From Corynebacterium sp. HMSC036D02 (lineage in GTDB: Bacteria; Actinomycetota; Actinomycetes; Mycobacteriales; Mycobacteriaceae): a stretch of 64,000 nucleotides of DNA. A program made the translations under genes and the position numbers. The notes beneath the pieces were generated by a model. The model was not told where the DNA came from. It saw nothing but the letters and a program-made list of their open reading frames with translations, and made no database searches. Shown one piece after another: positions 1 to 64,000 of the stretch; position 1 is the first letter of the stretch, and every line of letters starts with the position of its first letter. The stretch spans positions 62,001 to 126,000 of the forward strand of contig NZ_KV827662.1 in NCBI RefSeq assembly GCF_001836165.1, read 5' to 3'.

Positions 1-2
1 GG

Positions 3-383
3 CATTCCCTGAGTGCTGCCGAGGCCGCCAAGCTAGAGGCCACCCCGGAGGCCGTCGCCGAGTTCGAGGCCGAGGCCCTACGCGCGGCCGGGCTGGACAA
101 CGAGCTCATCGCGCCGCGCTATCGCTCGACCTACTTCAACCACATCTTCGCCGGTGGCTACTCCGCGGGCTACTACTCCTACCTGTGGGCTGAGGCGCTC
201 GACGCCGATGGCTTCGAGTGGTTCAAGGAGCAGACCGACCTGCGCGCGGCTGGCCAGAAGTTCCGCGATGTCATCCTGTCGAAGGGCGCATCCCGCGACT
301 TCGCGGAGGCCTACCGCGAGTTCCGCGGCCGCGACAAGGACGTCGCGCCGCTGCTCAAGCGCCGCGGCCTCGCCGGCGCCTAG
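3..383 (+). CDS. M3-family peptidyl-dipeptidase (Dcp-like), C-terminal fragment
   Basis: The open frame runs in from the left edge and stops with TAG at 381-383, leaving the last 126 codons. The residues GGYSAGYYSYLWAEALDADGF are typical of the C-terminal end of thimet/oligopeptidase A/Dcp zinc peptidases (family M3), where this Gly/Tyr-rich loop lines the substrate cleft. The HEXXH zinc site must lie upstream of the window. The family degrades short peptides in the cytoplasm. Dcp and OpdA cannot be told apart from this fragment. No terminator is obvious in the 164 nt before the next gene. Confidence 0.85.
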   Translation, partial: HSLSAAEAAKLEATPEAVAEFEAEALRAAGLDNELIAPRYRSTYFNHIFAGGYSAGYYSYLWAEALDADGFEWFKEQTDLRAAGQKFRDVILSKGASRDFAEAYREFRGRDKDVAPLLKRRGLAGA

Positions 384-511
384 TACCCACGAAGCCTGAC
401 CCGCGCAGAATACTGACAAGCAAACACCACGAGCTCGGCATCTAAGGCCGGGCTCTCAAACCGAGTGCCGACTAGTTATCCACAGATTTCGGTGGGAAGC
501 TGGTTGGGTTC

Positions 512-540
512 TTGGCGGTGGGATGGGGTGCTTTTAGGCT
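512..540 (+). promoter_or_regulatory. Leaderless promoter of first HNH gene
   Basis: TTGGCG at 512-517 and TAGGCT at 535-540 are separated by exactly 17 nt. The ATG at 548 follows the -10 after 7 nt, so transcription should begin at the start codon. This sets the start at 548 rather than further upstream. The second HNH gene (39466) has the same TAGGCT-N7-ATG arrangement. Confidence 0.65.
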
Positions 541-547
541 GCAGGGT

Positions 548-1576
548 ATGAGATTGCAGACGTACTTCGCCGCCCTCGGCCGCGCCATTGACCTGGTGGC
601 CGAGTGCGCGGGCCTGTCTGAATCTGACCTAGTCGCCCTCGGTGCCGCGCCTGCCGACGCCACCGTGTTCCTCTCCCTCCACCACACCTACTTCGGGCAC
701 ACCTCTTCGACGAAGAAGCAGCGCACGGCGGTGGAAGCCGCGCGCCGGCGCGGGCACGGGCTGGTGACCTTGCAGCTCATCGAGCACTTCGTGGCCAAAG
801 TCCGGAACCACAACAAAGCGTGGGACTTGCGGGTAGAGCTGTGCCAGACCAGAGCGGAGCTAGTGGAAAAAGTAGCGCGCAAGAGGCTGCGGATGATGCG
901 CAAACCCCGCACATATGCCGAGCGCGCCAAGCTCACCCAGCATGGCAACGGTCTGGCCACCCTCACGGTCACCGCGGACTCGTTGCAGCTTACCGGCGTC
1001 TTCGAAGGCATCGACCAGGAACGCCCCGGCGAGAGTTTCTTCGAGAATCTGGACGGCGGTGGCGTCAAGACTGAAGTTGCCACCATGGCGGTCCTGCAGC
1101 TCGATGACTACGCCGAGCTGCTCAAGGGCAATACCGACAAGGACGACGAAGAGTTCATCGTCCGGACAACCAATGGCGCGACGATGACCGGCTCGCAGCT
1201 GGTGGAGCGCGCTTTGCTGGACAAGGGGGTCATCGTGGCGGTCAGCCGCGAGCATGGCCCGCTCGATGTCTTCCGCTTCCAGCGCTTCGCCACTGCCAAG
1301 CAGCGTCTCGCCTTGGCCGCGGAGAATCCCTGCTGCGCATGGGAGGGCTGCAAGGTGCCCTTTGAGAAATGCCAGATCCACCACATCAAGGCCTGGGCCC
1401 GCGGCGGGCCCACCAATATCCTCAACCTGGTGCCGCTATGCCCGTACCACAACGGAGTCAACGACGACGACCCCGATGCCCCGCCCTCACGCGGCCACAT
1501 GGATCGTATCGGTGGGCGGGTCGCATGGATTCCGCCATACGACGCCGCGCCAGTCTTCACCAGCGCCTTCAACTGA
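548..1576 (+). CDS. HNH endonuclease signature-motif protein (first paralogue)
   Basis: This 342-residue protein has an N-terminal helical region resembling the DUF222-type part of actinobacterial HNH proteins. A C-terminal HNH motif lies at about residues 262-305: a CxxxxC pair, then QIHHI, a Gly-Pro-Thr-Asn loop and a CPYHN motif. These would bind a metal and form a ββα nuclease fold. Such proteins are abundant in actinobacteria; their substrates are unknown. The start is fixed by a leaderless promoter and by alignment with the paralogue at 39466-40677, which also begins with a Leu/Gln-rich helix. It stands alone between a peptidase and ppc. Whether it cuts DNA in vivo is not known. Confidence 0.8.
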   Translation: MRLQTYFAALGRAIDLVAECAGLSESDLVALGAAPADATVFLSLHHTYFGHTSSTKKQRTAVEAARRRGHGLVTLQLIEHFVAKVRNHNKAWDLRVELCQTRAELVEKVARKRLRMMRKPRTYAERAKLTQHGNGLATLTVTADSLQLTGVFEGIDQERPGESFFENLDGGGVKTEVATMAVLQLDDYAELLKGNTDKDDEEFIVRTTNGATMTGSQLVERALLDKGVIVAVSREHGPLDVFRFQRFATAKQRLALAAENPCCAWEGCKVPFEKCQIHHIKAWARGGPTNILNLVPLCPYHNGVNDDDPDAPPSRGHMDRIGGRVAWIPPYDAAPVFTSAFN

Positions 1577-1696
1577 CTCTTCAACTCACCCTAATGCCCG
1601 TTAAGGCACCGGTGTGCCTCGTCCCGCCAGTGCAGGTAGCAGTGCAAGAACGCCGCTACCAACGCCAGGGCATTCTTCCAGCAATGTTTGGTCGAA

Positions 1697-1724
1697 CCCC
1701 GCAGGAAATCACTTCCTCGCGGGG
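1697..1724. terminator. Hairpin between convergent HNH gene and ppc
   Basis: CCCCGCAGGAA pairs with TTCCTCGCGGGG around a 5-nt loop, with one bulged C. It lies between two convergent genes. There is no clear T-run on either side, so it may be a weak or Rho-assisted bidirectional terminator. Confidence 0.4.
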
Positions 1725-1757
1725 CATTCGGCGTGCTGGTGTGCCGGCTGTGCTGGG

Positions 1758-4505
1758 TTAGCCGGCGTTGCGCAGCGCGGTGGCTAACCCGTTCATCGTG
1801 ACTTGGATGGTCTTGGATACCAGGAACTGGTCGTCGCCGCGGCGGTAGCGACGCAGCAGCTCTAACTGGACGGCGTTGAGCGGAAGCAGATAAGGATAGC
1901 GCCGCTTGAGTGAACGTGCTTGGCGCTGATTCTCGCTCACCAGATCCGCGTTACCGGTGACCTTGAGGTAGACCTCGCGGGTGCGCTCAAATTCCTCGGA
2001 TATCAGGCCAAAGATGCGGTCCGCGGTGTCCTTGTCGTCGACCAAGTTGGCGTACAGGCGCGCTAGCTGCATCTCCGCCTTGGCCATGACCTGCGCCATG
2101 TTGGCAAACACGGAGCGGAAGAAGGGCCACGTGTGGTACAGATCGCGCAGCTCCTCCCAGCGCTTCTCTTCTTCGCCAGCTCCGGTATCTGCTCCAGCAT
2201 TCTCGGAGGCTGCTACATCCGTTGTGGTATTTACCGCACTTACTGCACCTCCGGAGGCTGTCGCTCCTCCGGAGGATTGCTGCACCCACGCCGTCACCGC
2301 GCTGCCCACGCCGAACCAGCCCGGAATGTTGGTGCGGGACTGCGACCACGAAAGCACCCAGGGAATCGCCCGCAAATCCGTAATCGCGGTGGTCTGCTTG
2401 CGAGAAGTCGGGCGCGAGCCCAAGTTAAGCTCGCCAATCTCGTGCAGCGGGGTGGACTGGGTGAAGTAGGTGATGAACCCGGGGTCGTCGACAAGCTGGC
2501 GGTACGCCGTACCGCTCAAGGCCGCCAGCTCGCGCATGATCTCGTAGGCGCGCTCCGGATCCGCAATCGGCTCGGTATCCAGCAGCGACGCCTCCAACGC
2601 GCCGGAAACGAAAGCCTCCAAGTGGCGGCGCGCGGTCTCCGGAGCTCCATACTTCGCAGAAATCACCTCACCCTGCTCGGTGATGCGCACCGAACCCGAC
2701 ACCGCGCCCTTCGGCTGCGCCAAAATCGCGTCATACGTCGGACCACCGCCGCGGCCCACCGCTCCACCACGGCCATGAGCCAAACGCAGCTCCACGCCGT
2801 GGCGCGCGCAGAGCTCAACCAGGGCCAATTCGGCGTCGTACAGCGCCCAGTTTGCCTGCAGGTAACCGCCATCCTTGTTGGAATCCGAATACCCCAGCAT
2901 GACCTCCTGGATATCCCCGCGCGAGCGCAGATGTTCACGGTACACGGGCACCTGCCATAGCTTCTCCAAGATGCCGGCGCCGGCCTTCAGATCCTCGATG
3001 GTCTCAAACAGCGGCACCACGTCCACCTGGCTCAGGCCCACCTCCTTGAGCAGCACCATCGGCTCCAGAATGTCGGAGACGGTTCCAGTCATAGAAATAA
3101 TGCAGTGCGACACCGACTCCGGCCCAAAGTCCCGCACAGCGCATGCCGCCGCACGGAAAATCCCCAGCTCCTTCGCGGTATCTTCGCTGAACTCCCGCTC
3201 GGAGCCGGGGAAGAGCAGCGGGCGATTGGTCTGCAGCTCGCGCACGAGCAGCGCGACCTTCTCCTCCTCCCCCAGCGCGCGGTAGTCCGGGGTGATGCTG
3301 GCCGCGGCGAAAATCTCGGTGAGGACGTTCTCAAAGGACTCCGAGTTCTGGCGCATATCCAGCGTCGAAAGGTGGAATCCAAACGTCGTCACCGCCGAGC
3401 GCAATCGAGCCAAGCGGTCATCGGCGATGATGTCGTCATTGAACTGGCGCAGCGAGCGGTCGATCACGTCCAGGTCCCGCTTGAGCTCTTCCGGCGACGC
3501 ATAGGCGCTTGGTGACGCCTCCCCCTCCAACCTCGCCAGCACCTTCTTCCGGATGCCGAAGATGGCCCGGCGGTAGGGTTCGTCGACGCGGGATTTTTCG
3601 TCGTTCTGGGAGGCGTCGGCAAGCGCGCCCAGTTCTTTGGAACTGGAGGAATAGCGATCCGACAGGGAGAGCTCGCGCTCCAGCTCACCGAGTTCGTCGG
3701 CGTAATACTGGAGCACCGTTGCCGCGGCCTTGCGGGTGGCATAGGTCAGGGTGCGCTCGTCGACGTACGGGTTGCCGTCATGGTCGCCGCCAATCCAGGA
3801 GCCGGGGCGGACAACGGGGGAATCAGGAAGCTGCTGGCCAAAAGTCTCGCGCATGGCGTGGCGGATGGCACGGTTGAGTGCAGGGACCTGGTCGAGCAGC
3901 GACAGCTTGTAGTAGCGCAGGCCGACGTCAATCTCGTCTTCGAGGGTGGGGCGGGCGATGCGAATCAGCGCGGTCTGCCACAGCAGCGTCATGCGCAAAT
4001 ACATTTCCTTCTCGATTGCCGCCATGTCGCCGCCGCGGTGCGCTTCCTTGAGGAGGTCTTTAATGCGGGTCTGAGTATCGAAAACAGTGCGGCGGCGGGT
4101 TTCGGTGGGGTGCGCGGTGAGAACGGGGGCGACGTGCGCGCCGCGGATGACGGAGGAGGCGTCGGTTGGCGTGACGCCTTCTTCTTTGAGCTTGGCGAAT
4201 GTTTTCCGCAGGGAGACGGGCGCCTCAACGGACTCGTCATCCAGATCCTCTACCAGGTTGGCGATGAGCGCGAAATAGCTGAACGCACGGGCCACGAGGT
4301 TGACCTTGGTGATGTCGAGATCGCGGAAAATGGCGACGAGGTCCTCCGGCTTGGCATCGCCGTGTGCGATGTCAAAGGCCATGCGGCGGGTCGATTCGAC
4401 GAGCTCGAAGACGCCCTCGCCTTCCTGCTGCGCGATGACCCGGCCGAGCACCCGGCCGAGGAAGCGGATATCTTCGCGGACTTGTTCAGGGGCGGGTGTG
4501 CTCAC
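1758..4505 (-). CDS. ppc: Phosphoenolpyruvate carboxylase
   Basis: PEP carboxylase makes oxaloacetate from PEP and bicarbonate, the main anaplerotic reaction of corynebacteria. The 915-residue length is normal for the family. The catalytic-His motif AHPTETRRRT is at residues 131-140, a GYSDSNKDGG motif and the Gly-rich HGRGGAVGRGGG loop are further on, and the C-terminus ends TALRNAG as expected. The start is a GTG with GAAAGG about 10 nt upstream. An unusual Ser/Gly/Ala/Thr-rich stretch of about 32 residues (about 741-775) interrupts a region that is continuous in C. glutamicum, just before the conserved HTWPFF segment. The gene is followed by pdxT in the same direction but 108 nt separate it from its upstream neighbour. 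Confidence 0.97.
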   Translation of the reverse strand: MSTPAPEQVREDIRFLGRVLGRVIAQQEGEGVFELVESTRRMAFDIAHGDAKPEDLVAIFRDLDITKVNLVARAFSYFALIANLVEDLDDESVEAPVSLRKTFAKLKEEGVTPTDASSVIRGAHVAPVLTAHPTETRRRTVFDTQTRIKDLLKEAHRGGDMAAIEKEMYLRMTLLWQTALIRIARPTLEDEIDVGLRYYKLSLLDQVPALNRAIRHAMRETFGQQLPDSPVVRPGSWIGGDHDGNPYVDERTLTYATRKAAATVLQYYADELGELERELSLSDRYSSSSKELGALADASQNDEKSRVDEPYRRAIFGIRKKVLARLEGEASPSAYASPEELKRDLDVIDRSLRQFNDDIIADDRLARLRSAVTTFGFHLSTLDMRQNSESFENVLTEIFAAASITPDYRALGEEEKVALLVRELQTNRPLLFPGSEREFSEDTAKELGIFRAAACAVRDFGPESVSHCIISMTGTVSDILEPMVLLKEVGLSQVDVVPLFETIEDLKAGAGILEKLWQVPVYREHLRSRGDIQEVMLGYSDSNKDGGYLQANWALYDAELALVELCARHGVELRLAHGRGGAVGRGGGPTYDAILAQPKGAVSGSVRITEQGEVISAKYGAPETARRHLEAFVSGALEASLLDTEPIADPERAYEIMRELAALSGTAYRQLVDDPGFITYFTQSTPLHEIGELNLGSRPTSRKQTTAITDLRAIPWVLSWSQSRTNIPGWFGVGSAVTAWVQQSSGGATASGGAVSAVNTTTDVAASENAGADTGAGEEEKRWEELRDLYHTWPFFRSVFANMAQVMAKAEMQLARLYANLVDDKDTADRIFGLISEEFERTREVYLKVTGNADLVSENQRQARSLKRRYPYLLPLNAVQLELLRRYRRGDDQFLVSKTIQVTMNGLATALRNAG

Positions 4506-4613
4506 GACGAAGTGCCTTTCTGGGCGTGATGTGTTCAGCTAGCACATCTCAATGTAGCCCAGAGCACTATAGAGCGATAGTTATTTGGGAAAAGAGCTCA
4601 CGTGCAGAATGTG

Positions 4614-5411
4614 TTAATGGACAAAGTTAGCGAGCCACGCGGCGTGGAGGCGCGAGTCGCCGTTTTCTTCCGGGTGGAAGCTCAACGCCGTCACATAACC
4701 TTGGCGCACGCCCACAATTACCTCGTGGCCTGCGGAGGGATGAGTTAGCTCCCCGTCATGTTCGGCGCCATCTTTGCACGCCGCGCTATCTTCGCCAGCC
4801 GCGCCACCAGTCACAGTGTCGGGCGCAGGGGCGGGCACGGTGGCGATGACCTCGACGCCCTCGCCCACGCGGGTAACGATGGGCGCGCGGATGAAGCTCG
4901 CCTCAATGTCTAGCGTGATACTTCCGGGCCCTTCGCCATTAGTCTCGGTGTCCCGGGACTCGGTGCGCCGTGGCCCAACTTCTGAGGTCTCTACATCGGG
5001 CCACTGGCCTTGCATCGCGACGGGAACGATGCGCTCCTCGGAGAAGCGTTGGTTGCCGAAGGCGTTGCGGCGCACGGTGACGTCGATAAGCCCCAGCGTC
5101 TGCTGGCCCGGCGCGGGGTTTTCCAGCTCGCGGGCGCTGTAAATGAGCCCCGCGCAGGTGGCGAGGACCGGCAGCCCACCCTCGACGGCGCGGCGCAGCG
5201 GCTCCGCAACGCCGAAGGAGCGCGCCAGCTTATCGATGGCGCTCGACTCGCCGCCGGGCAGAATGATTCCGTCCAGCCCGTCGAGGTCCTTAGGCAGACG
5301 CACCCGGCGCGTTTCGGCGCCGAGGCTCTCCAGCACAGCGATATGCTCTTCCACTCCGCCCTGCAGCGCGAGCACTCCGACGAGTGGCCGCGCCGTGTCC
5401 GCTGCCACCAT
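4614..5411 (-). CDS. pdxT: Pyridoxal 5'-phosphate synthase, glutaminase subunit
   Basis: PdxT hydrolyses glutamine and channels ammonia to PdxS. The class-I glutaminase features are visible: the LPGGESSAI oxyanion loop, the nucleophile Cys in ATCAGLIY and the His/Glu pair in SFHPEENGD. I start at the ATG at 5411 because AAGGGA lies 4 nt upstream; a longer ATG-initiated frame has no support. At 265 residues it is much longer than the usual 190-200. Two low-complexity acidic/Ala/Gly insertions account for this, one of about 30 residues before SFIRAPIV and one of about 35 residues before IVGVRQG. Both fall in surface loops by family comparison, so activity is probably kept. It follows pdxS after 41 nt in an operon. 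Confidence 0.93.
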   Translation of the reverse strand: MVAADTARPLVGVLALQGGVEEHIAVLESLGAETRRVRLPKDLDGLDGIILPGGESSAIDKLARSFGVAEPLRRAVEGGLPVLATCAGLIYSARELENPAPGQQTLGLIDVTVRRNAFGNQRFSEERIVPVAMQGQWPDVETSEVGPRRTESRDTETNGEGPGSITLDIEASFIRAPIVTRVGEGVEVIATVPAPAPDTVTGGAAGEDSAACKDGAEHDGELTHPSAGHEVIVGVRQGYVTALSFHPEENGDSRLHAAWLANFVH

Positions 5412-5452
5412 CGTTCCCTTTGCGCGTTCTATGCTCAGTGCTCGCACAGGTC

Positions 5453-6355
5453 CTACCAGCCGCGCTCGGCCAGGCGGTGCGGGGCGGGGATGTCGTTGAC
5501 GTTGATGCCCACCATGGCCTCGCCCAGGCCGCGGCTGATCTTGGCCAGCTCGGCCGGCTGGTCGTAGAGGGTCGCTGCCTTCACGATGGCCTCCGCGCGC
5601 TTCGCAGGCTCGCCGGACTTGAAGATGCCGGAGCCGACGAAGACGCCTTCGGCGCCCATTTGGCGGACGAGGGCGGCGTCGGCAGGCGTGGCGACGCCGC
5701 CGGCGACGAACAGCACGACCGGCAGCTTGCCGGTCTCCGCCACCTCAGCAACGAGGTCATACGGCGCCTGCAGCTCCTTGGCGGCGACGTAGAGCTCGTC
5801 GCGGTCGAGGTTCTGGAGGCGCGCGATTTCACCCTTGATGGTGCGAAGGTGCTTGACAGCCTCGGAGACGTCGCCGGTGCCGGCCTCACCCTTAGAACGG
5901 ATCATGGCAGCACCTTCGGTGATGCGGCGCAGGGCCTCGCCTAGGTTCGTCGCGCCGCACACGAAAGGAACGTCGAAATCCCACTTGTTGATGTGGTTGA
6001 CGTAATCGGCCGGGCTGAGCACCTCAGACTCGTCGATGAAGTCAACACCCAGCTCGCCGAGAATCTGCGCCTCCACGAAGTGACCAATGCGGGCCTTCGC
6101 CATCACCGGGATGGACACGGCGTTGACGATGCCCTCGATGAGATCCGGATCGGACATGCGGGCCACGCCGCCCTGGGCGCGGATATCGGCCGGCACGCGC
6201 TCCAGCGCCATGACGGCGGACGCGCCCGCGTCTTCAGCAATTCGTGCCTGCTCCGGGGTAACGACGTCCATGATGACGCCGCCCTTGAGCATGTCAGCCA
6301 GTCCACGCTTGACGCGCGTCGTGGCGCGTCCCTGTTCATTCTTCTGTTCAGTCAT
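5453..6355 (-). CDS. pdxS: Pyridoxal 5'-phosphate synthase, lyase subunit
   Basis: PdxS builds pyridoxal 5'-phosphate from ribose 5-phosphate, glyceraldehyde 3-phosphate and ammonia. The 300-residue length is standard, with [16 protein letters not shown] at the start, [12 protein letters not shown], and the phosphate-binding GVATPADAA and FVGSGIF motifs of the barrel. It is the first gene of pdxST and is divergent from pdxR across an 81-nt intergenic region holding an inverted repeat. On its own strand a CACTAT/TATGTG stretch lies 5-7 nt before the ATG, so the mRNA may be leaderless. Confidence 0.97.
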
Positions 6356-6379
6356 GGCTCACATAGTGGCGCAGAAAAT

Positions 6380-6422
6380 TGGTCCAAGACAAGAGCCATT
6401 TTTAGAGTGTTGAATTAGACCA
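6380..6422. promoter_or_regulatory. Candidate PdxR operator (inverted TGGTCYAA half-sites)
   Basis: TGGTCCAA at 6380-6387 and TTAGACCA at 6415-6422 form an inverted pair (7 of 8 matching). They lie between divergent pdxS and pdxR, where the PdxR activator is known to bind in C. glutamicum. The right half overlaps the region just upstream of the pdxR -10. Confidence 0.55.
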
Positions 6423-6424
6423 CT

Positions 6425-6430
6425 TATGAT
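6425..6430 (+). promoter_or_regulatory. -10 element of leaderless pdxR
   Basis: TATGAT at 6425-6430 is 6 nt before the GTG start at 6437. This implies a leaderless transcript and supports the GTG as the true start. Confidence 0.6.
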
Positions 6431-6436
6431 GGGGCC

Positions 6437-7738
6437 GTGTCTTTCCGCCTCGACCCATCTGATACGCGCGCGCTGCCGGTGCAGATCGCCGAAGCCCTCC
6501 GCACCCAAGTCGCGGCGGGCATTCTACTGCCCGGCGAGCAGGTTCCGTCGACGCGATCACTCGCCCGCGATTTGGGCATTTCCCGAGGCAGCGTGGTTAC
6601 CGCCTACGAGCAACTGACCGCCGAGGGCTACCTCACCGCGGCGGTTGGATCGGGCACCGTCATCAACCCGCACCTGCCCCACGGGCGCGCCCCGCAGCCT
6701 CATCCTGCTCCACGGCCCACCCCTGCCCCACCGCGCGTGGAGTTGACCCCCGGTTTGCCCGATACGGCCGGAATCATCACCCCCGAATGGAGGGCGGCGT
6801 GGCGCAAGGCCGCGGTGGATCCTTCCGGCGATCTCCCCCGCGAGGTGGCCGCGCACCTGCGCCACATGCGCGGGCTGACGGTCGATCCGGCCTACGTCGT
6901 CATCACCGCTGGCGCCCGCGACGGGCTGTCGGTGCTGCTGCGCGCGCTAGGCGGCCATTTGCGCGTGGGCGTGGAATCCCCCGGCTACCCCAGCCTGCGC
7001 CGCATCCCCCAGGCCTTGGGGCACACGCTTGTCGACGTCCCCACCGACGCCCACGGCGTCACCGTCCCCACCGCTGACCTCGACGTTCTCATCGTCACCC
7101 CCTCCCACCAGCACCCCTATGGCGGTTCGCTGCCGGCTGCCCGGCGCGCGGAGCTCGTCGAGTGGGCGCGCGGCAACGACGTGCTCATCATCGAGGATGA
7201 TTTCGATTCCGAGCTGCGCTACGTCGGCCAGCCCTTGCCCGCGCTCACCGCGCTCGCCCCAGAACACACGGTGTTGCTGGGCACGTTTTCTTCGGTGATT
7301 TCGCCGTCGATTGCCTGCGGCTATCTGGTTGTGCCGCCGAACCTGCGCGCGGGCGTGGACCGCGTGCGGGAGGTCTTCGGCCAGCCCGTCGGCGCTATTC
7401 CCCAGGCGGCGCTAGCGAACTACCTAGCCAGCGGGGCGCTGCGGCGGCATACCGGGCGGATGCGCCGCGCCTACAAGCGCCGCCGCGACCTCGTCCAAGC
7501 CGCGCTGGAAAACACCCCCGCCACTCTCCTGCCCATCCACGGCGGGCTCCACGCGGTGTTGTTGTGTGAGGAGGGCGTCGTCCAGCGCGCGGCCGATCTG
7601 GGCCTCACGCTGACCCCGCTGCGCGATTATTGGGGCGGCGCGCCCGCCGAGGAAGGCGTGGTCTTGGGCTTTGGGCATTTGAGCGACGTCGAACTCGCCG
7701 CCGCGCTGGAGCTGATCAAACAGGCTTTAGCGGACTGA
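6437..7738 (+). CDS. pdxR: MocR-type GntR/aminotransferase regulator of PLP synthesis
   Basis: This 433-residue protein has an N-terminal GntR winged helix (RSLARDLGISRGSVVTAYEQL, residues about 37-57) fused to a fold-type-I aminotransferase domain (TPSHQHPYGGSLPAARR, IIEDDFDSELRY, then a Ser-rich stretch where the PLP lysine normally sits). PdxR homologues sense PLP and activate pdxST while repressing themselves. The divergent pdxST and the inverted repeat between them support that role. A GTG start at a leaderless promoter is used. In place of the usual lysine motif I read GTFSSVISPSIACGYLV; a catalytic lysine there is not evident, so PLP may bind without a Schiff base, or another lysine serves. 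Confidence 0.9.
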   Translation: MSFRLDPSDTRALPVQIAEALRTQVAAGILLPGEQVPSTRSLARDLGISRGSVVTAYEQLTAEGYLTAAVGSGTVINPHLPHGRAPQPHPAPRPTPAPPRVELTPGLPDTAGIITPEWRAAWRKAAVDPSGDLPREVAAHLRHMRGLTVDPAYVVITAGARDGLSVLLRALGGHLRVGVESPGYPSLRRIPQALGHTLVDVPTDAHGVTVPTADLDVLIVTPSHQHPYGGSLPAARRAELVEWARGNDVLIIEDDFDSELRYVGQPLPALTALAPEHTVLLGTFSSVISPSIACGYLVVPPNLRAGVDRVREVFGQPVGAIPQAALANYLASGALRRHTGRMRRAYKRRRDLVQAALENTPATLLPIHGGLHAVLLCEEGVVQRAADLGLTLTPLRDYWGGAPAEEGVVLGFGHLSDVELAAALELIKQALAD

Positions 7739-7741
7739 GCC

Positions 7742-8374
7742 CTAACCGGCGCTTGCCAAGGTCACGGTAGCAAGGGTGCGGCCCGTCGGTTGCATGCTGC
7801 CGCCTGCGGGTTCCTCGGTGACCATGACTTTGACCGCGGCGCCGTCGAAGGGCATCCACACCCCCTCGTGTGGGTCCTGGCCGATGACCCCCGCTGAAGC
7901 CATCTCACCATCGGCACTAACTGCCCACACTTGGGCGCCCATGCCGTCGGCGAGTTGCGGCTGGCCATCGACCATCGCGCCGGATTTCGCCATCGAGGCG
8001 GAGGAAACGATATCCAGTTGCGCTCCCGAGGCATCGGCATTGCCCTGTATGAGGTCCTCTGCGCCCATGATGTCATGCATGGATTTCTCGCCCGGCGATT
8101 CAGCTTCGACTCGCGCGCTATCCGCTGCATCGGGCTGGCCCAACTGCAAGAGCTGCGGCGCGGCAACCATGCCTACCACGAGCACTGCCGCGGCCGCTGG
8201 CACCGCCACGAAGGCTCGCCACCGGCGGCGTGGCAGCTCGATGACCTCGGCAGCTTCGCCACCATCAATTTCAGCAAAGATGGCATCTTTCATTCGCGCT
8301 GGCGGTTCGACCTCGGGGAGGGAATCGAGGAAGTCGTCGAAAGTCTCATCAGAAAACTCATGCGTATTACTCAT
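7742..8374 (-). CDS. rskA: Anti-sigma-K factor, RskA-like
   Basis: A 210-residue single-pass membrane protein. The cytoplasmic N-terminus (about 1-50) would hold SigK, a transmembrane helix lies at about 54-73, and the extracellular C-terminal RskA domain ends in a GRTLATVTLASAG strand. Regulated proteolysis of such factors releases the sigma factor. Of two adjacent ATGs I choose 8374, because AGGAGG ends only one base before the first ATG (8377) and 4 nt before the second. It overlaps the 3' end of sigK by 8 nt, so translation is coupled. Confidence 0.87.
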   Translation of the reverse strand: MSNTHEFSDETFDDFLDSLPEVEPPARMKDAIFAEIDGGEAAEVIELPRRRWRAFVAVPAAAAVLVVGMVAAPQLLQLGQPDAADSARVEAESPGEKSMHDIMGAEDLIQGNADASGAQLDIVSSASMAKSGAMVDGQPQLADGMGAQVWAVSADGEMASAGVIGQDPHEGVWMPFDGAAVKVMVTEEPAGGSMQPTGRTLATVTLASAG

Positions 8375-8978
8375 CATCCCTCCTTCCGAGAATCGCTTTT
8401 AGCTTCTTAACGCCGTCGCGCACGCGCGTCTTCGCCGTACCCAGAGGTACTCCCGTTGATTCTGCCAGCTCAGCATGCGTCAAGACATTGAGAAAAGCGA
8501 GCGCCACCGCGGTGGAATGCGGCTCCCCGATCTCGTCGATAGCCCGGCGCAGGAGGTGTGCTTCCACGTTCCCCAGAGCTTCCTCTTCGAGGGGCTCCGA
8601 GTAGGTGGCCTGGGTCAGCAGCGCGTCGCGGTCATCACGGTGCACTGCGGCAACGTGGCTGCGCAGCTTATCGACGGCCCTCCCATGCGCCAACCTACCC
8701 ACCCACGACCGCGCATTTCCCCGCTGCGGATCAAATTTCGCGGCGGAGGTCCAGACCTCAACGAAGACGTCTTGAGCAACTTCCTCTGCTAAGGCGGGAT
8801 TGCGCAGAACGCTCAGGCACACGCTGTACACGGTGGGTGCGAGGGCGTCGTATAGCGCGCTGAAGGCATGCTTGTCTGCCGCAGCGGTCTGAACGAGCAG
8901 GTGGTTCAGCCGCGCATGTTCATCAGGTGACATCGCAGACACGGGTGTAGAGCTTACCTCCAGCAACGGGGCGAACAT
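8367..8978 (-). CDS. sigK: ECF RNA polymerase sigma factor, SigK-like
   Basis: A 203-residue ECF sigma factor. Region 2 (AFSALYDALAPTVYSVCLSVLRNPALAEEVAQDVFVEVW split into shorter helices) recognises the -10, and region 4 (AELAESTGVPLGTAKTRVRDGVKKL) the -35. The assignment to SigK rests on the adjacent RskA-type anti-sigma factor, on dipZ next door (as in the mycobacterial SigK regulon) and on two promoters here of the CCAATC-N17-CCGAAY form. The start at 8978 lies 7 nt after the small lipoprotein gene; an in-frame ATG at 8933 is possible. The gene should be autoregulated through the promoter at 9182-9210. Confidence 0.88.
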   Translation of the reverse strand: MFAPLLEVSSTPVSAMSPDEHARLNHLLVQTAAADKHAFSALYDALAPTVYSVCLSVLRNPALAEEVAQDVFVEVWTSAAKFDPQRGNARSWVGRLAHGRAVDKLRSHVAAVHRDDRDALLTQATYSEPLEEEALGNVEAHLLRRAIDEIGEPHSTAVALAFLNVLTHAELAESTGVPLGTAKTRVRDGVKKLKAILGRRDDE

Positions 8979-8985
8979 GGCACTT

Positions 8986-9123
8986 TTACTTAGTCATTTC
9001 TTCGCTCGGCGCCATCATCTCAGAGCTGGGCATCATGTCCACCTCCTCCTTCTTGTCGTTGCAGGCAACCAACCCGCTGGCGGCAACGACAAGTGCAGCG
9101 GCGACAGTTACAAGTTTCTTCAT
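8986..9123 (-). CDS. Small predicted lipoprotein (45 aa), first gene of sigK operon
   Basis: Reading back from ATG at 9121-9123 gives 45 codons ending with TAA at 8986-8988. The protein starts MKKLVTV, has an Ala/Val-rich signal peptide and a lipobox LVAC with the lipidated Cys at residue 21. Only 24 residues follow, rich in Lys, Glu and Met with two SSEMM/SEEM repeats. GAAGGAG lies about 7 nt upstream. It precedes sigK by 7 nt and follows a SigK-like promoter, so it should be the most strongly transcribed gene of the operon. Its role is unknown. The clustered methionines suggest a sacrificial oxidant target or metal ligand, which is conjecture. Confidence 0.75.
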   Translation of the reverse strand: MKKLVTVAAALVVAASGLVACNDKKEEVDMMPSSEMMAPSEEMTK

Positions 9124-9181
9124 TTCGGTGCTCCTTCTTCAAGCAATCGGGGCTCGGCTTTTCCGGGCCCTGTATCTGACT

Positions 9182-9210
9182 ATTCGGAGCCGCCCCGCGA
9201 TGCGGATTGG
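9182..9210 (-). promoter_or_regulatory. SigK-like promoter of lipoprotein-sigK-rskA
   Basis: On the minus strand CCAATC (9205-9210) and CCGAAT (9182-9187) are separated by exactly 17 nt. The mycobacterial SigK consensus is CCATCC and CCGAAT with similar spacing. The transcript would begin about 50 nt before the lipoprotein ATG. Confidence 0.7.
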
Positions 9211-9222
9211 ACGGATTTAAAA

Positions 9223-9251
9223 CCAATCCGCTTTTCACTCGTGTTCCGAAC
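9223..9251 (+). promoter_or_regulatory. SigK-like promoter of dipZ
   Basis: CCAATC (9223-9228) and CCGAAC (9246-9251) are separated by exactly 17 nt. Its -35 region (CCAATCCGC, 9223-9231) is a perfect inverted copy of the -35 region of the opposite promoter (GCGGATTGG, 9202-9210). Confidence 0.68.
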
Positions 9252-9293
9252 TAGTTGCATACCCACACCGCACACCAAACGAAGGAACACAGC

Positions 9294-10874
9294 ATGCTAT
9301 CAACGCTATTCATCGGGTTTACCGGTGGCCTTATCACGGGCATCTCGCCCTGCATCTTGCCGGTCTTGCCGCTGATCCTCGCCGTTAGCGGCGGCTCACG
9401 GTGGCGGCCATGGCAGGTCGTAGGCGGACTCGTCACCAGTTTCAGCCTCGTCACGCTGTTTGCGACAACGCTGCTCAATTCCCTAGGACTGCCCGCCGAC
9501 ATCCTGTGGAAGGTGGGAATCGCGCTGCTCGTTCTCGTGGGCCTGGGAATGTTGTTCCCTCGCCTGCAGGAAGCCCTCGAGTGGCCTTTCCAGAAGCTCC
9601 CGAAAGCTGGCGGCTTGCAAACCAGGGCCCGCGACAAGGGCGGTTTCGTCGTTGGCCTAGCCATGGGTGTTGTCTTCGTTCCCTGCGCGGGCCCGGTACT
9701 GGCCGCAATCTCAGTGGCGGGTGCCACCGGAACTGTCGACGCCCACATCCTCGCTCTCTGTCTCTCCTTCGCCCTCGGCGTGGCGATCCCGCTGCTGGCT
9801 TTCGCCTTAGGCGGCAACGAGGTGGGCAAACGCGTCGATGCTTTCCGCTCCCACCAGCGCGGGGTGCGCATCACCGCGGGAATTGTGGTGATCGCTATGG
9901 CTGGTGCGATATCCCTCGGCGCGCCCGCCTGGCTGCAGCAAAAACTCCCCAGTATCAACGCCGACGCCACGCCCGTTGAACAAGCCGCCCGCACAGCGGA
10001 AGGAACCCCAGTACCCGAGTTTGCGGGGCTGACCGGATGGTTCAACACGGATGCGCCCGTCGACCCGCGCACCTCCGGCAAGGTCACGCTCATCGATTTT
10101 TGGGCCTACGCCTGCATCAACTGCCAGCGCAACAACACGCACCTGACCAAGCTCTATGCGCACTACAAGGACTACGGCTTCGACATCATCGGCATCCACG
10201 CACCGGAGTACGCCTTCGAGCACGAGGCCAACAATGTGCGTCGGGCGGCCCGCGAGCAGGGAATCGAGTATCCAGTGGCACAGGACAATAACTTTGCCAC
10301 CTGGAAGAACTTTGGGAATCGGTACTGGCCGGCGCACTATCTCGTCGACAAGCACGGCATGTTACGCCAATCCCACCACGGCGAGGGAGAGTACGCCGAG
10401 ACCGAGCGCCTCATCCGCGAGCTTCTCCTCGAGCGCGACCCCTCCATCGAGCTGCCTGAGCCAATTGAGGCCGCCGATCTGAACAGCGCGCCGCGCTCGC
10501 CGGAGACCTACCTCGGTACCGCACGCGCACAGTATTTCACCAACCTCGATTACCGCAACGGCACGCACCAGTTCACCACGAGCGAGCCTCCATTAGGCCA
10601 GTATTCGCTGGGCGGTACGTGGACTTTGGCTGACCAGCCCATCACCGCCGGACCTAACGCGCGCCTGCGCCTGAACTACCGTGCCGCCTGGGTGCAGCTC
10701 GTGACATCAGGGCGCGGAACGGTTCGCGTACACCGCACGGATGGTTCGGTTGACGCCTTCGACATCACCCACGACGGCACGGTGGATCTCATCCGCGACC
10801 CCGACAACCACACCGAAACCATCGAGCTGGAGGTAAGCGAAGGACTCTCGCTGTATTCCTTTACTTTTGGCTAG
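9294..10874 (+). CDS. dipZ: DipZ-type thiol-disulfide membrane protein
   Basis: A 526-residue fusion. The N-terminal CcdA-like domain has several membrane segments and the conserved SPCILPVLPL (Cys20) and VPCAGPVLA (Cys131) motifs. An extracytoplasmic thioredoxin-like domain follows with CINC (Cys274, Cys277), and a C-terminal β-rich domain (about 390-526) is like that of mycobacterial DipZ. It should carry electrons from cytoplasmic thioredoxin across the membrane to oxidised exported proteins. ATG at 9294 is preceded by GAAGGA at 7 nt; a longer upstream frame would run through the promoter. It is divergent from sigK, and dipZ is a known SigK target in Mycobacterium tuberculosis. Confidence 0.9.
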   Translation: MLSTLFIGFTGGLITGISPCILPVLPLILAVSGGSRWRPWQVVGGLVTSFSLVTLFATTLLNSLGLPADILWKVGIALLVLVGLGMLFPRLQEALEWPFQKLPKAGGLQTRARDKGGFVVGLAMGVVFVPCAGPVLAAISVAGATGTVDAHILALCLSFALGVAIPLLAFALGGNEVGKRVDAFRSHQRGVRITAGIVVIAMAGAISLGAPAWLQQKLPSINADATPVEQAARTAEGTPVPEFAGLTGWFNTDAPVDPRTSGKVTLIDFWAYACINCQRNNTHLTKLYAHYKDYGFDIIGIHAPEYAFEHEANNVRRAAREQGIEYPVAQDNNFATWKNFGNRYWPAHYLVDKHGMLRQSHHGEGEYAETERLIRELLLERDPSIELPEPIEAADLNSAPRSPETYLGTARAQYFTNLDYRNGTHQFTTSEPPLGQYSLGGTWTLADQPITAGPNARLRLNYRAAWVQLVTSGRGTVRVHRTDGSVDAFDITHDGTVDLIRDPDNHTETIELEVSEGLSLYSFTFG

Positions 10875-10884
10875 CGTGGGAATC

Positions 10885-11487
10885 ATGAAGATTTCGCTGC
10901 ATGGACAATCCGCCGTAGCCGTCGAGGCTCCCCAGGGGCGCATCGTCATCGATCCCGGCCCCCTTTCAGACCTCAGTTGCCTGGACAGCGCCGAAGCGGT
11001 GCTACTCACACACGCGCACGGTGACCACCTCGACGTCGACTCCGTGCGCGCGAGCGGCCTGCCCGTGTGGGGAACGCGCGAGGCCGTCGACGCCATCGGC
11101 TCCGGCACCGTCGTGCATGCAGGAGAGACGTTTGCGGTTCTGGGCCTTGAGATTCAGGTTCTGGGTGGCCTCCACGAGGAAATCCATCCCACCATTCCGC
11201 GCCCGGAGAACCTCGGTTATATCTTTAATGGCGTGCTCCACCCGGGCGACCAGTGGTGCCTCCCTGAGGGACGCACGGTAGATGTCCTCCTACTCCCCAT
11301 CGCCGGCCCGTGGGTGCGCGGGGCGGATGCCGCGGATTATGCCATGCGCATCGGCGCGCGCGTGACGGTGCCCATCCATGACGCCGTGCTTTCCGACGCC
11401 GGCAAGCAAATCACCGACGGCATGCTCCAACGCGCCGGCGTGACCGGCTACCAGCGCCTGCAGGTCGGAGAAAGCATCGACGCCTAA
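10885..11487 (+). CDS. MBL-fold metallo-hydrolase, UlaG-like
   Basis: A 200-residue metallo-β-lactamase-fold protein with the metal motif THAHGDHLD near residue 44 and downstream His/Asp ligands in GVLHPGDQ and VPIHD. The family includes UlaG-like lactonases; the substrate is unknown. The ATG at 10885 follows dipZ by only 10 nt. TAGCGT, which begins with the dipZ stop codon, sits 7 nt before the ATG, so the gene may also have its own leaderless promoter. Confidence 0.82.
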   Translation: MKISLHGQSAVAVEAPQGRIVIDPGPLSDLSCLDSAEAVLLTHAHGDHLDVDSVRASGLPVWGTREAVDAIGSGTVVHAGETFAVLGLEIQVLGGLHEEIHPTIPRPENLGYIFNGVLHPGDQWCLPEGRTVDVLLLPIAGPWVRGADAADYAMRIGARVTVPIHDAVLSDAGKQITDGMLQRAGVTGYQRLQVGESIDA

Positions 11488-11544
11488 CAGCAGCCTGGAG
11501 CCTTCGCACTGCAGGGAGATCTACGGCACGCACAGGCCACCAAA

Positions 11545-11560
11545 CCAACCGCTCGGTCTA
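11545..11560 (+). promoter_or_regulatory. McbR-like half-conserved box, distal
   Basis: CCAAC-CGCTCG-GTCTA lies 78 nt before metY. The GTCTA arm matches the McbR operator (TAGAC-N6-GTCTA); the other arm is degenerate. It repeats 12 of 13 bases of the proximal box at 11610-11625. Confidence 0.4.
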
Positions 11561-11609
11561 TTTTTATTCTCGGGCGTGCCTGCGGTTTCCAGAAAACCAC
11601 TAACTGCAC

Positions 11610-11625
11610 TGAACCGCTTGGTCTA
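11610..11625 (+). promoter_or_regulatory. McbR-like box at metY promoter
   Basis: TGAAC-CGCTTG-GTCTA directly abuts the putative -10 (TAGCCT, 11624-11629). Read on the other strand it is TAGAC-CAAGCG-GTTCA, which matches the metQ box at 27119-27134 at 15 of 16 positions. McbR represses metY in C. glutamicum through TAGAC-N6-GTCTA sites. Confidence 0.6.
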
Positions 11626-11637
11626 GCCTTTCATGAC

Positions 11638-12957
11638 ATGAGCACCAAATACGATAATTCCGCAGCAAACGAGTGGTCCTTTGCCACCCGCGCCCTCCAC
11701 GCCGGCCAGAACCTGGACGGCTCCACCAACGCACGCAACGTGCCGATTTACCAAACCACCTCCTACGTCTTCAACGACGCCGAGCACGCCGCCAACCGCT
11801 TCAACCTCTCGGATGCCGGCCCGATTTATACCCGCCTGACCAACCCCACGCAGGACGCGCTGGAGGAGCGCCTCGCCTCCCTCGAAGGTGGCGTCGCCGC
11901 CGTGGCTTTCGCCTCCGGCCAGGCCGCCGAGACCGCGGCCATTTTGAACCTCGCCTCCGCCGGCGACCATATCGTGACCTCCCCGCGCCTCTACGGCGGC
12001 ACCTCCACCCTCTTTACCGTTACCTTGAAGCGCCTGGGCATCGACGTCACCCTCGTGGAGAACCCCGATGACCCGGCATCCTGGCAGGACGCCGTCCAGC
12101 CGAACACTAAGGCTTTCTACGGCGAGACCTTCGGCAACCCAGTCGCCGATGTGCTCGATATCCCCGCCATCGCGGAGGTAGCACACAAGAACCAGGTCCC
12201 GCTCATCGTGGACAACACCATCGCCACCGGCGCGCTCGCCCGTCCGCTGGAGCTAGGCGCAGACATCGTCGTTGTCTCCACCACCAAGTTCTACAGCGGC
12301 AACGGCTCCGCCATCGGTGGCGCCATCATCGACAGCGGCTCCTTCGACTGGACCGTCACCCGCGACGGCGAGCCCGTTTTCCCCTACTTCGTCACCCCAG
12401 ACGAGGCTTACCACGGCCTCAAGTACGCCGACCTGGGCGCCCCGGCCTTCGCCGTCAAGGCGCGCGCGGGCCTGCTGCGCGATACGGGTGCCGCCATCTC
12501 CCCCTTCAACGCCTGGCTGACGCTGAATGGCATCGAGACGTTGCAGTTGCGCGTCGAGAAGCACAATGCCAACGCCCAGGCCGTGGCCGAGTACCTGGAG
12601 TCCCACGCCAAGGTCACGAAGGTCAACTACGCCGGCCTGGAGTCCTCGCCGTACAAGGCCACGAAGGAGAAGCTGGGTTATGACTACACCGGCTCCGTGC
12701 TCTCCTTCGACATCGACGGCGGCCGCGAGGAGGCCTGGGCGTTTATCGACGCCCTGCAGCTGCACTCTAACCTGGCCAACATCGGCGATACCCGCTCCCT
12801 GGTGGTGCACCCGGCGACCACCACGCACTCCCAGTCCGACGAGGCCGCGCTCAAGGCCGCGGGCATTACGCAGGCCACGGTGCGCCTGTCGGTGGGCATC
12901 GAGGATGTCAACGACATCATCGCCGACCTCGAGCGTGGGTTCGCAGCCATTGCTTAG
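11638..12957 (+). CDS. metY: O-acetylhomoserine sulfhydrylase (aminocarboxypropyltransferase)
   Basis: A 439-residue Cys/Met-metabolism PLP enzyme that makes homocysteine from O-acetylhomoserine and sulfide. Family signatures are FATRALHAGQ at the N-terminus, VPIYQTTSYVF, and the PLP lysine in STTKFYSGNGSAIGG (about residue 217). The length fits MetY rather than the shorter MetB. The ATG follows TAGCCT by 8 nt, so the mRNA is probably leaderless. The metX start overlaps its last codons, making a metYX pair, and a McbR-like box overlaps the promoter. Confidence 0.96.
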   Translation: MSTKYDNSAANEWSFATRALHAGQNLDGSTNARNVPIYQTTSYVFNDAEHAANRFNLSDAGPIYTRLTNPTQDALEERLASLEGGVAAVAFASGQAAETAAILNLASAGDHIVTSPRLYGGTSTLFTVTLKRLGIDVTLVENPDDPASWQDAVQPNTKAFYGETFGNPVADVLDIPAIAEVAHKNQVPLIVDNTIATGALARPLELGADIVVVSTTKFYSGNGSAIGGAIIDSGSFDWTVTRDGEPVFPYFVTPDEAYHGLKYADLGAPAFAVKARAGLLRDTGAAISPFNAWLTLNGIETLQLRVEKHNANAQAVAEYLESHAKVTKVNYAGLESSPYKATKEKLGYDYTGSVLSFDIDGGREEAWAFIDALQLHSNLANIGDTRSLVVHPATTTHSQSDEAALKAAGITQATVRLSVGIEDVNDIIADLERGFAAIA

Positions 12958-14104
12958 CCCGATTCCGGAACTCGCACCCGAAGGCGAGCTCGCCGTCGTC
13001 CCCATCGGTGACTTCACCACGGAAGCAGGCGCCGTGCTTGCCGACGCCCACGTGGCCTACCAACGCTGGGGCGCTTTCGCCGGCGACCCGGACGGCGTCA
13101 ACAATGTTTTGGTGGTTGAGCACGCGCTGACCGGGGATTCCAATGTGGCGGACTGGTGGTCCGACCTGGTCGGCCCCGGCAAGGCCCTGGACACCACGCG
13201 CTGGTGCGTTATCGCGACCAATGCGCTGGGTGGCTGCAACGGCTCGACGGGGCCGAAGTCCCTGCACCCGGATGGAAAGCCGTGGGGCGGGCGCTTTCCG
13301 GCGCTGTCGATTCGAGATTTGGTGGAGGCCGAGCACGATTGCTTGAAGGAGCTGGGCATTTCGCGTGTGCACGCGGTGCTCGGTGGCTCGATGGGCGGGG
13401 CGCGGACTCTGGAGTGGAGCTTGCTGCACCCGGAAAGCGTGTCCGCGGTGTGCGTGATTGCGGTGTCGGCCCGGGCTTCGGGCTGGCAGATTGGCATCCA
13501 ATCCGCGCAGATTTCCGCCATCGAGCGCGATCCCTTCTGGCACGGCGGAAATTACTACCTCACGGACAAGACTCCGCGGGATGGTCTGGCGGCCGCGCGC
13601 CGCATTGCACATTTGACCTATCGCGGTGAGCAGGAAATCGATGAACGCTTCGGCGCCCAGCCACAACAGGGCGAAAACCCGCTGGGGCCGCACCGAGAGC
13701 TCAACCAGCGTTTCGCGGTGAACTCCTACTTGGATTACCAGGGGGCGAAACTCACCGAGCGCTTCGATGCGGGTTCCTACGTGGTGCTCACGGAGGCGTT
13801 GAACCGGCATGACGTCGGCCGCGGGCGCGGCGGGCTCATCAAAGCACTGGCTGCCTCCCAGGTGCCGACGATGGTCGTGGGCGTCGACACGGATATCCTC
13901 TACCCCTATCACCAGCAGGAACACATCTCCCGCAACGTTAACCAGCTGCTGGCGATGGCCAAGATTGTCTCACCCGTGGGCCACGATGCCTTCCTGACGG
14001 AGACCCGGCAGATGAATCGCATCCTGCGCAACTTCCTGCTGCTCTCGGCGCCAAATGGCCTCGACGTGGGCCCTGCGTACGTGGGCGACGAATACTACAT
14101 CTAA
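12935..14104 (+). CDS. metX: Homoserine O-acetyltransferase
   Basis: An α/β-hydrolase-fold enzyme of 389 residues that acetylates homoserine for MetY. The oxyanion/nucleophile motif GGSMGGARTLEW, the GGCNGSTGP loop and the C-terminal catalytic Asp (DTDILYP) and His (GHDAFL) are present. The GTG at 12935 overlaps metY by 23 nt; a TTG at 12950 is also possible, since corynebacterial MetX proteins begin a few residues before LAPEGEL. The frame continues open far upstream only as a shadow of metY. Confidence 0.93.
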   Translation: MGSQPLLSPIPELAPEGELAVVPIGDFTTEAGAVLADAHVAYQRWGAFAGDPDGVNNVLVVEHALTGDSNVADWWSDLVGPGKALDTTRWCVIATNALGGCNGSTGPKSLHPDGKPWGGRFPALSIRDLVEAEHDCLKELGISRVHAVLGGSMGGARTLEWSLLHPESVSAVCVIAVSARASGWQIGIQSAQISAIERDPFWHGGNYYLTDKTPRDGLAAARRIAHLTYRGEQEIDERFGAQPQQGENPLGPHRELNQRFAVNSYLDYQGAKLTERFDAGSYVVLTEALNRHDVGRGRGGLIKALAASQVPTMVVGVDTDILYPYHQQEHISRNVNQLLAMAKIVSPVGHDAFLTETRQMNRILRNFLLLSAPNGLDVGPAYVGDEYYI

Positions 14105-14137
14105 AAGCCGTTTATCTCTTCTCAGGAGCCACACGCA

Positions 14138-14560
14138 TCACGACCCCAGCGCGTCGATGGAAAAGGCCAGGAACGCCATCGCCGCGCCCAAGATGCCTGT
14201 AAACCAGGCATCGAAGCGTCGGGAGCGGACAGCGAGCACGCCGACTCGCGAGGAGTCGCAGGTCAGGCGGACCACCGTCAGCCACACCAGCGCCCCGCCC
14301 AACAACAGCGTGGCGCGGCGCCAGTGCTCAAACACGGCATAGAAGCCTGACACCACGACCGCCACCACGAACAGCCCGATGGCCAGCCACTGGAGGGCCG
14401 GCGGCAGCGCCGAAGGTTTCAGATGCGCATCGTGGGGATTGGCCAAAGACACCGGCGGCGCGACCTTAGCCTGCGCACGGGCTCGGCCCTGAGCCGGGCG
14501 CCGGGGCATTCGTTGCGCTCGGTACTGCGGGCTTCCTTCTGACTGTGGGGACATGCTCAT
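14138..14560 (-). CDS. DUF3017 membrane protein
   Basis: A 140-residue protein with a basic, Pro/Arg/Gln-rich cytoplasmic N-terminus (about 1-50) and three predicted membrane helices (about 57-77, 85-103, 118-136). A DSSRVGVLAVRSRRFD loop lies between the last two. This matches the DUF3017 family that follows folD in corynebacteria. Its function is unknown. The gene starts 24 nt after folD ends, so it is probably in the folD operon. Two ATGs (14560, 14554) are equally plausible. Confidence 0.78.
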   Translation of the reverse strand: MSMSPQSEGSPQYRAQRMPRRPAQGRARAQAKVAPPVSLANPHDAHLKPSALPPALQWLAIGLFVVAVVVSGFYAVFEHWRRATLLLGGALVWLTVVRLTCDSSRVGVLAVRSRRFDAWFTGILGAAMAFLAFSIDALGS

Positions 14561-14584
14561 TATTTGAGTGTTCGTGTTGCGCCG

Positions 14585-15439
14585 TTAGTGCGCGGCGAGC
14601 TTTTCGGCGCGCTCCACGATATTGCTGACCAGGAACGCGCGTGTCAGCGGGCCCACGCCACCCGGGTTCGGGGAGACGTAGCCGGCTTTCTCCCAGACAT
14701 CCTCGGCTACGTCGCCGGCGAGTTTGCCGTCGACGCGGGACACGCCGACGTCGAGAACCGCGGCGCCTTCCTTGACCATGTCGGCGGTGAGCATGTGCGC
14801 CTTGCCGGCGGCCGCGATGATGACGTCTGCCTCACGGGTTTCCGCGGCCAAGTCCTTGGTGCCGGTGTGGCACAGCGTCACCGTGGAATTCTCGCTGCGG
14901 CGTGTCAGCATCAGACCAATCGGGCGGCCTACGGTCACGCCGCGGCCGATGACCACGACCTTGGCACCATCAAGCTCCACTCCGAAGCGGCGCAGCAGGT
15001 GGATGCAACCGTTCGGCGTGCACGGCAGCGGGGCGTCCTCGTTGAGCACCAGCTTGCCCAGGTTGATCGGGTGCAGGCCATCGGCGTCCTTGGCCGGGTC
15101 GATGAGCTCAAGCACGCGGTTTTCATCCAGGTGCTTCGGCAGCGGCAGCTGCACGATGTAGCCGGTGCAAGCATCGTCATTGTTGAGCTCTTCGATGACG
15201 CGCTCGAGTTCTTCCTGGGTAACGTCGCCAGGCAGGTCCTTGCGAATCGAATTGATTCCGAGCTTCTCGCAATCGCGGTGCTTCATCTTCACGTAGGAAT
15301 GCGAACCCGGATCATCGCCCACCAGGACCGTGGCCAGGCCTGGGGTAATCCCCTTCTCCTTGAGGGCGGCCACGCGCTGGGCCAGGTCCTCAAAAATCTC
15401 GTCGCGGTACAAGTTGCCATCTAGTTTGGTAGCGCTCAT
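14585..15439 (-). CDS. folD: Bifunctional methylenetetrahydrofolate dehydrogenase/cyclohydrolase
   Basis: FolD interconverts methylene-, methenyl- and formyl-tetrahydrofolate. In this 284-residue protein the catalytic [14 protein letters not shown] region (Tyr and Lys), the [10 protein letters not shown] segment, the NADP-binding [14 protein letters not shown] loop and the C-terminal [13 protein letters not shown] signature are all present. The start at 15439 is fixed by TAGGAT 7 nt upstream (leaderless). The same frame stays open for another 120 codons but only as an antisense shadow of trmL. Confidence 0.97.
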
Positions 15440-15446
15440 GCCCACC

Positions 15447-15456
15447 ATCCTAGACT
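15447..15456. promoter_or_regulatory. Overlapping divergent -10 elements of folD and trmL
   Basis: ATCCTAGACT holds TAGGAT on the minus strand (15447-15452) and TAGACT on the plus strand (15451-15456). The two hexamers share two base pairs, and each lies 7 nt from the ATG of its own gene. Confidence 0.65.
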
Positions 15457-15463
15457 GATGCCT

Positions 15464-15934
15464 ATGAGCAGCTTGCACATCGTCTTCGACAACCCCGTGA
15501 TCCCTACCAACACCGGCAACGCCATCCGCACCGCCGCCGTCACGGGCGCGAGCCTGCACCTCATCGAGCCCCTCGGCTTCAACTTCGAGGACAAGCACCT
15601 CAAGCGCGCGGGCCTGGATTACCACGACCTGGCGGATCTCAAGATCCACAAAGACTTCGACGCCTGCATGGAGGCCCTCCCCGACGCGCGCGTTTTCGCC
15701 TTTACCACCCACACAGAAAAGTGGTTCACGGACGTGGAATACCAGGAGGGGGACGTCCTTCTCTTCGGCACCGAGCCCACCGGCCTGCCGGAGGAGCACG
15801 CCTTCCACCCGCGGGTAACGGAGCGCGTGCGCATCCCCATGATGCCGGCGCGACGCTCGATGAATCTATCTAACGCGGCGTCGACGGCCGTGTACGAGGC
15901 TTGGCGGCAGCTCGGCTTCCGTGGCGCGGTCTAA
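15464..15934 (+). CDS. trmL: tRNA (cytidine/uridine-34 2'-O)-methyltransferase
   Basis: A 156-residue SPOUT-class methyltransferase that modifies the wobble nucleotide of leucine tRNAs. The family motifs NTGNAIRTA (near residue 16), [13 protein letters not shown] and the knotted SAM-binding [17 protein letters not shown] are clear. Start 15464 is chosen over 15458 because TAGACT lies exactly 7 nt before it. It is divergent from folD, the two start codons being only 24 nt apart. Confidence 0.92.
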
Positions 15935-15981
15935 CAAGTCGCGGCACAATATGGGTGGACTTTCACACCGAAGGAGACACC

Positions 15982-17844
15982 GTGCCCAGCCTGCGCCCAT
16001 TGCTTGATTCCCTCACTACCCGCGTCGAAGCTTCGTCTGCCGCCCACGCCGCACAGATCGCGCGCGTGGCTCCCGTCCACCGCCCCGGCGCGGTCAACCT
16101 CGTGCGCTATATGGAATTGCGCTCCCAGGACGCCGTCGAAATCCAGGAAGGCCTCACGGCCTTAGGCGCCACGAGCCTCAGCCACCCGGAGCCCGCGGTG
16201 CTCGAGCGCCTCCACGCCGCGCGCAACGTGCTCGACGCCTTCGATGGCCAGGCACCGACCTACCCCGTGCAGCCCATCGCCACGGCGTATGCGGACGCGG
16301 ACGATATCCTCGACGCCAACACCGAAGCCCTCCTCGGCCCCACCCAGGAGGACACCCACGCGCGCATCATGGTGACCCTTCCCACCGAGGCCGCGGAGGA
16401 TTATGAGCTGGTCCTCGGCTTCGCCCGCGCGGGCATGGAATTGGCCCGCATCAACTGCGCCCACGATGACCAGGCTGCCTGGGCGAAAATGGTGGAGCAC
16501 GTCCACCGCGCCGCTGAGGAGGTGGGGCGCGAGATTCTGATTTCCTGCGATATTGCTGGCCCCAAGGTCCGCACCGGCACCATCGAGCCGGGCCCGCAGG
16601 TCATCCGCGTGCGCGGCGAGCGCACCGCTGCAGGCGAGCTGCTGAGTCCGGCAACGCTCGTGCTTCACGACGCCCCCTCCACCACCCGCGCCCACGGGGT
16701 GGCGAGGGAGGCGTCGCCAAGCACGGCGCGCCCGGCGGTAGCGCTGGAGGTGGATGGTGAGTGGGTCGCTGGCCTGCAGCCCGGCAGCGAAGTGCGCTTC
16801 ACGGAGGCACGCGGACGCTCCCGTGTGTTCACCGTGGAAAGCGTGGACGCAGGCGTGGCTGTGCTACACGGTGAGCGCAACTGCTACCTCGCCGAGGGGA
16901 CGGTGGTCAACCACGGCGGGGAGATCACTCGGGTGCATGGGGCGCCGGCTCTCGAGCAGAAGATTCGCCTGCACCGCGGCGAGGAGGTGGTTCTCAGCAC
17001 TTCGCAGGAGCCGGCGCGGATTGTCGAGGGTGAGGTGACCACCATCGGCTGCACGCTGCCGGAGGTGGTCGGTGCGCTCGAGGTGGGACACCGGGTGATT
17101 TTCGATGATGGCGCCATCGCCGGCCGCGTCCGCGAGGTGCGGGATAATGGTGCGGCGCGCGAGGCCGTCGTCACCGTGGAGCATGCCGGGCCTACCGGCA
17201 CCAACCTGGCCGCCTATAAGGGAATCAATCTTCCGGATACCGACGTCCCGCTGCCCAGCCTCACCGAGGAAGACATCGAGGCACTGCGTTTTGTGGCCAC
17301 GCACTGCGATATCGCGGCGGTCTCTTTCATCCGCACGCCGGCTGATGTGGCTTTCCTCTACGACACTCTCGAGACGATTGCCGCCGAGCAGGAATCGGAG
17401 GAGATGGCGCAGCGCGTGCGCGACTTGGGCATCGTACTCAAGATTGAGACGGTTCCCGCCTATGAGCAGCTGGGAAGCGTGCTGCTGGAAGGCATGCGGC
17501 ATGCCAAGTTTGGCATCATGATTGCGCGCGGCGACTTGGCCGTGGAGTTGGGATTCGAGGAGATGGTCCAGGTGCCGGGGCGCATCATGAAGGTCGCGGA
17601 GGCGGCCCACATCCCGGTCATCATGGCCACGCAGGTGCTGGAGACCCTGGCCAAGACGGGGCTTCCCTCCCGCGCGGAAATCACGGACGCGGGCTATGCG
17701 CTGCGCGCGGAGTGCGTCATGCTCAACAAAGGCCCGCACATCACGGAGGCGATTCAGATTCTGGACCGCATGTCCCGCAAGCTGGGCCAGTCGCGGCTGA
17801 AGAACCGCCAAAAGCTGCGCCAGGTGAGCAGCTGGACCAACTAA
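15982..17844 (+). CDS. Pyruvate kinase-like protein (long second-type Pyk)
   Basis: A 620-residue protein resembling the second corynebacterial pyruvate kinase (C. glutamicum Pyk2). An extra N-terminal domain of about 140 residues precedes a pyruvate-kinase barrel: ARINCAHDD replaces the usual RxNFSHG, FIRTPADV and IMIARGDLAVELG follow, then the IPVIMATQVLETLAKTG and PSRAEITDAG substrate motifs. There is no C-terminal allosteric domain. Whether it converts PEP to pyruvate here cannot be read from sequence. GTG at 15982 has AAGGAG 5 nt upstream. An Ala/Ser/Thr/Arg-rich insertion near residues 235-255 lies in the β-domain and contains one antisense copy of the GCTTGNCGACG repeat. Confidence 0.82.
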   Translation: MPSLRPLLDSLTTRVEASSAAHAAQIARVAPVHRPGAVNLVRYMELRSQDAVEIQEGLTALGATSLSHPEPAVLERLHAARNVLDAFDGQAPTYPVQPIATAYADADDILDANTEALLGPTQEDTHARIMVTLPTEAAEDYELVLGFARAGMELARINCAHDDQAAWAKMVEHVHRAAEEVGREILISCDIAGPKVRTGTIEPGPQVIRVRGERTAAGELLSPATLVLHDAPSTTRAHGVAREASPSTARPAVALEVDGEWVAGLQPGSEVRFTEARGRSRVFTVESVDAGVAVLHGERNCYLAEGTVVNHGGEITRVHGAPALEQKIRLHRGEEVVLSTSQEPARIVEGEVTTIGCTLPEVVGALEVGHRVIFDDGAIAGRVREVRDNGAAREAVVTVEHAGPTGTNLAAYKGINLPDTDVPLPSLTEEDIEALRFVATHCDIAAVSFIRTPADVAFLYDTLETIAAEQESEEMAQRVRDLGIVLKIETVPAYEQLGSVLLEGMRHAKFGIMIARGDLAVELGFEEMVQVPGRIMKVAEAAHIPVIMATQVLETLAKTGLPSRAEITDAGYALRAECVMLNKGPHITEAIQILDRMSRKLGQSRLKNRQKLRQVSSWTN

Positions 17845-17862
17845 TTCAGGCAGCACGTAGGA

Positions 17863-17887
17863 CACGCGGCGCCCCGAGCGCCGCGTG
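17863..17887 (+). terminator. Hairpin downstream of pyruvate kinase gene
   Basis: CACGCGGCGC and GCGCCGCGTG form a perfect 10-bp stem around CCCGA, 18 nt after the stop codon. No T-run follows, so termination would be non-canonical. Confidence 0.5.
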
Positions 17888-17938
17888 GTGAGGATCACCT
17901 AACCGAAAGCGGCGAAAACTAGATAGACCTATATTTAC

Positions 17939-17954
17939 TTAGGTTAACCTATAA
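17939..17954. promoter_or_regulatory. DtxR-like iron box before feoA
   Basis: TTAGGTTAACCTATAA contains the perfect palindrome TAGGTTAACCTA (17940-17951). Its half-site TTAGGTTA matches the DtxR consensus (TTAGGTTAGSCTAACCTAA), but the two halves overlap instead of being separated by three bases. It lies about 30 nt before feoA, where iron repression is expected. Confidence 0.5.
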
Positions 17955-17984
17955 CGGTAATGCTTTAGAGAAAGAGAGCTCACC

Positions 17985-18233
17985 GTGAAGTTGTCTGGGT
18001 GCCCACGGCAAACCGCCGACGCCATCCCCATGGGATGCACCATCACCTTGGGAAACGAGTGCATTTCCTGCACCTGCGATGCCGCATTGGCGGTGCGCCT
18101 CGGCGAGCTGGGAATCCGCCCCGGTGCGACGCTGACCATGGGCCCGCGTGTGGCCGGTGGCGCGCGCGTTGTGTCGGTGGGCAGCTGCCGCTACGCCATC
18201 GATAAGGCGACGTTGCAAGCCATCGAGGTCTAA
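17985..18233 (+). CDS. feoA: FeoA ferrous-iron transport protein
   Basis: An 82-residue SH3-like cytoplasmic protein with the FeoA core LGELGIRPGATLTM near residues 43-56. It partners the FeoB transporter. The N-terminus is unusually Cys-rich (GCPR, MGC, ECISCTC), which might bind metal. GTG at 17985 is used; an internal ATG at 18030 would remove the first conserved strand. It is first in feoABC behind a DtxR-like box. Confidence 0.85.
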   Translation: MKLSGCPRQTADAIPMGCTITLGNECISCTCDAALAVRLGELGIRPGATLTMGPRVAGGARVVSVGSCRYAIDKATLQAIEV

Positions 18234-18236
18234 ACC

Positions 18237-20171
18237 ATGGCCACCACGAAACCCAGCTGCCACGGCGATCCGGGCGGCGCGGTTGCCCCTGCCGGAGCAC
18301 CCATCATCGCGCTCGTCGGCTCCCCGAATTCCGGAAAGTCCACGCTCTTTAACGCTCTGACCGGCGCGAAGGCGCAGACCGGCAATTGGCCGGGAACTAC
18401 GGTTGAGGTCAGCCGCGGTGCGTGGAAGCTGGGTGAATCCACCGCCGATCTCATCGACTTCCCCGGCACCTACTCGCTCGATCCGCTCAGCCCCGATGAG
18501 GCGCTCACCCGCGCCATGCTCATCGATTGCCCCGATGATGAGCGCCCCGACGCCGTCGTCGTGGTCGTCGATGCCAGCGCCGTCGCGCGCGGCCTCAACG
18601 TGGCCCTCCAGTTGGCGGAGCAGCCTTACCGCCTCATCATCGCGCTGACCAAGACCGACGTGGCGCTCAACCAGGGCCAGTCGGTCGATCCCGCCGCACT
18701 CGCAGAAGCTACCTCCATCCCCGTGGTCGTGGTCGATGGGCGCAGGAGGGAGGGCGTCGAGAAGCTGCGAGAGGTTGTTGTAGATTCTCTGGCGGCTGAG
18801 CCCGTGCAGCTGCGCGAGGACACCGGCCTGGAGGGCCGCTTCGCGGAACTGGATGCGGCGGCGAAGGCCTCGGTGAGCGAGGTCGAGCATGCCACGCCAC
18901 TCTCCCACCGCCTCGACGCGATGGCCCTCCACCCGGTGGTGGGGCCGCTGCTGTTCCTGGCCGTGATGTGGCTAGTCTTCCAGATCACCACGACGGTGGC
19001 CGCTCCCCTGCAGGATGGCTTGGAGGCCCTGATCTCCGGCCCCTTGAGCGATTGGGCGCGGGCGGGGCTTGAAGCCATCGGCTTAGGTCATCCCCTCGTT
19101 ACGGGCTTGCTTGTCGACGGCCTCATCGGCGGCGTCGGCATGGTCCTCACCTTCGCCCCGCTCATGGCGCTGATGTTTTTGTGTTTGGCGGTGTTGGAGG
19201 ATTCCGGCTATATGGCGCGTGCTGCGGTGGTCACAGATCGTCTTATGCGGGCCATCGGCCTGCCGGGCAAGGCCTTTATCCCGATTGTGGTGGGCTTTGG
19301 CTGCAACGTGCCGGCGATCTCGGCCACGCGCGTGCTGGGAAGCCCGCGGCATCGCATTATGACGGCGCTGCTCATCCCGTTTACCTCGTGCTCGGCGCGC
19401 TTGGTTGTCTTCGTCATGCTCTCGGCTACGTTCTTCCCGGAGCATGCCGGCAGCGTGGTGTTCATTATGTACGTCATCTCCATCGCGCTGCTCGTGCTGG
19501 TGGGTTTGGCGCTGCGAAAGACGCTGTGGCGCGCGGTGCCTGAGGAAGCGCTGGTTATTGACTTGCCGACGTACCAGCTGCCCACCGTGCGCCTGGCACT
19601 GAGCGTGATGTGGACGCGATTGAAAGGCTTCCTGCAGACCGCCGGCGGCATCATCGTGAGCACGGTGGTCGTGGTGTGGCTGCTCATGGCCATCCCGGTT
19701 GGGGCCGCGGTGCACGAGACTACCTTGGGCGAGCCACCAGCACCGGAGGATTCCGCCTACGGCGCGGTCTCGCGCACCATTGCCCCGGCCTTTGCTCCGG
19801 CTGGTTTCAATTCCTGGTCCCTGGCCGGTCCGCTGGTCACGGGTTTCGTGGCCAAGGAGGCGCTGATTTCGACATGGGCGCAGACCTACGCCGTCGACGA
19901 CGTCACCGACGCTTCCGCAGAGGAGCAATCCCACAGCGCGCTCAGTGACCACGTGCGTCAAGATTTCGACCGCGCCTCCGGTGGCCATCCCCTCGCCGCG
20001 GTGTGGGCCTACATGCTCTTCCTGCTGGCCTACACTCCGTGCGTGGCCACGATTGCCGCGCAGCGTCGCGAGATTGGCTGGCGCTGGACGCTCTTTGGCT
20101 TCGGCATTCAGCTGGCCACCGCGTGGGTGCTGGCAGTGAGCGCCTTCCAGATACTGAGGGTGTTTATCTAG
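18237..20171 (+). CDS. feoB: FeoB ferrous-iron transporter
   Basis: A 644-residue Fe(II) transporter. The N-terminal G domain has G1 GSPNSGKS (residues 28-35), an effector loop NWPGTT, G3 DFPGTY and G4 TKTD. It is followed by Gate regions and about eight membrane helices with the conserved GFGCNVPAI segment and the Cys motif TSCSARL. A polar loop with QTYAVDDVTDASAEEQ sits between late helices. It begins 3 nt after feoA and its stop overlaps the start of the FeoC-like gene by one base, so all three are co-translated. Confidence 0.95.
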   Translation: MATTKPSCHGDPGGAVAPAGAPIIALVGSPNSGKSTLFNALTGAKAQTGNWPGTTVEVSRGAWKLGESTADLIDFPGTYSLDPLSPDEALTRAMLIDCPDDERPDAVVVVVDASAVARGLNVALQLAEQPYRLIIALTKTDVALNQGQSVDPAALAEATSIPVVVVDGRRREGVEKLREVVVDSLAAEPVQLREDTGLEGRFAELDAAAKASVSEVEHATPLSHRLDAMALHPVVGPLLFLAVMWLVFQITTTVAAPLQDGLEALISGPLSDWARAGLEAIGLGHPLVTGLLVDGLIGGVGMVLTFAPLMALMFLCLAVLEDSGYMARAAVVTDRLMRAIGLPGKAFIPIVVGFGCNVPAISATRVLGSPRHRIMTALLIPFTSCSARLVVFVMLSATFFPEHAGSVVFIMYVISIALLVLVGLALRKTLWRAVPEEALVIDLPTYQLPTVRLALSVMWTRLKGFLQTAGGIIVSTVVVVWLLMAIPVGAAVHETTLGEPPAPEDSAYGAVSRTIAPAFAPAGFNSWSLAGPLVTGFVAKEALISTWAQTYAVDDVTDASAEEQSHSALSDHVRQDFDRASGGHPLAAVWAYMLFLLAYTPCVATIAAQRREIGWRWTLFGFGIQLATAWVLAVSAFQILRVFI

Positions 20172-20434
20172 TGTCCGCCTCGCCCATTCACGCCGTACAG
20201 CAAGCCATCGAGTCCGGAGTGCGCTCGCGCGTAGCCATCGCGGCGCAGACCGGGCTAGAGCCCGGCACGGTCGATGTGATTCTGGATCATCTCACCGCCA
20301 GCGGGGTGCTCAATATGGAGCCGCTCGGCTCCTGCCCCGCGGGCGGATGCAGGTCCTGTTCGGCAGCCTCGGCGTGTGCCGGCCCCAGCAGCACCCGCGG
20401 GCCGGTGCTGCTTAAGCTTCGTCGCCGCCGCTAG
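20171..20434 (+). CDS. feoC: FeoC-like winged-helix Fe-S protein
   Basis: The GTG start shares one base with the feoB stop (TAGTG). The 87-residue product has an N-terminal winged helix (RSRVAIAAQTGLEPGTVDVIL) followed by CPAGGCRSCSAASAC, a C-x4-C-x2-C-x5-C pattern very close to the Fe-S site of enterobacterial FeoC. It probably senses oxygen or iron and modulates FeoB. Its last 23 nt overlap the end of the convergent PH-domain gene. No longer start is possible without running into feoB. Confidence 0.75.
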   Translation: MSASPIHAVQQAIESGVRSRVAIAAQTGLEPGTVDVILDHLTASGVLNMEPLGSCPAGGCRSCSAASACAGPSSTRGPVLLKLRRRR

Positions 20435-21821
20435 GAGCAGGCGCAGACTCAAGAGCGGGGAGGCGGCGGGAGCGCAGGCGGGTGAGGAGCTCGGAGGCGT
20501 CGGCAGGCGTGAGGTCTTGGCCAGCCATCTTCACGGGGCCGGCCACAAGGTCGAAGCGCACGGTGCGCACACCCGCGAGGTGCCCCAGCGGCCCGACTTT
20601 CAGTGTGAGCTCCTGGATGTGCGGGGTGCCAATCACCATGACGCGGCGGTTGATGCGGCCTCGATGCACGATGGTGACGGGCTGAGGCGAATCCACCAAC
20701 GTCACCGACTGCTGCTTGCGGTCGATGGGGCTCACCCAAGTGGCCCGGCGCGGAGACGTATAGGTGGGCTGGGTGTGCCCTTCAGGGCGTGCGAAATCCT
20801 CAATCTGCGCGCGGTCTAGATCTGAGATGAGCTCTAAAAGCTCCAGCACCTGCTCGCGAGTGCCCACCGGCAGGATGCGCGTAGAACCAGACTGCTTGCC
20901 ACTGCCCTTAGCGCCGTAGCCGGCCACCGACACGTTTACTTCGTACCAGCCAAAGCGCCGCCACAGGAAAGGCTGGCTCACCCGCACGCCGTGGATGCGA
21001 CTGATGCGGATGGTTTGGCGGCGCCGGTCGGCAAGACCGTAGGAGACGTTGAGGGCGTTGGTGGGGGCGTCGTGAAGCGCGGTGAATTTCCAGGAAGAAT
21101 CCACCAAACCCCACACACTTCCCACGTAACCCACGATGATGGGCAACAGCGCGGTCCACATTCCGGGGATAAAGAGCAGTCCGCCAATGACAAGGGCCGC
21201 GAGGAGCGTGGGCAGACGCAGCGCTTCGGCAGCAATCGTGCGCAGGATGGGAATTTCCGGGATCAGGGCGGTGGCTTCCTCCGCTTCTGGTGCTGGCTCA
21301 CTGGTAGGACCTTTATTCGTGCGCCGCAGCAACTCCGCGCGTAGTTCTTCCGCCTTCGCTTTGGGCAGGTATTCAATCTTGATCACTGAGGACGTGCCAC
21401 CGGCCGTTTCCACGCGCACCGCTGCCAAGCCCAGCAGGCGCGCGATGATGGATTCCACCACGTCCACCGCCTGGATGCGCTCGTAGCGCGCGGAACGAAA
21501 GGACGTAGAGATGACGCCGTGGCGCAGCGCGATTTCATCCTCGGTGAGCTTATAGCCCAGCTTGCGCCACCAGATTCCGGAGACCAGCCAAATCATTGCG
21601 CACACCAGCACGAAGGCACCGATGCCCAGCAAGGTGCCGCGGCCGACCTCGCCCAAGTGTCCGCCCTGCACGTAGGACAGAACGTCCGACACCATGGAGG
21701 CGTTGACGTTCACCGCAAGAACGGCCACCAAGGCCAGAATCAGCGACCAAAAACGCAGCAGCGGGGTGAGGCGGTGGACGCGGGTGTAGCCGTCGGCGTC
21801 GATAAGCGCGCGGTCCTTCAC
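20412..21821 (-). CDS. Bacterial PH-domain membrane protein, YdbT-like
   Basis: A 469-residue protein with two N-terminal membrane helices (about 21-43 and 62-85), a PH domain (KLGYKLTEDEIALRHGVISTSF), a second helix pair (about 200-240), and a second PH-type repeat with TNALNVSYGLADRRRQTIRISRIHGV. A degenerate third follows. This is the duplicated YdbT architecture. Its partner, the YdbS-like gene, lies upstream with a 4-nt ATGA overlap. In Bacillus the YdbST pair confers resistance to antimicrobial compounds; the role here is unknown. The 3' end overlaps feoC by 23 nt on the other strand. Confidence 0.8.
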   Translation of the reverse strand: MKDRALIDADGYTRVHRLTPLLRFWSLILALVAVLAVNVNASMVSDVLSYVQGGHLGEVGRGTLLGIGAFVLVCAMIWLVSGIWWRKLGYKLTEDEIALRHGVISTSFRSARYERIQAVDVVESIIARLLGLAAVRVETAGGTSSVIKIEYLPKAKAEELRAELLRRTNKGPTSEPAPEAEEATALIPEIPILRTIAAEALRLPTLLAALVIGGLLFIPGMWTALLPIIVGYVGSVWGLVDSSWKFTALHDAPTNALNVSYGLADRRRQTIRISRIHGVRVSQPFLWRRFGWYEVNVSVAGYGAKGSGKQSGSTRILPVGTREQVLELLELISDLDRAQIEDFARPEGHTQPTYTSPRRATWVSPIDRKQQSVTLVDSPQPVTIVHRGRINRRVMVIGTPHIQELTLKVGPLGHLAGVRTVRFDLVAGPVKMAGQDLTPADASELLTRLRSRRLPALESAPAPSGGDEA

Positions 21822-22267
21822 AGCCCACTCATCCTCTCGCGGGCCTTGACGGCGAGGCGCTCGCGCAGGGCGTCGGCGTCGGCGGCGGGCAGGCCGGGGA
21901 TGGTGGCGTCGCTGCTGGGCGACGCCGTATGCAGCTTCACCTTCTTCAGCCCCATCGCCCGCTCGATTGGGCCGGCTGTGACGTCAACGAATTGGATGCG
22001 GCCATAGGGCACGACGGTGAAGGTGTGCCAGATTTTGCCGCGGGTGACCAGGAGTTCGTCTGCGGTTTCCTGCCAGCCTAGGTTTTTCACCTGCGCGGGG
22101 ATGAGCCACAGCTCGTAGAGCGCCCATGCAACGAGCGCTCCGGCAACCCAATACAGCCAATCCCACCAGAAATATGCCGCCGCGGCCGCTAGGGCGGCGA
22201 GGATAATGTCCCAGCTCAAACGTGAGATGTAGCGGGCTTTAGTGAGTGACGGGGATACGGGGTTCAT
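21818..22267 (-). CDS. Bacterial PH-domain membrane protein, YdbS-like
   Basis: A 149-residue protein with two N-terminal helices (about 20-35 and 38-55) and one PH domain containing the signature WQETADELLVTRGKIWHTF and VPYGRIQFVDVTAGPIERAMGL. It overlaps the YdbT-like gene by four bases. TAAGGT lies 6 nt before its ATG, indicating a leaderless mRNA. It is divergent from the XRE gene at 22326. Confidence 0.8.
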   Translation of the reverse strand: MNPVSPSLTKARYISRLSWDIILAALAAAAAYFWWDWLYWVAGALVAWALYELWLIPAQVKNLGWQETADELLVTRGKIWHTFTVVPYGRIQFVDVTAGPIERAMGLKKVKLHTASPSSDATIPGLPAADADALRERLAVKARERMSGL

Positions 22268-22325
22268 GCCGCCACCTTAACACGAACCCTTGACAAGTCG
22301 TTGGGTTTATACAACACTGTGGTGC

Positions 22326-22586
22326 ATGTCCCCAAAGAAAAAGCCAACCCGCCCACTATTTAACCGGGTCCGCGTGCTCCGCGCTGAACGGGACATGACG
22401 CGCGCACAGCTTGCCGCCGCCATCGGGGTCAACCCCCAAACCATTGGCACCCTCGAGCGCGGCGACCACTCCCCCAGCCTGGACCTCGCCTTCAATATCT
22501 GCGAAGTCTTCGACCTGCCCGTGGAAGCCGTGTTCTCCCGGACCGAATTCACCCCCATGTCCTCCGAAATCTACCGAAAGGACTAA
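22326..22586 (+). CDS. XRE-family transcriptional regulator
   Basis: An 86-residue helix-turn-helix protein of the YozG/Cro type: LRAERDMTRAQLAAAIGVNPQTIGTLERG around residues 20-48 is the HTH, and a PVEAVFSR C-terminal helix follows. The ATG at 22326 is preferred to an upstream start at 22290 that would cross the TTGACA-like promoter element (22287-22292). It lies 7 nt before a four-helix membrane protein, a common pairing in which the regulator controls or is tuned by that partner. Confidence 0.85.
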   Translation: MSPKKKPTRPLFNRVRVLRAERDMTRAQLAAAIGVNPQTIGTLERGDHSPSLDLAFNICEVFDLPVEAVFSRTEFTPMSSEIYRKD

Positions 22587-22593
22587 CCCACCC

Positions 22594-23067
22594 ATGTCCG
22601 CCGCCACCATTCCCGATTCCGTTAAGACCCGCAAGCGCTACATCACCCTGACCGACCTGTTCACCACCCTCATCATCGCTTCCATCCCCCTGCAGTTCTG
22701 GAGCGCCTTTACCTCACTCATGGTTGCCGCCCTCGGCACGCTGCTCTGCGCGTTGATGACCGCTCGCCTGCGTACCACTATCAACGCGGCAGACCTACCC
22801 GGAACGGAACTTGATGAGTACCAGATGCAGCAACACCTTGAGGCCCGCGACGACGGTCTCAAATTCTCCCTCACGGCACTCGTCATCCTGCTGCCGGTGA
22901 CCGGTCTCATTGCCTGGGGTGCCCGAGCCATGCCCATCATGGACGGCGCATTCGTCTCCCAGCTCTACCTCAAAATCATCCTGCTGCTCATGGTGTGGGT
23001 TCCTTTCTCCGTGGCGCGCTCCCTGGCCGGCAAAATGAATCGCGACGAGCTCATCTCAAAGGAATAA
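22594..23067 (+). CDS. Four-helix membrane protein of unknown function
   Basis: A 157-residue protein with predicted helices at about 20-36, 38-57, 90-112 and 121-145. A charged, Gln/Glu-rich loop (ELDEYQMQQHLEARDD) joins helices 2 and 3, and the C-terminus is short and charged. I do not recognise a named family. It follows the XRE gene by 7 nt in what looks like a two-gene operon. The next gene pair (23159-23921) has the inverse order, membrane protein then XRE regulator. Confidence 0.7.
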   Translation: MSAATIPDSVKTRKRYITLTDLFTTLIIASIPLQFWSAFTSLMVAALGTLLCALMTARLRTTINAADLPGTELDEYQMQQHLEARDDGLKFSLTALVILLPVTGLIAWGARAMPIMDGAFVSQLYLKIILLLMVWVPFSVARSLAGKMNRDELISKE

Positions 23068-23088
23068 CCCCGCACCCCTTGCCATACT

Positions 23089-23143
23089 TATCGCTAATCG
23101 ATATTATCGAATTACGACAACATCGATAGTCGATAAGATATCG
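23089..23143. promoter_or_regulatory. AT-rich cluster of TATCG/CGATA repeats (candidate operator)
   Basis: The 92-nt gap before the DUF2975-like gene contains TATCG at 23089, ATCGAT at 23097-23102, TATCGA at 23105-23110, ATCGATA at 23122-23128, CGATA at 23131-23135 and GATATC at 23137-23142. This is a striking local repeat in GC-rich DNA. It is the likely binding region of the XRE regulator encoded at the end of the same operon. Confidence 0.55.
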
Positions 23144-23158
23144 GCGGAAGGGACAACC

Positions 23159-23707
23159 ATGACAGACCCCGCAAAGAAGGCCAAAAAGGAGCGCAGCGAC
23201 ATCGGCGCCGCCATTTTCATCGCCGCTCTTACCATCGCGCTCATCCTGCCCAACTACGCCAGGGATGTCTTCGACGGCACGTTTCACACCGCGCTCAGCG
23301 CGGCCGTGCCGGAAGGCCTCGGCGCCCACAACCTGGACGGCGGCGCCTACTGGATGCTCATGACCGCGCTCATCCTCAAGATCGTGGCGATCTTCGCCGC
23401 CGCGGGCTTCATCTTCTCCCTTGCCCGCACGATGCAGCAGGGCAAGCTCTTCGACCCCCGCTCCACGCGCTCGCTCAACGGACTCGCCGTGTGCATCTTC
23501 GTGTGGGCCATCGCCCGCTTCGGCATCGAGGGCATGGGCAATAACTGGGCCGCCAACGACTTAGGAATTGATTGGTGGGCCAACCAGACGGGCACGCCCC
23601 TAGCGGAACTGGCCATCCCTTATATCGCAGTCTGCGTGCTGATTCTCTTTTCCGTAGCCATCAAGCGTGGCAGCGCACTCGAAGAGGATGTGGATGGCCT
23701 TGTCTAA
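23159..23707 (+). CDS. DUF2975-like membrane protein
   Basis: A 182-residue protein with four predicted helices (about 14-32, 64-87, 105-124, 148-166). The segment FSLARTMQQGKLFDPRSTRSLNGLAV before helix 3 is typical of DUF2975 proteins, which are usually encoded beside a small XRE regulator, as here. Function is unknown. ATG at 23159 has GGAAGGG about 8 nt upstream. Its last 14 nt overlap the next gene. Confidence 0.75.
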   Translation: MTDPAKKAKKERSDIGAAIFIAALTIALILPNYARDVFDGTFHTALSAAVPEGLGAHNLDGGAYWMLMTALILKIVAIFAAAGFIFSLARTMQQGKLFDPRSTRSLNGLAVCIFVWAIARFGIEGMGNNWAANDLGIDWWANQTGTPLAELAIPYIAVCVLILFSVAIKRGSALEEDVDGLV

Positions 23708-23921
23708 CAACACTGAACCTATCGTGACCTGCCACCTCGACGAGGTGATGGCCCAGCGCCAGATCACCGGCACCGACCTGGCCAAGCAAGTCGGCATCAC
23801 CCCGGTGAACCTCTCAGTGCTGAAGAATAATCGCGCCAAGGCCGTGCGCTTTAGCACCCTCGCCGCACTCTGCGCGGCCCTGGAGTGCCAGCCCGGCGAT
23901 CTCTTCAGCGTCGAGCACTAG
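23694..23921 (+). CDS. XRE-family regulator partner of DUF2975 protein
   Basis: A 75-residue YozG-like helix-turn-helix protein (TGTDLAKQVGITPVNLSVLKNNRAK, then FSTLAALCAALECQPGDLF). It starts inside the DUF2975-like gene with GAAGAGG upstream and its stop overlaps the convergent dnaE2 stop by two bases. It probably binds the repeat cluster at 23089-23143. Confidence 0.85.
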   Translation: MALSNNTEPIVTCHLDEVMAQRQITGTDLAKQVGITPVNLSVLKNNRAKAVRFSTLAALCAALECQPGDLFSVEH

Positions 23922-26900
23922 CGGAAATCCCGCGAGCCCCACGAAAGAGCCTCACCGAAGGCCAGTGGCTCAAGCTGGTCCGCGGCAACGGTGACCGCCC
24001 CGGAGGCATTCTGCACAATGCCGCGCACGATGAGCGCGGGCGCTGTTCGCGCGGTGACCTTATCCCGGGCCCACAGGCCGGGTGAGACCATCACGTTCAT
24101 CAACCCGGTCTCATCCTCCAGACCGAAGAAGACCACGCCGCCCGCTGTGTGCGGGCGCTGGCGGTGCGTGACCACCCCGGCTATGCGCACGCGAGTGCCA
24201 TCCTCCACGCCCGGCAGGTCCGCCGCCGATAGGATTCCGCGGGCCTGCAATTCCCCACGAACCTGCTCCATTGGCTGCTGATTGTGGGTCACGCCGGTGC
24301 TCGCCACGTCCGCCGCCATGAGCTCAAAAGCGCTCATCCCCGGCAAGGACGGCGCCTCGATAGCAGACAGCCCCGGCAGCATTCCCGCCCGCTCCGTTGC
24401 GGCCACACCCGCCTGCCACAGCGCTTGGCGGCGATCCATCCCAAAGACATCCAAGGCCCCCGCCACGGCGAGGGTCTCCACGTGATCGACGGTGAGATCG
24501 GCGCGGCGGGAGAGATCGGGGACGTCGACAAACGGCGCGGCCGCTTCAATTCGGTCGGCGGCCTTATCACCTAGGCCTTTGATGAGGTTGAGGCCTAAGC
24601 GGATGCGAGCCTGGCCGTCCGCGCCCACCACCACGCGCGCCTCGCGGCCCGATTCGTTGACGCTGACCGGCAGCACCTCCACCCCATGGCGGCGCGCATC
24701 CTGAATAAGCGACTGCGGCGAATAGAAGCCCATCGGCTGCGCGCGCAACAAGCCAACGCAAAACTGCGCCGGGTAATAGCGCTTAAACCACGCCGAAAAG
24801 TACACCAAGGAGGCAAAAGACTGCGAGTGGGACTCCGGGAAGCCATACGCGGCGAAAGCCACGATCTTGGCCCACAACTTATCCGCCACCTCCCCGACAA
24901 TCCCGTTGGTTTCCTCCAAGCCCTCATAGAAGCGCTGCTTGAGCGCTGCCATCTTGGCTGGCGAGCGCTTCGAGCCCATCGCGCGCCGCAGGTCATCGGC
25001 CTCCGCGCCACTGAAACCGGCGGCATCGACCGCAATCTGCATCAGTTGCTCCTGAAAGAGCGGAATCCCCAGCGTCTTGCCCAGGGATTTCTCCAGCACC
25101 GGATGGTCATAGGCCACCGGCTCCTTGCCATCGCGGCGGCGCAGGTAGGGGTGCACCGACCCGCCCTGGATGGGACCCGGGCGGATGAGGGCGACCTCCA
25201 CCACAAGGTCGAAGAAGACCCGCGGCTTGAGCCTCGGCAGAGTGCTCAGCTGCGCGCGCGATTCCACCTGAAACACGCCCACCGCATCCGCGCGGCAGAG
25301 CATGTCATAGACTTCCACGTCAGCCAGGTCCAACTCCCACAGGTTGACCACCCTGCCGGTGCTCTCCTCCACCAAATCCATCATGTGGTGCAGGGCTTCG
25401 AGCATGCCCAGGCCCAGCAGGTCGAACTTCACCAGCCCGGCCGCGGCACAATCATCCTTATCCCACTGCAGCACTGAACGGTTCTCCATGCGCGCCCATT
25501 CCACGGGCACGACATCCGCAATCGGTCGATCACAGAGCACCATGCCGCCGGAGTGAATACCCAGGTGGCGCGGCTGGCCCAGAAACTGCTCGGCTAAGGA
25601 TTCAACATCCGAAGGCGCGGGCGCAATGCCCTTCGACCAGGCATCGGCCGAACCCTGCGGATAGCCCAACGCGCGGGCAGCATCCCGCAACGCCCCTTTG
25701 CGGCGGTACGTAATCACGTTGGCCACCTGCGCGGCGCGCTCGCGACCGTGCTTGGCATAGACGTACTGAATGACTTCCTCACGCCGCCCGGATTCAATAT
25801 CGATGTCAATATCCGGCGGGCCATCGCGGTCCGGGGAGAGGAAGCGCTCAAAGAGCAGGCCCGCGGAAATCGGCTCCGCATTCGTAATCCCCAGCGCGAA
25901 ACACACCGCCGAATTCGCCGCCGACCCGCGCCCCTGGCACAGGATGTTCTCCCGTTTACAAAAGTCCACGAGATCGCACACGATGAGGAAGTAGCCGGGA
26001 AAGCCCAGCTGCTTGACGACGCCCAGCTCGTACCGCATCTGCCCCCACGCCCTGCGCCGAATCTCCTCGGGGCGCGTGGCATAGCGCGCTGCCGCGCGCT
26101 CGAAGGTGAGGTGCTCCAGCCAGGACATCTCGGTATGGCCTTCCGGCACGTCAAAATCAGGCAGGTTCGGGGCCAGCGCCTCCCACGTGAAGCTGCACTC
26201 CTCGAGAACGCGGACGGTTTCCGCAATGAGCTCGGGACGCTCAGGCAGCAAGCGCGCCATCTGTTCCCCGGAGCGCAGCCAGGACGAGCCCATGGGGTGG
26301 GAGTTGGGGGAGGCGTCGGCAAGCGCGAGGCGTCTGGACAAGGCCTGTTTGGCTCCAGCCAACCGCGCGTGTTCCCGTGCCGCGGCAGCTGGGCGGGCGG
26401 TGGCGATGGCGCGCGGAACTGGCAAGGAATCCAACAGCAGGTGGTGGTCCGCGTCCTCCGGAAGCTGGGTACATGCATACTCCAGAACCATGCTGTCTAT
26501 TTTTATTCCATCGACCAGAAGATCGAAATGCTCCACCCACTCCCAGCCCACCAGGAAGAGACACTCATCCTGCAACTGCGCACCAATCTCCGCCAGGGAA
26601 GGATAGGACACGACCCCCTTCTCTCCCGCCTCCATGTGTGCGCGGGAGATGAGCCGGGATAGCCGCCGGTAGCCCTCCGGGGTGCGCGCCAAGACCGTCA
26701 GCGGGGCCGGGTCAAGACTGAGCTCCGCGCCGAAGACGGCGGGCAGCCCCACCTTGGCGGCGGCCTCCGCAAACTTCATAAGGCCATAGAATCCATCCCG
26801 ATCTACCAGCGCAATCCCCCACAGTCCCAGCTCGACGGCGCGCGCCACGAGCTCTTCCGGCTCGGAGGCACCGCGCAGGAAACTATAGGAGCTCACCGCG

Positions 26901-27055
26901 TGCAGCTCGGCGAAAGGCACGGCAGAATGCCCCACCTTCGGCGCGTCCGTGGCCTGCGGCAGGTGATCCACCGACACCGGAACGGGCCCTGGACGGCCCG
27001 AGAGAATCCTCTCCACCCGGGACCACGGCAGAGCCTCGCCCCCATTGAATCTCAT
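23918..27055 (-). CDS. dnaE2: Error-prone DNA polymerase III alpha subunit
   Basis: A 1,045-residue C-family polymerase. The N-terminal PHP domain (ELHAVSSYSFLRGASEPEELV), the catalytic aspartates in GPPDIDIDIES, the fingers (GRGSAANSAVCFALGIT) and a C-terminal OB fold (VRIAGVVTHRQRPHTAGGVVFFGLED) are present. DnaE2 performs damage-induced mutagenesis with ImuA' and ImuB. An upstream start 45 codons earlier would include the LexA box and -10, so I start at ATG 27055. The transcript leader is only a few bases long. imuA'-imuB lie 5.5 kb away and not in this operon. Confidence 0.95.
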   Translation of the reverse strand: MRFNGGEALPWSRVERILSGRPGPVPVSVDHLPQATDAPKVGHSAVPFAELHAVSSYSFLRGASEPEELVARAVELGLWGIALVDRDGFYGLMKFAEAAAKVGLPAVFGAELSLDPAPLTVLARTPEGYRRLSRLISRAHMEAGEKGVVSYPSLAEIGAQLQDECLFLVGWEWVEHFDLLVDGIKIDSMVLEYACTQLPEDADHHLLLDSLPVPRAIATARPAAAAREHARLAGAKQALSRRLALADASPNSHPMGSSWLRSGEQMARLLPERPELIAETVRVLEECSFTWEALAPNLPDFDVPEGHTEMSWLEHLTFERAAARYATRPEEIRRRAWGQMRYELGVVKQLGFPGYFLIVCDLVDFCKRENILCQGRGSAANSAVCFALGITNAEPISAGLLFERFLSPDRDGPPDIDIDIESGRREEVIQYVYAKHGRERAAQVANVITYRRKGALRDAARALGYPQGSADAWSKGIAPAPSDVESLAEQFLGQPRHLGIHSGGMVLCDRPIADVVPVEWARMENRSVLQWDKDDCAAAGLVKFDLLGLGMLEALHHMMDLVEESTGRVVNLWELDLADVEVYDMLCRADAVGVFQVESRAQLSTLPRLKPRVFFDLVVEVALIRPGPIQGGSVHPYLRRRDGKEPVAYDHPVLEKSLGKTLGIPLFQEQLMQIAVDAAGFSGAEADDLRRAMGSKRSPAKMAALKQRFYEGLEETNGIVGEVADKLWAKIVAFAAYGFPESHSQSFASLVYFSAWFKRYYPAQFCVGLLRAQPMGFYSPQSLIQDARRHGVEVLPVSVNESGREARVVVGADGQARIRLGLNLIKGLGDKAADRIEAAAPFVDVPDLSRRADLTVDHVETLAVAGALDVFGMDRRQALWQAGVAATERAGMLPGLSAIEAPSLPGMSAFELMAADVASTGVTHNQQPMEQVRGELQARGILSAADLPGVEDGTRVRIAGVVTHRQRPHTAGGVVFFGLEDETGLMNVMVSPGLWARDKVTARTAPALIVRGIVQNASGAVTVAADQLEPLAFGEALSWGSRDFR

Positions 27056-27065
27056 AGCCTCACAC

Positions 27066-27088
27066 ACTATATTCGAACATGTATTCCA
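27066..27088 (-). promoter_or_regulatory. LexA (SOS) box and -10 of dnaE2
   Basis: TCGAACATGTATTCCA (27073-27088) matches the actinobacterial SOS box TCGAACANNTGTTCGA at all but two fixed positions. On the minus strand it abuts TATAGT (27066-27071), 10 nt before the dnaE2 ATG, so bound LexA would block RNA polymerase. Confidence 0.75.
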
Positions 27089-27118
27089 GTCAAGGTTTTC
27101 GTTGAACAAATACTCGGA

Positions 27119-27134
27119 TAGACAAAGCGGTTCA
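27119..27134 (+). promoter_or_regulatory. McbR-like box upstream of metQ
   Basis: TAGAC-AAAGCG-GTTCA matches 15 of 16 bases of the inverted metY box (11610-11625). It lies about 85 nt before metQ, in the 164-nt region divergent from dnaE2. McbR represses methionine uptake genes in C. glutamicum. Confidence 0.6.
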
Positions 27135-27219
27135 ATCGTTGCTAGTTTTTCCTGCAGTGAACACTCCTGCGGTGACACGACTTGCCGCACAAACCAAGAA
27201 GGGACACTAGGAACCCACC

Positions 27220-28119
27220 ATGAGCATCCGTCGCGTACTTGCTGCCACCTCGGCAGCCGTCATCGCCGCAACCGGCCTGGTTGCTTGCTCCTCCGACTCC
27301 TCGGACTCCGCCGAGTCCGAGAACTCCGGCGAAGCCATCACCAAGGACTCCACCATCACCATCGGCACCACCGATGCCAACATGGAAGAGTGGGCCGTCT
27401 TCCAGGACCTGGCCAAGGAAGCTGGCTTCGACGTCAAGCTGGAGAATTTCTCCGATTACAACACTCCGAACCAGGCTCTGGACCAGGGCAAGCTAACGAC
27501 GAACAAGTTCCAGCACCTGAAGTTCCTGGCTGAGTACAACAAGGGCAACGGCACCGACCTCGTCCCGCTGGCCGCCACCGAAATCTACCCGCTGGCCATC
27601 TACTGGAAGGACCACAAGGACCTCGCTGACATCGAAGGCCAGGAAGTCGCCATCCCGAATGACTCCACCAACCAGGGCCGCGCCATCGGCCTGCTGGTTC
27701 AGGAAGGCCTGGTCACCCTCAAGGAAGGCAGCCCGCTGACCCCCACCCCGCTGGACATCGATGAAAAGAAGTCCAAGGTCAAGGTCACCCCGGTGGACGC
27801 CGCCCAGACCCCGGCCGCGTACGGCGAGGGCAAGCCGGCCGTCATCAACAACTCCTTCCTCGAGCGCGCTGGCATTGACCCGCAGTCTGCCGTCGCTCAG
27901 GATGACCCGGACTCCACCGAGGCCGAGCCCTACATCAACGTCTGGGCCGTGCGTGCCGACGACGCCGATAACGAGACCCTCCACGAACTGGCCGAGCTGT
28001 GGAAGGACCAGAAGGTCACCGACGCCGTTCTGAAGTCCTCCGGCGACACCGCCGTGGCCGTCGACCGCTCCCAGGAGGAGCTCCAGGAGATCCTGGAGCG
28101 CCTCGAAGAGCAGGTCTAA
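27220..28119 (+). CDS. metQ: Methionine ABC transporter substrate-binding lipoprotein 1
   Basis: A 299-residue NlpA/MetQ-family lipoprotein. The signal peptide ends in a lipobox (LVAC, lipidated Cys23), a Ser/Glu-rich linker follows, and the binding domain contains TIGTTDANMEEW, FSDYNTPNQAL, NKFQHLKFL and VAIPNDSTNQGRAI. It delivers methionine to MetNI. It is the first gene of metQ-metQ-metN-metI behind a McbR-like box. The start is ATG 27220 with AGGAAC upstream. The paralogue directly downstream differs throughout, so this is not a recent duplication. Confidence 0.93.
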   Translation: MSIRRVLAATSAAVIAATGLVACSSDSSDSAESENSGEAITKDSTITIGTTDANMEEWAVFQDLAKEAGFDVKLENFSDYNTPNQALDQGKLTTNKFQHLKFLAEYNKGNGTDLVPLAATEIYPLAIYWKDHKDLADIEGQEVAIPNDSTNQGRAIGLLVQEGLVTLKEGSPLTPTPLDIDEKKSKVKVTPVDAAQTPAAYGEGKPAVINNSFLERAGIDPQSAVAQDDPDSTEAEPYINVWAVRADDADNETLHELAELWKDQKVTDAVLKSSGDTAVAVDRSQEELQEILERLEEQV

Positions 28120-28158
28120 GCACAATCCCACCACTGACTAACTAGTAAAGGACGAATC

Positions 28159-29064
28159 ATGCGCATCCGCCGCCTCGTAGCAGCCGCCGCCGCTAGCTTG
28201 GTTGCTGCTACCAGCTTGGTCGCCTGCTCGTCTGCAAGCTCCGATTTCGCCGCCGGCACCGCCGAGGATCCCATCATCGTCGGCACCACCGACGCCGAGC
28301 TTCCGGAGTGGGGCGTACTCAAAGAGCTCGCTGCCAAGGAAGGCATCGAGATCGAGATGAAGAGCTTCACCGACTATGCCACCCCCAACCAGTCCCTGGC
28401 TGAGGGCAGCACGGATACCAACAAGTTCCAGCACCTGAAGTTCCTCGCTGAGTACAACGTGGGCAACGGCACGAACCTCGTTCCGGTGGCCTCCACGCAG
28501 GTTTACCCCATGCCGCTGTTCTGGAAGGGCCACGACAGCATCGACGGCATCGAGGGCCAGGACATCGCCATCCCCAACGACGCCACCAACCAGGGCCGCG
28601 CCATCAACCTGCTGGCAGCCAACGGTTTGCTGAAGCTCAAGGAAGAGGGCAAGCTCACCCCGGACCCCGCCGACATCGACGAGGCCGCATCCAAGGTAAG
28701 CATCACCCCGGTCGATGCTTCCCAGACCCCGTCCGCCTTCGGCGAAGGCAAGCCCGCCATCATCACCAACTCCTTCTTCAAGCGCGCGGGTATCAACCCG
28801 GCCGACGCCGTGCTTTACGACGACCCGGAGAACCCCAACGCCGACCCGAAGATCCTGTTCGACCCCTACGTCAACGTGTGGGCTGTGCAGGAAAAAGACA
28901 AAGACAATGAGAAGGTCAAGAAGCTGGCTGAGCTCTACCTCTCCGATGAGGTGAAGGCCGCGGTACAAGACACCACGGGTGGCACCACCATCTTTGTGGA
29001 TAAACCACAGGCAGAGCTTCAGGAGATTCTGGAGCGGCTGGAAGAGGAAGCCTCCTCCAGTTAA
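28159..29064 (+). CDS. metQ: Methionine ABC transporter substrate-binding lipoprotein 2
   Basis: The second MetQ paralogue, 301 residues, with lipobox LVAC (Cys23) and the same landmarks (IIVGTTDAELPEW, FTDYATPNQSL, NKFQHLKFLAEYN, IAIPNDATNQGRAI). By eye it is clearly homologous to the first copy but differs in its linker and in a longer loop near FDPYVNVWAV. It may have another ligand preference, such as methionine sulfoxide, D-methionine or a dipeptide, which is speculation. AAAGGACG precedes its ATG. A strong hairpin follows it before metN. Confidence 0.92.
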   Translation: MRIRRLVAAAAASLVAATSLVACSSASSDFAAGTAEDPIIVGTTDAELPEWGVLKELAAKEGIEIEMKSFTDYATPNQSLAEGSTDTNKFQHLKFLAEYNVGNGTNLVPVASTQVYPMPLFWKGHDSIDGIEGQDIAIPNDATNQGRAINLLAANGLLKLKEEGKLTPDPADIDEAASKVSITPVDASQTPSAFGEGKPAIITNSFFKRAGINPADAVLYDDPENPNADPKILFDPYVNVWAVQEKDKDNEKVKKLAELYLSDEVKAAVQDTTGGTTIFVDKPQAELQEILERLEEEASSS

Positions 29065-29078
29065 GCGAATCTCCCTCC

Positions 29079-29119
29079 TCCCCCGCGCTCACGCTCGTTT
29101 GCGTGACCCGGGGGATTTT
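29079..29119 (+). terminator. Intercistronic terminator/attenuator between metQ2 and metN
   Basis: TCCCCCG pairs with CGGGGGA (outer) and TCACGC with GCGTGA (inner) around TCGTTT, followed immediately by TTTT. This is a convincing intrinsic terminator inside the operon, expected to give more binding protein than MetNI. Confidence 0.65.
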
Positions 29120-29171
29120 GCCCGTTACTCCCTGCTTATTCACCACACGGACACGTACAAAGGAAAACCAC

Positions 29172-30215
29172 GTGACTGAACAACAAGGCGCCCACCGGGG
29201 CACCCGGATTGAATTCCGCAACATCACCAAAGTCTTTAAAAACAAGAAAACCACCACGACAGCGCTTGATGATGTCTCTTTGACCGTCGAGCCCGGCGAG
29301 ATCATCGGCATCATCGGCTTCTCCGGCGCGGGCAAGTCCACGCTGGTGCGCATGATCAACGGCCTGGATAAGCCGACCTCAGGGCAGCTGCTTCTCGACG
29401 GCACCGATGTCGTCCCCCTGCCCGAGTCCAAGCTGCGCGGCATCCGCCGCAACATCGGCATGATCTTCCAACAGTTCAATCTCATGTCCTCGCGCACCGC
29501 GGCGGGCAATATTGAATACCCGCTGAAGCTGCAGGGCGTCGAGAAGCAAGAGCGTAAGCAGCGCGTCCAGGAGCTATTGGAGTTCGTCGGTCTGGCGGAC
29601 AAGGGCGACAACTACCCGGAGCAGCTCTCCGGCGGCCAGAAGCAGCGCGTCGGCATCGCCCGCGCCCTGGCTAATAACCCCTCCCTGCTGCTGGCGGATG
29701 AGGCCACCTCGGCGCTCGACCCCACCACCACCCACGAGGTTCTTGACCTGCTGCGCAAAGTCAACCGCGACCTCGGCATCACCATCGTGGTCATCACCCA
29801 CGAGATGGACGTCGTTCGCTCCATCGCCGACAAGGTGGCCGTCATGGAAAGCGGCCGCGTCATCGAGGCCGGCAGCGTCTACGAGGTCTTTTCCAATCCG
29901 CAGACCAAGGTGGCGGAGAAGTTCGTGGCCACCTCGCTGCGCAACACCCCGGACGTCGTGGAGGCCGATGACCTACTGGCCCACGAAGGACGTTTGTTCA
30001 CCATCAACCTGACGGAAAAATCGGGCTTCTTTGGCGCCGCCGGCAAGCTCGCGGACGAGGGCGTGTCTATCGCCGTGGTCCACGGCGGCATCACCACCTT
30101 GCAGAAGCATTCCTTCGGCAAGATCACCGTGCGCCTCAACGGCCCAGACGCCGCCATCGAAGACTTCTACGCCCACATGCAACGCACCACCGACATTGAG
30201 GAGATCCAACGATGA
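29172..30215 (+). CDS. metN: Methionine ABC transporter ATP-binding protein
   Basis: A 347-residue ATPase. Walker A GFSGAGKST, signature LSGGQKQR, Walker B LLADEATSALD and the switch His (VVITHEMD) are intact. A C-terminal NIL-type methionine-sensing domain (about 265-345, LFTINLTEKSGFFG) should give inhibition of import by internal methionine. The GTG at 29172 is chosen with AAAGGAAAA upstream; earlier in-frame starts run through the intercistronic terminator. It overlaps metI by four bases. Confidence 0.95.
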   Translation: MTEQQGAHRGTRIEFRNITKVFKNKKTTTTALDDVSLTVEPGEIIGIIGFSGAGKSTLVRMINGLDKPTSGQLLLDGTDVVPLPESKLRGIRRNIGMIFQQFNLMSSRTAAGNIEYPLKLQGVEKQERKQRVQELLEFVGLADKGDNYPEQLSGGQKQRVGIARALANNPSLLLADEATSALDPTTTHEVLDLLRKVNRDLGITIVVITHEMDVVRSIADKVAVMESGRVIEAGSVYEVFSNPQTKVAEKFVATSLRNTPDVVEADDLLAHEGRLFTINLTEKSGFFGAAGKLADEGVSIAVVHGGITTLQKHSFGKITVRLNGPDAAIEDFYAHMQRTTDIEEIQR

Positions 30216-30892
30216 ACGTCACCTACCTCGCGCAGGCCAATTGGGACCGACTGGGCAGCACGCTTGTCGACGCCATCAAGGACACCCTCATCATGGTCGC
30301 CACCACCCTGGTGCTCGCCGGCATCATCGGCCTCGTGCTGGGCATCCTGCTCTACACCACGCGCCCGGGCGGCATCCTGCAGAACAAGCCCATTCACTTC
30401 GTCATCAACATTCTGGTGAACTTCATTCGCCCGATCCCGTTCATCATCCTGCTGGCCTTTGTCCAGCCACTGACGGTGGCGGTGCTGGGCAGCTCCATCG
30501 GCCGTGAACCGGCCACGTTCGTCATGGTCATTGCGGCTACCTTCGCGGTGGCGCGCATCGTGGAGCAGAACCTCGTGGCGCTGGATCCGGGCGTGATTGA
30601 GGCGGCCCGCGCGATGGGTGCTTCGCCGTGGAAGATCATCACCACGGTCATCATCCCGGAAGCGCTGGGCCCGCTGGTGCTGGGCTACACCTTCCTGTTC
30701 ATCGGCATCGTCGATATGTCCGCGATGGCCGGCTACGTCGGCGGCGGCGGTCTGGGCGACTTCGCCATCGTCTACGGCTACCGCGCCTTCGAGTGGGAGG
30801 TCACCGTGGTGGCTACCCTCATCATCATTGTGCTGGTGCAGGCAGCGCAGTTCTTCGGTAACTGGCTCTCGGCCAAGATTATGCGCCGCTAA
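30212..30892 (+). CDS. metI: Methionine ABC transporter permease
   Basis: A 226-residue permease with five predicted helices and the cytoplasmic coupling motif EAARAMGASPWKIITTVIIPEALGP (residues about 130-154). It overlaps metN as ATGA and ends the operon. An FIRPIPFIILL segment is characteristic of MetI. Confidence 0.94.
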   Translation: MNVTYLAQANWDRLGSTLVDAIKDTLIMVATTLVLAGIIGLVLGILLYTTRPGGILQNKPIHFVINILVNFIRPIPFIILLAFVQPLTVAVLGSSIGREPATFVMVIAATFAVARIVEQNLVALDPGVIEAARAMGASPWKIITTVIIPEALGPLVLGYTFLFIGIVDMSAMAGYVGGGGLGDFAIVYGYRAFEWEVTVVATLIIIVLVQAAQFFGNWLSAKIMRR

Positions 30893-30910
30893 CCGCGCCG
30901 ACCCCGTGCT

Positions 30911-31780
30911 CTATACGCTGCGCTTTTCGACGCGACGCGCGGCAAAATAGGACGAGGTCTTCGGTTCGTCTCCACAGGAGGAGACGATGCCGGAGGCCTC
31001 TTTTTCTTCCAGTTCCACGTCCCATACGCGGCCGTCGCGGTGGCGCACAACGACGTTATTCTTTGCGGCCGTGTTTTCCGCTGCGTCGACGGTGAGGTCG
31101 CCGTAGTGGAGGATCTCGGAGGCGTCGAGAAGCTGGCGTGCCACCGCAAGCTCCGCCACCTGACCCCGGGGCGTGGTGAGGCCGGAACCGCGGTTGGCGG
31201 GGTAGAAATACTCGCCGTGTAGGGCCTTGCCCACGAGCTCGCGGCCGGCCTCCACGTTGAGGCGGCCAAAGGAATAGCCCCACGGCATCAGCAGCACCGA
31301 CGGCGCGAAGCGGTGTCCCTTGGTGTGGGAGGTTTCCCACACGGTCTCCTCAAATTCGCATGCCAGGGAGGCAGCAAGCGGGCGGCCCTTGATTGCGCAG
31401 CAGGCATCGCGCTTGGCGTGGGTGCACACGAGCACCAGCGGCAGGCACGTGCCGGTGGGGTGCTCCAGATCCAGATCGAGGATGTCCTCCGGGCCGTTCA
31501 GGACGTAATCCTGCACTAAGCCCTCGCGTGCCCACACGACGAAACAGCGGAAGTGCCCCGTCCCCCGCTCGTGCCCGGCGCGCCCGGGGCGGCGAATGAG
31601 CTGCAGGCCCGCCACGCCTTTGAGCTTGGCCTTGAGCTTCTCGGTGAGGCCCGGGCCGAAGGTACGGCCATCGAGCACGTCGCGCGACCACGCCGTGGGC
31701 CACTCAAAAAGGACGTACACAGATTCTTGTTTAGCGGTACCAGCCAGGGGCTCGACCTGGACGTCGGAGCAGAAGGTCAT
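30911..31780 (-). CDS. Sucrase/ferredoxin-like family protein
   Basis: A 289-residue protein of the thioredoxin-like [2Fe-2S] ferredoxin group called sucrase/ferredoxin-like. Motifs are CTHAKRDACCAIKGRPLA and HTKGHRFAPSVLLMPWG, with further Cys at positions 4 and near the C-terminus. The substrate and redox partner are unknown. TAAGAT lies 6 nt before the ATG, so it is probably leaderless. It is convergent with metI (18 nt apart) and divergent from the AMIN-like lipoprotein. Confidence 0.82.
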   Translation of the reverse strand: MTFCSDVQVEPLAGTAKQESVYVLFEWPTAWSRDVLDGRTFGPGLTEKLKAKLKGVAGLQLIRRPGRAGHERGTGHFRCFVVWAREGLVQDYVLNGPEDILDLDLEHPTGTCLPLVLVCTHAKRDACCAIKGRPLAASLACEFEETVWETSHTKGHRFAPSVLLMPWGYSFGRLNVEAGRELVGKALHGEYFYPANRGSGLTTPRGQVAELAVARQLLDASEILHYGDLTVDAAENTAAKNNVVVRHRDGRVWDVELEEKEASGIVSSCGDEPKTSSYFAARRVEKRSV

Positions 31781-31844
31781 GGCGCCATCTTAACTGGCAT
31801 CACTTCTTTCACAACAATGTGGTTACGATGCTTAGCTCGATGCA

Positions 31845-31871
31845 TATAATTCCCTGTGGTGCCACTACGCT
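31845..31871 (+). promoter_or_regulatory. Possible dual -10 elements for the AMIN-like lipoprotein
   Basis: A perfect TATAAT (31845-31850) would give a short leader of about 22 nt. TACGCT (31866-31871), exactly 7 nt before the ATG, would give a leaderless mRNA. Which is used cannot be read from sequence. Confidence 0.45.
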
Positions 31872-31878
31872 CGAAGTC

Positions 31879-32532
31879 ATGCCGAAACATAACCTCTTGC
31901 GCACAGCCACCCCAGTGGCCGCACTCGTTGTCTCGGGTGCGCTCGCGCTTCAGGGATGCGCTCCGTCTTCCTCCCCGGACGACAGCTCCGACGGCCCCAC
32001 GAAGACTCTCGACGCCACCCTGTCCGGCGCCTCCACCTCCACGGCTACCGTTACTCCCACTGCCCCCGCCCCCGCCGCACCGGCTGGGCTGACCCCGCTG
32101 GGCGACGCCAACATGGAGATGAAAACCCTCCGCCCACCGGCCCCCTCGGAGCTGGTGGTGACCGATGTCCGCGTGGGTAAACACGAGGGCTTTGACCGCG
32201 TAGTCTTCGAATTCGTAGGGAACGGTTCACCGGGCTGGTTCATCGATTACACCGATGCCCCCGCCCAGCAGGGCTCCGGCAACCCGATTGCCTATGAAGG
32301 TTCCACCGCGCTCGACGTCAGCATCGACGGCACCGCTTATCCCTTCCAACTCGACATGGAAGACCCAAACATCGGCACTGTAAAGGGTGCCGGCGGGCTG
32401 GTGACCCAGGTGGTCAGCAGCGGTACCTTCGAGGCTCGCTCGCAGTTCGTTATCGGGCTTAATGAGCGCCACCCGTATTCGGTTCAGGTGCTCAGGGCGC
32501 CGACGCGCCTGGTTATCGACATCCTGAACTAA
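31879..32532 (+). CDS. AMIN-like domain lipoprotein
   Basis: A 217-residue exported protein. The lipobox LQGC places lipidated Cys27 after a short signal peptide. A Ser/Thr/Pro/Ala-rich linker (about 28-75) leads to a β-rich domain (VTDVRVGKHEGFDRVVFEF ... RAPTRLVIDILN) of the AMIN-like type found in corynebacterial envelope lipoproteins. It probably binds a cell-wall component. The ATG at 31879 is favoured over a longer frame because the additional residues are not signal-peptide-like. Confidence 0.78.
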   Translation: MPKHNLLRTATPVAALVVSGALALQGCAPSSSPDDSSDGPTKTLDATLSGASTSTATVTPTAPAPAAPAGLTPLGDANMEMKTLRPPAPSELVVTDVRVGKHEGFDRVVFEFVGNGSPGWFIDYTDAPAQQGSGNPIAYEGSTALDVSIDGTAYPFQLDMEDPNIGTVKGAGGLVTQVVSSGTFEARSQFVIGLNERHPYSVQVLRAPTRLVIDILN

Positions 32533-32537
32533 GCAGT

Positions 32538-34082
32538 TCAGGCATAGGTTGCCTCCACTGACCAGCGCCCGCCTGCCCACACGAGGAGCCAGGCGCGCTG
32601 GCCTTTGTCGTTTTCCCCGACGACTTGCAGACGCGCGCAGCGCTGCGCCGCACCTGCTTCCCACCACTCAGAGTCCACGGGCCACGGGCCGGCCCAACCG
32701 GTCACCCGGTAGCGGTGGCGCCCCCACCCCAGGCCCGCTGGCTCCCCGGAGAGGAGGGCCTCGGCGGTGACGATGATGTCCTTCGAGGAGGAGTCGATAA
32801 GCCGAATCCGCGCGGCCGGGTGCGCCAGGCTCGCCGGGAGCGGCGCTGGGATGCGCCCCGGCCACGTGCCTTCCGGCTGCGGATCACGCTGCTCGCCATA
32901 GGGGACGTACTCGATGCGCTCGGCCACCCCGCGCCCGGCCGCCGGGCGGGGCTGCAGCACGCGGTCCACCCCCAGCTGGGATTGCACGCGCGCGATGACG
33001 CGCTTGGCCTGCTCGGCGGATTCGCCCGCACCCCACAGGAGCCCATCCCCCGGCGGGGCAACCTCCACTGGCTCCAACGCCAGCTTGACGATGCCCCCTC
33101 CCTCACCCGGCGCACTCCCCGCCCGCGCAGCACTCAGCCAGCCATCGAGCTGCCAGCGCACGCGGTCCGCCGTGGCGGCCTCGCTGAGCGCTTCCTGGGT
33201 ACGCCAAATCCGCTCCAGGCGCTCGCCGCCCTCGAACTCCGCGGCAACGCGCAGCCGCAGGCACACCACGCCGGCCTCCTCGAGAGCGCCGTGTAGCCGC
33301 GCCGCGAGCTGGCGCGCGGCAAAAGCCGCAGCATCCACGCGTTCCAGAGGCTCCTCAAAACCCTGTTCCACACCCAAATCAGGGCGTGCAAGCTCCGGCG
33401 TCACGCGCCTATCCGGTGCGGCCGCGGCCACCGCGTGGCACCGCCGCCCGACCTCGCCGAAACGGGTGGTAACTTGGCGCAGCGGCAGGCTCGCTAGCTC
33501 CCCTAAAGTGCGCACGCCCAACTGCTCCAAGGCGTGCACCACGTCCGCCGCACACCCCAGCGCCACCTCCGCAGCCAATACTCCCACCGGCTGCTGAGCC
33601 AGAAATTCGCGCGATTGCCCCGCCGGAACTACCGCGCCCAGGTTGCGGTGCCGCGCGGCAATCAGCGCGGTAGCAATCTCATCGGCGACGCCGACGGTGG
33701 CGTCGAGGTGGGATCTGGCGGTGGCGTCGACAAGCATCTCCACCGCCTTTGCCTCACTGCCGTGGAAACGCCCGGCCGCGCCCGCATCCACGATGACCAG
33801 GCCCGGACGCAGCACCTCCACCGAGGAGGCCACCGCATCCAGCCCCGCGGCGATCTCCGCGAAGACCACCCCGTCCCGATCCGGGTTGGCCTCCTCCACG
33901 CGCAACTCCGGCAGGAGGGCTTGGGCTTGGCGCACCCGCATCCCGCGACGCACCCCCGCCCGGCGCGCCGCCGCGTTGCACACCGCCACGCGGTGCTGGG
34001 CGGCGATAGCGCACGCTGCCCTGTCGGCGTCCTGCAGCGCCTGGATAGGCCAATCCGGGAACCACAGCGCCGCGACCCTCAC
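32538..34082 (-). CDS. imuB: Y-family polymerase-like mutasome subunit ImuB
   Basis: A 514-residue DinB-like protein. The catalytic carboxylates of active Y-family polymerases are missing: the start reads VAALWFPDWPIQAL where an Asp is needed, and DAGAAGRFHGSE replaces the SxDE motif. This is typical of ImuB, which acts as an adaptor to the β clamp. A LGVRTLGELASLP helix-hairpin-helix and a C-terminal region follow. The GTG at 34082 overlaps the imuA' stop as GTGA and has GGAGG just upstream; an earlier ATG lacks this. It works with DnaE2 and ImuA' in damage mutagenesis. Confidence 0.88.
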   Translation of the reverse strand: MRVAALWFPDWPIQALQDADRAACAIAAQHRVAVCNAAARRAGVRRGMRVRQAQALLPELRVEEANPDRDGVVFAEIAAGLDAVASSVEVLRPGLVIVDAGAAGRFHGSEAKAVEMLVDATARSHLDATVGVADEIATALIAARHRNLGAVVPAGQSREFLAQQPVGVLAAEVALGCAADVVHALEQLGVRTLGELASLPLRQVTTRFGEVGRRCHAVAAAAPDRRVTPELARPDLGVEQGFEEPLERVDAAAFAARQLAARLHGALEEAGVVCLRLRVAAEFEGGERLERIWRTQEALSEAATADRVRWQLDGWLSAARAGSAPGEGGGIVKLALEPVEVAPPGDGLLWGAGESAEQAKRVIARVQSQLGVDRVLQPRPAAGRGVAERIEYVPYGEQRDPQPEGTWPGRIPAPLPASLAHPAARIRLIDSSSKDIIVTAEALLSGEPAGLGWGRHRYRVTGWAGPWPVDSEWWEAGAAQRCARLQVVGENDKGQRAWLLVWAGGRWSVEATYA

Positions 34083-34762
34083 ACGACCTCCAGGCGCGGG
34101 CGAGTGTCCGGCCGCTGCCCACACGTGAGCACTCCACGACGCGGGCGCATGCTTGCCGACGCCACCCGCACCCCTATATCAACTCCCCGAATCCGTCCGC
34201 TGCCCCGGCCCAAGCCATGCACAGCGACAACTTCCGCGCCTATCTCCACAGCTGTGCCCGACAGCCGGGTTCCCACGGTGAGCAGGGCTGCCTGCCCTGC
34301 CCGCACTTTCGCCAGCACGGGGCGCGCCCGGGTGGGGCTCAGCTCGCCTGTGCCTTTGTGCACGACGAGGTCCAGCCCCTCGCACAGCACGCCGGTCACC
34401 GCCCAGGGTTCTACACCTGGATCGGGCACCGTGATAACCCGGGAGATATCACCACTCTCGGTCACTTGTGCGAGTGAGAGATCCGGCCAGCCCACTACCC
34501 CGACGTGTCCACCCGCCGCGCTAACATGGGAGACCAGCTCCACGACGAGCGCGGCACATTCCGCACAGGCGGTTGCCCGCTTGCGGGGAAGTCCACCGCC
34601 CGGGAGCAGCTCAGATAGCCCTTCGGGGACGCCGAGAAGCTCCACCTCCGGCTGCACCTGCGCAGCAACATCCGGGGTTTCCAGGCGTTGAATCTGGGCG
34701 CGCAGGACCGCAATTTGCTCGGCCTGCGATCCACCCACTACGCGAACACCTGTTTGATTCAT
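34079..34762 (-). CDS. Mutasome accessory protein ImuA'-like
   Basis: A 227-residue RecA-fold-like protein. A Gly-rich segment (LLPGGGLPRKRATAC) stands where Walker A would be, without the GKT, and VVGWPDLSLAQV follows. Its position immediately before imuB identifies it as ImuA'. ATG at 34762 is selected because CATAAT lies 7 nt upstream (leaderless). I do not see a LexA box; instead a GGTTC-N7-GAACC inverted repeat overlaps the -10. Confidence 0.75.
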   Translation of the reverse strand: MNQTGVRVVGGSQAEQIAVLRAQIQRLETPDVAAQVQPEVELLGVPEGLSELLPGGGLPRKRATACAECAALVVELVSHVSAAGGHVGVVGWPDLSLAQVTESGDISRVITVPDPGVEPWAVTGVLCEGLDLVVHKGTGELSPTRARPVLAKVRAGQAALLTVGTRLSGTAVEIGAEVVAVHGLGRGSGRIRGVDIGVRVASASMRPRRGVLTCGQRPDTRPRLEVV

Positions 34763-34779
34763 GGTTCCTATTATGAACC
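34763..34779 (-). promoter_or_regulatory. Inverted repeat over the imuA' -10
   Basis: GGTTC-CTATTAT-GAACC is a 17-bp inverted repeat. On the minus strand its centre holds the -10 CATAAT (34770-34775). It differs from the SOS box used by dnaE2 and could be an operator or chance. Confidence 0.4.
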
Positions 34780-34821
34780 TCTCTCCGGACGCGCGCAATT
34801 GCGCTGGTAGCGTTAGGCGCC

Positions 34822-35232
34822 ATGAATCCCCTCCACGCGCACACCACCCCGATCCCCACTCCGCCGTGGGTACGCCTCGGCGCCTCGCTGCTGGCTGGTG
34901 CCGCCGTGGCGGTGGGTGCCAGCCGCATCCACTTCGGCCTCGCGCTAGGGCTCAGCCTGCTCTTCCTCCTCGCGGCCTGCGCGCTCGTGTTCCTGCACCC
35001 CTACCGCGCGGACCTGCGCGATTATGCCCAGCACCACAACGTCACCATGCTGCCCAATGCGGCGCAGCTTATTCCCCTCATTGTGCTGTGGTTGATGGTC
35101 ATGTTCTCCCCGCTCCTCGCACTACCTGCCTGGGGCAGCGCTCTGGTGTGGGTGCTCGTTGCGGGCGCGGCCTTCCTGCTCTTTCCCCACGTCGACGGCT
35201 CCCGCAAGCTCGCCTACGCACCCCCTGTCTAG
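34822..35232 (+). CDS. Small membrane protein of unknown function
   Basis: A 136-residue protein with four predicted membrane helices (about 17-35, 38-58, 80-97, 101-118). A basic/Tyr-rich loop (HPYRADLRDYAQHHN) lies between helices 2 and 3. I do not recognise the family. TAGCGT is 8 nt before the ATG, suggesting a leaderless transcript, and it is divergent from imuA'. Confidence 0.7.
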   Translation: MNPLHAHTTPIPTPPWVRLGASLLAGAAVAVGASRIHFGLALGLSLLFLLAACALVFLHPYRADLRDYAQHHNVTMLPNAAQLIPLIVLWLMVMFSPLLALPAWGSALVWVLVAGAAFLLFPHVDGSRKLAYAPPV

Positions 35233-35328
35233 GCTCAGCCCGTCTCCCCCAACGCCCGGGGCGTGCGGGCCGAGCTGTCTGGGTCGGTCCGCCTAGACCT
35301 TTCCCCAAGCCTGGTGTGTGCGGGCCAC

Positions 35329-35988
35329 CTAAGCCAGGTCGCGCGAGGTGGCCCAGCGCGTGAGCTGATGGCGGTTGGACTGCTGGGTCTTGCGCAAAAT
35401 ATTGGAGGCGTGTGTTTCTACCGTCTTCACCGAAATGAACAGCTGCTTGCCAATCTCGCGGTACGTATAGCCGCGCGCGAGCAACCGCAAGACCTCCAGC
35501 TCGCGCCTCGTGAGCGCATCCACCGCCGGGTCCTGTCCCTCCTCCGGCTCCGGCGCGGGCGAGCCGGAGGCAAAAGCATCAAGGACAAAGCCCGCCAGGC
35601 GCGGCGAGAAATACGCATCCCCGCTGTTGACCTGCAGGATCGCGCGCGCCAAATCCGGGCCGGAAATATTCTTCGTCACATACCCGCGCGCGCCCGCCCG
35701 AATCAGCGCAATCACGTCCTCCGCCGCATCCGACACGCTCAGCGCCAAAAACACCGGCCGCGCCGGCTGATTAGCCGTCGCGTTAATAACGGCGAGGCCG
35801 CCGCCATCGGGCATGTGGACGTCGAGAAGCACCACGTCCGGCGAGGTACGCGCAATGCCCTCCAGCGCCTCCGCAACGGTGCCGGCGTCGCCCACAATCT
35901 CAATCTCCGAGGACGCCGCCAGCTCCGCGCGCACGCCCGCACGGAAGACGGAGTGATCATCAACCAAAAAGACCTTCACCATGCTCAT
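35329..35988 (-). CDS. esrR: LuxR-type response regulator, EsrR-like
   Basis: A 219-residue NarL-type regulator: receiver domain with phospho-acceptor Asp56 (LLDVHMP) and a C-terminal LuxR HTH (LTRRELEVLRLLARGYTYREIGKQL). It overlaps the kinase gene as ATGA. With the PspC-domain kinase and the divergent PspC protein this matches EsrISR, the envelope-stress system of C. glutamicum, at the equivalent position near guaA. Start 35988 is coupled; an ATG at 35982 is an alternative. Confidence 0.9.
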   Translation of the reverse strand: MSMVKVFLVDDHSVFRAGVRAELAASSEIEIVGDAGTVAEALEGIARTSPDVVLLDVHMPDGGGLAVINATANQPARPVFLALSVSDAAEDVIALIRAGARGYVTKNISGPDLARAILQVNSGDAYFSPRLAGFVLDAFASGSPAPEPEEGQDPAVDALTRRELEVLRLLARGYTYREIGKQLFISVKTVETHASNILRKTQQSNRHQLTRWATSRDLA

Positions 35989-37142
35989 AACGCTACCGCG
36001 AGCTCCACCTCGGTGCCCTCCCCCGGGGTCGAGGAAATCCGCACGCGCCCACCAGATCCCTCTACGCGCGCGCGAATACTGTCACGAATCCCATGCCTAT
36101 CAGCAGGAATATTCTCCACGTCGAAACCCACCCCGCGATCACGCACAAAGATACTCAGCTCGCCCGCCAACAACTCCGCGTAGACATCCACCACGTCCAC
36201 GCCTGCGTGCTTGCCGGCATTGACCATCGCCTCACGCGCGGCCTGGATAAGCAGCTTCGCGGACTCCGTCAGCTCTGTGTCCTCACCCACCGTCACCGCG
36301 GACACCCGTATGTCAAAGAGATCTTCCACTTCCCCGCACGCCGCTTCGAGAGCACCAAAACAGGTAGTGGGGGCGGCGGAGGGGGCGTCGAAAAGCCAGG
36401 CGCGCAGCTCGCGTTCTTGGGCGCGCGCCAAACGCGTCACCTCACGCGAATCCCCCGCCCGCTTCTGAATCAGCGCCAGCGTCTGCAGCACCGAATCGTG
36501 CAGGCGGGCGGCAATCTCGGCGCGCTCCTCTGAAACCGCCTTGGCCGCCTGCTCCTGCGATAGCGAACGCCAGAGCTTCAACACCAGCGGCACCACCAGC
36601 GCACCGAAGCCCACCAGCGTCAGCGCCGTGGCCAGGATCGCCGAACCCGATCCGCTCTCCCACGTCACCGCCGCCACCACAACGCCACCGATGACCAAGA
36701 CGGCACCGGCCGCCACAGCAACCAGGCCCACCGGCGTGTTCAGCCCGCGGTCATACGCCAACCACGCCAGCACCGCGCCGATGGCCACCACTGCCAACGG
36801 CACCGCCACGCTTAGCGACGCCCCCGAAACCCCCAACACCCCCACCGCACTACCCGCCAGCGCCAGGAACACCAGCACGAGGGAAAGGGGGCTGCGGCGG
36901 GTGGAGGGGGCGTCGTCAAGCGCGGGCGTGAAGATCCACAGCCCCGCATAGGCCATCGCCCCCACCCCACCCAGCAGAGTCAACGCGGTCAAAGCGATGC
37001 GCACGGAGAGCGCCGAAACCCCAAGATTCTGCGCCAGCCCCGCCGCCACGCCGGCGACCACGCGGCCAGATTGGGGGCGCGACATCACGGGATAAGGCGC
37101 CGCGTTTTCTGCAGGCACATAGGGCGAAGTCATACTAGACAT
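35985..37142 (-). CDS. esrS: PspC-domain sensor histidine kinase, EsrS-like
   Basis: A 385-residue membrane kinase. An N-terminal PspC domain (RVVAGVAAGLAQNLGVSALSVRIAL, about 24-75) is followed by a hydrophobic region of about five helices (90-195), a HisKA_3 dimerisation region with the phospho-His in AARLHDSVLQTLAL, and an ATPase domain (AAREAMVNAGKHAG, DRGVGFD). In C. glutamicum the PspC partner EsrI inhibits EsrS until the envelope is stressed. ATGs at 37142 and 37133 are both possible. The linker holds one GCTTGNCGACG copy. Confidence 0.88.
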   Translation of the reverse strand: MSSMTSPYVPAENAAPYPVMSRPQSGRVVAGVAAGLAQNLGVSALSVRIALTALTLLGGVGAMAYAGLWIFTPALDDAPSTRRSPLSLVLVFLALAGSAVGVLGVSGASLSVAVPLAVVAIGAVLAWLAYDRGLNTPVGLVAVAAGAVLVIGGVVVAAVTWESGSGSAILATALTLVGFGALVVPLVLKLWRSLSQEQAAKAVSEERAEIAARLHDSVLQTLALIQKRAGDSREVTRLARAQERELRAWLFDAPSAAPTTCFGALEAACGEVEDLFDIRVSAVTVGEDTELTESAKLLIQAAREAMVNAGKHAGVDVVDVYAELLAGELSIFVRDRGVGFDVENIPADRHGIRDSIRARVEGSGGRVRISSTPGEGTEVELAVAL

Positions 37143-37179
37143 AGTCCCACGCACCACCCCTCGGGCACATCGGGGACAA

Positions 37180-37201
37180 CCCTGAGGTCGAAAAATCAGG
37201 G
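37180..37201. promoter_or_regulatory. Inverted repeat between esrS and esrI
   Basis: CCCTGA (37180-37185) and TCAGGG (37196-37201) form a perfect 6-bp inverted repeat with a 10-nt spacer. It is centred in the 104-nt divergent promoter region, where an EsrR operator is expected. Confidence 0.45.
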
Positions 37202-37246
37202 CGATTACCGATACCGCCGCGAGGCCCCACGCGGCACCATAAAAGC

Positions 37247-38302
37247 ATGACGAAGAACAGCACACTCAACCAGATGTGGACGACCCGCCCCGTCCGCCTT
37301 CCCAAGAAACAGGGCGGTGACGCGCACATCGCTGGTGTCTGCGAAGGCATCGCGGTGCGCTACCAGCTTGATCCCACGATTGTGCGCGTGGCCTTCGTGG
37401 TCGCCGCGTTGGCTTTCGGCGGTGGCATCGCCGCCTACCTCGCCGCGTGGGCGCTCATGCCGCGCTTCGGCTCACCCTACTGCCCGCTCGATGCGGCCTT
37501 GGGCAAGGATGGCGTCAAGGAGGAACAAGAGCTCGGCTGGGTGCTGATTATCGGCGTCCTTCTGACGTTTGGCTCCGGCCCGCTGTTCTTGAGCGGACAA
37601 TTCCTCGCCGGCCTTCCGCCCGCTGCACTGACCTTCGGCCTGTTAGCGCTGGCGTGGTACGCCCTTCACCAACGCGAGCCGCTACCACCCAGCGGGCTAC
37701 TAGCTGCCGAGCAGCCGGTGCGCGAGGAACCTGTCAACCTCAACCCTTATACCCCGGCAGACGGCCACCCCTTCCCGCCAGGGCGCACGCCCCCGCCGTC
37801 CTGGGATCCGCTCGGTGTGGTGCCCGATGCCTGGGACCTGCCGGAGCCGGGCCCGCGGGAAGAACCGACAAAGAAGCGCGGTTCGCAGTGGGTCGAGGGC
37901 GCAATTGCGCTCGGTGCTGTGGGGGCCGCCCTGACGATCGCCTTCCTTGGAGTCACCTTCGTCTCCGAGGCCGACGACGAATCCGGTTTCAGCTTCCGCT
38001 TCAACGCCGGTGAGCAAGACATCGCGCCCACTCATGAAGATGAGCTCGAGGAATACTACGACCTGGACATCGGCGAATCGACGGTAGACTTCAGCCAACT
38101 CCACGACCTGAAAGACGAGCACGACGTCACCGTCGACGCAGGCATCGGCGCCGTCGAGGTCATCCTCCCGAAGGACATCCCCGTCGCGCTGACCTGTGAT
38201 GACGGCCTGGGTGAGAGTAACTGCACCGAGCGCCGAGACCCTGACGCGCTGCTGAACATTCACATCGACGCAGGCATCGGCGAGGTCACCGTCACCGGCT
38301 AG
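37247..38302 (+). CDS. esrI: PspC-domain membrane protein, EsrI-like
   Basis: A 351-residue protein with an N-terminal PspC domain (IAGVCEGIAVRYQLDPTIVRVAFVV, about 28-70), two further helices (about 98-135), a long Pro-rich cytoplasmic linker, another helix (about 222-241) and an extracellular C-terminal β-repeat domain (DVTVDAGIGAVEVILP and HIDAGIGEVTVTG). It is divergent from esrSR. The known role of EsrI is inhibition of the kinase EsrS. Confidence 0.87.
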   Translation: MTKNSTLNQMWTTRPVRLPKKQGGDAHIAGVCEGIAVRYQLDPTIVRVAFVVAALAFGGGIAAYLAAWALMPRFGSPYCPLDAALGKDGVKEEQELGWVLIIGVLLTFGSGPLFLSGQFLAGLPPAALTFGLLALAWYALHQREPLPPSGLLAAEQPVREEPVNLNPYTPADGHPFPPGRTPPPSWDPLGVVPDAWDLPEPGPREEPTKKRGSQWVEGAIALGAVGAALTIAFLGVTFVSEADDESGFSFRFNAGEQDIAPTHEDELEEYYDLDIGESTVDFSQLHDLKDEHDVTVDAGIGAVEVILPKDIPVALTCDDGLGESNCTERRDPDALLNIHIDAGIGEVTVTG

Positions 38303-38305
38303 ACT
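38300..38305 (+). promoter_or_regulatory. -10 element formed by the esrI stop codon
   Basis: TAGACT includes the esrI stop TAG (38300-38302) and ends 8 nt before the ATG at 38314. A leaderless mRNA for the next gene could thus start independently of esrI. Confidence 0.5.
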
Positions 38306-38313
38306 TACCCACC

Positions 38314-39432
38314 ATGATTCACTTCGGCAACGACTACCACCGCTCAGCCCACCCCCGCGTCCTCGAAGCCATTGCGGAGGCGAGTGGGGCTTATGCCGGT
38401 TATGGCGCCGACGAGCTCTGTGCCACGGCTGCTGAGCGCATCCGCACTGCCTGCCAAGCGCCGAACGCCGAGGTGCATTTCATGGTCGGTGGCACGCAAG
38501 CCAACGCCACCATCATCGCGCACCAACTGCGCCCCTGGGAGGGTGTTATCGCGGCGGATAGCGGGCACATCGCCACCCATGAGACGGGAGCTATCGAGCA
38601 CACCGGGCACAAGGTCATCACGCTGCCAAACCAGCTGGGAAAGATCACCGCCGCGCAGGTTCGCGCGTGCATGGACGAGTACCGCGCCTCCGGGGTGGAG
38701 GAGCACATGCCGGAGCCCGCACTGGTCTACATCACGCAGCCCACCGAGTTCGGCACCGCCTACTCCCGCGCCGAACTCGTGGCCCTGCGCGAGGTCTGCG
38801 ACGAGTACGAGTTGGGTCTGTTTGTCGACGGCGCCCGCCTCGGCTACGGCCTGTCCGCCTCGGATATCACGCTGCCGGACCTGGCCGCGCTTGTCGACGT
38901 CTTCACCATCGGCGGCACCAAATGCGGCGCCCTCTTCGGCGAAGCCATCGTCTTCCCCGCGGGTGCGCCGCGCTTTCGCAATGCGATGAAGCAAAACGGC
39001 GGCCTGCTGGCCAAGGGTTGGTTGCTCGGCGCGCAATTCGCTGCCCTCTTCAGCGCCCCTCGTGGATCCGCCGATACGCTCCCCGGAACCAACGCTTCCT
39101 ACGCAAACGCTAGCGCAACTACCCCAGACATTGAGGTCACCGGCACAGCTGCAACGACCCTCTACGAGCAGATCTGCGCCCGCGCCAATGCTCAAGCACA
39201 GCGCATAGCCGAGGCATTCCGCGCCGCAGGCATCGACATGCTCTTCGACTCCCCCACCAACCAGCAATTCGCTCTGCTGACACGCGAGCAAGAAGAAAAG
39301 CTCTCGCAGGACTTCGTGTGCCAGTTCTTCGAAGAACACGAAGGCCTACGCGTGGTGCGTTTTTGTACGGCGTGGTCGACGGAAGAAGGGGACGTCGATA
39401 AGCTCTGCGCTGCAATTTCGGCGCTCAAGTAG
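38314..39432 (+). CDS. Threonine aldolase/β-eliminating lyase-type PLP enzyme
   Basis: A 372-residue PLP enzyme of the low-specificity L-threonine aldolase family, splitting threonine into glycine and acetaldehyde. Landmarks are HFGNDYHRSAHPRVL, the FMVGGTQANA cofactor loop, FVDGARLGYG and the PLP lysine in TIGGTKCGALFGEA. An insertion of about 35 Ala/Ser/Thr-rich residues (about 250-285) splits the C-terminal half just before ICARANAQAQRIA. Substrate identity (threonine, phenylserine or other) is not determined by sequence. Confidence 0.85.
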   Translation: MIHFGNDYHRSAHPRVLEAIAEASGAYAGYGADELCATAAERIRTACQAPNAEVHFMVGGTQANATIIAHQLRPWEGVIAADSGHIATHETGAIEHTGHKVITLPNQLGKITAAQVRACMDEYRASGVEEHMPEPALVYITQPTEFGTAYSRAELVALREVCDEYELGLFVDGARLGYGLSASDITLPDLAALVDVFTIGGTKCGALFGEAIVFPAGAPRFRNAMKQNGGLLAKGWLLGAQFAALFSAPRGSADTLPGTNASYANASATTPDIEVTGTAATTLYEQICARANAQAQRIAEAFRAAGIDMLFDSPTNQQFALLTREQEEKLSQDFVCQFFEEHEGLRVVRFCTAWSTEEGDVDKLCAAISALK

Positions 39433-39452
39433 CGAGGTTCCCCAACCTGGTT

Positions 39453-39458
39453 TAGGCT
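39453..39458 (+). promoter_or_regulatory. -10 of second HNH gene
   Basis: TAGGCT, 7 nt before ATG 39466. The local context TTTAGGCTG resembles that of the paralogue at 548. The -35 is not obvious. Confidence 0.55.
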
Positions 39459-39465
39459 GTGAGCT

Positions 39466-40677
39466 ATGCAACTGGGGGGTTACATTCAAGCACTAGCGCG
39501 CGGGCTCGACGTGGTCGAGCAATGCGCCGGTGTCACGCGCGCGCAGCTGGTTGAGATGGGTGCGCGGCCGGATTTCGCGGAGAAGCTCCTAGGACTGCAC
39601 GCGGTGTATTTCGGGGACACGATGTTCCGCTCCCGGCAGCGCAAGGCCCGCCGCACGGGCCACGATGTGTTCACGCTCCTCGAGATTGAGCGCTATTGTT
39701 CCAAGCTCAAGGCCTGCAAGGCGTGGGAGCTGCGCCAGCTGTTGGCCGCTACCCCGCGGGAGAAAATCCCCATGGTGGCGAAGGCCAAGCTCAAAGAGTG
39801 GCACCCGCCCAAGGACCCCGCCCCGGGCGTGCGGGTGACGCGGCGCGCAGGCCGCAACCACACGCTGAGTATTACGGATTCCTCGCTCAACATCTCGAAG
39901 CTGCTGGCCGTACTGAAGACCACCGACAAGGACTTGCTCACCGCGGCGCATACCGTGTTCCGCGGCGGGGGCGGCTCGGGCCAAAAGCTGCAGTCCAACG
40001 TCATCGTGCGCTTGGATGAGCTCGACCGCATCGTCGACGGTGATGGTGAGGAGATCGAACTGCAGCTGACCAATGGGGCGACGATGACGGGTGCGGAGTT
40101 CGTACGCGAAAAGCTTGCCGACGTCGGCCTCATCACCCTCGTCCACCCCCACCACGGCCCCGTGAATCTGTACATGGCGAGCCGTTTCGCTAACACCAAG
40201 CAGCGCCTCGCGCTGTCTGCAGAGCACCCGACGTGCGCCTGGCCCGGGTGCAACGCGCCTGCCGACGACTCCCAGATCCACCACCTCACCCGCTTCCAAG
40301 ATGGCGGGCCGACGAACATGGCCAATATGGTGCCGCTGTGTGCGTATCACAACGCGGTCAATGACGATGATCCGGAAAAGCCCACCGGCCGAGGACATCT
40401 CGACCGCATCAATGGCCGCGTGCACTACCTGCCGCCGTGGGCCGGCCCGCCGATTCCCATCGAAAGCCCGGCCCACCCGCCGCGCTCCGCTCCGGCCCCT
40501 GCAACTCCTGCGGCCCCGGGGTCCGCCCTGAGTTCTGGGACGCGTACAGCTGCTCGGCCATCCACGGAACCGCCGACATCCGGCCCTCCCGACTCACGTT
40601 CCGGCCCCGACCCCGGTGCGCCGACGCGTCATGACGGCAAACCTCCGGCCCTGCCACCAAATTCAACTAGCCCGTGA
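39466..40677 (+). CDS. HNH endonuclease signature-motif protein (second paralogue)
   Basis: A 403-residue paralogue of the 548-1576 protein, with shared landmarks throughout: LLALE/YFGDTMF region, LTNGATMTG, FANTKQRLALSAEHP, and an HNH domain (CAWPGCNAPADDSQIHHL, MVPLCAYHNAVND). A Pro/Ala/Ser/Arg-rich C-terminal tail of about 70 residues is absent from the first copy and looks disordered. Targets of this family are unknown. It is followed by a long gene-free interval. Confidence 0.8.
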   Translation: MQLGGYIQALARGLDVVEQCAGVTRAQLVEMGARPDFAEKLLGLHAVYFGDTMFRSRQRKARRTGHDVFTLLEIERYCSKLKACKAWELRQLLAATPREKIPMVAKAKLKEWHPPKDPAPGVRVTRRAGRNHTLSITDSSLNISKLLAVLKTTDKDLLTAAHTVFRGGGGSGQKLQSNVIVRLDELDRIVDGDGEEIELQLTNGATMTGAEFVREKLADVGLITLVHPHHGPVNLYMASRFANTKQRLALSAEHPTCAWPGCNAPADDSQIHHLTRFQDGGPTNMANMVPLCAYHNAVNDDDPEKPTGRGHLDRINGRVHYLPPWAGPPIPIESPAHPPRSAPAPATPAAPGSALSSGTRTAARPSTEPPTSGPPDSRSGPDPGAPTRHDGKPPALPPNSTSP

Positions 40678-41193
40678 ATCTTCGCCCTGCATCCAGGGCA
40701 GAAACATCGACCGAGACCTTTCGGTCGTCGGGGCACCGGTTCAGCCAAGGCGCCAGTTGCTGGTCACCGGTTCAATAGAGCAACGGAGACGTAGGCAGCA
40801 GCCGCACGCGACTAGCCCCTTCAACAAGCCACTCTAACCAGCCGCTCGCTGAGATTTTTCGCTCGGCGTGCGGCTACTCGCGCGCGCGTTATAAAGGCAT
40901 GCGGGAACTCGCCACCAATTCGCTGAGCTGAACAGCATCAAGGCTCCAAATAGCACAGCTCGGGCGGAGCTCGCGGCCGCAAAGACGGTGACGACGTCAA
41001 AGCGATCAGCCACGCAAGCTTGGTGCAACGAGGCCGAAAACGCAGGAGCGCGGCCGCGCCCTGTTATTTCAAGGCTCGGCCGCGCTACGCAGCGTCGGGG
41101 AGTTTGCTTCGCTGCACGCTCTCTAGCACTGCGCTATCTCACTGAGATACTCCACAGCACTGATGCAGTGCGCGTCCCAGTGCCTTTCGGTGC
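40678..41193. other. 516-nt gene-free interval with hairpins
   Basis: No supported gene is seen; a 64-codon minus-strand frame at 40834-41028 lacks a ribosome site. There are hairpins GCCCTG/CAGGGC at 40684-40699 and CGACCGA/TCGGTCG at 40708-40727, and the decamer CACCGGTTCA occurs twice (40735, 40764). A large hairpin lies at 41048-41085. It might hold an untranslated RNA or decayed DNA; nothing identifies it. Confidence 0.4.
41048..41085. terminator. Large hairpin between convergent HNH gene and guaA
   Basis: GCGCGGCCG and CGGCCGCGC form a perfect 9-bp stem, extended by GCCCTG/CAAGGC with one mismatch around TTATTT. It is about 110 nt past the guaA stop and could end transcription on both strands, though no T-run follows. 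Confidence 0.45.
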
Positions 41194-42762
41194 TTACTCC
41201 CACTCGATGGTTCCCGGCGGCTTCGACGTCACGTCGAGCACCACGCGGTTGACTTCCTTAACCTCGTTGGTGATGCGGGTGGAGATCTTCTCCAGCACGT
41301 CGTACGGCAGGCGGGTCCAGTCCGCGGTCATGGCGTCCTCGGAGGACACCGGGCGCAGGACAATCGGATGGCCATAGGTGCGGCCGTCGCCCTGGACGCC
41401 GACGGAGCGGACGTCGGCAAGCAGCACCACCGGGCACTGCCAAATCTCGCCATCCAGGCCAGCGTTGGTCAGCTCGGTACGCGCGATGAGGTCCGCCTGG
41501 CGCAGCGTCTCGAGGCGCTCCTCGGTGACCTCGCCAATAATGCGGATGCCCAGGCCCGGGCCCGGGAAAGGCTGGCGCGCCACGATTTCCTCCGGCAGGC
41601 CCAGCTCGCGGCCAACCGCGCGCACCTCATCCTTGAAGAGCAGGCGCAGCGGCTCGACGAGCTCAAACTCGACGTCGTCCGGCAGGCCGCCCACGTTGTG
41701 GTGGGACTTAATGTTCGCGGTACCGTCACCTCCACCGGACTCCACCACGTCCGGGTACAGCGTGCCCTGCACCAAGAAGGCGGCGTCCTGGCCGTCCAGC
41801 GCCTGGTCGACGGCACGCTCGAAGGAGCGGATGAACTCCGCACCGATGGCCTTACGCTTGGCCTCCGGCTCGGTCACGCCGGCCAGCTTGGAAAGGAAAG
41901 CCTCGCGCTCGTCAGCGGTGATGAGCTTGGCGCCAGTCGACGCCACGAAGTCCTTCTCCACCTGCTCACGCTCACCCGCGCGCAGCAGACCGTGGTCAAC
42001 GAAGACACAGGTCAAACGGTCACCGATAGCGCGCTGCACGAGGGCTGCGGCCACGGCGGAATCCACGCCACCGGACAGGCCACAGATAGCGCGACCTTCC
42101 TCGCCGATCTGCTCGCGCACATCGTTGATGAGCTGCTCCGCGATGTTCTCTGCGGTCCAGTTCTGCTCCAGGCCTGCTACCTCAGTCAGGAAGCGCGTGA
42201 GCACCGCCTGGCCGTGCGGCGAGTGGAGAACCTCCGGGTGGTACTGCACGCCGGCCATCTGCTTGGACAGGCACTCGAAGGCTGCCACGGGAGCGCCTTC
42301 CGACGACGCCGTCACCTCAAAGCCCTCCGGGGCTTCCGTGACCGAATCGCCGTGAGACATCCACACCTTGTGGGTGTCCTCCAGACCCTTGTGCAGCACG
42401 CCGCCGGACACGGTCATGTCCGTGCGGCCGTACTCGCGGGCACCCGTGGAGGCCACGGTGCCACCCAGGGCTTGGGTCATGGACTGGAAGCCGTAGCAGA
42501 TACCAAAGACCGGAATGCCGAGCTCGAGCAGCTCCGGCTTCAGAACAGGGGCGCCGTCCGCGTATACGGAAGACGGGCCACCGGAGAGGATCAGCGCGGC
42601 CGGGTTCTTGGCCTTGATGTCCTCCACGGAGGCAGAATTGGGGACAACCTCGGAGTAGATGTTGGCCTCACGCACGCGCCGGGCGATGAGCTGCGCGTAC
42701 TGGGCGCCAAAGTCCACCACGAGGACAGGACGCGGGGTTGTATTTGGGTTAGTCACGGTCAT
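41194..42762 (-). CDS. guaA: GMP synthase (glutamine-hydrolysing)
   Basis: A 522-residue enzyme converting XMP to GMP. The N-terminal glutaminase domain has the Cys nucleophile in GICYGFQSM and a downstream QYHPE motif. The ATP-pyrophosphatase domain has [10 protein letters not shown], and the C-terminal dimerisation domain ends with KPPGTIEWE. The ATG at 42762 is used here. TAAACT (42764-42769) lies 7 nt before an in-frame GTG at 42756, which would be a leaderless start and is a serious alternative. It follows the LysR-type gene by 24 nt. Confidence 0.97.
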
Positions 42763-42786
42763 CAGTTTAACGCAAGAACCCACACC

Positions 42787-43689
42787 CTAGACCGCAGGGA
42801 GTGGCCCAAAATCTTTAGCGGTGGCAGCCGCCTTGCCTAGCGCCTCCCGGAACGCCCGCAAAGCGGGGTGTCCCTCGCGCCCGGCGCGCACCGCGGTGTA
42901 GAGCGTGCGGGTGGGATTACCGGGCAAGGCAACCACGCGCACGCCTTCGATTTCCTCAAGGAAAAGATCCGAGATCACCGCCACCGCGTGGCCCGTGCGC
43001 ACCAGATGCGCGTGCAGGAAGGGGTCCGGGGTTTCATAGAGCACGCTGGGGTTAAAACCATGCCGGCGGCACAGCCGGTGGACGAAGCGCCCCAATAAAA
43101 ACTCCTCCGGGTCCATGGCAAAGGGGATTTCCTCGTCATGTGCTGCAAAATCCTCCAAGCGCAGCTCGCTCCAGGGGCCGGTGAGTGGGGTGATGAGGCG
43201 TAGGGGGTCGTCGAGAAGCAGCTCCCTGTGGGTGTGCTCATCCGTGGCGGGCATGTCCGACTCATACTCTTCACCCAGGATGAGGTCCACCTCCCGGCGC
43301 GCCAGCAGCTCCATCGCGCCTTCGGCTTCGCGCTGGATGATCTGCACGCGCAGGTCTGGGTACTCCCTGGCCAGCTCCGTGAGCGCCCGCGGGACCAGCG
43401 AGGACATGATGGTTTGAAACGTCGTGACCTTAATCGTGCCGCGCACCGCGTTGGTTGGCTCGATGACCTGTGACTCGGCCTCATCCGCCAAGGCGAGCAT
43501 TCGCTCCGCCGCGTAGGAAGCAAGGATTTCTCCCTGCTCCGTCAACCGCACTCGCCGGCCGACCTTCTCATAGAGCGCCACGCCGACGTCCTTCTCGCAC
43601 TGCGCCAGCTGCTGGGAGATTGCCGAGTGCGTATAGCGCAACGATTCCGCCACCGCAGTGACGGTGCCGAGGCGGTGCAGGTCCAACAT
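42787..43689 (-). CDS. LysR-family transcriptional regulator
   Basis: A 300-residue LysR-type regulator with an N-terminal HTH (RLGTVTAVAESLRYTHSAISQQLAQCE) and a periplasmic-binding-like effector domain. It is divergent from the DMT-family exporter gene, so it probably controls export of an amino acid or related metabolite. Two tandem inverted repeats lie in the intergenic region. The same LysR/permease pair precedes guaA in C. glutamicum as I recall. Confidence 0.88.
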   Translation of the reverse strand: MLDLHRLGTVTAVAESLRYTHSAISQQLAQCEKDVGVALYEKVGRRVRLTEQGEILASYAAERMLALADEAESQVIEPTNAVRGTIKVTTFQTIMSSLVPRALTELAREYPDLRVQIIQREAEGAMELLARREVDLILGEEYESDMPATDEHTHRELLLDDPLRLITPLTGPWSELRLEDFAAHDEEIPFAMDPEEFLLGRFVHRLCRRHGFNPSVLYETPDPFLHAHLVRTGHAVAVISDLFLEEIEGVRVVALPGNPTRTLYTAVRAGREGHPALRAFREALGKAAATAKDFGPLPAV

Positions 43690-43700
43690 GACAGAATCTC

Positions 43701-43740
43701 TAACAGGTACGTGTTAAAAACTGTAGATAGACTAACAGTT
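43701..43740. promoter_or_regulatory. Two inverted repeats, candidate LysR operator
   Basis: TAACA/TGTTA (43701-43705 and 43712-43716) has LysR-like T-N11-A geometry. AACTGT/ACAGTT (43719-43724 and 43735-43740) is a perfect 6-bp pair flanking TAGACT (43728-43733), the likely -10 of the exporter gene. Confidence 0.5.
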
Positions 43741-43763
43741 CTTCCCACCCCACAATGGACTGC

Positions 43764-44743
43764 ATGACCAATCCGTTTGCAGTTTTGTGCGTCATCGGCT
43801 CGTGCATTTCACTCCAGCTCGGCGCGAGCCTCGCCATTCAGCTTTCCCCATTGGCGGCCCGTGGGGCACCGCCTCGCTGCGTCTGCTTTTCGCCGCCGTG
43901 ATTCTGCTCGCCATTGCGCGACCGCGCGTGCACACATGGAGCCGCGAAAAATGGATCTCTGCCACCATGTTCGGCCTCACTCTGGGCCTGATGAATGGTT
44001 TCTTCTATTCCGGCATCGAGCTGGTTGCGCTGGGGCCTGCCGTGACCATCGAGTTCCTCGGCCCGCTGCTGCTGGCGGCGTGTCTCTCCCGCTCGCTTCG
44101 CGACGCCACCTGCGTCGCCCTCGCCCTAACCGGCATGGGCCTGATGGGCCTGGATTCCTTCAACGGAGACCCCCTCGACCTGCGAGGTGTGTTCTTCTTG
44201 TTATGCGCCGGCGCGATGTGGGCTGCTTATATCTTGGCCAGCAAGAAGGCCGGGGCGCTCTTTAGCGGTGCAGACGGCTTGGCTATGGCTTTCCTCATCG
44301 GCGGCCTCGTGCTCCTGCCAGTGGGTGGGCGCGGAGCGGTGGCGTTGGCCAGCGACCCCACCCTATTGCTGTTTGCCCTGGGCACGGGCGTGCTGGCCTC
44401 GCTCATTCCCTACTCGTTGGAATTCCTTGCGCTGCGCAGGCTCGCCCCCAACGTCTTTTCCATCTTGATCGCCCTGGAACCCGTCTTCGCCGCACTCTTT
44501 GGCTGGATCCTGCTCTCCCAGAACGTGTCCCAGCTCAAACTGGCGGCTATCGGGCTGGTGGTGGTGGCCTCAGTACTACAAACCATGGCGCCGGCGCGAG
44601 GGCGCGTGGTTTTCCGCAAGGTGGCACTGCGCCCACGCCGTCTGAAGAAGCCCCGGCTGCCGTGGCGCCCGAAACCACGCGCCAGCGACTCGGACGCTAC
44701 GGCCACCGAGGCCAGCGCCACGGCCACTGGAGCAATGACATAA
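43764..44743 (+). pseudogene. RhtA-like DMT/EamA exporter, broken by a one-base deletion
   Basis: ATG 43764 (or 43755) reads MTNPFAVLCVIGSCISLQLG then ASLAIQL, a normal EamA-exporter start, but the frame meets a TGA near 43898. The second frame resumes exactly at FPIGGPWGTASLRLL and continues to 44743 with nine further helices and two EamA repeats (GPAVTIEFLGPLLLAA; LAPNVFSILIALEPVFAALFG). Adding one T in GCTTTCCCC (43841-43849) restores CTT-TTC-CCC and a 326-residue protein. It may be a real inactivating mutation or a base-calling error. The C-terminal tail is basic, then Ala/Thr-rich. Homologues export threonine/homoserine-type metabolites. Confidence 0.8.
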
Positions 44744-44790
44744 GCTCCGCCCCGGGCTTCGTTGAGCGGAGCAGCGTTACAACGGGCGAG

Positions 44791-45987
44791 TTAGCGGACG
44801 GCCAGGCCTACCTTCTGGAAGGACTTCAGGTCCGTGTAGCCGCACTTGGCCATGGCACGCTTGAGCCCACCGACCAGGTTGAGCTCACCCAGCGGCTCAT
44901 TGGACGGGCCATGGAGCACGACCTCCAAGGAAGGCGCACCCGCTGAGGCATCCTCGGCGGCGCCAGAAGTTGCGTTGCCAGACGCATCAGCACCAGAAGC
45001 ATCGGCGCCAAAAGTGCCGGTGCCCAAGAGGGCATCGGCCACGCCAACCGGCTCGATGATGCCGCGCGGGAAACGCGGGTGGCCGGCCGTGGACGGCCAG
45101 TACCAGCCCTTGCCGCCGGCTTCTGCCGCGCGGGCCAGGACCGGGCCCAGAACAACACCATCGGCGCCACAGGCAATGGCCTTGGCGATGTCTGCAGACG
45201 TGAAGATGTCGCCGTCGGCAAGCACGTGCACGTAGCGGCCGCCAGTCTCATCCAGGTAATCGCGGCGTGCGGCTGCAACATCCGCAATGGTCGTCGCCAT
45301 GGGGATATCAATGCCCACGGTCTCCGGGTTGGTGTTCACGCCGGAGCCAACGATGATGCCAGCCGCGCCCGCGCGCATGAGGTGCAGCGCCGTGGTGTAA
45401 TCCGCCACGCCGCCGGCAATCACCGGGGTATCCAGCGAGCCGATGAACTCCTTCAAGTTGAGCGGCTCGCCGCCAGTCTGCACGTGCTCGGCGGAAATCA
45501 GGGTGCCGTGGATGAACAGCAACTCCGCGCCGGCCTTAATAACCACGGGCGCCAGCTCGCGGGCACGCTGCGGGGAGACGCGCACGGCCACGGTCACGCC
45601 GGAATCGCGGACCTGCGCGATGCGCTCGGCCAGCAGTTCCTCGTTCAGGGGTGCTGCGTGCAGATCCTGCAGCGTCGACAAGTCACCGAAGTTCTCCGTC
45701 ACACGGGCAATCGCACCCTCCAAGTCCTCGTGGCGGCCCCACAGGCCTTCCGCGTTGATAACGCCGAGGCCGCCCTGCTTGCCCATCTCAATGACAAACT
45801 CAGGCGTAGCCAGCGCATCAGTCGGAGCGGAGACGAACGGGACCTCAAAGGTGTACGCATCGATGTGCCACGAGGTGTCCACGTCCTTGGAGGAACGGGT
45901 GCGGCGAGTCGGCACCAGGAAAATCTGGTTCAGGTCATAGGTGCGGCGGGCCTCGCGGCCGACGCCGATTTCTACGTAATCGCGCAT
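44791..45987 (-). CDS. guaB3: GuaB3-family IMP dehydrogenase-related protein
   Basis: A 398-residue TIM-barrel protein of the GuaB3 family beginning VEIGVGREARRTYDLNQ and ending LKSFQKVGLAVR. The phosphate loop GAAGIIVGSGVNTNPE lacks the Cys of GSICTTR that forms the covalent intermediate in true IMP dehydrogenase, and there are no CBS domains. Its reaction is therefore uncertain. An insertion of about 28 residues (about 327-355) of Gly-Ala-Asp-Ala-Ser repeats interrupts the region before VLHGPSN. It follows guaB by 9 nt in an operon. Confidence 0.93.
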   Translation of the reverse strand: MRDYVEIGVGREARRTYDLNQIFLVPTRRTRSSKDVDTSWHIDAYTFEVPFVSAPTDALATPEFVIEMGKQGGLGVINAEGLWGRHEDLEGAIARVTENFGDLSTLQDLHAAPLNEELLAERIAQVRDSGVTVAVRVSPQRARELAPVVIKAGAELLFIHGTLISAEHVQTGGEPLNLKEFIGSLDTPVIAGGVADYTTALHLMRAGAAGIIVGSGVNTNPETVGIDIPMATTIADVAAARRDYLDETGGRYVHVLADGDIFTSADIAKAIACGADGVVLGPVLARAAEAGGKGWYWPSTAGHPRFPRGIIEPVGVADALLGTGTFGADASGADASGNATSGAAEDASAGAPSLEVVLHGPSNEPLGELNLVGGLKRAMAKCGYTDLKSFQKVGLAVR

Positions 45988-45996
45988 GATTAGTCC

Positions 45997-47526
<1,530 letters not shown>

Positions 47527-47624
47527 CTAAACTGACCAGATAATTGTATGCGGTAGCCCTCACTGTAGTGCGTGGACGCCCCGTAGTGGTAGCCGTGGGT
47601 ATAGAAAAAAGTCTCTTTAGGGAA

Positions 47625-47653
47625 TTGCCTTGCGCGCACGGAGTCAATAGGCT
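47625..47653 (+). promoter_or_regulatory. Leaderless promoter of DUF5319 gene
   Basis: TTGCCT (47625-47630), 17 nt, then TAGGCT (47648-47653), 7 nt before GTG 47661. This geometry matches the first HNH gene and fixes the GTG as start. Confidence 0.65.
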
Positions 47654-47660
47654 CGCAGAC

Positions 47661-48035
47661 GTGAACTTTTTCGCCAACATGCCCCGCGATCCTTTCGCGG
47701 ACGACCCGAACGACCCAGCTTCCTTCCTCGAGGAGGATGAGCACGTCGAGCCGCTGTCTGAGGAGGACCGTCTCGCCGTCATTCATGATCTGGCCATGGT
47801 CCAAGAGTTTGCGCGTGTTTTGAGCCCGCGCGGCATCGACGGCATCTTCTTTTTCTGCGAGGACTGCGAGGAAAACCACTTCTACGAGTGGGACATTATG
47901 GCCTCTAACATGCAGGCCACGCTGGCGGGCCAGCTCGCCCCCGTGCACGAGCCGGGCGCCGAGCCGGATCCGATGCGCTATGTTCCGTGGGATTATGCAG
48001 TGGGTTACCTCGACGGTATGGATTCGCGCTACTAG
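47661..48035 (+). CDS. DUF5319 family protein
   Basis: A 124-residue acidic cytoplasmic protein (DPFADDPNDPASFLEEDEHVEPLSEEDR) with a conserved FFCEDCEENHFYEWDIM region containing a CxxC pair that may bind zinc. It ends with a VPWDYAVGYLDGMDSRY signature. It belongs to the DUF5319 family that sits between guaB and sigD in actinobacteria. The function is unknown. The long upstream frame is excluded by the leaderless promoter. Confidence 0.85.
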   Translation: MNFFANMPRDPFADDPNDPASFLEEDEHVEPLSEEDRLAVIHDLAMVQEFARVLSPRGIDGIFFFCEDCEENHFYEWDIMASNMQATLAGQLAPVHEPGAEPDPMRYVPWDYAVGYLDGMDSRY

Positions 48036-48072
48036 CGCGGTTGCGCGGTAAAACTACCGCGCGTTAAACAAA

Positions 48073-48113
48073 AAGAACCTCTTTCCTCCTGCTGTGGGAG
48101 GGAAGAGGTTCTT
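48073..48113. terminator. Bidirectional intrinsic terminator
   Basis: A 17-bp stem starting AAGAACCTCTT (48073 onward) and ending AAGAGGTTCTT (48113), with one G·T pair, surrounds TGCTGTG. On the minus strand a T-rich run follows; on the plus strand GGTTTTATT follows 4 nt later. It serves the convergent DUF5319 and rsdA genes. Confidence 0.85.
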
Positions 48114-48120
48114 CGTGGTT

Positions 48121-48951
48121 TTATTGCTGGAACTGCGGCGGCGGGAGCTGGCCGCTATCCCCAGCGCCATCCGAGTTGTCATTCTGCGGCGGCGTTGCCT
48201 GCTCTCCACCACCCGGCTGACTCGGCTCCGGCTGGCCCTGCGTCGGCGGCTCCAGTGGATTGCCTGCCGATACCGTGCGGGTCACCACGACGGTAGAGAC
48301 CGCAGTCTCGGTCTGCGTGACGGTCTCCGGCTCCGGCGGCTTCTGCTCCTCTACAGGGGCGGGCTTCTCCACCGTCTGCGTCTGCGTCACCGTAGTGCGG
48401 GGCTGCTGCTTCGCCGCACTCGGGGACTCCGCCTCGCGTTCCCGCTTGGCCTGATCCACCATCTTCCGGGCTTCTTCAAGCAGCTGACGGGTGCCGTCCA
48501 TGTCGCCCTCGGCGGAACGCCTCTCCATTTCATCGAGTGTTCCGGCAAGCTCGACCACAGACACATCGTAATCATCCGCGCCGAAGAGTGACTGGTTCAC
48601 GCCATACAGCGGGGAACCCGGTCCGGCGTTGACCACCACAGCTCCGGTACCTGCGATGAGCAGCGTAGCTGCGGCCGCTCCAATGAGGCCGTGCATGAAT
48701 GGCTTGCTCCGACGGCGACGTGCCGCGCCGAGGGAAATAACCTCCGGCTCCTCCTCCGCGCCTTCGATGAGAGGGGCTGGGGGCATCTGCTTTTCGACGT
48801 CCCCGCGCAGCTCCAGCAGAAGACCCGCCAACTCATCACCGCCATCGGAGGGATCCGTTCCTTCGGAGAGAGTGGTGAGGAATGCATCATCATCGACCAA
48901 AGGCTGCAGCTGCTCAGCGACACCCTGCTGAGGCTCGTCCTTCTTTGCCAT
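48121..48951 (-). CDS. rsdA: Anti-sigma-D factor, RsdA-like
   Basis: A 276-residue single-pass membrane protein: N-terminal anti-sigma region (VDDDAFLTTLSEGTDP, LAGLLLELRGDVE), one helix (about 87-107), then an extracellular Glu/Lys-rich coiled region (LDEMERRSAEGDMDGTRQLL) and a long Pro/Thr/Gln-rich tail. The N-terminus matches RsdA, which sequesters SigD. AAGGGAGG precedes the ATG. It lies 118 nt downstream of sigD, with repeats and a palindrome between them. Confidence 0.9.
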   Translation of the reverse strand: MAKKDEPQQGVAEQLQPLVDDDAFLTTLSEGTDPSDGGDELAGLLLELRGDVEKQMPPAPLIEGAEEEPEVISLGAARRRRSKPFMHGLIGAAAATLLIAGTGAVVVNAGPGSPLYGVNQSLFGADDYDVSVVELAGTLDEMERRSAEGDMDGTRQLLEEARKMVDQAKREREAESPSAAKQQPRTTVTQTQTVEKPAPVEEQKPPEPETVTQTETAVSTVVVTRTVSAGNPLEPPTQGQPEPSQPGGGEQATPPQNDNSDGAGDSGQLPPPQFQQ

Positions 48952-49014
48952 GATGACCTCCCTTCCTTATTAGAGAATTATTAGTTTGTCGGTGCCAAGT
49001 GCCGATGGCTCACT

Positions 49015-49031
49015 GCTAGCTCTGAGCTAGC
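49015..49031. repeat. 17-bp palindrome between sigD and rsdA
   Basis: GCTAGCTC-T-GAGCTAGC is a perfect 8-bp inverted repeat around one base. It could be an operator or the stem of a short transcript; the sequence does not decide. Confidence 0.5.
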
Positions 49032-49038
49032 CCAATTA

Positions 49039-49077
49039 CTGGTTCACTCTGCTGGTTCACATTGTTGGTTCACTGCG
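49039..49077. repeat. Three tandem 13-bp repeats at the sigD 3' end
   Basis: CTGGTTCACTCTG, CTGGTTCACATTG and TTGGTTCACTGCG are consecutive. The last copy contains the sigD stop codon (TCA complement at 49070-49072), so the array lies at the gene end. Confidence 0.7.
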
Positions 49078-49687
49078 TCTCGTGCGAATCGAGGGATTTG
49101 CGCAATTGCGCGAGTGCACGATGCTGCGCCACGCGGACTGCGCCAGGGGTGGACTCCACAATTTCCGCGGTCTCCTCTGCCGACAGCCCCACGAACACAC
49201 GCAAGATGATAATGTCCCGGGCCTTGTCACTTAACGTATCGAGCATGGCCCGCACTCTGTTACTACCGTCCACGGCAAGGGCGGATTCTTCGGGGGTAGC
49301 GTCCTGAGCAGCATCCTCCGGAAGGTCTTCCGTGGGGTGAGTGTGGTCGCGGCTCAGGGCGCGGTGGGCATCGGTCACCTTGTGAGCAGCAATGCCATAG
49401 ACGTAGGCCATAAACGGGCGGCCCTTATCTTTGTACGTGCCAATAGACGTCGCCACCGCCAAACAGATCTCCTGCGCCACGTCCTCCGCCGTGGGCTGGC
49501 GGTGGCCGCCGATGCGCGCGCGGCAATAGCGCAGGACCTGCGGGTGAATGATCCGCATGATGCGCTGGAGGGCGCGGCGGCTACCGTCGACGGCCAGCGG
49601 AACGAGGTCCGCTAATTCCTTATCGCTGTCGCGCTTCGCCACCGTTGAGGAGCCGCTCGCGTCTGTAGCCTGAGTAGCCACTGCCAT
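49070..49687 (-). CDS. sigD: ECF RNA polymerase sigma factor SigD
   Basis: A 205-residue ECF sigma factor with region 2 (LQRIMRIIHPQVLRYCRARI, AEDVAQEICLAVATSIGTY) and region 4 (VGLSAEETAEIVESTPGAVRVAQHRAL). Its place between rsdA and whcB identifies SigD, which controls mycomembrane and cell-envelope genes in C. glutamicum. AAGGA lies too close to the ATG at 49687 but 6 nt before an in-frame GTG at 49681, which may be the actual start. Confidence 0.93.
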   Translation of the reverse strand: MAVATQATDASGSSTVAKRDSDKELADLVPLAVDGSRRALQRIMRIIHPQVLRYCRARIGGHRQPTAEDVAQEICLAVATSIGTYKDKGRPFMAYVYGIAAHKVTDAHRALSRDHTHPTEDLPEDAAQDATPEESALAVDGSNRVRAMLDTLSDKARDIIILRVFVGLSAEETAEIVESTPGAVRVAQHRALAQLRKSLDSHETQ

Positions 49688-50035
49688 CCTTGCCGTTCTG
49701 CTTTTGCTCTTCTGCTTAATGCATTACTTCATATTCTGTATGAACATCATGGCATAACCTTTTGACGAAACCCCAAAACGACGGGTCTCATCCCCAGCTT
49801 TGACCCCACTAGAAAAAGTTCATACACCGTTCATCTTAGCCTTAAGCGCAGGTCACAGGGGCTCCAGTTGAGGAGTTTCAGCCAGTTATACCTGCATGTC
49901 AGCATTGCGTAACGCGCTGTTTACCCAAGGGGGACACACTTCAATCTCGTCTCACTTCGCCTCGGCGTTCACGGGGGCGTGCCCGCAACGCGCCCCGCGC
50001 CTGGGCACTCTATCTTTGGCAAAGGAGAATCGAAC
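49688..50035. other. 348-nt regulatory interval between sigD and whcB
   Basis: No gene is seen. It is the divergent promoter region of sigD and whcB. It holds ATGAAC at about 49740 and two GTTCAT direct copies near 49818-49834, and a GCGTAACGC palindrome at about 49908. I cannot assign promoters with confidence; TATCTT near 50011 is a possible whcB -10. Confidence 0.5.
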
Positions 50036-50335
50036 GTGTCTCAGTCCTTCCTGCTCCCCGGGCCGAATACGGACTTTTGGGATTGGCAGCTTCATGGCGC
50101 ATGCCGTGGAGAAAACTCTGACGTGTTCTATCACCCGGACGGCGAGCGCGGACGCGCCCGCGCCCAGCGCGAGAACCGCGCCAAGGCTATTTGCAGCACC
50201 TGCCCGGTCATCGAGATGTGCCGCGAACACGCTCTCGCCTCCGGCGAGCCCTACGGCGTGTGGGGCGGCATGAGCGAGTCGGAGCGCGTCGTCGCCCTGC
50301 GTTCTCGTCGCACCCACGCGGCCGTCGGCGCCTAG
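50036..50335 (+). CDS. whcB: WhiB-family Fe-S regulator, WhcB-like
   Basis: A 99-residue WhiB protein. The four cluster ligands are Cys23, Cys53, Cys56 and Cys62 (the last three as CSTCPVIEMC), and the GVWGG turn is at 74-78, followed by a basic tail (RSRRTH) for DNA contact. The position upstream of sigD corresponds to whcB of C. glutamicum and whiB3 of mycobacteria. The GTG at 50036 is chosen, with AAAGGAG about 9 nt upstream. Confidence 0.92.
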   Translation: MSQSFLLPGPNTDFWDWQLHGACRGENSDVFYHPDGERGRARAQRENRAKAICSTCPVIEMCREHALASGEPYGVWGGMSESERVVALRSRRTHAAVGA

Positions 50336-50557
50336 TCCGCTTCTGCCAGCTCCCAGCCTTGGGGTCGGACGGCAAACCACCACCTCTATTGGCTGGACGC
50401 GACAAGGCTGCTCTCCCCACTGGATGAGCCCGCCGTGGGCCGTCGCGCAGCGGGCCTTTTGCGAAGTTTCTTTAAGTAGCATCACGCCCCTCCCCCACCT
50501 GCACTGATATCCAACAGCCAGCACGGGCAAGGGGCAGCGGGTGAAAGACGTCAGTTT

Positions 50558-52830
50558 TTACAGCGCCTGCGCCAGGTAGCGGGCGGTCACCGTGTCCTTG
50601 TCGAGGAACTCGCGCGGCGAGCAGGCCGCCACAACCTCGCCGCCGGCTGAGCCCGCGCCGGGACCGAGATCAATGATGTGATCGGCGTGCGCCAGGACGG
50701 CGCGGTGGTGTTCGACGCAGATGAGGGTGAGGTGGTCGTCGACAAGCGTGTCAAAGAGGCGCAGCAAGGTGTCGATATCTTTCTGATGCAGGCCCACCGT
50801 CGGCTCATCGAGCACGATGATGTCCGCAGTCGCCTTGCGGTCGCACAACCGCACCGCCAGCTTCAGCCGCTGGCGCTCGCCGCCAGAGAGCGTCGAGAGC
50901 GGCTGCCCCAGCGTCAGGTAGCCCAGCCCCACGGCAACGAGCTGCTCGTACACGCGCTTCGCAGCAGTAACTTTGGCCTCGCGGCAAAACTCCACGGCCT
51001 CAACCGCGGGAAGCGCGAGTACCTCCGCGATGTTCTTGCCCGCCAGCTCGTAACCCAAAACGTCGGCAGCAAAGCGGCGGCCCTCGCACACCTCGCAGGG
51101 CACATCCGCGCTGTCCATCGCACCAAACTCCACGGTCACCACGCCAGCGCCGGAACAGGCCGGGCACGCGCCCTCCGAGTTGAAAGAGAACATTCCCGGC
51201 GTGGCCCCATCGTTGGCCTTGGCGAAGGCCTTGCGCAGCGCGTCCATCGCACCGGTGTAGGTGGCCGGGTTTGAGCGCCGCGAGCCAGACAACGAAGACT
51301 GGTCGACAATGAGGATGCGGTCGTCGTCCGGCAGGCATTCCATCAGCGATGACTTTCCAGAACCCGCAACGCCCGAAATGACCGTGAGCACGCCCAGTGG
51401 AATATCCACGTCGACGCCCTTGAGATTGTTATGGGACGCCCCACGGATTTCCAGCGCTCCGGTGGGCTCGCGCACCTCATCCTTCAACGCCACCTTCCCG
51501 CTGACGGACGGTGCGGTACCGACGGAAAGGATTTCGCCGCCCGCCACTCCGGCGCCGGGGCCAAGCTCGACGACGCAATCCGCAATCGCCATCGTCGCCA
51601 GGTTGTGCTCCACCACGAGCACCGTGTTGCCCTTATCGCGCAGCTGCAGGAGAAGCTCGTTCATCCGCGTGACGTCATGCGGGTGTAGGCCAGCGGTCGG
51701 CTCATCAAAGACGTAGGTGACGTCTGTCAGCGCCGACCCGATGTGCTGCACCATGCGCGTGCGCTGTGCCTCGCCACCGCTCAGCGTTCCCGTCGGGCGC
51801 GCCAGAGTCAGGTAGCCCAGCCCCAAATCCAGGGCGGCCTCCAACCCGCGCAGCGGGGCCACGGCAAGCGGTGAGTTGATGGTGCGGAGCCATGCGGAGA
51901 CGTCGGCAAGCTCCATGTCGCAGACGTCCGCGATGGAGACTCCGTTGAGGTAGGACTCGCGCGCGTGCTGCGCCAGGCGCGTGCCATGGCACTCCGGGCA
52001 GTCCACGAAGACCACAGCGCGTTCGACAAAGGCACGCATGTGCTTTTGCAGGGACTCCACGAGCTTGCTCAACACGTTCGTCTTCAAACGCGTTACCAGC
52101 CCCATGTAGCTCATGTTGACGCCACCGACCTTGCCTTTGGTCTCGGTCTCATACAGGTCACGTTTCTGTTCCTCGGTGAAGTCCTGGACCGGCACGTCGG
52201 CTGGGTACAGCCCGGACTCGGCGTAGGCGCGCCACATCCACGAGCCCACCTTCATGCCGGGGTACATGATGGCGCCATCGTTCAACGTCAGAGTCTCATC
52301 AACGAGCTGGTGCTTGTCGACGTCCCCCACTTCCCCCTTCCCTCACACCTCGGGCACATGCCGCCGGTGCGCTCGAAACGACGCACCTCTTTGACGCCAT
52401 TGACCTCGATGGCGCCCTGCCCGGAGGCGGAGGGCACGTTGAAGGAATAGGCCGCGGGGCCGCCGGCGCGGGGCTCGGCTAGGCGGGAGAAGAGCACGCG
52501 GAGGTGCCCGGTGATGTCGGTGGCGGTACCGAACGTCGAGCGCGCGGAAGCCGCCATCGGTTCTTGGCCCACGACGATGGCTGCGGTGAGCCCTTCCAAG
52601 CGGTCCACGTCGGGGCGGGGTGGGGCTTGCATGAAGCCTTGGACGAAGCCGGGGTAGGTTTCGTTGATGAGACGCTGCGATTCAGCCGCAACGGTATCGA
52701 AGACCAGCGAGGTCTTGCCGGATCCGGACACGCCCGTGAAGACGGTGAGCTTGCGCTTAGGGATGCGCACGTCCACGTTCTTGAGGTTGTTTTCGCGGGC
52801 GCCGGTGACGGTGATGAATTCTTGTTCCAC
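50558..52830 (-). pseudogene. UvrA-like ABC ATPase, frameshifted
   Basis: Two frames make one UvrA-like protein of about 757 residues. The first (52830 to 52288) has Walker A GVSGSGKTS and CPRCEGRGK; the second (52330 to 50558) continues GDVDKHQLVDE and contains a CPECHG zinc pair, signature TLSGGEAQR, a second Walker A GVAGSGKSS, CPACSGAG/CEVCEG zinc module and LSGGERQR. Restoring one G near 52328-52334 joins RGK-V-GDV. It resembles the short UvrA-like drug-resistance (DrrC-type) group rather than UvrA itself. A GTG with AAGGGGG upstream starts the second frame, so two separate polypeptides are conceivable. Confidence 0.75.
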
Positions 52831-52877
52831 GGCTCAGCAGTCTACTAACGGGGCGGGGGTCCTGCCCCGGACACGGC

Positions 52878-52919
52878 GAAGGCCCGCCGCCCCGCAGATA
52901 TGCGGGTTAGCGGGCCTTC
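52878..52919. terminator. Intrinsic-type hairpin upstream of UvrA-like gene
   Basis: GAAGGCCCGC/GCGGGCCTTC (10 bp) encloses CCCGCA/TGCGGG (6 bp) around GATA. It lies between groEL and the UvrA-like gene, both on the minus strand, and could terminate groEL transcripts. Confidence 0.6.
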
Positions 52920-52930
52920 CTTACGGCTAT

Positions 52931-52965
52931 GCGGGAACCCTTGTGGCACGCGGGAACCCTTGTGG
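52931..52965. repeat. 16-bp direct repeat downstream of groEL
   Basis: GCGGGAACCCTTGTGG occurs at 52931-52946 and 52950-52965. Each copy starts like the left arm of the adjacent hairpin, suggesting duplicated partial copies. Confidence 0.75.
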
Positions 52966-52967
52966 TT

Positions 52968-52993
52968 GTGCGGGAAACGAATGTTTCCCGCAC
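52968..52993 (-). terminator. Perfect 11-bp hairpin after groEL
   Basis: GTGCGGGAAAC and GTTTCCCGCAC pair around GAAT. The structure begins 8 nt after the groEL stop and is the best candidate for groESL termination, though no T-run follows. Confidence 0.65.
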
Positions 52994-53000
52994 GCACGTT

Positions 53001-54629
<1,629 letters not shown>

Positions 54630-54923
54630 CTACTTCTCGATGACAGCGAGCAAATCACGAGCGGACAGCAGGAGATACTCCTGGCCGTCGTACTTCAGCT
54701 CGGTGCCGCCGTACTTGGAGAAGATGACGGTGTCGCCCTCGTTGACGCCAACCGGGACGACCTCGCCCTTGTCATTGGTGCGGCCCGGGCCGACAGCGAC
54801 GACGGTGGCCTCCTGCGGCTTCTCCTTCGCGGAGTCCGGGATAACCAGGCCGGATGCAGTGGTGGTCTCAGCTTCAACGATCTGGACGAGGACCTTGTCC
54901 TCCAGCGGCTTGATGTTTGCCAT
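54630..54923 (-). CDS. groES: Co-chaperonin GroES
   Basis: A 97-residue co-chaperonin with the mobile loop [19 protein letters not shown] and the conserved [16 protein letters not shown] 54923 has GGAGGAA about 6 nt upstream; an ATG five codons earlier would include the ribosome site itself. CIRCE lies 117 nt upstream. Confidence 0.97.
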
Positions 54924-55039
54924 GATGATTTCCTCCAAAGTGTTCCTAGTGCGCGTCCACGTGGACGCGCGCGTGCCGGTTGTGGGTGTCCAGCACAGCC
55001 GTCGTCGCGGGTGAACAACTGTGGGTCAAAACAACCTGC

Positions 55040-55066
55040 CTAGCACTCTACCCTCGCGACTGCTAG
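55040..55066 (-). promoter_or_regulatory. CIRCE element (HrcA operator) of groESL
   Basis: CTAGCACTC-N9-GACTGCTAG differs from TTAGCACTC-N9-GAGTGCTAA at three positions, keeping the N9 spacing. It begins 3 nt beyond the stop of the upstream transporter gene and indicates HrcA heat-shock control. Confidence 0.75.
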
Positions 55067-55069
55067 CCC

Positions 55070-56344
55070 TCAACGTTGTGGGCCGCTAACCCGTTCGCCC
55101 TCCGCGAACGACGCGACTCGGGTGTGTACAAAGCCGGCCAACGCCAGCTTGACGACGCCCAGGGCAATAAACATTGCGCCGAATATTACGGCGAAGGACG
55201 GCCACCACAGCTCCTCCAGGATTGTCCGACCGAGTGCCTCTTGTGGGGTAAGGAGGCGGTGGAGTGGGAGGAGCGTCGCCAAACACAGCGCCCAGACCAC
55301 GCCGGCCGCAGTCAGGGTGAGGCACGCCGCCTCCCCCACTTGCACGCGCGCCCAGGCCGAGGGGGCGGCGCCCGCCAAGGTGAGGCCACGAATATCGGCC
55401 GCGATGCGCCCGTGCATAAGCAGCGAGGTAAGCACGGCGCCCACGATGCTAGGTGCGAAGACTGGACCCAAAAGGGCGAGGAAGGCCTGCCACGAGGACA
55501 GGGTGCCTCCGGCGCCTGCGTCGTTCCCAAAGCGCAGGCCCGAGCCGACGGCGACGATAAAGCCGCCGACGAGCACCCACGGCACGATGTGCGGGGTGGA
55601 AAAGCTTCGGCGCACGCGCACATTAGCCCCAGCGATGCCGGCCGCGCGGGTCCATTGATCCAGGACGGGCATAAGCCAGGGCAAAAAGAGCGCGACAAGG
55701 ATGACCAAGCCCATCTCGGCCGAGAGGAGGTCGCCGGGATCATCGATGTGTAGGCATCCATAGACCGTACTGCCGACAGCAACGGACGCGAGCAGGAATT
55801 TCACCATGAGCCACGCCGGGTGTGCGGTGGCGTGCGGCCGAAAGACTCGGCGCAGTGGAGGCAGCGCTCCGACTAGGGCCGCGGACATGCAGACAACTAT
55901 CGCAATACCAACGACCTGGCCTGTAATCGCAATGTCTGGCAAAGGGATGCCGTCGCTGCGCAGGGCGCGCACGCACGGCGCGAGCAGTGGACGGGCCGGC
56001 AGCACACCAAGAAATCCGGCGGCCGCGCTGACCACCGCGACTTGGCCCAGAATGAAAATCAGGATCATCCACCCAGGCATGCCCACCATGCGCCAGGAAC
56101 GGTAGACCGGCTCGCGCTCAGCGATGATAAGGCGCATCTGCGAGAGCGTCACCAGCACTACCACGCACAGTGACATGCCCAGCACTGTGCCGCCCAGAGG
56201 CCCAGCGGGGTTTTCTTCGGCTCCGGGGGAAGCGACCAGCATGGCTAGCGCTAGGGTGCACGAGGTGGAAGACACCACCAGGGTCAGCGCTACGGCCAGC
56301 CACGATAGCCAATTGGACTGTAAGTCCTTAAGCCACACCAGCAT
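55070..56344 (-). CDS. FtsX-like ABC transporter permease
   Basis: A 424-residue permease with about ten predicted helices. A TM helix at about 14-36, another pair near 55-75 and 92-116 (with the QMRLIIAEREPVYRSWRMVGMP coupling region between them), and a second FtsX-like half near 290-410 (ADIRGLTLAGAAPSAWARVQVGE) are visible. It lacks a large extracellular domain. ATG 56344 has GGAGGAGG upstream and overlaps the ATPase gene by 17 nt. Partner of the ATPase at 56328; the substrate is unknown, but the kinase/regulator neighbours suggest antimicrobial-peptide or envelope stress. Confidence 0.85.
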   Translation of the reverse strand: MLVWLKDLQSNWLSWLAVALTLVVSSTSCTLALAMLVASPGAEENPAGPLGGTVLGMSLCVVVLVTLSQMRLIIAEREPVYRSWRMVGMPGWMILIFILGQVAVVSAAAGFLGVLPARPLLAPCVRALRSDGIPLPDIAITGQVVGIAIVVCMSAALVGALPPLRRVFRPHATAHPAWLMVKFLLASVAVGSTVYGCLHIDDPGDLLSAEMGLVILVALFLPWLMPVLDQWTRAAGIAGANVRVRRSFSTPHIVPWVLVGGFIVAVGSGLRFGNDAGAGGTLSSWQAFLALLGPVFAPSIVGAVLTSLLMHGRIAADIRGLTLAGAAPSAWARVQVGEAACLTLTAAGVVWALCLATLLPLHRLLTPQEALGRTILEELWWPSFAVIFGAMFIALGVVKLALAGFVHTRVASFAEGERVSGPQR

Positions 56345-56933
56345 GGGCCACCTCCTCCAAGGAAATGACCCGGTCGGCCGCCTCGGCGGCAAGGTGCGAG
56401 TGAGTCACCATGATCACGCTGGCTCCATCGCGGGCAACGGCGTGAAGGTGGGAAAGGACGGTGGAAGCGGTGGCGTCGTCAAGCGCGCCCGTGGGCTCGT
56501 CAGCGAAGATATAGGGCGCTTGGGCCAGCAATGCCCGGGCGACAGCCACGCGTTGCTGCTGCCCACCAGAAAGCTGTGCGGGCAGGCGGCTCTCCAATCC
56601 AGCGAGACCGAGCGAATCGAAGACCTCTGCCACACGGCCGCGTGCAGGGCGCCGGCCGGAAAAGCGCGCCGTCAAGGTGGCATTGCGTTGCGCGTTGAGG
56701 GATTCCAGCAGGTTGTAGTCTTGGAATACAAATGCACGCTGCTTGCGCCCCGGCGCGTTGACTCGGCCGGAAGTGGGCTTATCGAGCCCGGATAACAGGT
56801 TCAGGAGCGTGGTTTTGCCGCTTCCCGATGGCCCCATGATGGCAACGAATTCGCCTGGGGCGATAGACACATTGACGCGATTGAGCACGGTGCGGCGGCC
56901 GTAGCGCTTACTAAGGTTTTCTGCTTTTAACAT
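56328..56933 (-). CDS. ABC transporter ATP-binding protein (LolD/MacB type)
   Basis: A 201-residue ATPase: Walker A GPSGSGKTT, Q-loop FQDYNLLESL, signature LSGGQQQR, Walker B YIFADEPTGALDD and switch His VTHSH. It energises the FtsX-like permease. ATG 56933 is chosen over a long upstream frame, which would read through the kinase promoter and a 16-bp palindrome. It is divergent from the histidine kinase, 112 nt apart. Confidence 0.92.
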   Translation of the reverse strand: MLKAENLSKRYGRRTVLNRVNVSIAPGEFVAIMGPSGSGKTTLLNLLSGLDKPTSGRVNAPGRKQRAFVFQDYNLLESLNAQRNATLTARFSGRRPARGRVAEVFDSLGLAGLESRLPAQLSGGQQQRVAVARALLAQAPYIFADEPTGALDDATASTVLSHLHAVARDGASVIMVTHSHLAAEAADRVISLEEVAHAGVA

Positions 56934-56992
56934 GCCTTTGATTCCACTCGGCCACGCACAACAATGACATGGGGCGGGCTGCCCGAAAAATG

Positions 56993-57008
56993 GTGGAGCT
57001 AGCTCCAC
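56993..57008. promoter_or_regulatory. 16-bp perfect palindrome between ABC and kinase genes
   Basis: GTGGAGCTAGCTCCAC is perfectly symmetrical. It lies 24 nt before the kinase -10 (TAGGGT, 57032-57037) and 60 nt before the ATPase start, in the region from which both divergent units are transcribed. It is the natural candidate operator for the response regulator. Confidence 0.6.
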
Positions 57009-57045
57009 TGCCCTTCCACCGGCATGGCGGATAGGGTCGAAGACT

Positions 57046-58176
57046 ATGCGAACCTTCAAAGCCTGTGCGTGGAGCCTCCTCCTCGGCATGCTGTGTATCC
57101 CAACCTTGGTGATTTCGGTGCTGATGCTGCCGTGGATCCCGTTGGTGGGTCGCGCCGCGGAACTTGTCGGCCGGTTGGGCGCGCAGTGGATGGGCGTGGA
57201 AATTCCACCCCGGCGCGCAGATCGATGGTTTGATTGGCAGCAGTTCTATCACCTCGTGTTGCAGTTATTGATTTCGACTGCATGCTTTACCGCGTGGACG
57301 GCCCTGGGTTTCACAGCGGGTGTGCTAGCGATAGCGCCATTCGTACCTAAGGCCGAGTTCTCCGTTGGCGAGTGGTCCACCTCCAACCGACCGCTTATTT
57401 TCTTAACCTGCTGGCTGGCTGCTCTGTTGCTTGTGTTGTTACTGGTAGGTCTCAACCGCCTCTTGGTCTCAGCGTCGGTCTCGCTGACCCGACTGGCATT
57501 GAGTCCTTCGGCCGAGGAAATGGCGGCCTCGCGTGCCACGCTTATCGATGCCTTCTCCGGCGAGCGCCGCCGCATCGAACGCGAACTGCACGATGGCCCG
57601 CAGCAGTACCTCACTGCGCTCAAGCTCAACTTGGCCGCGGCAAAACTACAAGCCCCGCCCCAGGCACAGCAGGCCTTGACTGACGCAGAACATAATGCCT
57701 CTTTGGCTCTGGCTTCATTGCGGGCGACAGTGCGTGGCATTGCGCCGCAGGTGCTTTTCGACGACGGGCTTATCCCCGCCCTCGACGAGTTACTCGCCCA
57801 TTCCGGGCTTGAGACCACACTTCGCGTAGAGGGCGCTGAGAGCTCGATAGACGAGACCACAGCACTGCTGGCCTATCATGCAGTCGCCGAGGCGCTCACA
57901 AACGCCTCTAAACACGGCGCAGCCACCGAAGCCGTGGTAACGGTCGCTTTTAGGGATATGCTGCGCCTAGAAATCGTAGATAATGGCATGGGCCCCACGG
58001 CCAAAGAGCCGGACGGTGAGAGTGCAGCTGTGGGTTCGGGCACGGGCCTCGCCGGGCTGCGTGAGCGTGCTGCTGCACTCGGCGGCACAGTAACCTTTGG
58101 TGCTGATAGCACCAATGCTACGGGTAAAGGCGGCGGCCAGCTGCTGGTCAAACTACCGCTGAAGGAGGCGGAATGA
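57046..58176 (+). CDS. Sensor histidine kinase
   Basis: A 376-residue NarL-class kinase with four predicted N-terminal helices (about 10-30, 68-100 and 118-143) and no large sensor domain, a HisKA_3 region (RRRIERELHDGPQQYLTAL, His about 181) and an ATPase domain (AVAEALTNASKHG, VDNGMGP, GTGLAGLRERAAALGG). TAGGGT is 8 nt before the ATG. It overlaps the regulator gene by four bases. A LiaS/BceS-like function linked to the divergent ABC transporter is likely. Confidence 0.9.
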   Translation: MRTFKACAWSLLLGMLCIPTLVISVLMLPWIPLVGRAAELVGRLGAQWMGVEIPPRRADRWFDWQQFYHLVLQLLISTACFTAWTALGFTAGVLAIAPFVPKAEFSVGEWSTSNRPLIFLTCWLAALLLVLLLVGLNRLLVSASVSLTRLALSPSAEEMAASRATLIDAFSGERRRIERELHDGPQQYLTALKLNLAAAKLQAPPQAQQALTDAEHNASLALASLRATVRGIAPQVLFDDGLIPALDELLAHSGLETTLRVEGAESSIDETTALLAYHAVAEALTNASKHGAATEAVVTVAFRDMLRLEIVDNGMGPTAKEPDGESAAVGSGTGLAGLRERAAALGGTVTFGADSTNATGKGGGQLLVKLPLKEAE

Positions 58177-58808
58177 AGTTACTACTCGCAGAAGATTCCG
58201 CGCTCCTGCGCGCGGGTCTGGAGCAACTACTCGGTGCTCTCGGTCATAGCGTCACGGCGGTCACAGATGCCGAAGCACTGCGCGCCATCGCAGTGCAGGA
58301 AGACTTCGACCTCATTATCAGCGATGTGCGCATGCCGCCCACGATGACCGATGACGGGCTTCAAGCCGTGCACGATCTGCGGGCAGCCGACCCCACCCAA
58401 CCCGTGGTGGTGCTGAGCCAATACGTAGCGGCAAGCTATCTCGACCGCCTCCTGGAGCACGGCGGATTCGGGTACCTACTCAAGGAGCGCGTTTCTGATG
58501 TTGAAGAATTCGTGCGCACGCTTGACGATGTCGCCCGCGGCGGCACCGTGGTGGACCCAGAGGTGGTCACGGCGCTGCTTTCTGCAAGGCACACTGGTCT
58601 AGCCCGGCTCACCGCTCGCGAGCGGGAGGTACTGGGGCTTATGGCCCAAGGATTGAGCAATAAAGACATTGAAGACACGCTCGTCCTTACCTCCGGAGCA
58701 GTAAGCAAGCATGTCTCCAATGTATTTATAAAGCTCGGGTTTCGACCCGAGGACTCCAACCGGCGGGTGAAGGCCGTATTGGCATGGCTGCGCCACACCG
58801 AGCGCTAG
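58173..58808 (+). CDS. LuxR-type response regulator
   Basis: A 211-residue NarL-family regulator, receiver Asp51 (LIISDVRMPP), conserved Lys in YLLKERV, and a LuxR HTH (LTAREREVLGLMAQGLSNKDIEDTL ). It ends the kinase-regulator pair. Predicted target: the palindrome at 56993-57008 controlling the divergent ABC transporter. Confidence 0.92.
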   Translation: MKLLLAEDSALLRAGLEQLLGALGHSVTAVTDAEALRAIAVQEDFDLIISDVRMPPTMTDDGLQAVHDLRAADPTQPVVVLSQYVAASYLDRLLEHGGFGYLLKERVSDVEEFVRTLDDVARGGTVVDPEVVTALLSARHTGLARLTAREREVLGLMAQGLSNKDIEDTLVLTSGAVSKHVSNVFIKLGFRPEDSNRRVKAVLAWLRHTER

Positions 58809-58842
58809 AAAAGCGCTGAGGCCCTACAAACAAGGGCTGGAA

Positions 58843-59271
58843 TTAGACCTGTCGGTGGGAGTTCAGCACAGCCGCGCGCCACAGCTGGTACTCCTCCGGG
58901 TTGTCCTCGCGGTAGTTCTTCACCGCGCGGATGCCGTGCTCCACGGCCTCGGCGACCTCGTCGATGTTCTTGTCGTCGCCGTCGGCCGCAACAAAGATGA
59001 CTGGGCCGCAGATTGAGCGGATTGGGTCCTGCAGGAAAGCGGAGTTGCCGGTAGCCGCAGCGTTGCGGGCCAAGGAGGCCACCGGGTTCGGGTCGGCGTC
59101 GTCAGCCTTCGCGTTCGGGTTAAACAACGCCGCGTAGGTCTGGCCATCATCCTGGAAGGCCACGGAAACGCGATCCTCGGTGGTACCACCGAGGAATTGA
59201 TTTGCCTGTTCGAGCTCAAACTCGATGATGCGGCGGGACAGATCAGGGTTAACGAGGAATCCAGTGGTCAT
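58843..59271 (-). CDS. Conserved hypothetical protein
   Basis: A 142-residue cytoplasmic protein starting MTTGFLVNPDLSRRII with an AFQDDGQTYAALFNPNAKADD segment and a C-terminal helix (KNYREDNPEEYQLWRAA). I do not recognise the family. The ATG at 59271 has AAAGGAG about 11 nt upstream; an ATG-rich longer frame begins at 59346. It lies 78 nt after tsaD and convergent with the response regulator. Confidence 0.7.
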   Translation of the reverse strand: MTTGFLVNPDLSRRIIEFELEQANQFLGGTTEDRVSVAFQDDGQTYAALFNPNAKADDADPNPVASLARNAAATGNSAFLQDPIRSICGPVIFVAADGDDKNIDEVAEAVEHGIRAVKNYREDNPEEYQLWRAAVLNSHRQV

Positions 59272-59349
59272 AACGGTGTGAGCTCCTTTTGTGTGAGCCG
59301 GACGATTATCGGTCATCACACTACCGGCACCCTGGGGGTTGCGCATCCG

Positions 59350-60402
59350 CTAGCGCGCGGCGGCCACGAGCGGCACTTCCACCTCAAGCTGCGTATCGGT
59401 CCCGCATGCCAGGCCGGAGGGTTCTGCGCCTTCGTGAATGAGCTGGGCGGCCACCGCCGCGATCATCACGCCGTTGTCGGTGCACAGCTTGAAGCGCGGC
59501 ACACGCAGCTCGATTCCCGCGGATTCGCAGCGCTTCGCCGCCAAGGCGCGCAGCCGCGAATTCGCAGCCACGCCGCCGCCGAGCAGCAGCACCTTGGCGC
59601 CAGTGTCCTGGCAGGCGCGCACGGCCTTGGCGGTCAGCACATCCGCCACCGCCTCTTGGAAGGAGGCGCAGAGATCCTCAACCTGGACCGTGGTGCCCTC
59701 GCGCTCGGCCTTTTCCACGTGGCGGGCTACTGCCGTTTTGAGCCCCGAGAAGGAGAAGTTGTGGCGGTTGGGCCCGCGCAGGTCCTCGGCCTTGGACAAA
59801 CCACGCGGCAAATCGATGGTGGGCTCGCCTTGGGCGGCCAGCTTATCGATGACCGGCCCTCCCGGATACCCCAACCCCAGGAGGCGGGAGACTTTGTCGT
59901 AGGCTTCGCCGGCGGCGTCGTCAAGCGTGGTGCCCAACTCCTTCATGGGTTTGCCCACGGCTTCGACCTCGAGCAGCTGGGTGTGGCCGCCGGAGACGAG
60001 CAGCGCCACCGAGTGCGGCAGCTCCTCGCCCTCCAGGTTGGCCACCGCGACGTGCCCGCCGAGGTGGTTGACGCCGTAGAAGGGCACGCCCCACGCGGAG
60101 GCGAAGGCCTTGGCTGCCGACGCCCCGACGAGGAGCGCGCCGGCCAGTCCCGGCCCCACGGTGGCGGCCACCGCATCGGGCTTCTCGACGCCCGCCTCCT
60201 CCAACGCCGCCTTCATCACCTGCGGCATGGCTTCGAGGTGAGCGCGGGAGGCAATCTCCGGCACCACGCCGCCGAAGCGGGCGTGCTGCTCCATGGAGGA
60301 GGCGACGACGTCGGCGCGGATCTCCATGTGGCCGTTATCAGACAGCTCGATGATGCCCACGCCGGTTTCGTCGCAGGAGGACTCGATGCCGAGGATTAAC
60401 AT
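59350..60402 (-). CDS. tsaD: tRNA N6-threonylcarbamoyladenosine transferase TsaD
   Basis: A 350-residue ASKHA-fold enzyme transferring threonylcarbamoyl to A37 of ANN-decoding tRNAs. The [12 protein letters not shown] phosphate loop, metal ligands in VNHLGGHVA and the [11 protein letters not shown] motif are present. It overlaps rimI by seven bases and closes the t6A operon. It contains one sense copy of the GCTTGNCGACG repeat. Confidence 0.97.
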
Positions 60403-60911
60403 CTCTCACTCTTTCGTGGTCGGTACATGGTGTGGGCGTCCGCGCCGGAGGGCTGGTAGTAATTGCGGCGCAGGCCGTTAATGACAAAATCATAAGCCTC
60501 ATAGAGGCGAATGGCCGGATCGTTGCCCACGCGAACCTCAAGGAAGATGGGCGCATCGTGGGAATCTGCAAGCTCGACGATGGCGTCCATCATCAGCCGC
60601 GCGATGCCCTGCCGTTGGGCTGCGGGGTCGACGCCGATGGTGCGGATTTCGAACTCCGGCCAGGCAGCGGGCCCCATCCGCCCCACGCCGGCGTAACCGA
60701 GAACTTCCACGCGGTTGTCGTTGTGGTCATCGCGGTTGTCGTTGTGGTCATCGCGGTTGACATTCATGTCAACCGCCCAGTACGTGGTGTGCCCCGCCGC
60801 AATTTCCTGCTCGAAGGCTCGCGCCGGCCATGGGCTTTCGCCGGGGAAAAGGACCTTCTCTAACTCGGCACAGCGCGACGCGTCCGCAGACGTTAGTGGC
60901 CGCAGCCTCAT
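60396..60911 (-). CDS. rimI: Ribosomal-protein-alanine N-acetyltransferase RimI-like
   Basis: A 171-residue GNAT acetyltransferase: [17 protein letters not shown], the acetyl-CoA loop [16 protein letters not shown] and [16 protein letters not shown]. It modifies an N-terminal alanine, classically of ribosomal protein S18. An insertion of about 14 residues (NRDDHND twice) is encoded by a tandem 21-bp repeat. It overlaps tsaB as ATGA and tsaD by seven bases. Confidence 0.92.
60710..60751. repeat. Tandem 21-bp repeat inside rimI
   Basis: A 21-bp unit beginning CGCGGTTGTCG occurs at 60710-60730 and 60731-60751 with no difference. A third partial copy (CGCGGTTGA) follows at 60752. It encodes NRDDHND repeats and could vary in copy number without shifting the frame. 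Confidence 0.9.
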
Positions 60912-61600
60912 GATGCCGGTGTCTCCTCGTTGCCGCCGACCAAGGCGGCCGAGCGCGGCTTGGCCTTCGGCTCCACGGCATCGGGGCGGCGTAGGTAGAG
61001 CGGGACGAGCGGCTCGGGTTCAGCGGACAAGTCAGCGCAGGCAACCAAACCCTCTGCGCGCGGGGTAGCCCACTCGCTGGGAAGGTCAGCGATGTCCTCC
61101 GGCAAACGTGGAGCAATAGATTCTGGGAAAACCAGAAGCGCACTCGCTGGGCTCGCGAGTCCGGCGGCGCTCAGATCAAGGGTTTCCGGCTTCGATACGT
61201 TGGGGCCGCTACGGCGCTCGCCGTCCACATAGGTGGCCCAGTAGACCTCTTTGCGGCGAGCGTCGATAGCCACCAGCCACTCCCCCGTGCGCCCGTGCGC
61301 GATGGCGTCCAAGGTGCACACACCATGTACCGGCAGGTGAAGGGCCACTCCCAGGGCGGAAGCGGTTGCCATGCCCACGCGCAGGCCGGTGAACGGTCCG
61401 GGCCCCGTGCCGACAACGATGGCGGAGAGGTCGGCATAGGTCAGAGAGGCGTCGGCAAGCAGCTCTTCGATGGTAGGGATGAGCTGCTCGTTGTGGGCGC
61501 GCGTACCACTGATGACGCGGTCGATGCTCTCCCCGGTGTCGGTGTCAACGATGCCCGTGACCAGATCCGTGGTGGCGGTATCGAGTGCGAGAACCTTCAT
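60908..61600 (-). CDS. tsaB: tRNA t6A biosynthesis protein TsaB
   Basis: A 230-residue TsaD partner: VLALDTATTDLVTGIV, GTGPGPFTGLRVGMATA and VVAIDARRKEVYWATY. It stabilises the TsaD complex. Its ATG shares a base with the preceding stop (TAATG) and its end overlaps rimI as ATGA, so translation is coupled throughout the operon. Confidence 0.95.
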   Translation of the reverse strand: MKVLALDTATTDLVTGIVDTDTGESIDRVISGTRAHNEQLIPTIEELLADASLTYADLSAIVVGTGPGPFTGLRVGMATASALGVALHLPVHGVCTLDAIAHGRTGEWLVAIDARRKEVYWATYVDGERRSGPNVSKPETLDLSAAGLASPASALLVFPESIAPRLPEDIADLPSEWATPRAEGLVACADLSAEPEPLVPLYLRRPDAVEPKAKPRSAALVGGNEETPAS

Positions 61601-62145
61601 TAGCCCACGAACTGCCAGGCAGGAGCGTCCTCATTGTCAGCACCCTGCTGCAACATCTGGTCATCACCGCGCAGGAACTGCAGCGGCTCGCCAGGCTGAA
61701 TGCCGCGCAGCGGCGGAGCGTCCTGGCCCTGGGCCTTGGCCATCTCTACCTGCTCGAGGACGCCGGAGCAGAGATCCACCTGGGAGCGGTTCAGCTTCTC
61801 CACCTGATACTCCTGATTGACGCTGACGGTGACAAAGTAGTTCTCATCCTCCGCCACCTTGCCGTCGACGAAGTCGATACCGGCGACATCCACGCCGCCT
61901 TCCCCAAGCTGCTGCTCCGTAGCACCCGGGCAGACGACGAGACCGGCAATCCAATCCTGGCCGTAGACGTCGGGGACCAAGAGCGCGGAGAAGCTCAGGT
62001 TCTTCGGATACGTGTCCAAGGCTTCACCCAACGTCGAGGAAGGCTCCTCCGGCGAACGGGTCATGGACAGCGCGATGAGCAAGCCAAGGACGATGGCAAA
62101 GCCGCCGATGACGACGGTCGTGATGAATTGGCCGATTCTATTCAT
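61600..62145 (-). CDS. Membrane-anchored hypothetical protein in the t6A operon
   Basis: A 181-residue protein with one N-terminal helix (about 8-28, IGQFITTVVIGGFAIVLGLL) and an extracytoplasmic domain containing two Cys (VVCPGA and DLCSG). I do not recognise the family. It sits between aspT and tsaB; TATTAT and TAGGAG precede its ATG, so it may have its own promoter. Confidence 0.75.
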   Translation of the reverse strand: MNRIGQFITTVVIGGFAIVLGLLIALSMTRSPEEPSSTLGEALDTYPKNLSFSALLVPDVYGQDWIAGLVVCPGATEQQLGEGGVDVAGIDFVDGKVAEDENYFVTVSVNQEYQVEKLNRSQVDLCSGVLEQVEMAKAQGQDAPPLRGIQPGEPLQFLRGDDQMLQQGADNEDAPAWQFVG

Positions 62146-62242
62146 GGGGATGTGCTCCTAATAATAGGGAGTTCCGTACGGGGATATCCTACGCGACCGC
62201 CCTACCGCGGCCCTGACTGGCCCTTCCGGCACCGAAAAGGGA

Positions 62243-63835
62243 TCAAACGATCAGCAGTGCCAGGACCTGGCACATGAGGATCTTGCCGATCATCGCCGTA
62301 GGGTACACGGTGGCATAGCCGCGCTCTGCCAGCTGGGTTCCGGTCTGGGGGTTGAGGTAGGCCATGATCGCCGGGTTCGTGGTCATACCCGCGGCGATGC
62401 CCATCGACTCATCAAACTTCAGGCGCAGCACCAGCATCGATACCGCGACGATGCCGATGGCGGAAACCAGCGACAGCACAATGCCCACGCCCATGTACTT
62501 CAGGGAGGTCGGATCCGACAGCGCATCACGGAACTGGCCGCCTGCCGACGTACCCACGCCCGCCAAGAACAAGGTCAGGCCCAGCGTGGAGATTGTCTGC
62601 TTGGCGTGGAAAGGAAGCTGCCAGTTAATCGGGCCCGAGCGGCCCAGCGCACCCAGGATGAGGCCGACGACGATGGGGCCGCCGCCGAAGCCGAAGGAGA
62701 GCGTCGTGCCACCTGGCAGCGGAATCGGGATAGCGCCGAAGAGCAGACCAATGAAGAGGCCAAGAGCAAAGGGAAAGAGATCGACGTTGCCGAGTTTGGC
62801 TTCGGAGTCGCCGAGGAAACGGCGGACGTCGTCAAGCCTGCCCGGCGCGGTGATAACGCGCACGCGGTCCGAGTAATGCAGGACGGTTTCCTCGTTCGGC
62901 ACGACATCCGAGTCACCGCGGCGCACGCGCGCGATGAGGAAGCCCTCCTTGACCGTGTCCAAGTCCTTGAGCTGGTAGCCCGCAACGCGTGGGCTGGACA
63001 CGGTCAGGCGGCGGTAGACCAGGCCATCCTCCTCGTGGAGGTTGAGGTGGATCTCCTCACCGAGCTGGGAGATCGCGCTATCAAGCGCTGGTGCCGTGCC
63101 GTTGAGCAAGAGCTCCATACCCGCGCGCAGCGGCAGCTCCGGATAGGCCAGGTTGTGGTTGTGCGGATTGTTGACGTGGCGGGTAGCGATGACGCGCTCG
63201 CCAGTCACCTCCTGCAGCTCCCCTACCGTTGCGTCGAAGTCGCGAGTCAGGCGCACTGCCCGCCACTCCAGCGGCTCCGCAATCATGCCCTCGGCGCGGG
63301 CGTCCTCAACGTGGTTCACGCGCAGCATCTTCGCGCCGATGGCGGCCACCAGAATGGTTCCGATGATGCAGCCAGGGTAAGCCAAGGAATAGCCCACCAC
63401 CGGGGTGCTGTCGCCGCCCAGGGCTTCGACGACCGCTGCCATACCCGGCGTCGAGCTTAGCGAGCCCGCGAGCGTGCCGACGCTAATCGCCGGGTCCAGG
63501 TCAAACATGCGCATCGCCAGGGTTGTCAGCCCCGCGAGAAGGAAGAAGAAGACGATGACCACCATGGACATCTTCCATCCTCGCCGGCGGAAATCTTCGA
63601 AGAAGCTGCGGCCGAAGTTCAGGCCGATGACGTAGACGAAGATGGCCAGGCCAAATTGATACACGAAGGCCGGGACCACGATGTCTGGGTTGGCAGCGGA
63701 CAGTCCCAGGGCCACGAACATCGCGGCGGCGGCGCCGAGCGAGATGCCGAAGACATTGATCTTGCCCACGGCCAGTCCCACCGCCATGATCAGAAAGAGC
63801 GTCAGCAGGGGCTGTTCAGCAAGAAAAGCCAGCAC
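62243..63835 (-). CDS. AspT/SucE-type transporter
   Basis: A 530-residue antiporter-family membrane protein with two AspT/YidE halves of about five helices, each flanking a central cytoplasmic region with two RCK-C (TrkA-C) domains (residues about 195-350). FAIGGTT-like signatures (GGGPIVVGLILGALGR) fit aspartate:alanine exchangers; the C. glutamicum member exports succinate. The GTG start at 63835 lies one base after the tsaE stop. Substrate here is unproven. Confidence 0.88.
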   Translation of the reverse strand: MLAFLAEQPLLTLFLIMAVGLAVGKINVFGISLGAAAAMFVALGLSAANPDIVVPAFVYQFGLAIFVYVIGLNFGRSFFEDFRRRGWKMSMVVIVFFFLLAGLTTLAMRMFDLDPAISVGTLAGSLSSTPGMAAVVEALGGDSTPVVGYSLAYPGCIIGTILVAAIGAKMLRVNHVEDARAEGMIAEPLEWRAVRLTRDFDATVGELQEVTGERVIATRHVNNPHNHNLAYPELPLRAGMELLLNGTAPALDSAISQLGEEIHLNLHEEDGLVYRRLTVSSPRVAGYQLKDLDTVKEGFLIARVRRGDSDVVPNEETVLHYSDRVRVITAPGRLDDVRRFLGDSEAKLGNVDLFPFALGLFIGLLFGAIPIPLPGGTTLSFGFGGGPIVVGLILGALGRSGPINWQLPFHAKQTISTLGLTLFLAGVGTSAGGQFRDALSDPTSLKYMGVGIVLSLVSAIGIVAVSMLVLRLKFDESMGIAAGMTTNPAIMAYLNPQTGTQLAERGYATVYPTAMIGKILMCQVLALLIV

Positions 63836-63836
63836 G

Positions 63837-64000
63837 TTAATTCACCCATTTCCATGTAAATACGCGGACGTCATCATCCGAATCGCGGTTGATTCTCACA
63901 GCAAGATACGCGTCAGAAAGCCGCTCCATGAAGCCCCCGCCCCACTCGGCGACGACGACAGCATCCTCTATTTCGGTGTCCAAGTCTAGACTGTCCAGCT
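63837..64000 (-). CDS. tsaE: tRNA t6A biosynthesis ATPase TsaE, C-terminal fragment
   Basis: The last 54 codons end with TAA at 63837-63839. DLDTEIEDAVVVAEWGGGF is the conserved C-terminal region of TsaE (normally followed by a basic/aromatic tail, here FTWKWVN). It is the first visible gene of the operon tsaE-aspT-(61600)-tsaB-rimI-tsaD and is cut by the right edge. Confidence 0.9.
   Translation of the reverse strand, partial: LDSLDLDTEIEDAVVVAEWGGGFMERLSDAYLAVRINRDSDDDVRVFTWKWVN

What the first reader, a model, noticed from the sequence alone, without database searches (positions are those of the whole stretch)
2486..62837. Highly over-represented non-palindromic 11-mer GCTTGNCGACG
I count 28 exact copies (10 fixed bases) in 64 kb, roughly one per 2.3 kb, where random sequence of this composition would give under one on both strands. 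They span unrelated genes. In sense copies leucine is encoded by CTT, a codon these GC-rich genes otherwise use little, and six copies run antisense to their gene and encode different peptides (VDKH, ASAS, VVK). The flanks extend to GCTTGNCGACGYC in most copies, and many one-mismatch forms exist (for example GCTTATCGACG, GCTTCTCGACG, GCCTGCCGACG). A purely protein-level LxDA motif does not explain this. Density and lack of symmetry resemble DNA-uptake sequences or polar architecture/translocation motifs; I know of none described for Corynebacterium.
Basis: partly seen in the sequence, partly recalled or inferred. Interest (0 to 1): 0.85.

Follow-up and report, generated by a model that had tools for sequence, protein, structure and literature searches.

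The report
Genome-wide DNA uptake tag in Corynebacterium
Most Corynebacterium genomes examined carry one short DNA tag (GCTT, two free letters, then CGACG or CGATG) hundreds of times, and it is likely the signal by which these bacteria would recognise and take up DNA of their own kind, a device I found described only in two other bacterial families.

Summary
The window holds 29 GCTTGNCGACG; the true core is GCTT-NN-CGACG (51 in the window; with its T form 1,179 in the 2.64-Mb genome, 81 for the reversed control). Protein-, codon-, codon-pair- and dinucleotide-preserving models do not explain it; copies lie sense, antisense and between genes, with no replication polarity. Of 242 genomes of the genus, 166 are rich in GACG, 14 in a second form, GCTT-NN-CGATG, 7 intermediate, 55 have neither; 149 genomes of 30 other genera of the family show no comparable excess of GACG. 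At the same places in orthologous genes, GACG genomes hold the C form (40 of 42 motif cells) and GATG genomes the T form (53 of 54). Trees place the window's lineage (C) inside the T group, and relatives keep relics of T. This is the behaviour of DNA-uptake-sequence dialects. ComEA, ComEC and a Tad pilus are present, but also in motif-free genomes, and no receptor was identified. Uptake itself is untested. Best reading: an uptake-sequence system in Gram-positive actinobacteria, of which my literature searches found no report.

The parts
2486..2496 (-). core motif GCTTGTCGACG, sense in gene 1758-4505
3614..3624 (-). core motif GCTTGCCGACG, sense
5081..5091 (-). core motif GCTTATCGACG, sense
7027..7037 (+). 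core motif GCTTGTCGACG, sense
8666..8676 (+). core motif GCTTATCGACG, antisense
10343..10353 (-). core motif GCTTGTCGACG, antisense
11388..11398 (+). core motif GCTTTCCGACG, sense
12552..12562 (-). core motif GCTTCTCGACG, antisense
13036..13046 (+). core motif GCTTGCCGACG, sense
16662..16672 (+). core motif GCTTCACGACG, sense
16712..16722 (-). core motif GCTTGGCGACG, antisense
18755..18765 (-). core motif GCTTCTCGACG, antisense
19109..19119 (+). core motif GCTTGTCGACG, sense
21068..21078 (-). core motif GCTTCACGACG, sense
21797..21807 (-). core motif GCTTATCGACG, sense
26011..26021 (+). core motif GCTTGACGACG, antisense
26314..26324 (-). core motif GCTTGCCGACG, sense
28812..28822 (+). core motif GCTTTACGACG, sense
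29390..29400 (+). core motif GCTTCTCGACG, sense
29537..29547 (-). core motif GCTTCTCGACG, antisense
30262..30272 (+). core motif GCTTGTCGACG, sense; GATG form at the aligned place in T-dialect G001 and G102
30922..30932 (+). core motif GCTTTTCGACG, antisense
31123..31133 (-). core motif GCTTCTCGACG, sense
33725..33735 (-). core motif GCTTGTCGACG, sense
34151..34161 (+). core motif GCTTGCCGACG, antisense (gene call weak here)
35820..35830 (-). core motif GCTTCTCGACG, sense
36386..36396 (-). core motif GCTTTTCGACG, sense
36810..36820 (+). core motif GCTTAGCGACG, antisense
36911..36921 (-). core motif GCTTGACGACG, sense
38889..38899 (+). core motif GCTTGTCGACG, sense
39393..39403 (-). core motif GCTTATCGACG, antisense
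40113..40123 (+). core motif GCTTGCCGACG, sense
41412..41422 (-). core motif GCTTGCCGACG in the gene at 41194-42762; C form in 6 C-dialect and T form in 7 T-dialect genomes at the aligned place
43209..43219 (-). core motif GCTTCTCGACG, sense
44095..44105 (+). core motif GCTTCGCGACG, sense
45213..45223 (-). core motif GCTTGCCGACG, sense
46767..46777 (-). core motif GCTTGTCGACG, sense
47103..47113 (+). core motif GCTTGTCGACG, antisense
48789..48799 (+). core motif GCTTTTCGACG, antisense; at the aligned place T form in G001, G144, G102 but C form in T-dialect G024 (the one exception)
50737..50747 (-). core motif GCTTGTCGACG, sense
51901..51911 (-). core motif GCTTGCCGACG, sense
52312..52322 (+). 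core motif GCTTGTCGACG, antisense, in the overlap of two gene calls
53972..53982 (-). core motif GCTTGACGACG, sense
54545..54555 (-). core motif GCTTGCCGACG, sense
55147..55157 (+). core motif GCTTGACGACG, antisense
56474..56484 (-). core motif GCTTGACGACG, sense
57753..57763 (+). core motif GCTTTTCGACG, sense
59916..59926 (-). core motif GCTTGACGACG, sense; C form in 5 C-dialect and T form in 3 T-dialect genomes at the aligned place
60180..60190 (+). core motif GCTTCTCGACG, antisense
61450..61460 (-). core motif GCTTGCCGACG, sense
62827..62837 (-). core motif GCTTGACGACG, sense
59841..59851 (+). GCTTATCGATG, one of six T-form copies in the window; T form also in sister G015, T-dialect G107 and motif-free G043 at the aligned place, C form in C-dialect G022 and G100: likely a relic of the former dialect

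Best explanation
GCTT-NN-CGACG is a short, non-palindromic motif that occurs, with its T form, 1,179 times over both strands of this Corynebacterium genome, and it is likely a DNA uptake sequence: a mark that would let the cell's DNA-uptake machinery prefer DNA of its own kind. SHOWN: the motif is a feature of the DNA, not of protein (sense, antisense and intergenic copies; codon-pair models fail); it has no replication polarity; in the same family its C form was in comparable excess only in this genus; it exists in two genome-wide dialects, GACG and GATG, that differ together at the same places in orthologous genes; in both trees built, C genomes, this one among them, lie inside the T group. 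INFERRED: T arose from C and several lineages went back to C. PREDICTED and untested: a surface receptor, likely a minor pilin of the Tad pilus or another exposed part of the ComEA/ComEC route, binds the motif on incoming double-stranded DNA; ComEC passes one strand; recombination then replaces resident alleles with motif-bearing ones. Over time this biased conversion would spread and clean the motif, and a change in the receptor's taste would rewrite the tenth base across the genome, leaving relics of the old dialect.
For: Counts and controls. Protein-, codon- and codon-pair-preserving controls: 135 sense and 53 antisense copies in 405 coding sequences against means of 7.9 and 12.9 (maxima 14 and 22 in 30 runs); second species, 331 coding sequences, 149 and 67 against 6.7 and 9.9. 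Genus survey of 242 genomes: 166 GACG, 14 GATG, 7 intermediate, 55 neither. Of 149 genomes in 30 other genera of the family none exceeds about 2.8 times its control for GCTTGNCGACG; the T form was counted, together with C, in only two of them (1.5 and 1.8 times control). GATG found without bias as the top gapped word in two genomes. Dialect at orthologous places: 19 shared columns of 70; C genomes 40 C and 2 T, T genomes 53 T and 1 C, while CGATG outside the motif makes up 34 to 68% of CGAYG. Nesting: concatenated tree and ComEC tree; 18 C genomes keep 50 to 102 GCTTGNCGATG copies against a median of 24. Absence from acquired DNA: the two longest motif-free gaps in 464 kb hold a type I-G CRISPR-Cas locus and a copper-type island. 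Competence route present: ComEC in 241 of 242 genomes, TadA in 237 of 242, ComEA-grade match in 58 of 60; own genes by family models. Precedent: in Micrococcus luteus, also an actinobacterium, tadA and comEA are competence genes (PMC6667448, passages); Neisseriaceae show dialects, one genome having two at once (PMC3630211, passages); density here, about 250 to 750 per Mb in the 16 rich genomes, is of the order given for the two USS types (PMC12616744, passages).
Against: No uptake data exist here, and my searches found no paper showing natural transformation of a Corynebacterium. ComEA, ComEC and Tad genes also occur in most motif-free genomes tested, so the machinery does not discriminate. 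No residue of the proteins compared tracks the dialect without exception. G129 has 330 GATG copies but no ComEA-grade match. Four motif-rich genomes lack a TadA match (G167, G168, G198, G204; 190 to 480 contigs) and four lack T2SSF (G168, G171, G198, G189), perhaps from assembly gaps. Inverted pairs as terminators, common in the known systems, are not in excess. In the own genome copies are rarer between genes than within (18 of 206 in 16.6% of the DNA). The absence from islands rests on two gaps whose lengths alone are not significant.
Confidence: 0.75

Rival explanations
1. A recombination signal of the Chi kind: the motif would regulate the cell's own double-strand-break enzyme rather than uptake, and would spread because DNA carrying it recombines better.
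For: Genome-wide motif with lineage-specific forms; biased conversion could also explain dialects.
Against: No orientation relative to replication: 34,023 against 34,214 overall and 39 plus to 38 minus right of the parS-like cluster, intergenic 18 leading and 23 lagging. Escherichia coli Chi is strongly oriented (recalled). Eleven bases is long for a Chi (recalled).
Confidence: 0.12
2. A binding site of a nucleoid or chromosome-architecture protein, spread over the chromosome.
For: Spread over the chromosome with near-random gaps (coefficient of variation 0.95); present within genes.
Against: Hundreds of sites would have to change their tenth base together more than once without a drive; near misses at several positions are depleted rather than graded (last base 2 against 22 expected), unlike the graded sites of most such proteins (recalled); missing from 55 genomes of the same genus, and in those of the six searched that could be judged no substitute word of like strength appeared.
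Confidence: 0.07
3. A restriction-modification or epigenetic recognition motif.
For: Non-palindromic two-part sequence; a D12-type adenine methyltransferase gene lies near comEC in the own genome.
Against: Recognition sites tend to be avoided, not in 15- to 50-fold excess (recalled); the 2-base spacer does not fit type I sites (recalled); a methyltransferase and partner of the same look also sit beside comEC in motif-free G043 (by eye).
Confidence: 0.03
4. A by-product of protein sequence, codon-pair use or mutation bias.
For: 131 of 135 sense copies in the own sample fall in one frame, encoding Leu-x-Asp.
Against: Synonymous and codon-pair models give means of 5 to 13 copies where 135 and 53 are seen; antisense and intergenic copies; base difference C to T also at antisense places, where it alters the codon's residue.
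Confidence: 0.01

Closest known systems
DNA uptake sequence (DUS) of Neisseriaceae, read by the minor pilin ComP
   Same: Short non-palindromic motif, many hundred copies, genes and spacers; dialects between related species; a genome with two dialects at once; some relatives without any (PMC3630211, passages).
   Different: Unrelated sequence; Gram-positive actinobacteria with a Tad pilus in place of a type IVa pilus; receptor unknown; no excess of inverted pairs; here the dialect seems to have gone forward and back; uptake bias not tested.
Uptake signal sequence (USS) of Pasteurellaceae (Hin and Apl types)
   Same: Similar density and length, two dialects (PMC12616744, passages).
   Different: Unrelated sequence; no marked A/T-rich flanks here (those of USS recalled); different cell envelope.
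Tad-pilus and ComEA/ComEC transformation of Micrococcus luteus
   Same: Same class of machinery in an actinobacterium (PMC6667448, passages).
   Different: The passages read describe no uptake motif; I did not look for one in that genome.
HIP1 of cyanobacteria
   Same: Very frequent short genomic motif, in genes as well (recalled).
   Different: HIP1 is a palindrome tied to methylation (recalled); this motif is not a palindrome.
Chi and KOPS
   Same: Non-palindromic, frequent (recalled).
   Different: Both are oriented along the replichores (recalled); this motif is not.

Membership tests
DNA uptake sequence kind (DUS/USS) | Short non-palindromic word in large excess over composition, codon and codon-pair models | tested here: met
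DNA uptake sequence kind (DUS/USS) | Both orientations alike, no replication polarity | tested here: met
DNA uptake sequence kind (DUS/USS) | Related species share it or carry genome-wide dialects | tested here: met
DNA uptake sequence kind (DUS/USS) | Species possesses a DNA-uptake route | tested here: met
   ComEC, ComEA, Tad genes; but also in motif-free genomes
DNA uptake sequence kind (DUS/USS) | Cells take up motif-bearing DNA preferentially (the defining property) | not testable with these tools
   needs an uptake assay
DNA uptake sequence kind (DUS/USS) | A cognate surface receptor that changes with the dialect | tested here: inconclusive
   ComEA and Tad pilins compared; no residue without exceptions
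DNA uptake sequence kind (DUS/USS) | Inverted pairs used as terminators (usual companion, not a defining feature) | tested here: not met
   10 pairs closer than 60 bases in 400 kb of G005, about the 10 that 261 random sites would give; 4 in 464 kb of own, about 5 expected (and arithmetic)
Chi | Orientation bias along the replichore | tested here: not met
KOPS / FtsK-orienting motif | Strong orientation towards dif | tested here: not met
HIP1-type palindrome | Palindromic core | tested here: not met
   sequence itself
Type I restriction site | Two specific parts with a 5 to 8 base spacer (recalled) | tested here: not met
   2-base spacer

The most novel reading that the evidence does not exclude
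Corynebacterium possesses the first DNA-uptake-sequence system outside Neisseriaceae and Pasteurellaceae and the first in a Gram-positive lineage: self-DNA is recognised through GCTT-NN-CGAYG, likely by a Tad-pilus component, and the species speak two dialects whose tenth base has been rewritten genome-wide from C to T and back again, leaving fossil words of the old dialect in the genome.
Probability: 0.7. Interest if true: 0.93.

Novelty: new variant of a known kind. Interest (0 to 1): 0.88.

Why it matters
If true, most species of a genus with many members living on humans and animals exchange genes by a self-recognising form of natural transformation that my searches did not find described. 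It would add a third, independent origin of uptake sequences, in a cell envelope where none is known to me, give the Tad pilus and ComEA/ComEC of these actinobacteria a defined role, explain gene flow and barriers between Corynebacterium species (same or different dialect), and offer a route to transform harmless strains that are hard to engineer. The forward-and-back dialect change, with relic sites, makes the old question of how a recogniser and about a thousand sites co-evolve directly testable. Even if the recogniser is not an uptake receptor, a genus-wide motif that switches one base in concert is a strong and unexplained pattern.

Tried and rejected
Protein-level origin: rejected by synonymous and codon-pair models. 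Polar motifs (Chi, KOPS): rejected by orientation counts; my first look at G005 took the origin to be at base 1, which the GC skew contradicts, so I redid it by skew sign. Inverted-pair terminators: no excess.

Receptor search, all negative or weak. (1) ComEA: a residue in the helix-hairpin-helix looked perfectly tied to dialect (A in 17 of 17 C genomes, V in 13 of 13 T or weak-T genomes with a pattern match), but wider samples broke it: K in C-type G044, then, by first match per genome, V in 10 and K in 18 of 44 C-type genomes (some of the V rows lie in the T group). Rejected. (2) TadE residue 31: G in 11 of 12 C genomes and A in 9 of 9 T genomes, but G035 (C) has A and the place lies in the hydrophobic helix; kept only as a weak lead. 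(3) TadA type: 33 genomes with a weaker TadA match (E 1e-105 to 1e-126) are all motif-free; but the cut is mine and narrow (motif-bearing G088, G126, G137, G202 have 1e-129 to 1e-131), I left out motif-rich G014, G075 (two matches each) and G095 as split genes, the model was built without this group, and it is likely one clade.

Presence of ComEC, ComEA or T2SSF as a predictor: not discriminating. Dialect search in six motif-free genomes by gapped words: nothing comparable in G008, G011, G043, G132; G007's list was filled by its CRISPR array and, without that stretch, by a repeat of period 9; G206 has CTCGNCGAG words 12 times over independence but only about 2 times over a codon-pair model, so no clear motif, though not fully excluded. 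The single scan of named genomes by TadA returned mostly other taxa, so species names are mostly missing. Motif content of phages and plasmids of the genus was not tested. A spaced-motif survey of 569 genomes (PMC5217627; passages and outline seen) names only CRISPR pairs for its Corynebacterium genomes in those passages; its supplementary table was not read.
Full report
The window holds 29 exact copies of GCTTGNCGACG, one more than reported, where dinucleotide shuffles give 0.37 on average. The enrichment is genome-wide: 305 forward and 293 reverse copies in 2.64 Mb, against 5 and 7 for the same pattern read backwards. The genome belongs to Corynebacterium: its ComEA is 94 to 96% identical to proteins that a source names as Corynebacterium aurimucosum.

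The true core is wider. In 464 kb of the own genome (400 kb in stretches plus the window) the nine bases GCTT--CGACG are fixed and the two between them are free, with G and T favoured: 206 copies against 7.1 from a third-order model; in 400 kb of a second species, G005, 261 against 7.8, with A and C favoured at the sixth base. Whole-genome counts of GCTTNNCGAYG are 1,179 (own) and 1,614 (G005) against 81 and 94 for the reversed control; over the 16 rich genomes given to they run from 694 to 1,786, and the two weak ones, G032 and G185, have 291 and 284 against 83 and 74. Ten motif-free genomes in that call have 64 to 172 against 34 to 98. Single mismatches at the fixed bases stay near or below expectation, the last base most sharply (2 against 22.1 from a codon-pair model in own, 8 against 18.6 in G005); the third base is the exception (29 against 18.7, and 71 against 21.4). 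Part of that expectation is inflated by the motif's own codon pairs.

The motif is a feature of the DNA. With a simple gene finder of my own, the 206 copies are 135 sense, 52 antisense, 18 intergenic and 1 at a gene edge; in G005 149, 67, 41 and 4. Most sense copies lie in one frame, Leu-x-Asp. A model that keeps each protein and the codon use gives 5.4 sense and 11.4 antisense copies where 135 and 53 are seen; keeping codon pairs as well gives 7.9 and 12.9, never more than 14 and 22 in 30 runs. Leucine is CTT in 134 of 187 cases in this context against 11% overall. One flank base, C at offset 12, belongs to the motif in this species (79% of 53 antisense, 88% of 17 intergenic copies) but hardly in G005 (46% and 39%).

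It has no polarity. Over the 166 GACG-rich genomes forward and reverse copies of GCTTGNCGACG number 34,023 and 34,214. In G005, judged by local GC skew, intergenic copies are 18 leading and 23 lagging; the sense excess on the leading strand (105 to 46) mirrors an antisense deficit (24 to 45), that is, gene orientation. Six parS-like palindromes mark the origin side on own contig C2 (the reading as parS is recalled); left of them copies are 9 plus and 6 minus, right of them 39 and 38.

The survey of 242 genomes of the genus gives two dialects. By the rule used, 166 are rich in GCTTGNCGACG (109 to 916 copies, median 385, control median 16), 14 in GCTTGNCGATG (307 to 754), 7 are intermediate and 55 have neither (median 21 against a control of 19). 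A search without prior pattern also put GCTTNNCGATG first in the two GATG genomes tried (54 against 3.6 and 32 against 2.4). In six motif-free genomes it gave nothing comparable in four; G007 was masked by repeats, and G206 shows CTCGNCGAG words at about twice a codon-pair model. In 149 genomes of 30 other genera of the same family GCTTGNCGACG is at most about 2.8 times its control; the T form was not counted there except in two genomes. A named Corynebacterium metagenome genome has 18 copies of GCTTNNCGACG in 21 kb; single loci of Rhodococcus, Mycolicibacterium, Nocardia, Dietzia and a 7-kb locus named C. urealyticum have none.

The dialects differ in place. I aligned 29 groups of orthologous genes of window positions 30 to 63 kb with up to 19 other genomes and found 70 columns where at least one genome has a motif. 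In the 19 columns shared by genomes of both dialects, the seven C genomes hold 40 C-form and 2 T-form copies (48 cells without a copy, 3 gaps), the eleven T genomes, one of them weak, 53 T-form and 1 C-form (67 without, 1 gap); over all 70 columns 70 and 6, 96 and 1. Outside the motif CGATG makes up 34 to 68% of CGAYG, with overlap between the groups, and so does Asp codon use. An antisense place shows the difference too, where it is not synonymous.

The dialect has a history. In a tree of six proteins of 20 genomes, concatenated, own and G015 join G195 (support 0.89), then G129 (0.74), then G097 (1.00); the first three are C, the last two T, and the next branches are again T or motif-free (one of the six proteins was found in only 10 genomes). 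In a ComEC tree of 76 of 78 genomes given, rooted on motif-free G007, C is spread over most of the tree, T appears in one region, and C genomes occur inside that region in three places (own/G015/G195/G052; G150/G211; G035/G086/G106); motif-free genomes are scattered and also grouped. This is one gene, without support values shown. Eighteen C genomes keep 50 to 102 GCTTGNCGATG copies where the median C genome has 24; nine of them are in the ComEC tree, and eight of these (not G184) lie in the T region: they look like relics. One such copy is in the window (59841-59851).

Acquired DNA seems to lack it. The two longest motif-free gaps in the 464 kb, 15.2 and 13.1 kb, hold a copper-type island, named from reading its proteins, and a type I-G CRISPR-Cas locus confirmed by family models. 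With a mean gap of 2.2 kb such lengths alone are not significant, and shorter gaps were not examined.

Machinery. ComEC is found in 241 of 242 genomes, TadA in 237 of 242, T2SSF in 233 of 242, ComEA-grade matches in 58 of 60. The own genome has ComEA with HhH domains (its SLBB match is just under the cut-off), ComEC with a Competence domain, and a Tad locus with Ssd, TadA, TadC, a TadB-like frame, Flp-like DUF4244, a TadE (under the model's cut-off), an Rv3654c-like protein and the neighbouring helicase. All 20 Tad loci compared, seven from motif-free genomes, match the seven own proteins searched (TadB was not searched). So the machinery permits the uptake reading but does not prove it. Signs of decay go with weak or absent motifs in single cases: G007 (none) has a stop in ComEA, G185 (intermediate) lacks ComEA and ComEC matches at 90% completeness, G124 (38 copies against a control of 2, classed as none) has a stop in ComEC; G129 (330 GATG, no ComEA-grade match) goes the other way.

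Reading. A recogniser that changes taste and then has its sites rewritten across the genome, with relics, over a whole genus, and sites that are nearly all-or-nothing in sequence and unoriented, is what DNA uptake sequences do in Neisseriaceae (PMC3630211, abstract and passages). An actinobacterium using TadA and ComEA for transformation is known (PMC6667448, passages), and Tad-dependent DNA uptake is reported for Liberibacter (PMC8513845, search listing only). I therefore hold uptake the best explanation at 0.75; the receptor is unknown, and ComEA and TadE residues that first looked promising did not hold. Searches for a report of this motif or of uptake sequences in Corynebacterium or Gram-positive bacteria found none in the listings; the library lacks most subscription journals and all preprints.

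Noticed in passing
L004/L005, own contig C2 about 32.8-41 kb: Type I-G CRISPR-Cas genes (Cas3g, Cas5/6g, Cas7g, Cas8g by family models; a Cas4-Cas1-like fusion by eye) in a stretch of low GC without the motif.
   Followed up: partly
L005 6635-15206 and L006 2310-9523: Six exact GTTTCACGTGAAAC palindromes, the form of actinobacterial parS (recalled), marking the origin side of contig C2.
   Followed up: partly
L203 2809-4786; L220 209-2387: A D12-class adenine methyltransferase and a partner gene with DUF6996/DUF6997 lie a few genes from comEA/comEC in the own genome (Pfam) and look alike in motif-free G043 (by eye); a methylase beside competence genes recalls the Dpn system of pneumococcus (recalled).
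   Followed up: no
window 34793, 37899, 49100: Three exact copies of the palindrome GCGCAATTGCGC in the window, 0.61 expected with one mismatch allowed; not explained.
   Followed up: no
L258 (G025), L260 (G055): Two adjacent ComEA-like HhH proteins, apparently a tandem duplication.
   Followed up: no
L203 6748-7980: The own ComEC is called at 410 residues, shorter than that of G043 (568), with the Competence domain and no other Pfam match.
   Followed up: no
L044 (G007 C1:220001-240000): A long CRISPR array (52 copies of a repeat word) in motif-free G007.
   Followed up: no
genus survey: Thirty-three genomes with a more distant TadA, by a cut of my own, are all without the motif; likely one deep clade, with longer open frames around ComEA in those listed.
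   Followed up: partly
L023-L042 (G005): G005 shows an excess of motif copies with a changed third base (71 against 21 expected in genes; mostly G), perhaps a minor variant of the word.
   Followed up: no
L076, L088-L092 (G206): The near-palindrome CTCGNCGAGG is about twice as frequent as a codon-pair model predicts, equally on both strands of genes (28 and 30 against 16 and 15), in a motif-free genome.
   Followed up: partly
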